Below, one piece after another: positions 1 through 64,000 of a DNA stretch of 64,000 nt. The notes beneath the pieces were generated by a model that did no database searches, had not been told where the DNA came from, and saw only the letters and a list, made by a program, of their open reading frames with translations. The position numbers were made by a program, and so were the translations under genes. This stretch comes from Sinohyriopsis cumingii (taxonomy: Eukaryota; Mollusca; Bivalvia; Unionida; Unionidae), in NCBI GenBank assembly GCA_028554795.2, contig CM068832.1, positions 84,115,049-84,179,048 on the forward strand, in the 5' to 3' direction. Within the stretch, counting starts at the first letter, position 1. Each line of letters opens with the position of its first letter.

Positions 1-1536
1 ATATGCTGACTGGATTTCTACCGCAAACCCGCAAGTATAATTTTCTGCGAAATCCATGTGACATATGGCATGTGTTGTCGGCAGTATGTCTTTCAAACGT
101 CTTGACTGACCGTATTGTTCTTTGACTCTGTGAATATGTTTCCTAAATTCTGTCAGTTCTGATCTCAAAAGTGCAACAAAGTCTGTCTTACTTTTCTCCA
201 CTGATACTATTTGCATTCTTTTAAAGAACTTTCCGTTTTTCTCAACGTTTACCCTCTTCCATTCTGAAAACTTGATCTTTTCTTCGCTGATACTTTCTAT
301 TCCTTCGACGATTTCTTCGTCTGACCTTTGCTCAACGTAAACATCTGGCTTTTCGGAGGTCGGAATGCCCAAACTTTTAAGTGCCTTTAACTTTAAAACC
401 ATGTTTTGGTGTCGTTGACATAAACATGTCTTTCTGTTGCTAAATTTGACAACGCTAATATGTTTAGGTCTCATTCTTCTAAATGTTGTCAAGCTTATCT
501 TTGTGTCGCTGTTTTCCGCTAAAAACTTTCTGTGCAAGTTATAAATATAATCATTCAATGTTCTTTTCTGTTGGTGTTCGTCTCCTCTATTGGCATCTTT
601 CTTCCCTGGCAGACATGTGCTGTTATCATCCCTCTCCATAAACAGCCTAACTCTTGTCCTCATTGATTGTCGTTCAGCATTAAGTCGCTGTTTTTTAATG
701 CTCTTTCCTACCCTTGCTTTAAGCAACTGTTTTCTATGTACTCCAAGACTTCGGCTAATCTGCCTGCCCATTCTGTATCGGTGAATAAGTTTACCACATA
801 TAACTCCCAATGTTGTTCTTATTTTAGCTTTTCCTTTCAATCTCTGTGCTGCCTCTTCAGTGTCTCCAACTAAACAATTTTGAAAAAGGAGTTTTTGTCG
901 TACTTTCTTTCTTGATCTTGGAGTCATATTGAGTTGATTTACTTCCGTAATAGCTCGACTTTTCGGTGTGGTAGTACTAGGAACACCTGTTTCAGTGTCA
1001 GTACTTGGTTGTGGAGTTCTAATTGTATCTACACGTGATGAAGATTTATTGAGTTTTCTATTCAATCGTTGTACTTTCTTTCTAAGTGTAGCATTTCTTG
1101 TGTTTAGTGTCTTAACTTTCATGTCTAAAGTCTTTATCTTCTTGTTTGCTCTTGATAGAGATTTATTTGTTCTCCTTTTACGCTTCTTTTCGTTGAAATT
1201 CATTTTGACAAAAAAAGGCTGTCCAGGGGTTGATGTGCTTGGTACTTCCCTATCTGTTGTTGAGTCACATGGTCCAGGTTCTTCGTTAGATCTCATTTCT
1301 GTTTCGTTCTGACCTTGCTGGCGGTGCTGTGTGCTTTTTTTCCCTTGACGATGTTTTCGCATGCATTGTCGTATCTTCTTCCGTCTTTTAGACAATGATC
1401 GATCAGAAAGTTCTGTTGTTGGTACATAATATCGTTTCACTCTTTGTACCTCCCTTTTTAGGTATTCTTCGCCTTCTTTTTCCTTTTTCCTCTCTCTGTA
1501 TCTTTTTTGCCGTTCAGCATTGCTCATTCTAGTCAT
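1..1536 (-). CDS. Partial transposase-like ORF, 5' part, open at left edge
   Basis: Reading the minus strand from the ATG at 1536-1534, the frame stays open for 512 codons to the first base of the window, so the gene continues off the edge. The N-terminus is strongly basic and begins MTRMSNAERQKRYRERKKEK. A Ser/Thr/Pro linker follows, then a basic coiled-coil stretch (about residues 125-165), and near the edge the motif MDFAENYTCGFAVEIQSAY. Basic R/K-Q-R-Y-R-E-R starts and D-F-x-E-N-Y...QSA motifs recur in multi-copy, transposon-associated proteins of aquatic invertebrates; the Asp could be a catalytic DDE residue, but that is inference and I cannot name the superfamily. No frameshift is visible. 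Plus-strand ORFs over this interval are shadows. A cluster of 14-bp repeats lies just upstream of the start. Confidence 0.6.
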   Translation of the reverse strand, partial: MTRMSNAERQKRYRERKKEKEGEEYLKREVQRVKRYYVPTTELSDRSLSKRRKKIRQCMRKHRQGKKSTQHRQQGQNETEMRSNEEPGPCDSTTDREVPSTSTPGQPFFVKMNFNEKKRKRRTNKSLSRANKKIKTLDMKVKTLNTRNATLRKKVQRLNRKLNKSSSRVDTIRTPQPSTDTETGVPSTTTPKSRAITEVNQLNMTPRSRKKVRQKLLFQNCLVGDTEEAAQRLKGKAKIRTTLGVICGKLIHRYRMGRQISRSLGVHRKQLLKARVGKSIKKQRLNAERQSMRTRVRLFMERDDNSTCLPGKKDANRGDEHQQKRTLNDYIYNLHRKFLAENSDTKISLTTFRRMRPKHISVVKFSNRKTCLCQRHQNMVLKLKALKSLGIPTSEKPDVYVEQRSDEEIVEGIESISEEKIKFSEWKRVNVEKNGKFFKRMQIVSVEKSKTDFVALLRSELTEFRKHIHRVKEQYGQSRRLKDILPTTHAICHMDFAENYTCGFAVEIQSAY

Positions 1537-1579
1537 CTCCTCAAAGCAGTTAACGAAATATGCAAATCATTAGATGTTG

Positions 1580-2305
1580 GTGAATTACGTTACACAATAG
1601 TGAATTACGTTACACTAAACTGTGTGCCTTCACGTGACGTAAATACAAATGGAATCAATATTCCATGTTCACAGTTCTTCGGTATATTATATATTTTGTC
1701 GTTTTATAATGATTTTCGCTGACAATTGATGTTATATACTAAGTGTTCTTCTTGTTAAATAAATGTGTACTTACGAGTGATGGTAATGTTTACGCCAGAA
1801 AATGTTTTAAATGTCTCCCGCTTGGCAACTTCCGTTTTTCAATAAACGCCCGTATGTTAGGCGGTGTCAGAAAATAATGTTTCCAGGTAATTTGTTCCTA
1901 GGAAATAGTTTTAAACCATGTTTACTGAATATACCGTAACGTAATTCACCGCAACGTAATTCACGGACATAAGCATTTTCAAATATATGAGAAATGTTAC
2001 AACAGCTAAAAGCAATGTTTATATGGCAATTATGGTTAACATAAGTGTGTTTATAACTCACAGTGTTTGACGCATATACCATATACTTATTATGAGGTAG
2101 GTACCGTAACGTAATTCACAATTAAATGCAAAAAATTAAAAATTGAAATCAAAGACTGGTTTTTAGGACAAAATTATTCCTACACCTTTAAATCATGATT
2201 TATAAATATTTCGAAGCATTATTGTACATATTTGTTCTGGTACCATTACTGTATTAATCAAATATGTTTGCAATACGGCTATCATAAAATTGTAACGTAA
2301 TTCAC
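1580..2305. repeat. Cluster of 14-bp repeats GTAACGTAATTCAC in two orientations
   Basis: The motif GTGAATTACGTTAC occurs at 1580-1593 and 1600-1613. Its reverse complement GTAACGTAATTCAC occurs at 1936-1949, 2106-2119 and 2292-2305, with a one-base variant at 1951-1964. The two left copies face the four right ones. Such subterminal repeats are typical transposase-binding sites of DNA transposons. Their position just upstream of the minus-strand transposase-like ORF supports that reading, but I could not fix terminal inverted repeats or a target duplication. Confidence 0.65.
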
Positions 2306-2689
2306 AGCATTTTATGGGACACAAATAATTTGTTGTTTTTTTTAAATTCCAAATATACTGACATAAAAACAGAGTGTTTTTATCAAAATTCAGACAATTC
2401 TCTATCATAGAAGACTTATTTCACTTATTTATTTCGCTACAAATTTTCTTGCCATGTAAATAAATTTAGTACCCCAAAATTTGTGACACAATGGTTTTTA
2501 CTGTGTAGGCTTCAAAATGAGTCCGTGTTGACCAATAAATGAGTCAAACAGAATGTTATTGTTATTTTTTCAACTCGTTATTGCCTAGGGGTTAACTTAA
2601 AAGTCAAATTCCCATCAAAAATATACTATTGGTCATCAAAAAAACGTCTGTGACCCCGATATTTGTAATTGGCGCACTTTAACTGACTT

Positions 2690-3075
2690 TGAATGAATAA
2701 GCCATAGAATGACAGTCTACAATGAAATGTGTTGATATTGGAGACTTAATCCTGGTACTGATCGATAAATGCATTTAAAATTCCTATCATGTCAAGACGT
2801 AACATGCTTGTTTTGCATATATATGCAGTGAGATGAAGTGAAACTTCGATTGGTTATTGTACTAATTAAAAACAAATTCCTGTTTGAAACAAATAAATGC
2901 ATTATTCCTGTTTACCTTTAGAAATTGTGATCACTTTCAATTAGCACGTTAATGGCGGATGTAAAACTGCCGGATAAACTGAAAACAAATGTATAATCAA
3001 CTCCAATGCACAGAAAGTCGCATATGTCTTCTAATCTGCACAAACATAGTTATGATAGACGTCATGTGAAAAAAT
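2690..3075 (+). repeat. Duplicated block, first copy (partner 31985-32500)
   Basis: It shares long near-identical runs with 31985-32500. One example is the stretch around ACAGTCTACAATGAAATGTG; another is the stretch around CTCCAATGCACAGAAA. The second copy carries a (TA)n insertion. The pair is part of the large duplication that also includes the membrane-protein gene. Confidence 0.75.
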
Positions 3076-3105
3076 CAAGATATGTGTGTATGTGTGTGTG
3101 TGTTT

Positions 3106-3136
3106 GAGAGAGAGAGAGAGAGAGGGGGGGGGGGGA
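3106..3136. repeat. (GA)n plus poly-G microsatellite
   Basis: A run of GA dinucleotides followed by about eleven G, next to a GT-rich tract. Confidence 0.9.
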
Positions 3137-3536
3137 GATAGAAGGCGACTAATATAAGGTCTTATATCTAGCAAATATATGTGAAATTAGGTCAAGCACT
3201 TAAAAGTGAAAGTTTGTGAGTGTGGGATGTTAATATTGAATAAGATGGATTCTTTCCTATGAATCCCAATAGTGAAGACGGTTTTACCTAAACTTCACTC
3301 GGTGATTACTGAAGACATTATGTATGTCTAAGGTACACAGATGCTAAACAATATGGTTATGTGCATCAACATTGCATAAAGTCATACGTATTAGTGTATT
3401 TCATAAAAGTGATAGGTCACTCCTTTCCTAATTTCACAATATAAACTTTATTTTCGGGTGGGTGGGAGAATTTAAACATACACGATAAGGTCAATACGTA
3501 TAAGGAGCTTACGGAATATTTTTCTAACTTCATTAT

Positions 3537-3775
3537 ATGAAACCCATTTTTGCATCATCGTCATATATTGTATGTGTTAAATTGTCATATATTGCGTTTT
3601 GTGAATTGTCGCATTTTGTATGTGATACATTTTTACAACGTGCATATTTTGAATTGACACATGTTGCACATTTTAAATTTCCCATTTCGCACGTGTTCAA
3701 CTTTCACCTCGTGTATTTGATAAAACTGTTATATCGTACGTGCGTTAAAATATTATATTTTACATGTGTCAGACT
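3537..3775. repeat. Degenerate tandem repeat, unit about 25-28 bp
   Basis: Variants of TTGTCATATATTGTATGTG recur with changes through the interval (GTCATATATTG, GTCGCATTTTG, CGTGCATATTTTG and similar). The 130-residue ORF across it reads repeat sequence and has no coding support. Confidence 0.45.
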
Positions 3776-6700
3776 GGCCACTAGTCGCCACACTTTAACT
3801 GTAAAAACTAGGCCAGTGAGCTCCACAATTATATTGAGAAACTCGAGGCCACCGGTCATAATCATGCCTCTAACCTCTTTATGCATCTCCCTGCCCATAC
3901 TATCCATACTCACTTCTCCAAAGAGATAAATGATAAAGCGTTCGCACCTATCCCCAATATTGATATAAATAAAGGACCAGCTCCAGATTTAATTTTAAAG
4001 TTGCGTAAAACAGATAAATCAATTATGGGAGTATATATTTTGGAGTTAGATTAATAATATCAATAATTTCAAATAAAAACGTTCAGTGTGTGTGAATAAT
4101 AATTTTAGATTTAATAAGGCTCTGAAAGCATGACACAACAAAATATATCTACAGAAATGTACTTTAATTTGCAATGGTTATAACGTAAACCATCATTATG
4201 ATTAGAGATACCTCTACGAGAAGAATTATTTTCGCTGATTCAACATCTAGTGTAAACATGCAGGCCTATTAACAATATGTTGATATGAATAAAGTTAAAC
4301 AGTTAATTTTATCAAGACAAATCATGGGGACCAGTGAGACCGAGTTGTCGAATGTGCTCGCAATCGCACGTTACAGGCTCTCAGTTCGGGCTTGGCATGT
4401 ACCAGTCTCTTACATTGCTTCGACGGTTTTTACCTGGAGTTTCCTTTGTTCTTACTCATACAATTTTTTCTTCTGGCCGCTATATATAACCTTTCGCTGA
4501 AGAATGAACTAAAGCTCAAAACACAAGAAACAACAAAAACAAATTATTATGCCCCATGATGTAGCAACGGATGGTCTTTGCCGCTAATTATCAGTATAAA
4601 GTAACACAACATAAAGAAACAGCTTAATACACATCTTCGTACGAGTACTCAGCAGACTAACATGATAAGGAATCGTGTGTTTAAATCAGGGTATTGTACC
4701 ATATATGACATGTAATTTTGGTTACCAAGTACATAACGTAAGAAAAGAAAATATATTATGAAGTGTGAATATCGCTACGAGTCTATGGTCATAAAAAGAA
4801 GGTCCAGAAATAAGCAAACCCAACTATTTTTGCAAACTTAAATAATTTCAATATAATAATTATAAAACGAAAATATAGGAGTGACTTAGTGTATTATTAA
4901 TTTAATCCAAAATAATAATTGTTTTAGTTAAACCCAAGTCTTAAAGAATCGAATGCTTAGAAAGAATTTCAGATCCTCTTCTACACCGGTCTGCCATCAG
5001 TCCTGGTGTATCAAATTAGAATGGACCAGAAACCCTATAAATACTTAACAGTAGTCTCAGTGTCCAATTAACACTTTGTAATTCCAGTGAATTATCTTTT
5101 AAAAAATTCCTCTGAAATAATATCTAAACACAACTTTAAATACGTCCAACGACTGTTGCTACAGCAATAACAAATTAGAAATAAGACCTTCCAAACATGT
5201 AATCAGCTCCACGTGCTTATATACAAATATAAAGGGTAAAGGTGCATTTGGTTAATACCAGCTACATGACACATTGCAAATATCCATCAACATAAGTAAA
5301 CACACAAGCCTAACCTATCTAATGGAAGGTTACTTACTTCCTCTCGGAACCTACCGGACCCACTAGTCAAGGAGATATTGAATAAAAGTTGTCAGCATAT
5401 TTTACTTTTAACATTAGTATTAATAATCGTAAACAGCACTGTCAACAACTGTTTATAGATCCTACGCAATGCACATGAGTAAATATTATTTTATAACCAG
5501 GTATAAATAATAACTATATAATATCTTGACTATAGATGGTCATTAAAATGTAACGTCATGAATAAAACATGTGCATAATAACTTAAAAAGATTTACAAAA
5601 GTTAATATAAAAATAATTTAAATTCCCACACGAACTGAACTTTGTATTCATTCGAAAGGGACGTTATAAGGTGATGAACTGTAAAGGATCATGCAACCGT
5701 AAATTGCGTAAAATCACAACAAAACAAGTAGTGTGGAACGCTTATGACAAGCGATATTTGCTTGAGAACATGCATTTATTACATTAAGGACAAGCCGCAT
5801 GAACAAGGTGCACCTCACCTCCGTTGTTACAACAAAACATACTACCTCATTTCATGAAATAGGGACAATTGAAAGGCTAGCTTCTTCAATTGTTTCAGAT
5901 TAATAATAATTTTTAATTTAATACTTTTTAATTTAATTGTATCTGCAATAGCAATAAAGCAAGTCGTTTCTAAATTATCAAATCTGCCATAGCATCTTAC
6001 AACAAACAATTTTCCGGTTAGCAGTAATGGTATAAATATTCTACCATTTTATCTGCTTTACAAGTGTAATCTAAACACTTTGGAAGAGTGCTATGGCGCA
6101 GTGGATAAATAGGGGAAGCCTAAGAAGTTCATTACTCATTGCTTGAAAAATATTCAATTTTTGAAACCTCGGGGTGGGTCGAACTGCACTCTAGTCATGG
6201 AGTGCACATGACAAATTGTTTATAAAACTTCTGGTAAATGGTGGCAGACGAGATCGATATTAAATCAATCACTTCTATTTCATGCACGTTGTTTTCATGA
6301 CATTTACATATTGTTAAATTACCAAGCAAAACTAATGAGAAAACACACGTGTCCTATATCTTAGCCAGTGTCATAATCTATCATAACATTCTTATTTCCT
6401 TTGCAAATAAATATATAATGTTTCTAATAATCTAAGATTTTAGCACATAAAGGTATGGCCTACAGTGATGGAAAGGTAGAATGAAATGGTAAAGGGAAAC
6501 GACGGTGATGATGAGAACGTAATAAAGACATTAAATCTTGTTCTAAGTGACACAATTTACATAACATCACATTACTTCTTACATGAATATTTTGAACGAT
6601 TTTCACAGCCAACGTATTTGTAAACACCGTATAATATGAACAATTTAGTTCCTTTAAAAATAAGTACCAATGCACCTTGACAAATGATATCATCAACAGA

Positions 6701-7857
6701 AGCAGAAGTAGCAATAACTACTGGGAAAAAAAACAGTTAGTGTTACAAATATATGTGATATTATTAGACCAAATTATCTTGTTGTTGATACTTATATAAT
6801 CATAAAACACAACTATTTTGAATTATGTTGTGAACTATTAGTCAGGGCACTTTTCTATTATTTTCTTTAACGAAACTCATAATATTCATACCTAGCCAAA
6901 CCACCCAATCATTTGTGGGAGCGATTCGATATACATATTTTAAACTTTCTTATGCGAAAAAGGCAGAAATATATCTTAAGCATATGATCATGTCTTCATA
7001 TTTGCCTCGTTTTCAGTGACATCCAGCATTTTTAGGAATTGTTATTGCTACAAGGTATGAAAACAATTCATTATGTTGTGTTAGACTTTTATTTTACCAT
7101 GACACTTGCATGTGCATAATTAGTATTAGTCCAGTTATGATTCGCATATTGCATACCCCTTCTTTAGGAGAGTTAAACAAACGCACAAACATTCATATTA
7201 TCAGGATTACAAATATATAAATTATTTTAATAGATGATGCTGCTTCTGTTAATGACAATCGTATTAAACATGGTTTCAGTGTTGGGTTGTTTATGAAAGC
7301 ATGCATCAAACGTTCCATTAAACATTAAAATTACTCACATTTTATAATGGGAAACACATGCTCTGTTCTGCAGGTGCTGTCTCACAGAGTTATGTATCGG
7401 ATCAAGAATAGTTTTGGACCAAAACTCTTACGCTAATGAGAGTTGACTGTGTATGTTAATGATACTAATCTATATACAATTGTATACATGTATGCATGTA
7501 TAAACAGGCATTGGTATATAAACAAAATAATATACAACACAAAAATGCATACATTCAATAGTTGTGTTGATCACTTGTTTGGCCTCTAACGTGATTTAAA
7601 ATTAACTAATATGATTACTTCAGGAGGAACAATATCTTCTAACTGGAAATCTTGAGTTTAAAGTGTCCATAAGTTGAATATGGAAACGGTAGTATAGCCT
7701 CAAACGCTGAAAGGTAAGAGGCCATAGTAACGCTACATTCGAACTTATAGTTTTAAAATGTAAGGTTAATTATAATGTTATTAACATTACGGCATATCAC
7801 ATACTCTATCCAAATGACTGTTAGAAGTGACTAATACCTAGTCATCTACAAGCAATT

Positions 7858-8260
7858 ACCACACATTATAACATCAACACGCCATGTATAGTGACCAACA
7901 ACCATTTCTCTTCTAACGAACAGACAACAATGTACCATCAACCCGCCTCGTGCAGCGACCCAAACAGCAACGTCTACTATTCCACTCACCACAGTATATC
8001 ACCACGCCGTGTTTAGCAACCAGGCCTGGTCACCTACCTTCTTGAACCCCACATTGTAATACTAACACGCCGACTGTAGTGATAAATATCCCGATTTCCA
8101 TTTTCCAACCCACTAAATTATATCCGTATGCAGTGAATAATACACAGTTTTCTATTATCCAGTTCACCGCTCAATAAATTGTACACCCGTGTGTACTGAT
8201 CAATACCCGGTTCACTAATAAATATCCAGTACACCAAAATATACAATAAAAGCACCGTAT
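7858..8260. repeat. Degenerate minisatellite, unit about 65-70 bp
   Basis: Repeated phrases ending in an 'acacgccgtgta-tagtgacca-taccc' theme recur about six times with heavy divergence. One unit is still recognisable at about 32550-32625, left of the Polinton, which places the Polinton in the equivalent position of the second duplicon. Confidence 0.5.
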
Positions 8261-9919
8261 AATGTGAGCGAATCCCGGTCGCCTACTACTCTTATGTGTA
8301 ACACAATCGAACTGTAACATATAAGAAAATGCCAAGGGTGATAAAGGTTCATAGTCAGTTAGCAGCTGTCTTAATTTCCTGACTACCAAACGATTGACTA
8401 AATGTATCTGTACATATAGGCATTTTATTAAATTCGATAAAATGTTGTGTTGCTAATTTTAAAAATTAAAATACATATTGTGTTCTAACTTTTGTATCAC
8501 CACAATCAAACTGATAAACAAAGGATCTAAGTAAGAAACATTTTCAATTTAAGGTAATTAAACGTAACCACCTTATAGAACAATACTTTGATATCTCATT
8601 GTCAATTTGACATAATTAAAGATAGATATTGTATACAATAATTTTAATATGTGCATGAAGATGATGCGCATTCAGTCATCTTCAACCAGTCATGCATTTG
8701 GTGACACTAGTATAAGTGCCACATATTTGTTGGTTTTATTTCTATTTCGTAAATGATGATAGATGTTTCATTCACAATCCACATTTTTGTAGCAAATTAA
8801 TAAGTGTTCCACATTAATTTTTTAAAAAATAAAAGAAAATTCGATTTGCCTTAAAACACTTGTCCTAGGATTTGGTAACGTTAATAATACAATTTAGATA
8901 ACACCATTTATTTTTTGACAACAGTTTTCCCAGATAATTATATTTTCCACGATTTTATTCCCCTAACAGTTTTTGTACATCTTGAATTTTGTTTTCAAAA
9001 TTCATATCTACAATGTCGTTTGTATTTAAACTTGACTTAACTCCTCATATGGAAAATTTGAAATCAAATTAAATTCTACATATGTACACACCTATGTCAA
9101 TGAACTCTGTAATGCCCCCGTTTCAAACTTTTATTTTCTTTTTATTCACCATTTGTCTCGACATTTATGGAAAAGCGTCTGACGTTTTTACTGAGGCATA
9201 CAAAGACTTCTCCGATCCATCATAAGCATATTGAGCCAGTTTATTTTTATATCCATTGATGAATATGCTTTTAATAGTATTCTGTTTCCTAACCATGATT
9301 GCTAAAATCTTTGCTACTAATAATAACAATTTTGCTTGAATTACTAATATAATCATATATATTAAAATTATTTATTGCAAACTATTTATTTTCCTAATCA
9401 ATAGTTTCTATCTTCCTCCCCTCTTCAATTTCATCTTCCTCTTGCTTTTCTTCTGGTTTCAATGATTTACTAAGATAGATGTATTACATGTATGTATGAT
9501 GTATCTATGTGTATATTACATAGAATGTTTATTTTATTTCTCTTATGAAATTAATTCATCTCAATTTAATGATTTGATACACGTATTTTGGAATTAATAT
9601 ATATATTTCATACATTTGTATGCAATACAGTATACATACATTAAACAGAAATACCATTATATATATTAAAAGCTGATATATCTGACACAATATACACACC
9701 TTCGAACTGCAAAGTCATCGTATAATGTTTATCTGAAGACTATTATCTGACAGCCATATAGTACGTCTAACACCTGTATACGGGTAGCGTTTATTCGTAA
9801 GATTGCACAAACTTGATAAGTTATCTTTCCAGCCTACGCAAAGACACGCGCTTACTGTCATTCTAACCACGTGTCCTCCATTGATTGAGTTATTGATACC
9901 AACTGGGTATTTGTGAAAT

Positions 9920-21740
<11,821 letters not shown>

Positions 21741-22378
21741 GACTGGGCCATATATGCGTACCCTAGGAAAGACGGCAAGTTGAGAAAAGATTCAGATGAT
21801 GCAGAAATAACGTTATACACCCTAGATCACCTGACTACGGATCCTGATGAAGACAACGTGTCCAATGCAAGGCTAAGGGGACAAATTAATGAGACATCAG
21901 AGGGTTATTATGACACAACATATTCCTCATGTAGGTCGTTGGAAGATGGGACTTCACAGAATATATATGACACTACCAACCCCAAGTGTCAAGACATTTA
22001 GCGTCTATAAATATATGTTTGTAATCAATATACATCATTTGGTTCTATCTTGCGGCCATTATAATACTTGACGAATCACGCGACAGATAATGGAAATCAG
22101 AAAAGCGTTCAAAACAAGCCAATATTTATTAACATATATTATTTCTAATTTTAAAATACGCTTTAAAAGTGTTTTACCACTATGTTTTGCATGGATGCCA
22201 ATCATAAAATAGTATCATACCAGTCAAACGTTGAAAACAACAACAATCCCATTTTTTATATATAACAAATGTCTTATTTGTTTTCTGTAAAGAAAAATGT
22301 TAGATCCAACCCATATAGTTCCTTCTCTATCTCCATCATTCACAAATGCTATATTCTCATTCCAAATAATCAAAATAT

Positions 22379-22650
22379 CACTTGAAAACGCAACCAGATA
22401 TCACTTCCAAATGCTACCATATATCAAGTACAACTGCTACCAGATATCACTTTCAAATGCTACCGTATATCAATTACAACTGCTACCAGATATCACTTTC
22501 AAATGCTACCGTATGTCAATTACAACTGCTACCAGATATCACTTTCAAATTCTACCAAATATCACTTAACAATGTTACCATATATCAATAAGAAATGCTA
22601 CCAGATATCAATTACAAATGCTACATTCATATTTTCAATGTACCAGATAT
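22379..22650. repeat. Minisatellite, 23-24 bp unit in 47-bp higher-order pairs
   Basis: Alternating units GCTACCAGATATCACTTTCA and GCTACCGTATATCAATTACA repeat about eleven times. The left part is most homogeneous, so the newest amplification is there. Confidence 0.85.
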
Positions 22651-22709
22651 CTATAATAACCAAAGTCTGAGAGCGGTGTCCACATATGCATTGTATATTC
22701 AAGTTTTAA

Positions 22710-22726
22710 AGATCATCATCATCATC

Positions 22727-22760
<34 letters not shown>
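22710..22760. repeat. (ATC)n microsatellite
   Basis: A near-perfect ATC trinucleotide run of about 50 bp. Confidence 0.9.
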
Positions 22761-22764
<4 letters not shown>

Positions 22765-23015
22765 TAATAGCAGCTCTATCATCGTCTTCTTTTTTATATT
22801 GAAAGATGAAAGCAACATATTCGAATTCGATGAGCGTGTATTAGTTTTAACACGTAAATAAATTATTTCAATAACAAGCGTATCCTAAATGAAAAAGTAA
22901 GTAAAACTGATACAAAGAATCTTGTTTCTCTCTGAATATATTATGTGTTCCAGGCACACATGTTTGTCATTATTTGTTTCGCTTAATGATGCAAAATACT
23001 TGCACAAGCACACAC

Positions 23016-23150
<135 letters not shown>

Positions 23151-23239
23151 AGGATGTGCACAAACAGTATTATCTTAGACAATGACACATGCAGACATAC
23201 ATACATACATACATACATACATACATACTGTGCGATATA

Positions 23240-23450
23240 AGGCGCTCGTCCCTTTCTATTACTGCCATTTCACATCTGAGCGCATGCGCTCGGATTCAGT
23301 CAATGTGATCATGTGAGGAAGCTTGCCAGTAGCTTCCCATTGGGCCCTGATTCTTATCTGGGCTTACCCCCTGTTTTCCTTAAACAGATTTCATGGCCAC
23401 CATGTATAGCCTATACCGTGCTGAAAACTGGAATTAAACCCACAAAGACA
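23240..23450 (+). mobile_element. Diverged SINE (AAGCTTGCCAGTAGCTTC family)
   Basis: It shares AAGCTTGCCAGTAGCTTC, then a pyrimidine-rich core, the phrase ATGTATAGCCTAT and a terminal GCTGAAAA..GG.(A/G)TTAAAC, with the better copies at 54110-54345 and 60215-60450. Confidence 0.6.
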
Positions 23451-23508
23451 CGCACCACATTTATTTGTGAGCATGTATCTCTAGTGATGTCCACACATAA
23501 ATGTTTTG

Positions 23509-23512
<4 letters not shown>

Positions 23513-23551
<39 letters not shown>
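23513..23551. repeat. (GA)n microsatellite
   Basis: About 39 bp of pure GA repeat. Confidence 0.95.
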
Positions 23552-23554
<3 letters not shown>

Positions 23555-24711
23555 CATAAGACTGAAAAATACATTTAAGAAGGAACAAATAGTTTTTGGT
23601 TTTTAATTGTACGCTCAAGTTAGGTGAAATTTTATAATCCTCTATCTTAATTTTAAAAAGTACTATTACATGCAGGGGCTATTTGCTTGACCGGGTGGTA
23701 TCAAACCCTGGCGCGATTTGGCTAGAAGTCATACGCTCACCCCTAATTTCCAAAGACTTCCATATATTCAATACATAAATTGTACTCTAATCAATAAAAA
23801 CGACAAATAACACCACTTTCCAATTGTCTATAAGGTGCACATTAGCTTGGTTTCTCTTTATCACCTTTCCGTACCGTCAGAAGTTCACGCCGTAGACATT
23901 TGTTGGGTTTAATCAATATAAATAAAAAGTGCTTAATGGACTATACTATTATTTTGGGACTATTGTGAATAATTAAATGGAATTCTGGACAACGCCATTT
24001 TGACACGTCATGACTGTTGGCGGGCCCATTTATTCGTGAATCTGAAATATATTTTAAAATTTTCATTCTTTCGAACTTTAATATAGTTTTTTATGATTAT
24101 TTTGTATAACTTCATAATGCTGTAAGTTCCTTTTAAATTGTCATTTTATAACATGTATAATTAACTTGTTTGTTAAGGTTTACAAAACTTGCTTTTCTAT
24201 TTTCTGTTTCGAAGTATATGACCATAGAATCGTAACAAAGGACATGAAAATCTCCCCCCAATGCCTTCATTTATCTCCCTCTTTCTCTGATTTAGCAAAT
24301 TATATTTTTGTTCTAATAATGCTACGGACGGTGTGGTGGGGTTATACAAATTCACAAACATTTAGTTTCCAGGCAGCTTGCCTTTCGAGTGGCATTTAGT
24401 ATATGGACATGTTATAATACCGTGCACTCCATCTTAAATATCTCTTGTGCGGTTTTGCACCATACTTCAGTATATGAATATACAATCTTATACAACTATT
24501 CTTCAAGTATCATTTTAGATAACTTCCTGTATTTTCTTCACATTGAATATGAAATACATTAGGTTCCTTGGTACGAAGGGATAAAATAGTTGAATCCTCA
24601 GTTTGTCATACATTACCAAGATTGTTGTGGGTAAAGAAACAAAATTGCTGTCGGTAAATATATTACTAAAAACATAACAAACACAGCGAGAATATATGCC
24701 ATCGCCGATCA

Positions 24712-24900
24712 TTTGGTGTTGTTGTTGTTATAGGGTTTAACGCCATTTTCTCAGCACAAGATAGGCTATACATGGCGGCCAGTCTTAATGGTGCAAACGC
24801 ATGGCCGACTTAATTAGGGTCCATTTACGAGCCTTATGGATTAGCATGGAGCATATTAGAACTGTCTCAGAGTGGTCCAGCTACAGGCCTGCAATTTACT
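24712..24900 (-). mobile_element. SINE fragment, minus strand
   Basis: The 5' part reads GGGTTTAACGCCATTTTCTC and ATACATGGCGGCCA. These are reverse complements of the tail of the SINE copies at 54 and 60 kb. Confidence 0.55.
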
Positions 24901-25033
24901 TTTGTGTTATGGTCCGCGCTTATACAAAATGCATTCCATTATTATAGTATAATTACTCTGATACATTTAATTTGTATGTACTCTGAAAGATGGTCTAACT
25001 TATCAGGGTATACACACACACACACACACACAC

Positions 25034-25035
<2 letters not shown>

Positions 25036-25101
<66 letters not shown>
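25036..25101. repeat. (TA)n preceded by (CA)n
   Basis: A CA run at 25011-25035, then about 66 bp of TA. Confidence 0.95.
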
Positions 25102-25104
<3 letters not shown>

Positions 25105-25266
25105 TTTTGTTTATTACCATTGACAGTATTTTATCTTGCACTGCTTGACATTTATCTACTTCTAAAGGTCATTCCATTCTATGAATAAACCAATGGACAA
25201 AAACAACATGCAATGCTACATCTCCTCCGTGTCACTGCTGTTTGTACACATCTGTCATATGTGGCT

Positions 25267-25485
25267 TTAACAAGCTGGTATAGCACTTAACAAAATGGTG
25301 AATTATTTAACAAGCTGATATATTACTTAACAAGATAGTATAGTATTTAACAAGATGGCCTATTACTTAACAAGATGGTATATTATTCAACAAGTTGGCG
25401 TATCATTTAACAAGTTGGTATGTTATTTAACAAAATGTATAATATTTAACAAGATGGTCTTTTTAACAAGATGGTAAATTATTTA
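25267..25485. repeat. Minisatellite, unit about 22-24 bp
   Basis: About nine diverged units of TTAACAAGATGGTATATTA. Confidence 0.8.
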
Positions 25486-25614
25486 CTTAGTGCATTAGCT
25501 GTTATGATATTTTGTAACGTCTTCTAAAATACAAGCAAAGGCAATAAATAATTTTAGTATAAATATATTTGTTTAAAGTTACCGTGTCCTCAAGGTTACG
25601 ATGAAGAGAAAAAG

Positions 25615-25617
<3 letters not shown>

Positions 25618-25711
<94 letters not shown>

Positions 25712-25736
25712 TAGATAGACATACACACAGACAGAC

Positions 25737-25833
<97 letters not shown>

Positions 25834-25834
25834 T

Positions 25835-25881
<47 letters not shown>

Positions 25882-25960
25882 TAGAGTTAGATATACAGAT
25901 AAATAGATAGGTAGATAGATAGATATACAGATGAACAGATAGATAAATAGATGGATATAT
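25618..25960. repeat. Compound microsatellite (TA)n-(GA)n-(TA)n-(GATA)n
   Basis: TA (25618-25669), GA (to 25707), TA (25738-25804) and then GATA-type tetranucleotides decaying to about 25960. ORFs here encode only Tyr/Ile/Ser repeats. Confidence 0.95.
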
Positions 25961-26484
25961 AGATATCATCTGTTCATGTTTTGCTGAATCACAAGACAAC
26001 GTTCTTTAGTCATCAGCTGACATTAACCCCACCCCATCCATATCCTCAAAAATGAAAAGCATAAACAAGTTTTGCGACATCTTTGCATGCCAGGTAAAGT
26101 TCAAAGTCTGCAAAAACAATCTGGTTAGACCATGGTGATTGCTATGAAATTCCACCGTTGTTTTAACTCCAGGCCTCGAATATGTTCTATTTATTTGGGA
26201 AACATATTGAGTAATCTTCAAGTTAAGGTCACAAAAGGATAACTAAAGCCCCCATGATCAATAGTTTACCTGGATAAAATAACAAGCGGTTTTTTATCAT
26301 ATGTAAGTCACTTCAACATTATATTTTTAGTAGTTCCTTAAATGTATTTAATGATTAAACAACTTAAAAAGATATTGAGAGACAATATATTATATCTTCT
26401 TTCTATGATATTGTATCGACGTTTCTATATATTTTCTTGAAATAATAAAATATGTTTCAACCGAAATTGACCTCTGCAAATAAT

Positions 26485-26770
26485 AGCACAATCGCCATTG
26501 ATCGATTGAATCAATAAAACAACTACCATTGAACTGAGCAACAATTTAGACAAAATCAATTGACCCACACAAATCAATTAGTCGCCATTCACCCATTCAA
26601 GCAATTAGAACATTGTTATTGACCTTAGCAATTAAATAGACAATTGCCATTTACATTTTACAATCAAATAAATAATCGTCATTGACATTTAAAAAAAGCA
26701 ATTAGATAATAACCATTGATATATTCAATCAATTAGATAATCGTCATTGATCTATCCAATAAGAGGAAAT
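26485..26770. repeat. Degenerate tandem repeat, unit about 38-42 bp
   Basis: The phrases GTCATTGA and AATCAATTAGATAAT recur about seven times with strong divergence. Confidence 0.55.
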
Positions 26771-27054
26771 TATCTGTCATAGAGTACAAGGTGTATAACT
26801 TGTAATAAAGACAGATTGTATGTGTCCCATCGCCTTGCCTACGTGCATTAACCTCCATACTCCCTCGACCAAGCATACGTGCGCAAGTAAAAAGAGTCTT
26901 ACAAATTCGCCGATTCAGGCATTCGTGCATAGCAAACACTCCCAGTTTAGACCTATTAATCAACTATCGTCTGAGTACAAAGTCACTTCTGATTACTAAG
27001 AATCAAGATATATAGAGATTATTACAGTGAGGTAAAATCGATAACGAGCGGGAA

Positions 27055-27245
27055 GTGTAGTCGGTAGATCCTACGGTAAGATGTGCTATAATATCAAGTT
27101 AGTTGCAGTCCGTAGATCCTACGGTTAGATGCGTAATAATATTAAGTTATTTGCAGTCCCTAGATCCTACGGTAAGATGTGTGATGCTATCAAGTTAATT
27201 GCAGTCAGTAGATCCTACGGTAAGATGCGTGATACTGTCAAGTGA
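27055..27245. repeat. 48-bp tandem repeat, four copies
   Basis: TAGATCCTACGG begins at 27065, 27113, 27161 and 27209, exactly 48 bp apart. The core contains the short palindrome GTAG-ATC-CTAC in the first two units. Spacer sequence is conserved (AAGATGYGTGATAATATCAA type). Confidence 0.9.
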
Positions 27246-27688
27246 ATTTTCAAATATGGTGAAGGAGTATCATCACACGGGTTAGAGAAGTTTTTATGGG
27301 TGTAAGGGACTCGGTGCGTGCAGGCAAGGTGATTGTTGTAGAAACCAGTTTACAGCCGACCCTGGTTCAAGCCTCAGTAGAGGACAAATTTAAAATTATC
27401 TACCCTGTATAAAACATTCAGCTGCATTCGTTATTAATGAAAATAAAGTACGAGCATGTCAATAATTTTCAGCACGTGTAAAAAATCACCATAAAATCAG
27501 AGTGGTAACTTATGCAGAAAATTCTCGATTAAACCTACTCGAACAATTTTGTGCATTCCTGACTGACACGAAGCTACCGAACATCGATACAATGAAAATG
27601 TACTGTGGTACGCACTGTACCAATCCAAGTGGTTTTACTGGCCAATTTATGTCAAACCGAAGAATGAATTCATGAACTTCCAATCTCA

Positions 27689-27789
<101 letters not shown>

Positions 27790-28019
27790 CGACTATATGG
27801 TCTTAAACTACATAGCAGAAAAGAGCGAAAAGGAACAAGGTTTCAAACATTCAATGTAAGCTTCATTTCCAATACAAAGCGAAAATTGAAAAATAACTGA
27901 CAGTAATGTAAATTAAATTAAAGGCAGTCTTAATAGTTCTTTCACACGTCCAAATGAATGAAGTTCCAATTGAAATTCAGTGGTGTTGCAAATATATTCC
28001 GATATTGATTATGTTGATG

Positions 28020-28288
28020 AGCCTGTAGTAATGTGCTAATATACAAATGACCAGGAATGCTGATGTGCTAAAAATCTTTTGATGCATCATAATAATATAA
28101 TACAAAATGACATTGAATGAATTCAATGTACTTCCAAATTAATGTTTAGGACAATAATATGATTGAGCACTTTGAAATTCCAGTGAATAATGATAATTTG
28201 AATAAATAAATCAACACAATTAAAAAATGACCACAACAATGAAACGCATTCTTCCTCGGATGGTAAATCAGCAATGAATAATATTTAT

Positions 28289-28334
<46 letters not shown>

Positions 28335-28660
28335 GCAACATTGATATGAAAAGCTAAGACAATTAAAGAGCCAAGATGTATGGCAGTCTAACATTCAAAA
28401 TTATCAACATGTTCAAGAATTTCCAAGTGGAAAATTGATGCCCTTGACTCAGATTCAGATAAACAAATTTACCTCCATTAATAATGATCTGAATATTAAG
28501 CCTATACCAACTAAATATTAAGTCTATACCAACTAAATATTAGCTATGGATTGTGCTGTTTACAAAAAAAAATTAAAAAATGTTCTTGGTCAGGTGTACC
28601 AGTAACTTGATTTAGTACAAAGGTTAGTTACAAAATATAGATATACATAATAAACAGTCA
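28020..28660 (+). repeat. Local duplication, first copy (partner about 29010-29430)
   Basis: The blocks share CCATTAATAATGATCTGAAT and the TAACTTGATTTAG.ACAAAGGTTAGTTACAAAATA phrase in the same order. The first copy contains a poly-A tract of about 39 bp (28291-28329) that the second lacks. Confidence 0.75.
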
Positions 28661-28876
28661 TTAAAAATGTCAATAAACAATACCAATTAAATGTACATAT
28701 TAATATATATTCGTCGCCCTCGGGTAGAATCGTCCGTACGTCGTCCTAATGACCAAGCATTGAGTCACACTAACCGACTGCTGGCCCGCAACCGTATGAC
28801 AATCATTCCAATCCCTACCCAAGATGCCTGAGACATATCTCGTCTGTAGATCTACTTGATCTACTTGAGGTATACA

Positions 28877-28879
<3 letters not shown>

Positions 28880-28951
<72 letters not shown>
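28880..28951. repeat. (TA)n microsatellite
   Basis: About 72 bp of TA, next to GAATATCTGAATAAATGTA, which recurs at about 30407. Confidence 0.95.
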
Positions 28952-28954
<3 letters not shown>

Positions 28955-29429
28955 TATCTGAATAAATGTAGGCTTGTAACGGCTCATGTGGTAATATTTC
29001 AATGACCGGAATTTGTTAATGTACTAGCATGCGTTTGATGCATAACAATATTATAATACAAAATGACCTTAAACTAATTAGCTATACTTCCTACAATGAA
29101 ACCGATTCTGCTTCAGAAGGTAAAGCATAAGTGAGTAATATTTCAACTAAACAACACTGCTATATAGAGCCAAGATGAAGGTCAGTCTCCACTCTATAAC
29201 ATTCAAAGTTGTCAACAAGTTCAAGAATTTCCAAGTAGAATTATGATTTCACTCGGATTCAAATAAACATGTTTACCTCCATTAATAATGATCTGAATAT
29301 TAAATCTATACTAACTAAATATTAACTATGGATTATGCTCCACACAGAAAAGTATTCCTGGTCAGGTACATAAGTAACTTGATTTAGGACAAAGGTTAGT
29401 TACAAAATACAGATATACATAACAGTCAT

Positions 29430-30852
29430 TGTCGTGTGGTCTTGGTTTACATCATCTTTATCATAAACTCTGTCATATTCAAATTCAAAACTTAGCTTTC
29501 GGGACTCATTAGTAAGCAACAACTTACTGTACTGTTTCCATAAACCATAATGAAAATGAAACGCCATTCATCTCTATTCTAATATAAGTATTCGCAAAGA
29601 AATTGTTCAAAAGGAAGCGTATAGTCAAACATAGGTATGCACGTATAGAATGTATGCTCTGTGAGCACGCACATATTTATTAAAATAACAGTCGAACTGA
29701 ACAAAGTAGACATTAATATATAAGATGTAATTTATTTAATAACATATGTTATCGACAAATAAATACAAACAAAATAAAGATGATGCACAATTTTGACAGT
29801 GGTGTGGATTGCTTAAATCATTTATTAATCCCAATGAACATTGTTCCACAGGGAAAGGTAATCGCTATAGAGTCTGCTCCGAACAAAAAGAAAACTCGAT
29901 CAATCGAGAGAGAGAGCATATGATGTGATATTCCAGATCGAAATACTTTAGGCAGTCTAACAATTGCTAAACTGATATTTTGCCCTCCATATCTCAACCC
30001 AAGAAAAATACTTTCAATCCGTTGCTTCATTCGAATATAAATCATATCTCATATTATAACTTTTTGATCGTAAATTAGCATCAATTATCTTAATTTAGCA
30101 TGAATTATCTTAAATTAGCATGCACGTTCTGTGAAATTTGATTAATAACATAATAACAATAATAAATGATTTATTTTCCTTATCGTTGTTCAATGCTGGA
30201 CTAGATTTGGCTTTACAATAAATGATATAGGATTATTTCACATTTCTGCATAAAAGAAGTCCCATCTTTGAATTGTATAAAGTAAAAACGACTAACTGAA
30301 TAGTGTTGTTCTACACAATGGAGGGTAATGACCTTTACTGATAAAGTAGATTTCATGTTCTGTACCTAAATGTCAAACACTATCTGGAGTATAGAGATAA
30401 ATTTGAATATCTGAATGAATGTACGCTTGTAACGGCCGGCGTTCAGGATTTCCCACACGTTTTCATAACATATTTAAGCAAGCGATGAACTTTTGGTATT
30501 ATCATTATCATTTTTTACTTAGATGTTAGTTCTCATAAAAAGTGTATAATTGTCGTTGTGTGATCAGCATTAACAAAACTTTTTACTGTTTAACATTTGT
30601 ACATATTTCCCAAGGACAGTTGATCTAACTTCAATTTAAAACGTTTTACAGTTAAATTTCTATTATGGGTTTAACTGATTCTGTATATCCGTACCAAGCT
30701 TTCTAAAAATAAAGTCCACGTATCTGTGCTTACTAATCTATAAACCGATTATGCTCTGACCCTTCCCACCCAATTTTGATATTTGGACATTTATATTGGG
30801 GTATACGGTCAGACTCATTTGACTATCGACAAGTTGGAATTCCCAGAAACCG

Positions 30853-30936
<84 letters not shown>

Positions 30937-31890
30937 TAAATAGAGATAAACAGTTTTAGTAACTCAATTCAAAGGTATAAATTCAAAAACACTATATGAC
31001 ATTAAGTGAAAAAAGTATTTTTTTTACATTTTTTCTTCTGAATTATGTCCCTTGTGTACAGTTAGATAAGATTATTCTATTTTGCAAAAAATTTTAACTG
31101 GTAAAAGTATAATCTAATAACATAAAAATAAGTTTACTAATTCTTTAAAAATGAAATTGCATTTGAAAATTAACTTTCGATACAATATAATTAATTATTT
31201 ATAAAATACTTCATAGTAAGCGATATGCACATCATATTTTTTATTATATAAATTGAGTTCCAATAACCAATTTAATAGCTGCAAAAGTTATATTAGTACA
31301 TATTTTATATATTTGTCTTTCTAATTTTATTTTTATTTTATTAATATTTTTTCGTTTTCCTTTAATTTATTCTTCGTTTCTTTCTCTTTTATATTTATTT
31401 ATTTTCTATACCTCTAATAAGTGTGCATTATACATAATACAAAAATGTTACTGAAACTGTATCTCTATTTATTAATACATATATATATGTATATGGGAGA
31501 AACATATAGGTAGATAGATGATAAGTCATTGAGCACAGACACATTTATATATTTTTGAGGAATATATAATTAATTTTTTATTTAGTCCATCTTAAAACAT
31601 TAAAAACTAATTTTTGTGACCAATAATGCTCACAACTTGGAGTTTTGTATACTCAAAATACTTCCGCACACACACACATATGTGTGTACGTGTATCTGTG
31701 TATGTATGTATGTACGTATGTTTGTATGCATATATCTGTGTATGTGTGTAAATTTTAAGGCAGAGAAAAGAGTTAATAATTGTGCGAGCAATGAATTGTA
31801 TTACAAACCACCTTTAAGAATAAATGTAGCTGGTGCAATTGATTTGAAATTTAAGTTACCTTTCCCATAACGCACTATCTTTAAAATCCC
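29430..31890. other. Intergenic AT-rich DNA, no supported gene
   Basis: Only short ORFs without family resemblance. It contains (TA)n at 30854-30933 and a TGTATG-rich stretch at 31675-31750. I see no splice-consistent coding sequence. Confidence 0.5.
30854..30933. repeat. (TA)n microsatellite
   Basis: About 80 bp of TA. Confidence 0.95.
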
Positions 31891-31893
31891 ATA

Positions 31894-32010
31894 CATAAGT
31901 ATCAAGTAATAAGCCACAGAGTGACAGTCTACATAAGTATCATGTAATAAGCCACAGAGTGACAGTCTACATAAGTATCATGTAATAAGCCACAGAGTGA
32001 CAGTCTACAA
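31894..32010. repeat. 38-bp tandem repeat, three copies
   Basis: AAGCCACAGAGTGACAGTCT starts at 31911, 31949 and 31987 (38-bp period). The homologous place at about 2700 holds a single unit, so the expansion happened in this copy. Confidence 0.9.
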
Positions 32011-32130
32011 TGAAATGTGCTGATATTGGACTCTAAATCATGGTACTGGTCGATAATTGCATTTAAAATTCCTATCATGTCTATATGTAAAGGTGTTGCA
32101 ACTTTATTGATAATAGGTTCACGTTTATAT

Positions 32131-32188
<58 letters not shown>

Positions 32189-32500
32189 CATTTTAAGCAA
32201 CATAACTATCCTTATTAGTACATGCTTGTTTTGCATTTATAGACAGAGAGATGAAGTGAAACTTCTCGATTAGTTATTGTTCTAATTAGTAACACTTTTC
32301 TATTTAAAAACATGCATTATTCCTGTTTACTTTTAGAAATTGTGATAACTTTCAATTAGCACTTTCACAGGGACGTAAAACTGCAAGGTAAACTGAAACC
32401 AAATGAATGTTCAACTCCAATGCACAGAAAAATCGCATATGTCTTCTAAACTGCACAAACATTGTTATGATAGACGTCATCTGGAGAAAACTAGTCAAGA
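31985..32500 (+). repeat. Duplicated block, second copy (partner 2690-3075)
   Basis: See the partner entry. This copy contains a (TA)n insertion at 32140-32187 and lies about 240 bp left of the Polinton. Confidence 0.75.
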
Positions 32501-32734
32501 TCTTTGAGAGAGAGAGATTACTGAGCAGTGAATAATACTCCGTTTGCTATTACTAAGTACCCCGCTCAATATTTTTTACACCCCGTGCGTACTGATGAAT
32601 ACGCGGTTTACTAATATCCAACACACATGAACTTTACATATTCGGTACATTTTCGGTACATGAGGCACGCAGTATTGAATATGTTTGACTACTGTATTAA
32701 TTGGTAGATGCCTATGTATTGTTTTATGTATAAC

Positions 32735-32740
32735 TATATG
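32735..32740. other. Target site duplication TATATG, left
   Basis: TATATG directly precedes the element's terminal AGTAGTAAGG and is repeated exactly at 49672-49677. Six-base duplications are the Polinton norm. Confidence 0.9.
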
Positions 32741-32760
32741 AGTAGTAAGGTGGGACACTT

Positions 32761-33010
32761 TAACGTCAAGGGGAATTAGCATTACAAGACCCCTTGGGCA
32801 ACTCTAGCGTCAAGGGAAAATTAACATGGAGAAAAATCGTGGGTCAGATTAGCGTCAAGGGAAATTAACATGGAGAAAAATCGTGGGTCACTCTAGCGAC
32901 AAGGGGAATTTAACATGGAACTATAGTGTGGGTCTGTCTAGCGACAAGGGGAAATTAACATGGGAATAGATTTTGGGTTTGTCTAGGGACAAGGGGAATT
33001 GAATATGGGA
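32761..33010. repeat. 44/45-bp tandem array inside the terminal repeat
   Basis: Six units with periods 44, 45, 44, 45 and 45. The shared core is GCGWCAAGGGRAAWTTAACA. The mirror array is in the right terminal repeat. A role as binding sites for integrase or terminal protein is inference. Confidence 0.9.
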
Positions 33011-33092
33011 TTTTTTTTTTTTTAAAATTTAAATTTAAATTTAAAAAAGGGGTAGGCAATGGAAAGGCTATCTCTTTTCGAGAAATATGGCT

Positions 33093-33108
33093 GGCCCTGA
33101 AAAGGGCC
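33093..33108 (-). terminator. Histone-type 3' stem-loop (left TIR, minus strand)
   Basis: On the minus strand: GGCCCTTTTCAGGGCC (6-bp stem, UUUC loop), 5' flank CCAAA, 3' flank AGCCA, and purine-rich GAAAAGAGA 13 nt further on. It lies 19 nt after the stop of the minus-strand ORF at 33127-33360. Stem, loop and 5' flank match the metazoan replication-dependent histone mRNA signal. Confidence 0.75.
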
Positions 33109-33126
33109 TTTGGGTTTATATTAATA

Positions 33127-33360
33127 TTAACATAGATGGCATCTGTCACATATTCTTCTTCTTCTTAAACTCCTTCTAACTGCCGGTCCATACACAAGTA
33201 CCCTCTTGAGACATCCTTGTCTTTCTATGTAAACTCTCCTCATCCATTGACTAGTATCTGTCCTATCAACAACAGTCCACTTGGACCTGACATACATGAG
33301 CATGTCCGTCCTAAACATCATGGAAGACACAAGGGTGGATGACTCAACTGTGGTCCACAT
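33127..33360 (-). CDS. Small leftward Polinton ORF, 77 aa, unknown
   Basis: It starts at ATG 33360-33358, about 47 bp after a TATAAATA box (minus strand, 33405-33412). It encodes a basic protein with an Arg-rich stretch (RRSLRRRR) ending in CDRCHLC, which could bind a metal or nucleic acid. It is divergent from the gene at 33580, with which it shares an intergenic promoter of about 220 bp. Its mRNA would end at the histone-type stem-loop in the terminal repeat. I recognise no family. Promoter and 3' signal support it as a real gene. Confidence 0.55.
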   Translation of the reverse strand: MWTTVESSTLVSSMMFRTDMLMYVRSKWTVVDRTDTSQWMRRVYIERQGCLKRVLVYGPAVRRSLRRRRICDRCHLC

Positions 33361-33404
33361 CTTGAAGCGACGAGAATAGGTGAATCAATGCAGTGAACTG
33401 CGCT

Positions 33405-33531
33405 TATTTATAGGTACAGGAAGGATTGAAACGGATTGAATTCATTCACCAATCCGAACACGCGTTACAAAATTCAGTCAGCTCGCATCCAATCCGAAGA
33501 GAGCAGTCTGTGACGTCACGTAGTCTATATA
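33405..33531. promoter_or_regulatory. Divergent promoter: TATA boxes and consensus CRE
   Basis: TATAAATA on the minus strand (33405-33412) serves the leftward ORF. TATATA at 33526-33531 serves the rightward gene. A perfect palindromic CRE, TGACGTCA, sits at 33511-33518, eight bases before the right TATA. CREB/ATF sites next to TATA are a usual design for inducible early viral promoters; that role here is inference. Confidence 0.65.
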
Positions 33532-33579
33532 GATTCGCTAGCGCTTGTGTGCAGTCAATCTATGCGACAGTGATTCAAC

Positions 33580-34041
33580 ATGACGGAAACTCAGAAAACG
33601 ATCCATTGGGGTGCACCAGCAGGGGAGACTGCCCAAGGGAACCCGGACTTACTTTCAGAAGAGGTACATTGGGATTTTGTGGATTTTCTTACCTCGCAAG
33701 AATTTGTTCCGGAACCTTCGTTACCTTCTTCATTACCGCAAGTGGAGAATTTTAGACAGAGACAGAAAGAAGAATTGGAGAAATTTATGCAACGACAAAA
33801 GGAAGCGGAACAAGCTTTTCTCCTACAGCAACAGCAACAGCAACAAGAAGAGGTAAGAAAAAAACAACAGCAACAACAGCAAGAAGAAGTAGCAGCAAAG
33901 AAACAAGAGGGTAAAAATCAAACGACTACGGTACTGTTGGACATTTTAGCGGAGTTAAGAAGTCTGAAACAAATGTATCAGACTTTTTATCACGACCGAA
34001 GAGAATACGACCTTCCCGAGCTAAACACGCCAACCCTGTGA
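33580..34041 (+). CDS. Polinton Q-rich coiled-coil protein, 153 aa
   Basis: It begins MTETQKTIHWGAPAGE. From about residue 60 it is a charged, Gln-rich coiled coil with two poly-Q tracts, ending in a less biased segment (TTTVLLDILAELRSLKQMYQ). The ATG is about 50 bp after the TATA box. A histone-type stem-loop follows 127 bp after the stop. I cannot assign a function. It resembles in style, not in sequence, the three small coiled-coil genes at the right end, which share the same type of 3' signal. Confidence 0.7.
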   Translation: MTETQKTIHWGAPAGETAQGNPDLLSEEVHWDFVDFLTSQEFVPEPSLPSSLPQVENFRQRQKEELEKFMQRQKEAEQAFLLQQQQQQQEEVRKKQQQQQQEEVAAKKQEGKNQTTTVLLDILAELRSLKQMYQTFYHDRREYDLPELNTPTL

Positions 34042-34167
34042 CTAAGCCTGTCCTACCACCCTTAGTGATTTCAACCCAATCATCAGAAGTAGGCCTTAGC
34101 CGTGGCAAAGGCTTAAGGCAGTTAAAGTTGATTGGTTAAACTCACTCCTACACCATAAAGAAAAAAA

Positions 34168-34183
34168 GGCCCTTTTCAGGGCC
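34168..34183 (+). terminator. Histone-type 3' stem-loop, best match
   Basis: GGCCCTTTTCAGGGCC, followed at once by ACCCA (34184-34188) and by GAAAAGAAA at 34197-34205. This is the full metazoan histone layout: stem-loop bound by SLBP, cleavage after ACCCA, then a purine-rich element pairing with U7 snRNA. A-rich sequence precedes it, as in histone genes. Confidence 0.8.
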
Positions 34184-34462
34184 ACCCACATTTCTCGAAA
34201 AGAAATACAATTTCAATTTGCCAATAACTCAAAAATAAACCCCACCCATTTTACCCTTATAGTACGTGTCTGTGTATGAGTGCTTGAGTGTAGCTTCTTA
34301 TTTTAAAATCAAAACTCAAAGACACTTACCTTATATCATTCATGTATTCTTTTATCCATTTTTTACAATCCAATTCACAATTCACCACAGAACACTTTAA
34401 AAAGTTCGTACACTTCTTCTTTCTCATTATTTAGTCTCTCTGTTTTTTGAATTTGCCAAGAC

Positions 34463-34468
34463 TATAAA
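34463..34468 (+). promoter_or_regulatory. TATA box for the polymerase gene
   Basis: TATAAA 49 bp before the ATG at 34517, in AT-rich intergenic sequence after the previous gene's stem-loop. Confidence 0.6.
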
Positions 34469-34516
34469 TTAGTCTATGGTGTTTAAACTTGAGTCATTTG
34501 ACGTTTTGCACTCAAG

Positions 34517-37500
34517 ATGAAAAGATCCTATTCATTCGAGAAGAAAGAAGAAGAAGAAGAAAGTAAGAGGCAGAAACGTGATCTATCGCCTCGTACCAGG
34601 GCTGAAATCTTGGCACAAATTCATGCCAGTGATTTTGAAGAGGACATGAGTGAACCAGAATCCGAACCCTCTAAACCAAGTTCACCACCCTTAGTCAACC
34701 CTGAAAAGTACTATTCCATTCGAGAGACGGAAAAGCGCTCCTCTAGAAAATTTAGAACCACTGCTTACACCTACACGGTGAAGTTTAAAGATTTCAAGTC
34801 CGACGTACCCTTGGAGAAAGCAGAAGGGTTTATCACCGAGATGTGGCATTCTTTGCTCACCGCACTCAAGCGACAATGTCAAGCCAAAGAAGACGATCGC
34901 TTGACACTATCCACAGATCACGACGGTTTGAAATCCCCTGTTTGGATCGAGTTTAGCAGACCCGCAGAACTGACCCCTTCCAAAGTCATGGACAAGATAC
35001 AACACGTACAACAATCTAATGACCAGTTTGACATCACCGATGGTAACGCCACACTGAAAATGGCCCACGTCTCTCCTCCTCAAGGGACTGGACGCAAAAA
35101 GATCTTATTGGTGGACGACCTTCGCAACACCAAAAAGAGTCTCGTCCGAATTAACAACCCTCAAGACCAGATGTGTTTAGCCAGGGCCATCGTGGTGGGA
35201 CGAACCTATGCCAACAAGAACGACACGGTAGAATGGAAAAGAACCTGGAACACTATTCAACAATCCGACCGAGCCAAACAACGAAATGAAGCAGAACTCC
35301 TGTTGCAACAAGCTGGCCTGTCCAAAGACACACCCTGTGGCATTCCTGAGATGCAAAAATTGCAAGATGCCCTAGCTCCACGCTATACCTTGAAAGTGCA
35401 CCCTCAAGAAATGCGCGGGTCTCTGTTGTTTCGAGGCCAAGACTTAAGGACGGAAAATACATTCATGTTTATCATCACGATGACCATTTCGATACCATTA
35501 CCAGTATCACCGGATTCCTGGGATACAGATATTACTGTGAGAAATGTGACTATGGTTATAATAATCGAGAGCAACAAAAGCATTGTGGATGGAAATGCCC
35601 AGGATGTTTGGCCTCTCCACCCTGTCTGAGCGAAGAACCAGTGCCTTGTTCGACTTGTCTGCGCACGTTTGTCAGCCCTACCTGTTACCAACAACATTTG
35701 AAAACACAAGGTTCACAGAAGAAATGTGCTTGTCAACTCCTGAGATTGTGCCCTACGTGTAGACAAGGCATACGTACCAACAATGCCAAGGCACACGTAT
35801 GTCGAGGAAAGAAAAAATGTCACATTTGTCACCACATCGTGGACTTGGAACACCAATGCTACGTGCAAAAATACCAACCCCCACCAGAGAAAGAGGAAGG
35901 TCACAAGAAGAAAGGCAATTTCATCTTTTTCGATTTCGAATGCATGCAAGAGACTGGCATTCACATTCCTAATTTCTGCGTGGCTCATCGAGCGTGCGAG
36001 AAGTGCATTCAAGAACCTATCTTCAGTCATTGCCCTCACTGCAGCAAGATTCCCGGAGGGCGTGAAAAAATCTTTCGGGGACCAAACACGTTAACCGATT
36101 TTGCCCAATGGGTCTTAGACCCCATCGACAAGACGTGGAGCCAAGAGGACATCGAACGTTACGGAGATTGTCATCGTCATGCCACAGTGATAGCTCACAA
36201 TTTCTCCGGATACGATGGACAGTTTCTTTTGAGGTACTATGCGGAACAAGGCACCGAACGTCCTAAAGTGACTTTGAACGGAGCCAAAATCATTTTCATG
36301 CAAGTGGGACAAGTACAGTTTAAAGATTCGATGAGTTACTTGGCCATGCCTTTGAGCCGAATGCCTAAAACGTTTGGAATGACAGAAATGGCTAAAGGGT
36401 ACTTTCCACACTTTTTCAATACGGAAGCCAATCAACATGCTGTTCTACCCCATTTGCCTGAGGCTCACTATTACGACCCCGACAACATGCGTACCGAACA
36501 ACGAGAAGCTTTCTACGCTTGGTACCAAGCTCACGCCTCGGACCCTTTCGACTTTCAGGAAGAAATGCTAAAGTATTGTCGTTTCGACGTGGACATTTTA
36601 CTGCGTTGCTGTGGAAAATTTCGAGAACTGTTCATGGAACACGGAGGGGTCGATCCTTTGAAAGAAGCTTGCACCATTGCCAAAGCGTGTTCCTTAGTGT
36701 ACCGCCAACGATTCATGCCTGAAAACACCGTGGCTGTCATCAGTCCTCAAACGACCCACTATGTCAAGCGTCAATACTCGGTCAAAGCCCTACGTTGGTT
36801 ACATTACTTGTGCGACAAGGAAGACAAATGGATTCAGCATGCCAACAACAGAGGAGGCAAAAAGACCATCGGAACGTGTTCGGTAGATGGCTGGGACTTA
36901 GAAAACCCCAAGATCGTGTACGAGTTTAACGGTTGCTTATTTCACGGATGTCCCGTCTGCTACCCTGACCGTGACACTAAAAATCAGGACACTTGTCAGC
37001 GACGCCTAAAGCTAGAACAGCAAGGATACCAAGTGGTGGAAATGTGGGAACACGAGTACGATCACCGTTTGAAAACCGATCCCGAGTTTAAAGGCCTCGT
37101 GGAAAGTTACCAGTTCATGGACCCGCTGAACCCGATGGATAGTTTGTACGGAGGAAGGACCAATGCCACCTGTTTGCTGTACCAAGCCGACGAAGAGAAA
37201 GGAGAAGAAATCAAATACTTGGACGTGTGTTCGCTGTATCCCTACGTGTGCAAATATTGTCGCTTTCCTGTAGGGCACCCGCAATTGTTCACGGAACACA
37301 TCGACCTGAAAAACATTCGACAATACGAAGGCTTGATCAAGTGTAAAGTTTTGCCTCCCACGAACCTATACCATCCCGTCTTACCTCACCATTGTCAAGG
37401 CAAACTGATGTTTCCCTTGTGCCGTACTTGTGCCGAAACATGCAACCAGGACCAACCTTGCCATCACAGCCAGGAAGAACGTGCCTTGACGGGAACCTGG

Positions 37501-38493
37501 GTCAGCGTGGAATTGTTCAAAGCTCTGGACATGGGATACCAACTGTTAGAAGTGTACGAAATTTGCCACTTTCCCAAGACACAACAGTACCACAAGGGTG
37601 ATCCCAGTCAGAAAGGCATTTTCGCCGACTACGTGGATGCCTTTTTGAAACTGAAACAAGAAGCCAGCGGCTATCCTTCCTGGTGTCACACTCCCGAAGA
37701 CCAAATACAATTCAAAGAGAAATACTACGCACAAGAAGGCATCTCTTTAGACCACATCGAAGAAAACGAAGGCAGGCGATCATTTGCCAAAGTGATGTTA
37801 AATTGCTTGTGTGGTAAAATGGCACAACGACCGTGTTTACCCAAGACGGAATATTTGACAGAACCTTCCCGCTACTTCCAGATGATTCACGACAAAACCA
37901 AATACATGAAACACGTGGACGTCGTTCGAGAGGATTTGATCTTGGTCAATTACGAAGAAGATCTGGACTTTGTACAAGACGACCCTTTTGAAAATGTCAT
38001 CATTGCGGCTTACGTGACAGCTCATGCTCGCTTAAAATTGTACGAAGCTTTAGAACTGTTAGAAGAACGCGTCCTGTACTTTGACACGGACAGTTGCATT
38101 TACATCCATCACCCGATTCAACATCACCCTGACATCGAAGGAGACCGTTTAGGAGCCTGGACAGACGAGCATCCCGACGACAAGATTCTAAGTTTCGTCA
38201 GTGGTGGTCCCAAAAATTACGGCTACGAATACCGGGACAAACAAGGAGAAGTGCACACGACGTGCAAAGTGAAAGGACTGACTCTGAATCATCGTACCAG
38301 TCGAGTGGACAACTTTGGGGTATTGAAAGAAGCCTTGCAATCGGGAGAGGATGGAAACTTTAAAGTGACCACCTATCAACCGAACAAGATTGTACGTTTA
38401 CCCACTCACCACATCGTCAGTCGACCCTTGGAAAAAGTCTATCAAATTGTACGGTCACGTCGGTATTGGTCTGTATATAAAAAGGAACCCTAG
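34517..38493 (+). CDS. polB: Protein-primed family B DNA polymerase (pPolB), one frameshift
   Basis: Replicates the element, probably by protein priming at the terminal repeats. The first ORF (34517-35629) starts with an acidic, NLS-like N-terminus (ESKRQKR). Family resemblance moves to another frame near 35450-35460, in an A-run, and continues to 38493, about 1,300 residues overall. Downstream are Cys/His clusters (35550-35860), exonuclease motif I (FFDFECMQ, D and E at 35932-35940), Exo II (HNFSGYDGQF), Exo III (CRFDVDI), polymerase motif A (YLDVCSLYP, about 37216), motif B (KVMLNCLCGK, about 37789) and motif C (YFDTDS, about 38077). All catalytic acids are present. The shift may be a mutation or an assembly error in a homopolymer. 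The last codons overlap the TATA box of the next gene. Confidence 0.93.
38476..38483 (+). promoter_or_regulatory. TATA box inside the polymerase 3' end
   Basis: TATAAAAA within the last codons of polB, 57 bp before the ATG at 38533. Confidence 0.6.
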
Positions 38494-38532
38494 GCAAGAT
38501 CGATAGTTCATTGTTCATTGAAGTAACTTACC

Positions 38533-38935
38533 ATGTCGTTGACGAAGAAGAAACCAGATTGGTTAGGAGTCAAATGTTGGACATCACCGAGACCAGGGTT
38601 TTGAGGCTTGGACACAAGAGGTGGCCTAGTATGCACGAGAGTTATTCAAGGAAAAAAGTTACTTTTCAACCTGTGTTAGTGACGGTGCCAGAAGAACCCG
38701 TCACCCAGGACAAGACTGTCGTGGACAGGCCTGAAAGACCCTTTCGGGAGGACACTTGTGTGACCTTACCCCTACTATAGAACTGGTTAGAACTTTACCC
38801 AAAACATGTTGTACAGACACTTGTGTTTATTCCACGTTCATGGTTATCATGTGCCTTTTATTCTTGTACTTAAGCCTTTGGCTTTTATGTATTTTTTGTC
38901 TTTCGTATTCATGTTTGAAAAAAACATTCAATAAA
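38533..38935 (+). pseudogene. Small Polinton membrane-protein remnant
   Basis: The ATG at 38533 has a TATA box upstream and an AATAAA at 38930-38935 downstream, so a transcription unit is likely. The frame from this ATG stops at 38602-38604. Polar coding-like sequence continues in a second frame to 38780. A hydrophobic segment (TFMVIMCLLFLYLSLWLLCI) followed by Lys residues lies in a third frame at about 38840-38910. This is either a one-TM protein gene broken by two indels or a spliced gene. No family recognised. Confidence 0.4.
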
Positions 38936-38952
38936 CGTGTTCTGAAAAAGTA

Positions 38953-38958
38953 TATAAA
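38953..38958 (+). promoter_or_regulatory. TATA box for the ATPase gene
   Basis: TATAAA 53 bp before the ATG at 39006. Confidence 0.6.
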
Positions 38959-39005
38959 CTCTTGTCTTGTTTGTTTTTCGTGTCACAAGTGACATTTCTC
39001 ACACC

Positions 39006-39749
39006 ATGGCTACCTCTGCTGTCTCTGCTCCCTCTTCCTCTACTGTCAAAGTCATCGACGAACACTTAGATCGTGCCAGTTGGGAGGCTTTGTATCTTCG
39101 CCATCCCTTTAACATGCTCATTGCTGGACCTAGCGGTTCAGGCAAAACCGAATTCGTCAAACGTTTGATCGAACATAAACATCATTTGATCGATCGACCC
39201 CCTCAACGAATCGTGTGGTGTTACAAAGAGTGGCAATCGGCGTACAGCCTCTTGTGAGAAAGTCAAGGCGATTCCATCGTGTTTGTGGAAGGCATTCCTA
39301 AAGAAGACGACGGCATCGTCTCTGACTCCCGTCTAACCCATTTGGTCATTTTTGACGACATGTTAGGAGAAGACGAAGAAGAAATTAAACTGTGGTTCAC
39401 GCGCAAAGGGCATCACCGTAATGCCAGTGTCGTTTACATCACCCAAAATTTGTTTCAACAAAGTAAAGCCCATCGCACCATCAGTCTCAATGCGCATTAC
39501 GTGGTCTTGTTTAAAAGCCCTCGAGATAAATCGCAAGTGCAAGTCTTAGCCAAACAGTTAGGAACGCCTTGGCTGACTCAGGCGTACGACGATGCCACTC
39601 AAACTCCACACGCCTATTTACTCGTCGATTTGAAACCTACGACCCCCGAGGATTTGCGATTTCGTACCCACGTGTTTCACCACTGGTGCCAGGACGGAGG
39701 GCCTGTCCTGTACACGTCTCCGTCCTCGACTTCATTTCACTCCCCATAA
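39006..39749 (+). pseudogene. A32-type (FtsK/HerA) genome-packaging ATPase, in-frame TGA
   Basis: One frame of 247 codons. Walker A GPSGSGKT is at residues 41-48 and Walker B LVIFDD at about 113-118, followed by DDMLGED and a Q-N motif (YITQNLF) like the sensor strand of this family. The product would pump DNA into the capsid. Codon 84 (39255-39257) is TGA with the same frame open on both sides, so only a truncated peptide lacking Walker B would be made unless the stop is read through or edited. I chose the ATG at 39006 because it follows the TATA box; the longer frame back to 38967 lacks an ATG there. Confidence 0.88.
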
Positions 39750-39756
39750 AAAAATC

Positions 39757-39764
39757 TATAAAAA
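39757..39764 (+). promoter_or_regulatory. TATA box for the 39804 gene
   Basis: TATAAAAA 40 bp before the ATG at 39804. Confidence 0.65.
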
Positions 39765-39803
39765 CCTCAGACCCTTTTTCGTCTGTCTCACTCCAGTGCG
39801 AAC

Positions 39804-40712
39804 ATGACGTCCCTTCAGCCGCATCTTCCCGTCGAATTGATTCGTGCCTTGTATGGCATCAGTCGAGAAAAAGATCCACAAACACGAGCTCGTGTCTTAG
39901 AAGCTAGTCTCAAAGAAGTCTTACGATGGTTCAAGGTGACGGCACGTCAATTACTCCAAGGAATCTTTCAGATTCCTCATCAAACCAAACGCTTTTTCGA
40001 TCGAAACAAAGTCCAACTGGCCGATCCCCGCATCGACACTCAAACCAAAAAACAAATCATTTTGAAACCTGGAGGGAGCGGTACTCTAGGAGGGGTCATC
40101 ATTCGCTCACTCTTAAGATGGGATCCTAATGCCCCCAAAGTTATACCCAAGACAAAAGTCCAACGAAACACCAAGAAGAAAAAGACCAGGTCCCCAAGGA
40201 GAACTTCTCCAGTGGCAGGACCCTCCTCTGACCAGACACCACCACCCCGGAAAAAGAAAAGAAGCCCCCAGAAAAAGAAAAGTCCACAGAAAACTAGTCG
40301 CAAGAGAGGCTCTTCGGCCAGGACGCAACCTTACACTCGCAAACCACGACCTGCCACGGCGGTGACTGCGTCTCCGGCAGCCTCACGTTTGTCCACTTCT
40401 CCGTTAATGACACCCAGAACTGAAGAGTACTTGGAGACGTTGATCACACCAAGAACTTCTCCGTTGATGACCCCCAAAAGAACTTCCCCAGTGGCAGGAC
40501 CTTCCAATTTAGTGGCAGTGGCTGCTGCTCACAAAGTACCTTCTCCCAAAATCAAAGTTCAAGAAAGATCGGGCATGTTACAAAGTTTACTGGATTTGTC
40601 CAAGCAAGAACTGGCTCGATTTAGTCCGTTACGTACCCCTGCACGACGTGTCATGCCTGTCCTCAAACTAATACGACGTCAAGACAGTCAGTGGCGACGC
40701 GTTCCAGTATAA
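39804..40712 (+). CDS. Basic Polinton virion-type protein, 302 aa
   Basis: The N-terminal third is probably helical. A glycine motif GGSGTLGG lies at about residues 90-97, of the kind cleaved in adenovirus-like precursors. A Lys/Arg/Pro/Ser-rich domain (about 115-185) follows, then Ser/Thr-Pro repeats (TSPVAGPS twice, SPLMTP twice). This looks like a DNA-condensing core or scaffold protein; that is inference, and I cannot assign an ortholog. The ORF is intact. Its stop codon TAA is part of the TATA box of the next gene. Confidence 0.7.
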   Translation: MTSLQPHLPVELIRALYGISREKDPQTRARVLEASLKEVLRWFKVTARQLLQGIFQIPHQTKRFFDRNKVQLADPRIDTQTKKQIILKPGGSGTLGGVIIRSLLRWDPNAPKVIPKTKVQRNTKKKKTRSPRRTSPVAGPSSDQTPPPRKKKRSPQKKKSPQKTSRKRGSSARTQPYTRKPRPATAVTASPAASRLSTSPLMTPRTEEYLETLITPRTSPLMTPKRTSPVAGPSNLVAVAAAHKVPSPKIKVQERSGMLQSLLDLSKQELARFSPLRTPARRVMPVLKLIRRQDSQWRRVPV

Positions 40713-40716
40713 AAAA
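40708..40716 (+). promoter_or_regulatory. TATA box overlapping a stop codon
   Basis: TATAAAAAA; the TAA at 40710-40712 is the stop of the preceding gene. The next ATG is at 40771. Confidence 0.65.
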
Positions 40717-40770
40717 GGCCTGTGACCAAGTCGGGTATCAGTGTTTTTTGGTGCTCTTGAAGACTCAAAG

Positions 40771-41157
40771 ATGTCACCCTCCAGAAAACCCCAAGGAAAG
40801 AAAAGGAAAGGACCGCCACCACGTTTAGCCAAACATGGGGACATGTTATCTGTCCTGTCCAAAGCTTCTCCACCCCTACGAAAAAAACTCATTCAAACAG
40901 CATCCAAAGAGGTCATCGATACCGTGTGCGAATGTTGTTTGAACGTTTTGAAAGGCACGATCCCTTTGTCCAAACACCAGAAACAATGCTTAGGCAAACA
41001 TCGTCACGTTCTTCGCCAAATGGTTCAAAAGAAAATTCCCATTCGTCAAAAAAAGAAGATGTTAGTGCAACGTGGAGGTATTTTACCTCTCTTGTTAGGC
41101 CCCATACTGAAAGGAGTCTTGGGAACCATGTTGGAAGGACTGGTGGGAGCAAGATAA
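40771..41157 (+). CDS. Small basic protein with hydrophobic C-terminus, 128 aa
   Basis: It begins MSPSRKPQGKKRKGPPPRLA. A central Cys/His region follows (CECCLNVLKG, H..C....H), then QRGGILPLLLGPILKGVLG at the C-terminus. A Gly-Gly site before a hydrophobic amphipathic helix is a recurrent feature of small Polinton and adintovirus virion proteins, thought to resemble adenovirus minor core or membrane-active peptides. Function is inferred from that similarity only. The ORF is intact, and TATA boxes lie before it and at its end. Confidence 0.65.
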   Translation: MSPSRKPQGKKRKGPPPRLAKHGDMLSVLSKASPPLRKKLIQTASKEVIDTVCECCLNVLKGTIPLSKHQKQCLGKHRHVLRQMVQKKIPIRQKKKMLVQRGGILPLLLGPILKGVLGTMLEGLVGAR

Positions 41158-41161
41158 AAAG
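41154..41161 (+). promoter_or_regulatory. TATA-like box overlapping a stop codon
   Basis: GATAAAAA includes the TAA stop (41155-41157) of the previous ORF and lies about 50 bp before the ATG at 41207. It is weaker than the other boxes. Confidence 0.45.
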
Positions 41162-41206
41162 GCCCTCGGAAGTTCCAAGATCTCAGAATCGACCCCTGAC
41201 AACCCC

Positions 41207-41845
41207 ATGGAAGGACGAAAACTAGCTTTAGTGCCTTACAAACGATGGATGGAATACCATCGGTGGCAAGAACCACACACCCCGCATTTACCTCCCAATC
41301 TCCATTTGAGCGAGATGTCCCAGTTACAACACGAATTGCAGTCCTTGATGGATCGCCAAGATTTGTCCGACACAGAAAAATCGCAAAAGTGCGGTCAACT
41401 CTTGCAACGACTGCAACTCTTTCACCAGAAAGCTTTAGACGAAACAGCTCTACCCACTCTGAAAGATTTTAAGACCTTGATGAAAAGTCCAGCACCATCA
41501 CCAGTACCAGTACCAGTACCACCAGTACCCGTGACCAAGACAGAAAAAGGAGAAGAAGAGGAAGGGGTTCAAACTCCACCAGAAAAAGTACGCAAGTTAA
41601 CAACACCACCTACCTCCAGAATTGGATGGATTAAAAAGATGATGGCCACCCCTTCTTCCTCACAAGAGAAAAAGAAAGTGAAGACAGAAGTGAAGACAGA
41701 AGTGAAACAAGAACCGATATCCCCCGCTCAGACATCCTTCTCCTCTTCGACACCTATTGCTGGCCGCACACGCAAAGCATTGCAATCCAAGAAAATACCA
41801 AAAGAGAAAAAGAGTAGCATCCTCCAAGAGTGGGTGTCTTATTAA
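41207..41845 (+). CDS. Polinton accessory protein with SUMO-type motifs, 212 aa
   Basis: The N-terminus MEGRKLALVPYKRWMEYHRW is followed by a helical Gln/Leu-rich segment (about 35-85). A Pro/Val repeat (PVPVPVPPVPV) and a Ser/Lys-rich tail come next. The tail holds three consecutive psi-K-x-E sites (VKTE, VKTE, VKQE) followed by PISP, matching the SUMO attachment consensus. The position between the core-type proteins and the integrase is like unassigned ORFs in other Polintons. Intact; function unknown. Confidence 0.65.
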   Translation: MEGRKLALVPYKRWMEYHRWQEPHTPHLPPNLHLSEMSQLQHELQSLMDRQDLSDTEKSQKCGQLLQRLQLFHQKALDETALPTLKDFKTLMKSPAPSPVPVPVPPVPVTKTEKGEEEEGVQTPPEKVRKLTTPPTSRIGWIKKMMATPSSSQEKKKVKTEVKTEVKQEPISPAQTSFSSSTPIAGRTRKALQSKKIPKEKKSSILQEWVSY

Positions 41846-41868
41846 CACACCAACCAACACAAAAAAAA

Positions 41869-42980
41869 ATGGAAAAAGTCTTAGACAGCATTTACTACGA
41901 TCCCTCGCATCCTGCAGGTTACGCAGGAGTTCAAAAATTGTATCGTGCTGCCAAAACGCGACTGAAAAGTCTCCGTTTACCTCAAGTGCAACGATGGTTA
42001 CAAGAACAAGCTACCTACACTTTACACAAACCCATTCGACGCAAGTTTGCCAGAAGTCGCACCCGAGTGGAAGGCATCGATCATCAATGGCAAGCCGATT
42101 TAGCCGATGTCTCTCATGTGGCCAGCTACAATCGTGGCTACAAATATTTGTTTTGTGTCATCGACGTCTTTTCCAAATTTGCCTGGGTCGTACCCTTGAC
42201 TTCCAAATCGAGCAGCGAGTTAGTGCGAGCCCTGCAACGAGTGTTGAAACAAAGTGGTCGTCACCCTCTTCGATTACAAACGGACAAAGGCACCGAATTT
42301 CTGAAGCAAGCTTTCCAAAAAGAATTAAAGAAACGTGACATTCATTTTTTTACCACCGAGAATCCCGAAACCAAAGCCAGCATCGTGGAACGTTTTCAAC
42401 GCACTTTGAAAGAACACATGTGGAAATATTTTACGCATCACCACACTCTGAAGTACATCGACATCTTACCGCACCTGGTGCAAGCGTACAACCAATCTTA
42501 CCATCGAAGCATCGGACGTGCCCCGCAAGACGTGACTCCCGACAACGAAGTGCTGGTGTTTGAGCGTCTGTTTGGTACGTCCCCGACGAGGGCTGTCCCC
42601 GAGAAAAGTGGAATGTTGGCCGTAGGAGATTGGGTGAGCATTGGCAAAACCAAACGCACTTTCGACAAAGGTTACTTACCTAACTGGACGACTGAATTGT
42701 TTCGCGTCACTGGACGAGTACATGGCCGTCATCCTGCCGTCTATAAATTGGAAGACATGAACGGAGAAGTGCTCAAAGGAACGTTTCATTTGCCCGAGTT
42801 ACAACGTGTCACCAAAAAAGAAGACGACGTGTACGACATCGAAAGCATTCTCGAACGCAGAACCCGTAAAGTGGGCAAACGACGTGTCAAAGAAGTCAAA
42901 GTACGTTGGAAAGGATATCCACCCAGTTTTTTTATTCTTGGATCGACGCTTCGCAAGTCATCGACTATAAAAAGAAGTGA
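41869..42980 (+). CDS. int: Retroviral-like DDE integrase with chromodomain, C-terminal frameshift
   Basis: Inserts the element into the host genome. The start is the ATG at 41869. Catalytic residues: Asp in QADLAD (residue 77), Asp in LQTDKGTEF (139) and Glu in KASIVERF (174), with 34 residues between the last two. A C-terminal chromodomain follows (DVYDIESIL...VKVRWKGYP), which would guide it to modified chromatin. Within the chromodomain a run of seven T (42927-42933) shifts the frame: the family-like end continues in the other frame to a stop at 42978-42980, while the intact frame runs on to 43101 with unrelated sequence. A homopolymer error or a real mutation are both possible. The catalytic core is whole. 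Confidence 0.92.
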
Positions 42981-42985
42981 CCATC

Positions 42986-43402
42986 ATGCCCTTTCACACA
43001 GCAGACGCAGCTACGTCGACCACTCCTCCTTCACCCAGTTCTTCTGTGCAACATTTACAAAAACAACCCTTGTGGGTGTGGTGTGGAGAACGTGTGCCTA
43101 AAACGCAAATCGTCTTTTTCTGCCAAATCTTCGTGGTGTATTGTGTCATCGGGGCAGCCATCGCCAATTTGAGTTTGCAACAAGGAGACAAACAATTGTG
43201 GACCATTTTATTGAGCAGTTGCATCGGTTACCTGCTTCCTAATCCCTTCCTGAAATTCACCTCGAACGGGAACCAAGGGAACCTTGTGTCCAGTGCCAGT
43301 GCCAGTCACCACTCCAACCACAACCAGAACCCCATTTTGGGCGGAGACACGCCTCTGACGTCCACTAACCCCTCGGACAGCCACAGAACTCTGGAATTAT
43401 GA
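42986..43402 (+). CDS. Small two-TM Polinton protein, 138 aa
   Basis: After a polar N-terminus there are two hydrophobic segments (QIVFFCQIFVVYCVIGAAI at about residues 40-60, and LWTILLSSCIGYLLPNP at about 70-87), then an Asn/Ser-rich tail. Small proteins with this twin-helix, LLPNP-ending layout recur beside capsid genes in Polintons (from general knowledge). The ATG at 42986 is six bases after the end of the shifted integrase frame. The last codons overlap the next gene by ATGA. Possible viroporin or membrane anchor (inference). Confidence 0.65.
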   Translation: MPFHTADAATSTTPPSPSSSVQHLQKQPLWVWCGERVPKTQIVFFCQIFVVYCVIGAAIANLSLQQGDKQLWTILLSSCIGYLLPNPFLKFTSNGNQGNLVSSASASHHSNHNQNPILGGDTPLTSTNPSDSHRTLEL

Positions 43403-44322
43403 GTCACCAAAACCAATTTTACTTAACCTTACCCAGTGACAGTTCCATGGAGGTGTTTCCCAAGAACACGTTGTGCTGTTACACGGCCAAATTACCTCAA
43501 GCCATCCCCTTAGATCACGAAGCCCATTGGGAAGTGGCTTTAGTAGAAATGATTCACCCGACCCAAGTCCTCAATGTCCTTCCCAATCAAAAGTTTTTTG
43601 ATGCGGAAGTTCATGACGAACAATTGCAACAGTGGATGGATAGCAATGTCAAATATGACAAGAAAACCCGTACACAAAAGTACACCACCTATCACTTGTT
43701 CATTTCCCCAGGCTATTATTTTAGTGGTCAACATTTGGTCAGCACCATAGCCTCCAGGTTTAATGTCGTGTTTCTGAAAGCTTTGGAGCATGTTAACAAA
43801 AGTGTCACCATGGAGTACCACAAAACAGCTCGTCGCTTCTTGATGAAATTTGAACGGAGTAAAATCCTGTCCATTTTATTTTGTCCTGAATTGTATGACA
43901 TGTTGGGCGGAGACATGAACCTGAGAATGAGCATGATGAAGAAAAGCAAATTACCCATCGTTTACGACAACGAGTCGTTTAGCAAGTTATTTCGTGCCCC
44001 GGTAGAACTGAACCAAGGACTGAATTTGATGTTCGTGTATTCCGATGTGGTGGAGTACAACGTGGTGGGACACACCTCCGTACCGTTACTGCGTGTCATT
44101 CCTTTCAAAGTGGATTCTGCCACGAACACTGACGAGGAAGGTGGAAACACTTACCACGTCCACCGCGAATTTGTCCATCCTCACTATTTGCCTGTCAGTA
44201 AGTCGTATTTGGACACGGTCAACATTGCTATAAAAGGAGATCTGGGACAAAATATTCCATTTACCAAAGGAAAAGTCACGGTGAAACTCCATTTTCGAAA
44301 ACGGTTCTCTCACGACTCTTAA
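43399..44322 (+). CDS. Polinton minor capsid (penton-type) protein, 307 aa
   Basis: The N-terminus MSHQNQFYLTLPSDSSMEVF and the C-terminal part (LMFVYSDVVEYNVVGHTSVP, PLLRVIPF, final KLHFRKR) are hallmarks of the single jelly-roll minor capsid protein, which sits just upstream of the major capsid gene in Polintons. It would form the five-fold vertices. The ORF is intact. Its ATG overlaps the upstream stop (ATGA) and its stop is 3 nt before the next ATG, suggesting a shared transcript. TATAAAAG at 44230-44237 near its end may serve the next gene. Confidence 0.85.
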   Translation: MSHQNQFYLTLPSDSSMEVFPKNTLCCYTAKLPQAIPLDHEAHWEVALVEMIHPTQVLNVLPNQKFFDAEVHDEQLQQWMDSNVKYDKKTRTQKYTTYHLFISPGYYFSGQHLVSTIASRFNVVFLKALEHVNKSVTMEYHKTARRFLMKFERSKILSILFCPELYDMLGGDMNLRMSMMKKSKLPIVYDNESFSKLFRAPVELNQGLNLMFVYSDVVEYNVVGHTSVPLLRVIPFKVDSATNTDEEGGNTYHVHREFVHPHYLPVSKSYLDTVNIAIKGDLGQNIPFTKGKVTVKLHFRKRFSHDS

Positions 44323-44325
44323 GTC

Positions 44326-44721
44326 ATGTATCCAGTGTACCGAGGGGTTGCTCGACAGCGAGGACACGGTTTAGGAGATATGGTAAAATCGGCCTTTCGT
44401 TCGGTGGCCCCGCTGTTGAAACCGATGGTGACACGCGGATTGCACGCCTTGAAAGATGCGGCACTGACGCAAGGCAAAGAATTTCTCCAAAATGTCATCA
44501 TCGACAAACAAAACCCTAAAGAAGCCTTCATGAGGGCAGGCAAAAATGTCTTGCTGCAAACGGGCAAAGACATTTTGGGTCACCGAGAAACACCTATAAA
44601 TGCACTGCACGCTACCGAGTCAGGCATTCAGCAAGGACAAGGCAGAAAGAGACGAAGAAAACACCCTTTCACCAGACTTCAAGCTAGAAAGGCCAAGAAA
44701 AGAAGAACCGTTCGAGACTAA
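44326..44721 (+). CDS. Small amphipathic/basic Polinton protein, 131 aa
   Basis: It begins MYPVYRGVARQRGHGLGDMV, then a likely amphipathic helix (KSAFRSVAPLLKPMVTRGLH) and Ala/Lys-rich helices, and ends in a Lys/Arg-rich tail (GRKRRRKHPF...KAKKRR). The glycine site before an amphipathic helix recalls the membrane-lytic protein VI of adenovirus-like capsids (inference). It is intact and lies between the minor and major capsid genes, as in other Polintons. Confidence 0.65.
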   Translation: MYPVYRGVARQRGHGLGDMVKSAFRSVAPLLKPMVTRGLHALKDAALTQGKEFLQNVIIDKQNPKEAFMRAGKNVLLQTGKDILGHRETPINALHATESGIQQGQGRKRRRKHPFTRLQARKAKKRRTVRD

Positions 44722-44756
44722 GACGTTTTCGATTATTGAGAAAAGAGACAAAAAAA

Positions 44757-46070
44757 ATGATGCACCGAGAATCTTGCGCTTGTTCCAAGACGGAACTGGA
44801 TCTGTTTGCCATGCCCCCTACCATGATGACGATGCAAGAATCCCAGTAGGTGGAATTTCACCCCGTCTCCTCATTGACCGATTCCGCTCCCATCGAGTTT
44901 GAAATCAAAGGACAGCCCGAAGATTACATCGATCTGAATAGCAGTTACTTGTACCTGAAAGTCAAAATTCTAGATAAGACTGGAGGTGCTATAGACGATG
45001 AAGCAGTAGCTCCCGTCAACAATTTCATGCATTCCTTGTTCAGTGGAGTGGACTTGTACTTGAATAACAAACTGGTCAGTAGCAGCATGGATACTTACCC
45101 TTATCGTGCCTACCTGGAAAATCTCTTGACGTACGGAATAGATGCCAAGAACACTCATCTCAATGCCTGTGTGGTATGGGAAGCTGACGAACCTACCAAG
45201 TTTGAAATATTGGAAACTGATGAAAAGAAAGACAACAATGATGGATTTCTAGAACGAAGAAAGAGAATCACGGGAGCCGACACAAGTTTAGAACTGATGG
45301 ATCGTTTGCATTTGGACATGTGGTTGCAAGAAAAGTATTTGCTGAACGGGGTGGATGTCCGCCTGAGACTGACTCGTAGCAGTGCCGCTTTCCATTTGAT
45401 GGCTGATAGTGACGGTTACAAAACCAAAATCCTAGAAGCCAGACTCTACGTACGCCGTGTGGAAGTGTTACCTAAAGTGGGAAACGACATCAGTCAGACG
45501 TTGAGCAGAACGACTGCCAAGTATCCCATACGACGCGTGGAAGTGAAAACCTTCACCATTCCCAAGGGACAGCGATCCATGATCGAAGATCATCTGTTCC
45601 AAGGACAGTTACCCAAACGTTTGATCGTTGGTATCGTCGAGAATACAGCCTTCAACGGAGCTGCCGAAAAAAATCCTTTCTACTTTCAACACTTTGGCGT
45701 GTCCAAAATCGAAGTCAGTCGCGATGGCAAGACCTTGTGTACCCGACCTTTCGAACCTGACTTTACCAAGAAGAATTACTTGAGATCGTACTTGTCCCTG
45801 TACGAAGCCACCGGACAGTTAGGAACCAATACCAGTCACGGTATTACGTACGAGGATTATGCAGGAGGCTACGCTTTGTGGGCTTTCGATTTCACTCCAG
45901 ACCAAGGCAGCGACGAGGGACATTTCCACCCTATAAAATCCGGCCAGATTCGTGTGGAAATTCAGTTTAAAGACCGAGACCCTGATGAAACGGTGAACGT
46001 CATCCTGTATGCAGAATTCGATAATACCATAGAAATCAACAGTTTGAGAGAAGTCATCCTAGATTACTAG
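44757..46070 (+). pseudogene. Major capsid protein (double jelly-roll), in-frame TAG at codon 31
   Basis: The frame from tandem ATGs at 44757 and 44760 gives a family-like N-terminus (HRESCACSKTELDLFAMPPT), but codon 31 (44847-44849) is TAG. The same frame then runs 406 codons to 46070 with clear Polinton capsid features: EDYIDLNSSYLYLKVKI, NNFMHSLFSGVDLYLN, SSMDTYPYRAYLENLL, and TAKYPIRRVEVK between the two jelly rolls. It would form the hexons of the virion. After the stop the first in-frame start is a GTG, so normal initiation would not yield the full protein. Two AATAAA signals follow. Confidence 0.9.
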
Positions 46071-46120
46071 AAACCATGGAAGACTGTCATCCCTCTTTAC
46101 CTAGTGGAGAAACTTTTAGT

Positions 46121-46305
46121 GTTGGATTATTGTTAAAAAATGTTAGAGTTGTTGTTGTTTAGTGTTAAGTGATTTTTGAATAAAAAATGTTGTGTTTTGA
46201 AAAAATTGTTTGATGTTATATTGTTGGATTATTGTTAAAAATGTTAGAGTTGTTGTTTAGTGTTAAGTGATTTTTGAATAAAAAATGTTGTGTTTTGAAA
46301 AAAAA
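46121..46305 (+). terminator. Duplicated poly(A) signal region after the capsid gene
   Basis: A block of about 100 bp is tandemly duplicated (46121-46222 and 46223-46305). Each has AATAAA (46179-46184 and 46277-46282) followed by the GT-rich TGTTGTGTTTTG, as in conventional cleavage/polyadenylation sites. This contrasts with the histone-type ends of the flanking small genes. Confidence 0.75.
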
Positions 46306-46410
46306 TGCCTTTGTCTTTTGTTTAGCTATAAGAATGTTGGATTGATGCTCTTTCATTTCTTACTATCCCTCCCATAACACTCACTGAACGTTGCGGCTCG
46401 AAACCCGTGT

Positions 46411-46440
46411 GGGGGATGTTTTCCTTCACGTCCGCGCTTT
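46411..46440 (+). promoter_or_regulatory. Shared promoter box, copy 1
   Basis: GGGGGATGTTTTCC followed by TTCACGTCCGCGCTTT, 64 bp before the ATG at 46504. The same box is at 47276-47305 and 48587-48616, each before a small gene. Confidence 0.7.
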
Positions 46441-46503
46441 GACTTTAAGAACCGGGGTTGTTTCCAGTCTAACCATCCATTGTCGACTCATCCTCCTAAG
46501 AAG

Positions 46504-46860
46504 ATGTGCTCCAAACTAGCTAAGCTCAACGAAGCCTACGTGAATTTGCATAGGGTCAGACACAGTCTGATACAGAAGCCAGAAGAAATAGAGAATGTGA
46601 GAATGTTAAAAATCACTGAAGACCTGATAGAAGAGCTGTTCAGAGAAGAAATGAACAGGGAAAAAGAAGAATGGACAGAGAAGTACAGACTTCAGAGACA
46701 GCAGCAACAACAACAACAAGAGCAGCAGCAGCAACCTGAAGCTGACCGAGGCTTTGTCGATTGTCGTATCGACACCAAAGAGTTCTTCTTCTCTTTCCGA
46801 AGAAGCAGACCTATCGCCAGAAAGTCTATCCTCAGAGGACATCGCATTCTTAGAAACTAA
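46504..46860 (+). CDS. Small coiled-coil Polinton gene 1, 118 aa
   Basis: It begins MCSKLAKLNEAYVNLHRVRH and is helical and charged through a Gln-rich run (QRQQQQQQQE), then basic. It shares the pattern L-x-E-x4-(L/V)-x2-V-R-x2-L with the two following genes. A more acidic, natural-looking reading of the last 35 codons exists in another frame, so a late frameshift is possible. It is preceded by the shared promoter box and followed after 34 bp by a histone-type stem-loop. Function unknown. Confidence 0.6.
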   Translation: MCSKLAKLNEAYVNLHRVRHSLIQKPEEIENVRMLKITEDLIEELFREEMNREKEEWTEKYRLQRQQQQQQQEQQQQPEADRGFVDCRIDTKEFFFSFRRSRPIARKSILRGHRILRN

Positions 46861-46893
46861 AAAGAATGCCATAGCAAACAAAAAAAAAAAAAC

Positions 46894-46909
46894 AGCCCAT
46901 TTCAGGGCT
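46894..46909 (+). terminator. Histone-type 3' stem-loop variant
   Basis: AGCCCATTTCAGGGCT with a five-pair stem and an A/A mismatch at the loop base, then ACCCA (46910-46914) and GAAAAGAAA at 46924-46932. The preserved 3' flank and downstream element argue for a functional or recently functional site. Confidence 0.7.
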
Positions 46910-47239
46910 ACCCAAATACTCTAGAAAAGAAATAACGATCGATTTGCCAATGTGTGTAGGTAGAGTAGTGTGAAAATAAACACTAACTCTTTTTAAAAAA
47001 TGTGAGGGTATGTGTTTGTGAGTTTGTGTGTTTGTAAGTGATCAAGTACGTTGGTGTGGATAGTAGATTAAAATGATGTCTTTATTTGGTGTTTGAGGTG
47101 TAGATTTAGGGGTTAGATTGGATTGCTTTGAGTATGTGGATAGTCAATCGAAGTGATTTATAAAAAATTTTAAAATAGTGATGGGTAGAATAAAAAAGTG
47201 AGTGAGTGTTTCTTTTAGGTCCGCGCGTTGTTGTTTTTT

Positions 47240-47312
47240 GGTTATGATCTAGGTAAGATCAATTTTATGTTTTTAGGGGGATGTTTTCCATCACGTCCGC
47301 GCTTTCACTATA
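47240..47312 (+). promoter_or_regulatory. Shared promoter block, copy 2, with TATA box
   Basis: GGTTATGATCTAGGTAAGAT and an AATTTTATGT phrase lead to the box GGGGGATGTTTTCC with CACGTCCGCGCTTT (47276-47305), then TATAAAT. The ATG is at 47366. The whole block recurs at 48550-48616. Confidence 0.7.
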
Positions 47313-47365
47313 AATTGAAACTCGCTGGGCAGTCTAGCTACCCTTGTTGATTGATCAACACAAGA

Positions 47366-47674
47366 ATGAATAGCAGAATAAGCAAACTTCTTGAACTCCA
47401 GATACATCTGGAATATGTCAGGCGCCTGTTAAATGAACTGGCCGCGGAGGCTATAGTAGAAGAGGAAAGAATGAAGAACGAAGAGGAGGAGAGAAGACAG
47501 AGGGAAGAGGAGGAAAAGAAACTAGAAGAGAGGATGTCGTACAATATTCCCGAGACAGAGGATTGGGGTGTTGAAGCGAATCATCCTCCCTCTGCGCTCC
47601 CCAGAAGAAAGGTGAAAGGAGACTGGGGAAGAAGATGCGTGTGTGGCGCCAGGCCAGGAAGGTGCAACCATTAG
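47366..47674 (+). CDS. Small coiled-coil Polinton gene 2, 102 aa
   Basis: It begins MNSRISKLLELQIHLEYVRR, then a strongly acidic/basic coiled coil (EEEERRQREEEEKKLEER), and ends in a Cys-containing tail (CVCGARPGRC). It carries the shared L-x-E...VR-x2-L motif. Shared promoter block upstream and a histone-type stem-loop 28 bp after the stop. Function unknown. Confidence 0.6.
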   Translation: MNSRISKLLELQIHLEYVRRLLNELAAEAIVEEERMKNEEEERRQREEEEKKLEERMSYNIPETEDWGVEANHPPSALPRRKVKGDWGRRCVCGARPGRCNH

Positions 47675-47701
47675 ATAGGTGCATCTGGAGTTCAAAAAAA
47701 C

Positions 47702-47717
47702 AGCCCTTTTAAGGGCT
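47702..47717 (+). terminator. Histone-type 3' stem-loop
   Basis: AGCCCTTTTAAGGGCT: full 6-bp stem with UUUA loop, then ACCCA (47718-47722) and GAAAAGAAA at 47731-47739. Twenty-eight bases after the stop. Confidence 0.75.
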
Positions 47718-47859
47718 ACCCAATACTCTAGAAAAGAAATAACTATCGATTTGCCAATGTGTAGGTAGAGTAGTGTGAATATAAACACTAACTCTTTTTT
47801 AAGTTAGTGTGAGGGTATGTGTTTGTGTGTTGGTGCTTGTAAGAGCTAAGGTATGTTTG

Positions 47860-48440
47860 TGTGAATAGTAGATTATGGGTTTCTTTATTATTTCTTAGCG
47901 TAGGTGGAGAGTATAGTTAGGGTTCTGTAAGCGCTCACGTACGATAGTGTGGATAGTAGATTATGGATTTTGTTTCTTGTTTCTTAGCGTATGTGAAGAG
48001 TATAGTTAGGGTTCTGTAAGCGCTCACGTACGATTGTGTGGATATTAGATTATGGATTTGTTTATTGTTTCTTAGCGTATGTGAAGAGTATAGTTAGGGT
48101 TCTGTAAACGCTCACGTACGATTGTGTGGATATTAGATTATGGATTTGTTTATTGTTTTTAGCGTATGTGGAGAGTATAGTTTGGGTTTTGTAACCGCTC
48201 ACGTACGATTGTGTGGATAGTAGATTAGGGATTTTGTTTATTGTTTCTTAGCGTATGTGTTTGTGTATTTGTGTTTGTGTGTTTGTGTTTGTACCCGCTC
48301 ACGTACGATTGTGTGGATAGTAGATTATGGATTTTGTTTATTGTTTCTTAGCGTATGTGGAGAGTATAGTTAGGGTTTTGTAAGCGCTCACGTAAGATTG
48401 TGTGGATAGTAGATTATGGATTTTGTTTTAATGATTTGCG
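47860..48440. repeat. About 88-bp tandem array with CGCTCACGTACGAT
   Basis: CGCTCACGT begins at 47932, 48021, 48109, 48196, 48296 and 48385, giving periods of 89, 88, 87, 100 and 89. Each unit also has CTTAGCGTATGTG, AGAGTATAGTTAGGGTT and GTGTGGATAGTAGATTATGG. There is no ORF. It lies between two small genes with shared promoters, so an enhancer or replication role is possible but unproven. Confidence 0.85.
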
Positions 48441-48549
48441 TGTGTAAATAGTAGATTTGGGGTTTGTTTATTGTTGCTTCACTTATGTGGATAGTATATT
48501 ATATGAAATGAGAAAAGTAGGGATGTTTTCTTTCACGTCTGCACGATGT

Positions 48550-48616
48550 TAGGTCATGATCTAGGTAATATCAATTTTATGTTTTAGGGGGATGTTTTTC
48601 TTCACGTCCGCGCTTT
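48550..48616 (+). promoter_or_regulatory. Shared promoter block, copy 3
   Basis: GGTCATGATCTAGGTAATAT, a conserved AATTTTATGTTTT, then GGGGGATGTTTTTC with CACGTCCGCGCTTTT. A partial extra copy (GGGATGTTTTCTTTCACGTC) is at about 48521-48540. The ATG at 48678 follows. Confidence 0.7.
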
Positions 48617-48677
48617 TCGTACAAGAACCCACAGTATTCGTCGTTCAAACCATTCTACGGAATAAGATACAAGGAAG

Positions 48678-49274
48678 ATGGTACCTGTAACAGAATTGTT
48701 TAACCAGTTGAAAGACATTTGGTACTGGATGGTGGATGGAGCTTATGCAGTGGAAAGGATTGAACGAGAAGGGAAGTATGAAGTAACCAGGGAGTTTGTA
48801 AGAAGGCAAGTGACAAACCTAAAATTAGCCATGGATCTGGTGGCAGAGATGATATAAGAAGAAGTAAAAAGACTAAGAGGCTTTACAGATCCAGAGTATG
48901 TAAAGATTGGTCACTTAAAGGAAGCCATGGATAATGTGATAGAAGTCAGGTGCTTTTTGGAAGACGTAATGGAATGGACAGAGTGGTCCTTTGTCAAAAA
49001 AGGCCTAGACCAGCTTAAGAAATCGGAACAACTTATGAGAAAAGTAATGGACGAAGAAGTGAAAAAGATCAAAGACAAGTGGAATAAAGAACGAAAAGAG
49101 AAAGAAAACTTAAAGAAAAAAGAGGCCTTTGACAAACTCAACAACAATTGGATCAAGATACAAGAGAAGTTCAGGGCTATGGGTCACCCAGACTGGTTAC
49201 CAGAAAAAGAAAAAAGGAAGAACAAAGGAATTTTGGGAAAGATTAGGTGGTGGATGAGAAAATGGAGGAAATAG
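48678..49274 (+). pseudogene. Small coiled-coil Polinton gene 3, in-frame TAA
   Basis: The ATG at 48678 opens MVPVTELFNQLKDIWYWMVD. The frame is interrupted by TAA at 48855-48857, then continues in the same frame to 49274 (198 codons in all). The second half holds the shared motif (LKEAMDNVIEVRCFL) and a long Lys/Glu coiled coil, ending in WWMRKWRK. The histone-type stem-loop in the right terminal repeat follows after 25 bp. It may be a longer paralog of genes 1 and 2. Function unknown. Confidence 0.55.
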
Positions 49275-49293
49275 AAGAAGAAGCAGAAGAAAG

Positions 49294-49671
49294 CCAAAGG
49301 CCCTTTTCAGGGCCAGCCATATTTCTCGAAAAGAGATAGCCTTTCCATTGCCTACCCCTTTTTTTAAATTTAAATTTAAATTTAAATTTTAAAAAAAAAA
49401 ATCCCATATTCAATTCCCCTTGTCCCTAGACAAACCCAAACTCTATACCCATGTTAATTTCCCCTTGTCGCTAGACAGACCCACACTATAGTTCCATGTT
49501 AAATTCCCCTTGTCGCTAGAGTTACCCACGATTTTTCTCCATGTTAATTTCCCTTGACGCTAATCTGACCCACGATTTTTCTCCATGTTAATTTTCCCTT
49601 GACGCTAGAGTTGCCCAAGGGGTCTTGTAACGCTAATTCCCCTTGACGGTAAAGTGGTCCACCTTACTACT
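49294..49671 (-). repeat. Polinton right terminal inverted repeat
   Basis: 378 bp, inverted copy of 32741-33113, ending CCTTACTACT next to the TATATG duplication. It carries the mirror 44/45-bp array. Confidence 0.95.
49299..49314 (+). terminator. Histone-type 3' stem-loop (right TIR)
   Basis: GGCCCTTTTCAGGGCC with 5' CCAAA, 3' AGCCA and GAAAAGAGA at 49328-49336, 25 bp after the stop of the last gene. Because it is inside the terminal repeat, both ends of the element supply the same outward-facing 3'-end signal. Confidence 0.75.
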
Positions 49672-49677
49672 TATATG
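49672..49677. other. Target site duplication TATATG, right
   Basis: Exact copy of 32735-32740. Confidence 0.9.
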
Positions 49678-50283
49678 ATTTAAAGGTTAATTTGTAAACT
49701 TAATAGTACATTTCAAGCTTCTGTCCACGAGTGAAGACTAAATTTTAAGATAATCGTTGTAAACATGTTTGCTTGGATTTGAGTTAAGAACATCGGTTTC
49801 CCATTCACATCGAAGGCCTACCTGATGTTTGTCAGATGATTGGCTCAATTTTAAATAAACAGACATTTATTTGTTTACGAATTGGGGTAATTATCCATTA
49901 AGATGACGAAGCATTTCCAGAATATGGTTATTGTATTAAATTTAAGTTATTCATTGGAATTATGTAGTGCTCATTGACTTTAAGACTAAACCAATGTTAA
50001 TGTATTATTGTGATTTCATTCGAGAACATTCTGGATTATATCGGTGTGATAGATTAACAATGTGTACACATTAGCACATTCAAGGATACTGACATATCCA
50101 TCTTATAAAGGTTGAATATAATACGTAACACCACTGGAATTCATTTAGAGCACACTATACTTCTGGACTTCTGATAAAACTTTTCGGTCGATTCATGAGC
50201 CCCTAAAGTTCCTTTTAAACGTTCACTTTATATTCTAGGGACATAATTTTTGTTATATATATATATACTTACATACTGTATAG

Positions 50284-50367
<84 letters not shown>

Positions 50368-51130
50368 TTACATACTGTATTGTGACATACTAGCAGAAAC
50401 GCCATTATTTTCATCATTATTTCATAAAACCAAAAGCGGTTTGCTTCAGGCGTTGTGGTCATACGATTGCTAAATTGTGGTATTTTAATTGCGGATGCGT
50501 TCTATACATAGCTCGACTGTCAGGACGCTCAGTGAAAGTGTGTTAATAGAATGTTCACATGTTTTTTTTTTACGATACATCGACTTTGTAACATAGAGTT
50601 TTACCTGTAGGACCAAAGCCCCTTTCCAGAGATGTTTGTGCATATTTGAATTTCAGTTATTATGTTTTTTTTATTTTTTTATTGTGTGTTGGCTTTTGTC
50701 CATGATCATTTGCAATGAATATTGAATTTGTTTTGTGTGACTTAACCTTTATGCATAATTTAGAATAGGAGCTTGGGAATACCTGATTAATGGCATTTTT
50801 TATTTCACATTGTTTTAATTTATTCATTTGAATTATTGTGCTCAATACTTTTGGACTAAATTGAAAGTTTGGTATCATTGTGAATTCATGTAAAGATTAT
50901 TTGGATACATCATTACGGTGCCAAGAAACACGTACATCAGCACACTCAACGTTAGAATTAATTCGGAATACTGTAACGTGTTGGATAGAACTTGTTGCAC
51001 TACATGTGATTTAATCACAATCACAGTCTCTTTTACATTTTTAAAAAATAATGTGACACTTTTTAAATTATTTGTTGAATTTTACTGAAATTGTTGTTTA
51101 TGTTACCTTTCTATTACTCATTTCAAAACT
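49678..51130. other. Right flank of the Polinton, noncoding
   Basis: No gene seen. Two diverged related blocks (about 49940-50100 and 50815-50965) share phrases such as TTATTCATT.GAATTAT and CACATTAGCACA/TACATCAGCACA. A (TA)n tract lies between them (50255-50370). Confidence 0.45.
50255..50370. repeat. (TA)n microsatellite flanked by a short direct repeat
   Basis: TA tract flanked on both sides by ACTTACATACTGTAT. Confidence 0.95.
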
Positions 51131-52472
51131 AGTTTGGCTTTATTATAACGATCGTATGCGCAATACAATCGAACAATAACATATAATAAAATGCCGAGGG
51201 TGGTGAAGGTTCATCGTCAATTAGCAGCAGAATTAATTTCCTGATTACCAAACGACTGACTAAATGTATCAATAACTATAGGCATTTCATTGATAATTTT
51301 AAGAATTGAAATACAATATTGTGTCCTATTTCAGATGCTAAATAAAATGACGTGTTTATAATTTTATGATATATGTGTCAAAAGCATCAAAATTATTAAT
51401 GAGCAGGTTACAGGTTTGTTTTCTTTCCCGGTGTATAAAACTATTTTCTCGATAATTATATTTTTTATAACTTTTTTCTCAGCACAATCAAACTGATAAG
51501 CAAATGATCTAAGTAAGAAACATTTTCAATTTAAGGTAATTAAACGTAACCACCTTATAGAACAATACTTTGATATCTCATTGTCAATTTGACATAATTA
51601 AAGATAGATATTGTATACAATAATTTTAATATGTTCATGAAGATGATGCGCATTCAGTCATCTTGAATCAGTCATGCATTTGGTGTCATTAGTATAAGTG
51701 CCACATATTTGGGGTTGTTTTTATTTCGCAAAAGATTATAGATGTTTCATGCATAATCCACCTTCTATCTTATTCATAAATGTTGTTCAACTATCGTTAT
51801 TCCACATTAATTTTAAAACTTTCTTTTTAATTCTCTTATAACACGTCTTCTTGGATTTGGTAACGTTGTCAATTTAGATAAGGCCATTGATTTTTTTAAC
51901 AACAATTTTCAAATGTAATTTTATTTTTCCTCGGTTTCATTCTCCTAACAGCTTTTGTACATCTTGAATTTTGTTTTCAAAATTCATATCTACAATATCC
52001 TCTCCATTTACAGATAATTTAACTCTTCATAAGGAGAAATTTGAAATCGAATTAAATTCTACATATGTACACATCTTTGTCCCTGAACTCTTTATTGTCC
52101 CTTTTTCCAACTTTTATTATCTTGATATTCATCATTAGTCCCGACATTGATGGAAATGCATCTAAAGTTTATACAGAGGCATATAAAGAATTATCCGATC
52201 CATCATAAGAATGTTGAGCCAGTTTATTTTTATATCCATTGATGAATATGCTTTTAATAATATTCTTGTTCCTAACCATGATTGCTAAAAGGTCTGCAAC
52301 TAATTTATAACAATATATTGTTTGAATTGATAATATTATCATATATTTTGATATGCTATCCACACATTATTTATTGCAAACTATTTAGTTTTCCTATTCA
52401 ATAGTTTCTCTCTTCCTTCCCTCTTCAAGTTCATATTCCTCTTGCTTGTCTTCCGGATTAAATAATTTACTA

Positions 52473-52475
<3 letters not shown>

Positions 52476-52550
<75 letters not shown>
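52476..52550. repeat. (TA)n microsatellite
   Basis: About 75 bp of TA. Copy A has only a short non-repetitive equivalent near 9480, so it expanded in copy B. Confidence 0.95.
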
Positions 52551-52552
<2 letters not shown>

Positions 52553-52985
52553 CATGCATGTAGTATTTATCTATGTACATTAAAAATAATGGTTATTTTA
52601 TTTCTCCTATGAAATTAATTCAGCTCAATGTAATGATTTCATGCACACATTTTAGATTTTCTATATATCTTTCATACATTTGTATGCGGTACAGTATACA
52701 GACATTTGAACTCAATTACCATTAGGTATACTTAAAGCTGTCATATCCGATATAGTATACCACACCTTAGAACTGCAAAGTCATTGTATAACATTTATCT
52801 GAAGAAAATGATCTGGCAGCCATATAGTTCGTTTAGCACTTGTATACGGGCAGCATTTATTTCTAAGATAGCACAAACTTGATACGTTATCTTTCCTTCC
52901 AACGTAAAGACATGTTCTTGCTTTTATTCAAATCACATGTCCTCCAGTGATTGAGTTCTTGATACCAACTGGGAATTTGTGAAAT

Positions 52986-55287
52986 ATGCATGCCATATAC
53001 AAATTCGGATTTATTATACCTGTAGCATGTTAGTTACATTTCTAACACATTCGGACTCTACATTATTTCAGGATAGAATCGTGTGTCTTTGACAATCTCT
53101 TCCTTTATAATTGTAACTCATTTGTTAGGTTCCTGTCATGCATTTATTTGAATAGAAAGTATATCAACATAAGTTAAATAGTATATTACTAGGTCATGGT
53201 TTGGTCAGTTTCGACAGTAAATAGGCCCATGTTTCATTATATGACATTCTAAACATATAAATACTAGTGTGTGTGTGTGCATGCGTGCGTGCGTGCGTGT
53301 GTGTGTGTGTGATTATGTTTTGTAATATATCTTTAACAATTGTTCAATCATATCGCTACGATGTCTGCAGTGTGGCATTTTATAGTGATGCCTGGTACTG
53401 GGTCATCATGCCGCATACATGAAACATGACATCCCACCCAGTCACATTATCCTGACACCAGGCTGACGAGTCCTAACACTGACTTCATAATGCAGGGCGC
53501 CAAGCGAGGCAGCTGTTAGTACCATTTTTGTAAGTCTTTGGTATGACTCTACCCACGAATCCCCGCTTCCGAGGCGGACGTTCTAACCACTAGGCCACCG
53601 GAGCGGCCTGTAACTACTAGAGTGCAAGATTGAAGAATCATGCTTGGTAAAGAAATGTTAAAGAATTGCAAATTGAGTAATTTACAAAGCTTCATTTGAG
53701 CTGTATTTAACGTATATATCAATCGCTAGTAAATAAATAGCTAAGGAGGGAGTACCTTTTTTTTTTAGTGAGTGTCACACCTATGTCTATAATAATACGG
53801 TATGGCATATATACCAATACACATACATACCCATATTTTGAATGAGTGAAAGGTCATAATATTGTCATTTAAGAATCAAAATAGTATTAACGGTTAAAGA
53901 CACCAGTATAATGGTCATATCAGTAAGGAGTGCTGACGTCATTTATTGTTGTTTTACACTTTCTTGACGATCGGAAAAACACGTCATTATTCCATATTCA
54001 AAAATATAAAAGGAATTACGACTTCCCCGATATAATATATAAATTATTATGTTTTCAAGGTAAAACAAGTGCTTACATATGTTGTATTGAACGAGATAAA
54101 TAAGTCGCAATGGGGGGAGGGCGACCGAGTGATCTTAAACGCTCTTCGTTATGGAAACTGCCATCTCACCTCTGTCTCCGTAGGTTCGAGTCTCGGATTC
54201 AGCCAATGTTGGGTATGTGAGAAAGCTTGCCAGTAGCTTCTCATGGGTCGGTCGTAATTTCCGGGGTTTTCCGGGGTTCTTTTTCCACCGATACCATTAA
54301 TATCGTGCTGAAAAATGGTGTTACCTCCTACAACAACAATAAGCCGCAATGATCATAAATAAATTAAATATTTAAATGATATCACAATGGTTATGAATAA
54401 TTCTCCTATTGAACGCTCCGGTGGCCTAGTGGTTAGAGCGTCCGCCTCGGAAGCGGGAGGTCGTGGGTTCGCACCCCGACCGAGTTATAACAAAGACTTA
54501 AAACTTACTAATAATAATAATAATAATGAGGACTTTTGTATAGCGCATAATCTTTAGAAGATCTAAGCGCATTACAACATTAGACAACACCTATAAGATA
54601 CAAAACATATATAATGATATTATTACAAACACAAACATCATGAAATTAGAAAACATAGGAAAAAACAATTGCCTCGCTAGACGCACATCATTAAGAGGTT
54701 AGTGTCAGGGCTGGTCGGTCTTGTGTCAGAATAATGTGTCTGGATGGGACATCATGCTACATGTAAATCTTGCTAGACATCACTATAAACTGCCACACTG
54801 CAGACATCGTAGCGATATGGCTGAAACATTGTCAAAGCTACGTTATAAATCTTAATCGCTCTCTCTCCCCCACCACCCACCCAACCCACACTAATCCTCG
54901 TAAAATAAAGACCAAATTTACAAACACGTCAAAACTTCAAATAATCAATTTTTGACTATATGTTTAATGATATTTGTTCATTGCTTCAAAACTATATTAT
55001 GTTGTTGTTGACCATCTACCGGCATTATTACTTTCATACTGTTCTGCATTAGTGGCGAAATACATGCGGAAACATTAATTGCTGTTTTCATAGTTACACG
55101 GCGTAACTGTGCAAAAAGCACAATGCGTGCGGTGTGTTAAGACCAAAAATAAAGTGTACGTTTGAATGAGATTTCATAATGTTAACTATGAGTAATGTAA
55201 TAATTTGTTAGACATGGAGTCATTCTATCTTTCCGTGTCAATTATAGCGTTTGTCTTCTTATTTTGTGAATAGTTTAAGATACAATA

Positions 55288-55362
<75 letters not shown>

Positions 55363-58300
55363 TGTACTAAATAATTACTCTGTTTAACTCGATGAACAGC
55401 AACAAAATGCTCAAATGAAAGATGGCTTGTCATTTAAATCAAACTGAGGCCTCAGTACATCCATATGCTACTCGTACCGCCATTTGATAGCAAACTTAGG
55501 ACAAATATAATATTCTTTCTGAAATTAGGTTTACATTTACTCTTTAATGTTTGAGATTTATTTACGTCCCAAAATATAATGTAAAATGTTATGGATACTT
55601 TGTAACGATTGTATGTCAAACATTTTGGCAAATAAAAGAAAATTACAGTACTCCTGAGTCTTGGAAGAAAACACAATTATGAGATAAACAATATTTACCA
55701 AGGATGTAAGCATGAAAGATTAAAATGCTCACACAAATACTGAAAATACTTGATTATTTGGTTGCATTCAAATGCAAGCATAAGCAAATAGTTTCATAAA
55801 TAATCTATGCATATAAATAACAGATAAATCATTTATGAAAACAATGGAATTATCTGCGTGCGTTACTTATTTTAGCTATTCGAGTATGGAATCCTCTTAT
55901 GGGAGTTGATTGGGAAACTGCATTTCGCGCCTGCAGTGCCAACGAATCCAGGCTTCCAAAAGTGATAATGAGAAACAATGGGCTGGAAGTGGAAGACCAT
56001 ATTCTTTTCAATTTATCCAGTACATTCTGGCTTGGAGCTGTATACAGACCTTTAGATATTGATCCTCTTAATGGTATATCTGCCTAATAGATAGTGTTTC
56101 ACATAAAAGAGCTAACTAATTTATGAAGAAGTGAGTGGGTAAATTTAATCAAAACGTCTAATGCAATGGATGTATTTATCCACATGAAACTCCTTTTGAT
56201 GTTAATAACAATTCTTATTTATGTTTTCCATGATTCTGAAGTAATGAATACATATTGGAGTACTTGATTAGATTTATATTATCATTACGATGCTTAAACA
56301 AATATTATAATGGTTTCGATCCAAACAATGCCGCAATGATTTGCATTCATGTACAAATTTAGCCAGGCATATTTTTATCGATAGACGGCTATTGTGTAAC
56401 ATATAACAACTAATCGAGTACAATTTTCTTTCTAATATATATATAATAAACTTATAGATAAGTTTCATATTTCCAAAGTTCCAAAATGAACATTTGCGTA
56501 TGAGTGCATGTTGTAGTATTGACTCGCCGCATAGAGATTTAGTAATCCCGTCCCAGGTATGTATGAATCATGGATTTATTGTAACAGAAAATAATTAAAA
56601 CTGTCGTTAAAGTACTCGCTGTAAATCCCAAGCATCGGATGCAAGCATGCGTTTGAAAAGATGATCTTTTTTGCTAGGTATGAAAGTATTATTTGTATTC
56701 CTTCTAATAAGATTAATAAACAACGGACCGTTGTTTTAAATCTTAAAATTAATGTGTTTAGTTTCAGATGAGAATTTAGGGTTTCCAGGTGTGTGCTGTG
56801 GTGCTTTTCCTGCATTATCGGACAAGTGTATAGATACCTGTATTTCCTGTCGTGAATTTCATGCATACAAATGCTTGATAGGTACGAACGCAAAAATTAA
56901 AATATTATATAGTTTTATATTTCTTTTTTAACGTAAAGATGCCATTTTATAGACGGAGCTTAGTGAAATCTTCTTATGCTTGGTATATTGTCTTTATGGA
57001 TGTACATATTCCTATTGCATTGGGTCATATTTCTTGAAACAGTCGATCTTCAACTGGATCATGTTTTGTTTGTCATACATTACACATTAAACATTATCAG
57101 AACACAATACAACGTACACGGCGTAGGATATTAATTGTGCGCGATTTTTGAGACATCCATTATTAGTGACGTAATATGGCACATAATGCATACACAGTAT
57201 GGTTGAAACAAATTATTTTTTTCAACTTTGTCAATATGTGCAAATTGTTTGCCGTAAAATGAAAAGTACTCATGAAGATTGTACTTTGTACCTAATTTAG
57301 GTGAAGAAAATGAAATTGAGGGAGCAGCACCATGGATACAGATTACGAAATTGTGTTCACCTACTACCATGACCCGTGGACACAAAAATGATAAATATTG
57401 GACGCACGATATTAGTCGACTTCGTCTTGATCCAACTGCATGTACGTTACATTCTACAGCATGAAACACAATGCCTTAATATACCTTTCTTTTTATTTCA
57501 AATGCTAATGAATCTCATTACATTAAGCGCGTAATCCGTGTTTTTGATGATGGAAACGCTCTTGCTAATTAACCTACGGATGTAAAACAATTAACGTATA
57601 AAAAGAACATACATTATACTAATTGTTACCATCTGGAAAATGTCTAGATGAGAGAATTTGATCAGAAGTAACGGATCTTGTTTTTTTTAAGTATGCTCTG
57701 ATTGTTAACTAATTAATTGTTGTAAACATAATGGTGACCAGCAACGATATTTGATCATTTGCAGATATTATTCAAATATTTACTTTGCAAATGGAAAGGA
57801 TGTTGGATGGAAATTTGTAAAGACGCCTTATACTTCTTTACATTTCAACTAATGAGTGTCTTCATATTCAATGTGTCAATCTGATTTCAATTATTTGCTT
57901 TCTTTTTCGTGTTTATACAGCTATCCGTCTGACTTAGGACACGCTAAAGGGTTTGTATTGAACAAGGCTATAAAAAACCATTTCCGTTTGATTTTATTTC
58001 CATGTTTGCCCAGCTGGACAAAATCAATCCACTTGCACTTACTATTGTGCAGGATCCGTGCTTAGAGGTCACTGTTCAGTTTCGTCCGGGATAGACGCTA
58101 TTTGTATAACTGGTGAGATTTATATCTACATTAATGCAAATTGGAAGCGACAATATTAAATAGGCAAATACAAATTGAGAGAGTTCTCTCGATAAATTGT
58201 TTCCAATTATGCGTGACATATATAAAATGAGGAAAATGAAATGACAGAATTTATGAAAATAAAATAATGTTAATGTGTATGATGATTACCGATTGTGATC

Positions 58301-61300
58301 ATTGCATCGGACTGGAAAGTTGTATGCTAATTTTATTTTCAAATGAATTGAGTATGATAAGTGTTTGCCATCTCTGCACTGAAGTATGTTCCATTAAAAC
58401 GCATTTTTCTGAACGCAGAACACATAATATTCAAATTATTATAATGTTTCTTGTATAATACAATTTCTTACATATTGAACAAGTCAATATAGATCTAGAT
58501 ATAAAACTAAAGCTTGAAATAATAAAAAGGTAATTGTCTGATTTCCCGTCTTCTGTAATCTTACACTACGAAACAATTCTCTATCGAGCTGTGTTCCGTA
58601 TGGCGTTTAATACTGACTTCATCAAGTAGATAAGGGAGCCAACTTATTTCAAATGCTAAATGAATAAATTACATTTTCAATATATCTGTCCAGATTGAAA
58701 AAATAGGCTCGGAATTATCTCTATTGCATATTATTATTTCTTTCATATTCAGACAAATTAGACTCGACTAACTCCAGCAGCACAAGTATGGTTTCAACGA
58801 AAATTTCTACTGATGTAATAAATGCCAGTTTAGGATATACCGGTAAATGTCTAGTTAAGAGATAGTTTTAAATAACAATATATTTAAGGTATACAGATGT
58901 TCTTTTATTTACATTCTTTCTTTTTGCTATTTACTATATGAAACATTTTACTGATTGTAATGTACGGAAGATTGCTACGACCTGATTATGTTTAATTAGA
59001 TTTAACACGTTCAGTCACCGCAGCCACTATTCGCACAGATCAAAAGAAATCTAACACTAATTTAGCAATCTGTATCAAACAAATAATCTTTAAACATAAA
59101 TCTCCTCAACCAAACATTTTAAAAAATAAAAAAAACGTTTCCGTGGGAGTCGCTTACAAGAAATATTGAAATATAACATTTCTTGGAATGGTTTCCTAAA
59201 ATAAGGTATATAACTTTTTCTTTAAAGGAAAGTACACATTTCTTTATATGTACAAGCAGGATTTCAAGCATAACAACAATCAAATAAAGCTTGTTTGATG
59301 AAAGAAGACGTAGTCGATAACACGCTCAATTATGCAAGTGAAAATATCTGCAGAGTCATTGGAAGGAATAATTTGTTCACCAAATATATTTATATAATTA
59401 GGACAATTACAGCAATCACGATCAGGTTTAGATATTCTCGAACGATAAGAAAGATGGATTTTAAAAAGAATTTTAACTTTGTGAAAGAGCAGTAAGAAGT
59501 GCAAGTAACATCTACAAAGTAATTTGTGGCTAGACTTTGCTTTATTTTTCATTATATATAAAACCGGAATATTTATATTCAATATAAATCGTATTATTGT
59601 TACAAGAAGCATATGGCTTGGCATGACAGGACATACATGACATGATATGACATGACATGACATGACATGACATGACATGACATGACATGATATAATATGA
59701 TATGATATGATATTTATTGTTTTTAAGTGCAAGTTACACTATTTCTTATGTACATCTCAATATTATCTATAACGTAAATTACAACTATTTATTCCACAAT
59801 AAACTCCATGTCAGCTGGTCATTCCAGAATACACTCAAATGTCAGGGAATTGTTAACGTTATGTCAGTTCAGTTTGTCATACTGTTGTGGATTAAAAACT
59901 TTATTTTGTAGGAGAATAATTGTGTACTTCATAATAGAATCGTTTTTAGATCGTATTATTTACGATAAATGTATGGTAATGAGATCTCATTAAATCAAAT
60001 GTTCATTTAATGATGTGTTCATTTATTTAAATCTCATTGATTCGTGAAATTTAATTTGTAATATTGCGAAACATTTTAGGGATTGTAATATATTGAAGGT
60101 TGCAAAGTTCCGCTATTAATTTGATTACGTGTAACCAAGGATACGTTATCAGTTGGATCAGGTATAACCAAGGACATGCTGTCAGATGAATTAGGTATAA
60201 CCAAAGATACGCTATCAGTCTAAAGCGATCTCCGTTACGGATCAGTGCCATCTCACCTCTGTCATCGTGGGTTCGAGTCTAGGATTCGGCCAATGTGGGT
60301 ATGTGAGAAAGCTTGCCAGTAGCTTCTCGTGGGTCGGTGGTTCTTCCCGGGGTTTTCCAGGGTTCTTCCTCCACCATTAATATTGGCCGCCATGCATAGC
60401 CTATCGTGTGCTGAAAAATGGCGTTAAACACAACAAAAACAACAGCTTTTTAATTATTTAAAATAATTTTTCACTTTTTAAATTATTTGTTAAATTTTAT
60501 TGAAACTGTTGTTTATGTTACTTTGCTGTTCCTCAGATTAAATTTAGTTTGGCTTTATTATAGAGATCTTCTTTGTAATACAAATCGAACTATAACGTAT
60601 AAGAAAATGCCGAGGGTGATAAAGATTAATAGTCAATTAGCGGTAGACTTAATTTCCTGATCACCAAATGATTGACTAAAATTATCTATACCTATAGGCA
60701 TTTCAAAAACTTAGAGAAAATGTGTTGATGATAATTTTAAGAATTGAAATAAAATATTGTGTTCAGATGTTAGATAAAATGACGTTTTGTTAATTTTAGG
60801 ATATATGCGTTTTAAGCACCAAAATTATTAATGAGCAGGTTATAGGTTTTTTCTTACTCCGGTATATAAAGATTTTTTTTCTCGATAATTATAGTTTCTT
60901 TTATAATGTTTGCATCACCACAATCAAACTGATAAGCAAAGGATCTAAGTAAGAAACATAGCTGCAATTTATGTTAATAAAACGTAGCAACCTTAGAGAA
61001 AAATACTTTGCTATCTCATTCTCAATTTGACATAATTAAAGATAGCTATTGTATAATAAACTTTGACTATGTACATGAAGATGATGCTCATTCAGTCATC
61101 TTGAATCAGTCATGCATTTGGTGTCTTTAGTATAAGTGCCACTTATTTGTTTTTTTTTTATATTTATTTCGTAAAGGATGATAGATGTTTCATGCACAAT
61201 CTACCGTCTCTAGCTTATTCTTAAGTGTTGTTTAACTACCGTTATTCCACATTAATTTAATAACAAAATTGGGATTCTCTTTAGAGCACATGTTCTTGGA

Positions 61301-62166
61301 TTTGGTAACGTTGACAATAAATTTGTCAGCTTAGATAAAGCCACTAATTCTTGAGCAACAATTTTCCTATATAACGTTATTTTCCTCGATTTCATTCCCA
61401 TAACAGTTTTTGTACATCTTGAATTTCGATTTCCAAATTCATATCTACAATGTCATCTGTATTTATAGATAACTCCTGACAAGGAGAAATTTGAAATCCG
61501 ATTAAATTTTACATATGTACACATCTATTATGTGAATTATTTAATGCCCCGTTTTTCTAAATTTTGTTTTCTTGATATTCATCATTAGTCCCGACATTGA
61601 TGGAAATGCGTCTAAAGTTTATACTGAGGCATACAAATAATTATCCGATCCGTCTAATTGGTTTCATAAGCGTATTGAGCGAATTTATTTTCATATCATT
61701 TTTTGTATGGTTCGTATAGTATTTACAATCATTCTTCAGTGTAATGAGCTCTTGATGATTCTTTCCAGGTTTCTTTGATAAGGGTATGGATTAAAAGCTG
61801 CCAATGACGCAAAATAATTAAGATGGAAATCACTAACATTTGCCACTATGAGTGTCGGGTTGATGTTCTCGGTTTATGTGCATGGACTGTATTTATATCA
61901 TTCCATAGACCATCGTCCTGAATTCAAAAGATTCATAAATGCTCCACGAAACCTTCATGTGTGTGGTATTAACTTTGAGGCTTTTGAGATTTAGTTGACT
62001 ACATATAAGTCTTTGAGTATGTCCATGCTTAGGCTCTCATCCTCTGTAAGTGATTTTCCAAAGGTTATAGGTCGGATATAAGTTATCCATATTTGTCAAC
62101 AGCATGATAACCTTAGTTCTGAATTGTGATGTCAAAGACTTTTCTGTTATGTATCATGCTCATTAG

Positions 62167-62250
<84 letters not shown>

Positions 62251-63045
62251 CAGTACATTCTTTCAAAAACACATATTGTTCGAATTATGATTTGGCATCC
62301 GTCGTGTACATGAGACATTTTAGCAGATGTTAAACCAATTAAAAAAAAAGGTTTCTGCTAAACTATCCCATCGTAGGTGCCAAATCAGAGACCTTTGAAA
62401 ATATATGCGCATGTAATTAATTTGTATATGTTATAAGTTACAAGAGGTACAATGTAGTGACTAGCAATATGTATATATTCACGAGAGCGCATACGATGCT
62501 ACGAAAGTTACAGTTTTATTTGTAGTAAACCAAATACATAGATTTATCAAGGTCAATCATATCGTGTAATAAACATGTGTGTTGGGGTTATTGGCAACTG
62601 TGCAGCAGTGCGATGGGGGATGGGACTGGATTGGGCAATGAAAAATTGGATGCCAATAACTCTCATAAACCATCTAGTACAAGTTCACTTCCAGACTGAG
62701 TGAACAAAACTCCAGACTAATGTCGAATACACTGTGTCAATCTGAGGTTCTTGTGAGGTTGTTCCTTTACAGAGCTGAAGAAAATGTTTCAATAGTTTAA
62801 GGATTCTTAAAAGATCAAATATAAAATATCGGTGTTGCGGACCATGTACTAAGAAACACAATCTAAATACCTAATATTGATAAACGTTCCTATCTTAACT
62901 TGCAATGCACGTATACTGGAGAATATCTCAACAATGCATGATGCAGAGGAAATGGTCTCAATACCTGCTTACTCTACCTGGTTGATCATTTTCGTGCTAC
63001 TTCCATACATTTATTACATGTGTGTAACTATTTGCAGTCATAACT

Positions 63046-63129
<84 letters not shown>

Positions 63130-63311
63130 ATATATGTATGCATACATGCATAACATCATCTCTTTTAATGAATGTCGTTTTCCAGAAGGCAACGATGATC
63201 AAAGGTCAACATCGCTGCTGACATCAACCTCCTTTGCTTCCTTTGCTTTTACTAACTTTACGAGGATATCAGATAAAGAAACAAATACAGCTTCATCGAC
63301 AATGTCAGAAG
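52986..63311 (+). CDS. Spliced type I membrane protein, copy B (5' part, runs off the right edge)
   Basis: Exons matching copy A are at 52986-53028 (signal-like start [14 protein letters not shown]), 55876-56073, 56768-56881, 57301-57441, 58014-58112, 58753-58842 (a stalk exon whose counterpart is dead in copy A) and 63186-63311. All have AG/GT borders and phase-1 junctions, and exons 3-5 have exactly the same lengths as in copy A. Cysteines, the W..A..C/RLP pattern and the Ser/Thr stalk are kept, while many other residues differ. The counterpart of copy A exon 16475-16555 is missing because that intron section was replaced. The membrane and tail exons must lie beyond 64 kb. The first exon is less hydrophobic than in copy A, so the signal peptide is less certain. 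Confidence 0.7.
53352..53612 (-). mobile_element. tRNA-derived SINE, minus strand
   Basis: On the minus strand it begins with a tRNA-like head (GGTGGCCTAGTGGTTAGAAC as box A, GCCTCGGAAGCGGGGA as anticodon arm) and ends with CACTGCAGACATCGTAGCGA. The head is decayed at box B. Confidence 0.7.
54110..54345 (+). mobile_element. SINE, AAGCTTGCCAGTAGCTTC family
   Basis: Box B-like GGTTCGAGTCTC, then AAGCTTGCCAGTAGCTTCTC, GGGGTTTTCCGGGGTTCTTT and a tail GCTGAAAAATGGTGTTA ending in CAACAACAATA. A close copy is at 60215. Confidence 0.7.
54414..54850 (+). mobile_element. tRNA-derived SINE, plus strand, interrupted
   Basis: The head GGTGGCCTAGTGGTTAGAGC with GGTTCGCACCCCGA is a good Pol III box A/B pair. 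An AATAAT run and a second repeat (GAGGACTTTTGTATAGCGCA, about 54530-54690) interrupt it. The tail CACTGCAGACATCGTAGCGA ends near 54820. Its anticodon-arm pattern is that of a tRNA, but the context shows a retroposon, not a tRNA gene. Confidence 0.7.
55288..55362. repeat. (TA)n microsatellite
   Basis: About 75 bp of TA in an intron of copy B; absent from the equivalent place in copy A (about 11105). Confidence 0.95.
59637..59712. repeat. (ATGAC)n pentanucleotide repeat
   Basis: About ten pure ATGAC units, decaying to ATGAT. The 150-residue ORF on the other strand reads this repeat ([10 protein letters not shown]) and is not a gene. Confidence 0.9.
60215..60450 (+). mobile_element. SINE, AAGCTTGCCAGTAGCTTC family
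   Basis: GGTTCGAGTCTAGGATTCGG, AAGCTTGCCAGTAGCTTCTC, GGGGTTTTCCAGGGTTCTTC and a tail GCTGAAAAATGGCGTTAAAC followed by ACAACAAAAACAACA. It has inserted into an intronic minisatellite of copy B and is the most complete member here. Confidence 0.75.
60440..61690 (+). repeat. Third partial copy of the duplicon, inside an intron of copy B
   Basis: It matches 51040-52240 and, for most of its length, 8440-9260 (for example GATGATGCTCATTCAGTCAT and the PDIDGNA-like stretch at 61590). At about 61700 the sequence jumps to the equivalent of 16960 in copy A. The insertion therefore replaced the part of the intron that carries the stalk exon at 16475 in copy A. Confidence 0.75.
62168..62245. repeat. (TA)n microsatellite
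   Basis: About 78 bp, at the place equivalent to the (TA)n at 17441-17503 in copy A. Confidence 0.95.
63048..63126. repeat. (TA)n microsatellite
   Basis: About 79 bp, just upstream of an exon; equivalent to 18256-18325 in copy A. Confidence 0.95.
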
Positions 63312-63344
63312 GTATGATCCTCATACTTGGAAACTAAATTATTT

Positions 63345-63890
63345 TAGTTTTGTGAATAGCCCATCATAATGCCTATTCATTGTAATATATAAATTATACT
63401 CTGTGCGTAAATAACCCATCTTCACGCATCAATTAGCCATGATAACTCTCATTGTTTGCAATGTAAAATTATATGTTATAAATAAATAACCAACCATAAC
63501 GCCTATTCTTTGTGTTGTAACATATATGCTGGACGCAAGTAACCCATCATAACGCTTATGCATTGTGATGTATAAAGTATATGTTATAAATAAATAACCA
63601 ACCATAACGCATATTCATTGTAATGAATAAATTATATGCTACACTAAAATTACCCCTTATAACGTCTATTAATCTTAATAGGCGTATTGTAACAATGTGA
63701 TGAATAAATTGTACTGTCCAAATGATATGATGTAAATAAAAAACCAACCATAACGCCTGTTCATTGTAATTAATAAATTATATCATATACGTAAATAACC
63801 AATCAAAACGCCTATACATTGTAATATAGAAATTAAATGTTACACTTAAATAACCCATCATAACGCCTAATCAGTGTAACGTACATGTAA
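63345..63890. repeat. Minisatellite (unit about 57-60 bp), copy B, expanded
   Basis: About nine units of the AACCCATCATAACGCCTATT type, against about four in copy A. Confidence 0.8.
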
Positions 63891-64000
63891 AGCAAGCATT
63901 GTAGTGAATTACAGTGACTCCAATCTCTAACAAAACAAGATTAATATATATGTTATTCGGAACACCAAAATTCATTTCAGCTGGCAGAGACCACATAAAA

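Follow-up and report, generated by a model that had tools for sequence, protein, structure and literature searches.

The accessory genes at the two ends of a Polinton in the bivalve Sinohyriopsis cumingii are probably controlled by the programme through which the host expresses its replication-dependent histone genes (promoter, SLBP and U7-type cleavage), as judged from the signals around them in the DNA. The element lies in the window, by which we mean the whole 64,000-nt stretch of DNA analysed, and carries five histone-type 3' stem-loops, one per accessory gene and each in the orientation of its gene. An initial annotation had placed the five at these positions and strands, 3' of small genes, and both a sequence pattern search and the Rfam model RF00032 (Histone3) agree with it. 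New here is that the right-end genes also bear promoter boxes of host histone genes, with no mismatch over 24 nt for H2B and over 21 nt for H4 (Table 1).

With Polinton/Maverick elements, this element shares inverted terminal repeats (arms 97% complementary over 286 nt), a 6-bp target duplication (TATATG at 32735-32740 and 49672-49677, with element ends identical over 12 nt) and a gene set of B-type polymerase, rve integrase, ATPase and capsid protein; it differs from them in its histone-type gene signals. The ATPase gives a weak match, in a broken frame, and the chromodomain match of the integrase is also weak (PF00385, below cut-off). No relatives of the capsid protein or polymerase were confirmed in IMG/VR, where the stem-loop pattern was found in two stretches, neither of which reached the Rfam gathering score.

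Table 1. Features of the Polinton in the window; stem-loop rows include the purine element, and bits are RF00032 scores over the span given.
Feature	Positions	Strand	Remarks
Polinton with inverted terminal repeats	32741..49671	.	arms and target duplication
Lterm stem-loop (33093-33108) and purine element GAAAAGA (33079-33073)	33073..33108	-	35.6 bits (33068-33113); in terminal repeat
Lterm, left terminal gene, 77 aa	33127..33360	-	relatives 78-97% identical (10 full-length C-terminal matches)
Gene L2, 153 aa	33580..34041	+	ORF; frame shifted near end in window copy
L2 stem-loop (34168-34183) and purine element (34197-34203)	34168..34203	+	41.2 bits (34163-34207)
B-type DNA polymerase, core gene	35608..38493	+	PF03175, 3.3e-40; open frame, start putative; no stem-loop
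Integrase (rve), core gene	41830..43101	+	PF00665, 4.3e-14
Major capsid protein, core gene	44850..46070	+	728 relatives; start putative; no stem-loop
R3 histone promoter box	46413..46438	+	24/26 identical to host H1, 23/24 to host H2B
Gene R3, 118 aa	46504..46860	+	ORF
R3 stem-loop (46894-46909) and purine element (46924-46930)	46894..46930	+	20.1 bits (46889-46933)
R2 H4-type histone promoter box	47209..47229	+	21/21 identical to host H4 promoter
R2 H2B/H1-type histone promoter box	47278..47303	+	24/24 to host H2B, 25/26 to host H1
Gene R2, 102 aa	47366..47674	+	ORF
R2 stem-loop (47702-47717) and purine element (47731-47737)	47702..47737	+	31.1 bits (47697-47742)
R1 second, weaker promoter box	48519-48539		
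R1 histone promoter box	48589..48614	+	22/24 identical to host H2B
Gene R1	48678..49274	+	in-frame stop at codon 60 in window copy; uninterrupted in L010
R1 stem-loop (49299-49314) and purine element (49328-49334)	49299..49334	+	35.6 bits (49294-49339); in terminal repeat

RF00032 scores a stem of six pairs with a loop of four bases; three of the five sites lie above its gathering score of 34 bits and two below it. The lowest-scoring site, that of R3, is decayed, with its loop-closing pair gone; a covariance model of Polinton sites gives it 67.5 bits, the R3 site being itself a member of that model. Chance as the origin of the stem-loops is ruled out by shuffle tests: with up to three mismatches, the stem-loop pattern has five matches in the window against a mean of 0.11 and a maximum of 1 in 100 dinucleotide shuffles, and a stem-loop followed by GAAAAGA occurs five times in the element and in 0/200 shuffles. 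The GAAAAG starts 13 nt past the stem at four sites and 14 nt past it at the fifth, so that the purine element first noted is present throughout, at a spacing corrected from 9-14 to 13-14 nt. Stop codons precede the stems by 18, 24, 27, 33 and 126 nt (18-126 nt, where 19-127 nt had been given), the last value arising because the L2 frame is shifted near its end in the window copy; in L005, L053 and L056 a longer L2 frame ends 24-27 nt before the stem-loop, as measured from ORF ends. The 115-aa ORF that had been taken as the gene before the stem-loop at 49299 is only the second part of R1, because of the in-frame stop in that gene. Since the R3 site is decayed and two genes are broken, the window copy need not work.

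The layout of these ends matches that of the host's own histone genes in the stem with its loop and flank, in the spacing and in the purine core, which bears out the histone-mRNA layout initially proposed. Four of the five host tandem histone genes carry GGCCCUUUU[UCA]AGGGCC, the same stem-loop version as the Polinton, and all five have GAAAAG 13-14 nt past the stem; their stop-to-stem gap is 27-38 nt, compared with 18-33 nt in the Polinton apart from L2. The 3' signals of Lterm and of R1 are each 89% identical over 36 nt to the 3' end of host H2B. Trained on 30 Polinton sites and nothing else, a covariance model recovers each of the five host histone ends, with scores of 38.8-60.7 bits. When the element is compared with the histone unit, each of the seven best short matches falls on a promoter box or a 3' end, and the longest word common to the two is 24 nt, against at most 20 nt in 100 shuffles. 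The Polinton end genes thus resemble animal replication-dependent histone genes in stem-loop, flank, purine element, spacing and stop distance, and the element resembles them also in promoter boxes and box-to-ATG distance, but the end genes encode no histones and sit in a mobile element scattered genome-wide, outside the histone array. No histone Pfam match was found in 10 window ORFs or in the ORFs of 8 relatives, and tblastn with core histones gave no match in 28 loci; with no histone coding match, the capture of whole histone genes is ruled out.

The promoter boxes distinguish the two ends of the element. A box stands within 1,100 nt upstream of 30/36 right-type versus 0/5 left-type stem-loops, a split that was sorted by hand and leaves the left-end genes with no promoter boxes; at this reach a box may belong to the preceding gene, and 29 of the 36 right-type sites have one within 760 nt. 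Taken alone, the short promoter words exceed chance expectation in the window by a small margin: CACGTCCGCGCT was found three times when up to two mismatches were allowed, against 0.55 expected (1/100 shuffles as high), and GGTCCGCGCG, with up to one mismatch, was found twice, once outside the element, against 0.22 expected (2/100 shuffles as high). In L026, L028 and L030 the short H4-type word turns up within coding sequence as well. We presume that the promoter box resembles the HiNF-P motif; a search of the literature on the motif brought up nothing useful. HiNF-P is described, in the part of PMC5706932 drawn on here, as acting on histone H4 promoters and recruiting NPAT. That the boxes are common to host H4, H2B and H1 adds support for a link to S phase, beyond what the initial annotation had to go on.

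Related Polintons carry the stem-loops across copies, also in flanks chosen by polymerase and not through the stem-loop itself. At 61 of 67 Polinton stem-loops GAAAAG follows at 13-15 nt (background 0.00088 per position), and identity among right-gene sites is 0.971 in the stem-loop and 0.984 in the purine core, against 0.477 and 0.692 in the flanks. Where polymerase-picked flanks reach end genes, as three do, they contain six strong sites in total, with none in the core stretch; the polymerase-picked flanks, four in all, were hand-chosen from 75 scored candidates. The Histone3 genome matches comprise at least 75 scored candidates of a far larger first screen, with 26 distinct places examined, and the conservation of the terminal-repeat sites is biased because loci L003-L030 were picked by a stem-loop; one set of counts over the loci omits the stem-loop through which each was picked. 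The Polinton-only model also picks up a single distant Polinton, L035, whose capsid identity is 33%. A further match, of 23.0 bits, lies at L053:5304-5350. Covariation amounts to a single stem pair, at which the gene classes differ, and so may reflect one event; covarying pairs are no more numerous than in shuffles.

The core genes examined lack the stem-loop, which follows the capsid gene at 0/8 capsid ends. The contrast initially drawn between the end genes and the core block holds in this respect, but its second half, the use of AATAAA by the core genes in general, is rejected as a family trait: the signal is present 3' of the capsid gene in the window copy, yet it occurs within 300 nt of only 1/8 capsid ends and within 900 nt of 3/8, and relatives have an open coding-like stretch after the capsid gene instead.

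Based on these signals we can outline how the end genes might be expressed. The right-end genes would be transcribed from promoters with host histone boxes, tying them to the S-phase histone machinery. On all five end-gene transcripts SLBP would bind the 3' stem-loop, and the U7-guided nuclease, perhaps with the 5' end of U7 snRNA pairing with CUAGAAAAGA, would make its cut just past the loop in place of polyadenylation. The mRNAs would then be translated during DNA replication and degraded afterwards, the likely benefit being that regulatory products would be made at a time when the host supplies replication enzymes and nucleotides. We infer that SLBP, U7 and the histone transcription factors make use of these signals, that the transcripts lack poly(A) and that their timing follows S phase. 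RF00066 gave no U7 match in the host genome, nor did any control genome match; a U7 letter pattern had 42 sites versus 28 for its reversed control, and among seven sites inspected three resembled Polinton integrase sequence, and no convincing U7 hairpin was seen at any of them. PF15247, for SLBP, likewise matched neither the host genome nor any control genome.

It could be argued that the histone promoter and 3' end pieces were captured from the host in the past and are relics, multiplied by transposition and unused now. The boxes and 3' ends near-match host H2B, H4 and H1, the right-end genes are repeated cassettes with a similar promoter and 3' end, and many Polinton copies are broken. We nevertheless consider this improbable, since relics should decay alongside their flanks, whereas the stem-loop and purine element are near-invariant while gene ends and flanks diverge, and no histone coding sequence remains. 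That two of the five sites lie within terminal repeats might instead hint at a DNA signal or another RNA signal (for replication, packaging or termination) whose likeness to histone ends is coincidental. Such a signal would hardly be expected to follow stop codons in gene orientation, to have a purine element at the host's spacing, to yield a model that recovers every host histone end and to co-occur with histone promoter boxes, and we give this reading very little credence.

A dual use, in which dividing cells would make stem-loop ends and resting cells polyadenylated ones, has a precedent in H2A.X, for which the portion of PMC7807067 cited here reports both kinds of end. AATAAA lies 50-66 nt downstream of two window stem-loops (34234 and 46975) and within 300 nt after 13/29 L2 matches, several of which are pieces of one copy and some of whose signals precede the stem-loop, as well as after 4/30 right-gene matches; it is absent after most right-end matches and after all 10 Lterm matches. 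In favour of dual use, polyadenylation signals do exist downstream of histone genes in other animals, according to the relevant part of PMC1924863, though they are not the usual end there. Dual use seems to us unlikely, if still worth keeping in view. The reading we prefer remains that the end genes run under the host histone programme, and we find it reasonably likely that they represent a non-histone gene class run by the complete programme, with histone-type ends that arose early or repeatedly in Polintons, every lineage following the histone signals of the host it lives in.

The initial annotation knew of no earlier description, and we found no account of this stem-loop and promoter arrangement in Polintons in the literature, nor, by term search of two papers on Polintons and related viruses, any mention of histones or of the stem-loop. 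Six histone 3'UTR stem-loops had, however, already been counted in a collection of polinton-like virus and virophage genomes, with none in cryptophyte PLVs, in the section of PMC12220804 available to us. The Rfam-type element there is identical in kind and occurs in related elements, but that section gives no more than a number, offers no interpretation, and says nothing of gene context, purine element, promoters or a comparison with the host. The histone-like proteins of animal DNA viruses, such as the adomavirus 'Histoid' (PMC11071296, as excerpted), are another link between such viruses and histones; there a protein resembles a histone, whereas in the Polinton just the gene signals do.

If our reading is true, replication-dependent histone mRNAs are not the sole animal mRNAs to end in this stem-loop, and a mobile element with host histone start and stop signals would be a second user of the pathway. 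Its signals would be natural variants from which one could read what the host machinery requires in promoter boxes and downstream elements, and its transcripts would escape poly(A)-selected RNA-seq. The life cycle of Polintons in animals is poorly known, and the arrangement described here offers a testable account of how these elements could couple their expression to host DNA replication.

All five histone-type stem-loops that had been proposed from the sequence alone are present in the window, with 0.11 expected by chance, and each indeed follows one small gene of the Polinton in that gene's orientation. When the suggested check with the Rfam histone stem-loop model (Histone3, RF00032; gathering threshold 34 bits) was run, three of the five scored over threshold and the other two fell below it, at 31.1 and 20.1 bits. 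The stem begins 18, 24, 27 or 33 nt after the stop codon of four of these genes and 126 nt after that of the fifth, the left-end gene L2; the long gap arises because the frame is shifted near the gene end in the window copy, and the same gap measures 24-27 nt in the relatives L005, L053 and L056.

Features of the Polinton, its relatives and the host histone unit (window positions unless a locus is named)
Feature	Position	Description
Polinton	32741-49671	Inverted terminal repeats; flanked by the 6-bp target duplication TATATG
Core products		B-type polymerase, rve integrase, capsid protein
Small genes, left end		Lterm (minus strand), L2
Small genes, right end		R3, R2, R1
Repeated unit inside the terminal repeats	32770-33008; 49404-49642	Unit of 44-45 nt, repeated about five times
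Duplicated stretch after capsid gene	46070-46320	Window copy, with AATAAA; two identical 55-nt copies 98 nt apart
Tandem repeat between R2 and R1	47837-48423	Unit of about 88 nt
tRNA match	54415-54487	Rfam, 32.3 bits
CCHC zinc-knuckle gene, relatives	L056:1223-1690; L053:7771-8220	Between L2 and ORF34517; zinc-knuckle scan in L056
Zinc-finger gene promoter region	L035:840-1040	Several TGACGTCA words and a CCAAT word, like the window left-end genes
Host histone unit	L045	H3, H4, H2B, H2A, H1

The host genome is 2.9 Gb in size. The ATPase of the window Polinton gave weak matches in a broken frame, and among the 120 capsid relatives listed the animal-named ones are oysters, which makes a bivalve the probable host. 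No Pfam match over cut-off was found for the five small genes, in the window or in the scanned relatives, with R2 represented by its relatives in L010 and L055 in place of the window copy. Relatives carry a longer open stretch, starting ATGGAAGACTG, at the position following the capsid gene, and no CCHC zinc-knuckle gene was seen among the window ORFs between L2 and ORF34517. In four of the 10-kb stretches chosen by stem-loop (L013, L015, L018, L030), end genes from more than one Polinton copy adjoin, as if copies had inserted near one another's ends.

At the level of sequence, the comparison with the histone genes of the host is decisive. These genes are arrayed in tandem, one unit spanning about 8.3 kb, as judged from match spacing. 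In the unit examined, the stem is GGCCCU/AGGGCC in four of the five genes and GGUCCU/AGGACC in H1, the stop-to-stem gap is 27-38 nt, and GAAAAG stands 13 or 14 nt past the stem in all five; three of the five stem-loops of the window Polinton have exactly the sequence of the H2B stem-loop. The same GAAAAG is found at 13-15 nt in 61 of 67 Polinton stem-loops (26 loci and the window), the remaining six having CAAAAAGAG (four), GAAAAAAAA (one) or a run of A (one) there. Furthermore, a covariance model built from 30 sites, all of them from Polintons, detects every one of the five histone ends of the host, with scores of 38.8-60.7 bits.

The stem-loop belongs to the accessory genes of the element. 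In counts that exclude the stem-loop by which each locus was picked, it follows 35 of 44 gene ends (Lterm 5/5, L2 11/14, R3 7/10, R2 12/13, R1 0/2). Among the nine misses, six have a stem-loop with one or two base changes and the purine element kept (L019, L020, L022, L025, L026, L030), two are matches to an inner gene piece (L017, L024), and in one the gene is truncated by another terminal repeat (L015). The stem-loop was found after none of eight capsid gene ends, two of which are pieces of one copy, and after none of 20 matches to ORF34517, a weak control because many of these matches are paired pieces of one copy and have the polymerase gene downstream. In a sample independent of the stem-loop, consisting of four stretches near polymerase matches, the three covering end genes held six strong sites (59.7-75.6 bits) and one weak site (23.0 bits), and a polymerase-to-capsid stretch of 9 kb held none. 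One of these three, L055, is 88% identical to the window in its polymerase part and only about 50% in two proteins. The initial annotation had also set the end genes against a core block using AATAAA; that usage is not a trait of the family.

Across copies, the stem-loop and the purine core are conserved well beyond their surroundings. Averaged over all pairs of 21 right-gene sites (R2 and R3, copies pooled with paralogues), identity reaches 0.971 within the stem-loop and 0.984 within the purine core, versus 0.477 in the upstream flank and 0.692 in the downstream one; the 31 terminal-repeat sites give 0.984 and 0.906 versus 0.522 and 0.614. The contrast is weak for the 15 L2 sites (0.975 and 0.978 versus flanks of 0.875 and 0.872). 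At one stem pair both partners vary (n = 30: A-U 19, G-C 10, G-U 1), and 99.4% of cells are paired; sliding the partner leaves no more than 66.1% paired. This variation tracks gene class, and may represent a single event.

Histone promoter boxes are an addition to what the initial annotation had observed. In a short-word blastn search of the whole element against the host histone unit, every one of the seven top matches (E up to 0.002) was a promoter box or a stem-loop with its purine element. Upstream of R2, one box is identical over 24 nt to the host H2B promoter and a second over 21 nt to the H4 promoter, with close variants of the histone boxes upstream of R3 and R1. In 100 shuffles of the element, compared on the same strand with simple words excluded, the longest word shared with the histone unit was 20 nt (median 13). 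If only the window is considered and the boxes are treated as short words, they exceed chance only mildly. From box end to ATG there are 62-65 nt for R2 and R3 and 63 nt for R1 (counted by hand); the host distances are 61 (H4), 83 (H2B) and 81 nt (H1). The region upstream of host H3 in this unit has no such box word, and that of H2A a single one in reverse orientation. In 14 loci and the window, sorted by hand, a box lies within 1,100 nt upstream of 30 of 36 right-type stem-loops and of none of five left-type ones. In place of boxes, the left-end genes are preceded by CCAAT, TATA and TGACGTCA words.

A scan of bacterial genome records yielded six contigs with Polinton capsid sequence, in records of tubeworm and mussel symbionts, among others, and probably representing misbinned eukaryotic contamination. 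In one of them, L035, with a capsid identity of 33%, a gene for an 89-aa C2H2 zinc-finger protein is shortly followed by a histone stem-loop (35.8 bits with Histone3, 47.5 bits with the Polinton model) and then by CAAAAAAGAGA. Neither model found a stem-loop in the other five, which decide little because L031, L033, L034 and L036 are short and show no clear termini of an element, and L032 seems to be broken.

The initial annotation knew of no earlier description in Polintons. This needs qualifying, since a collection of polinton-like viruses and virophages counts six histone 3'UTR stem-loops, none in cryptophyte elements (PMC12220804); the count stands without further comment in the section that reports it, so the bare presence of stem-loops in related elements is already on record. 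What we did not find described, in excerpts of the literature on Polintons/Mavericks or on viruses and transposable elements with histone stem-loops (few subscription journals covered), is that the stem-loops stand behind accessory genes, that their purine element matches the one in the host and that histone promoter boxes are present. Histone mRNAs of the bivalve Lucina pectinata carry the stem-loop, and some of them also contain purine-rich elements (PMC6210712). Searches for host U7 and SLBP, which had no working control, gave no match. By analogy with histone genes (PMC5706932, PMC1924863 and PMC6303110), we infer that the transcripts of the end genes would be processed as histone mRNAs are, would lack poly(A) and would be made in S phase.
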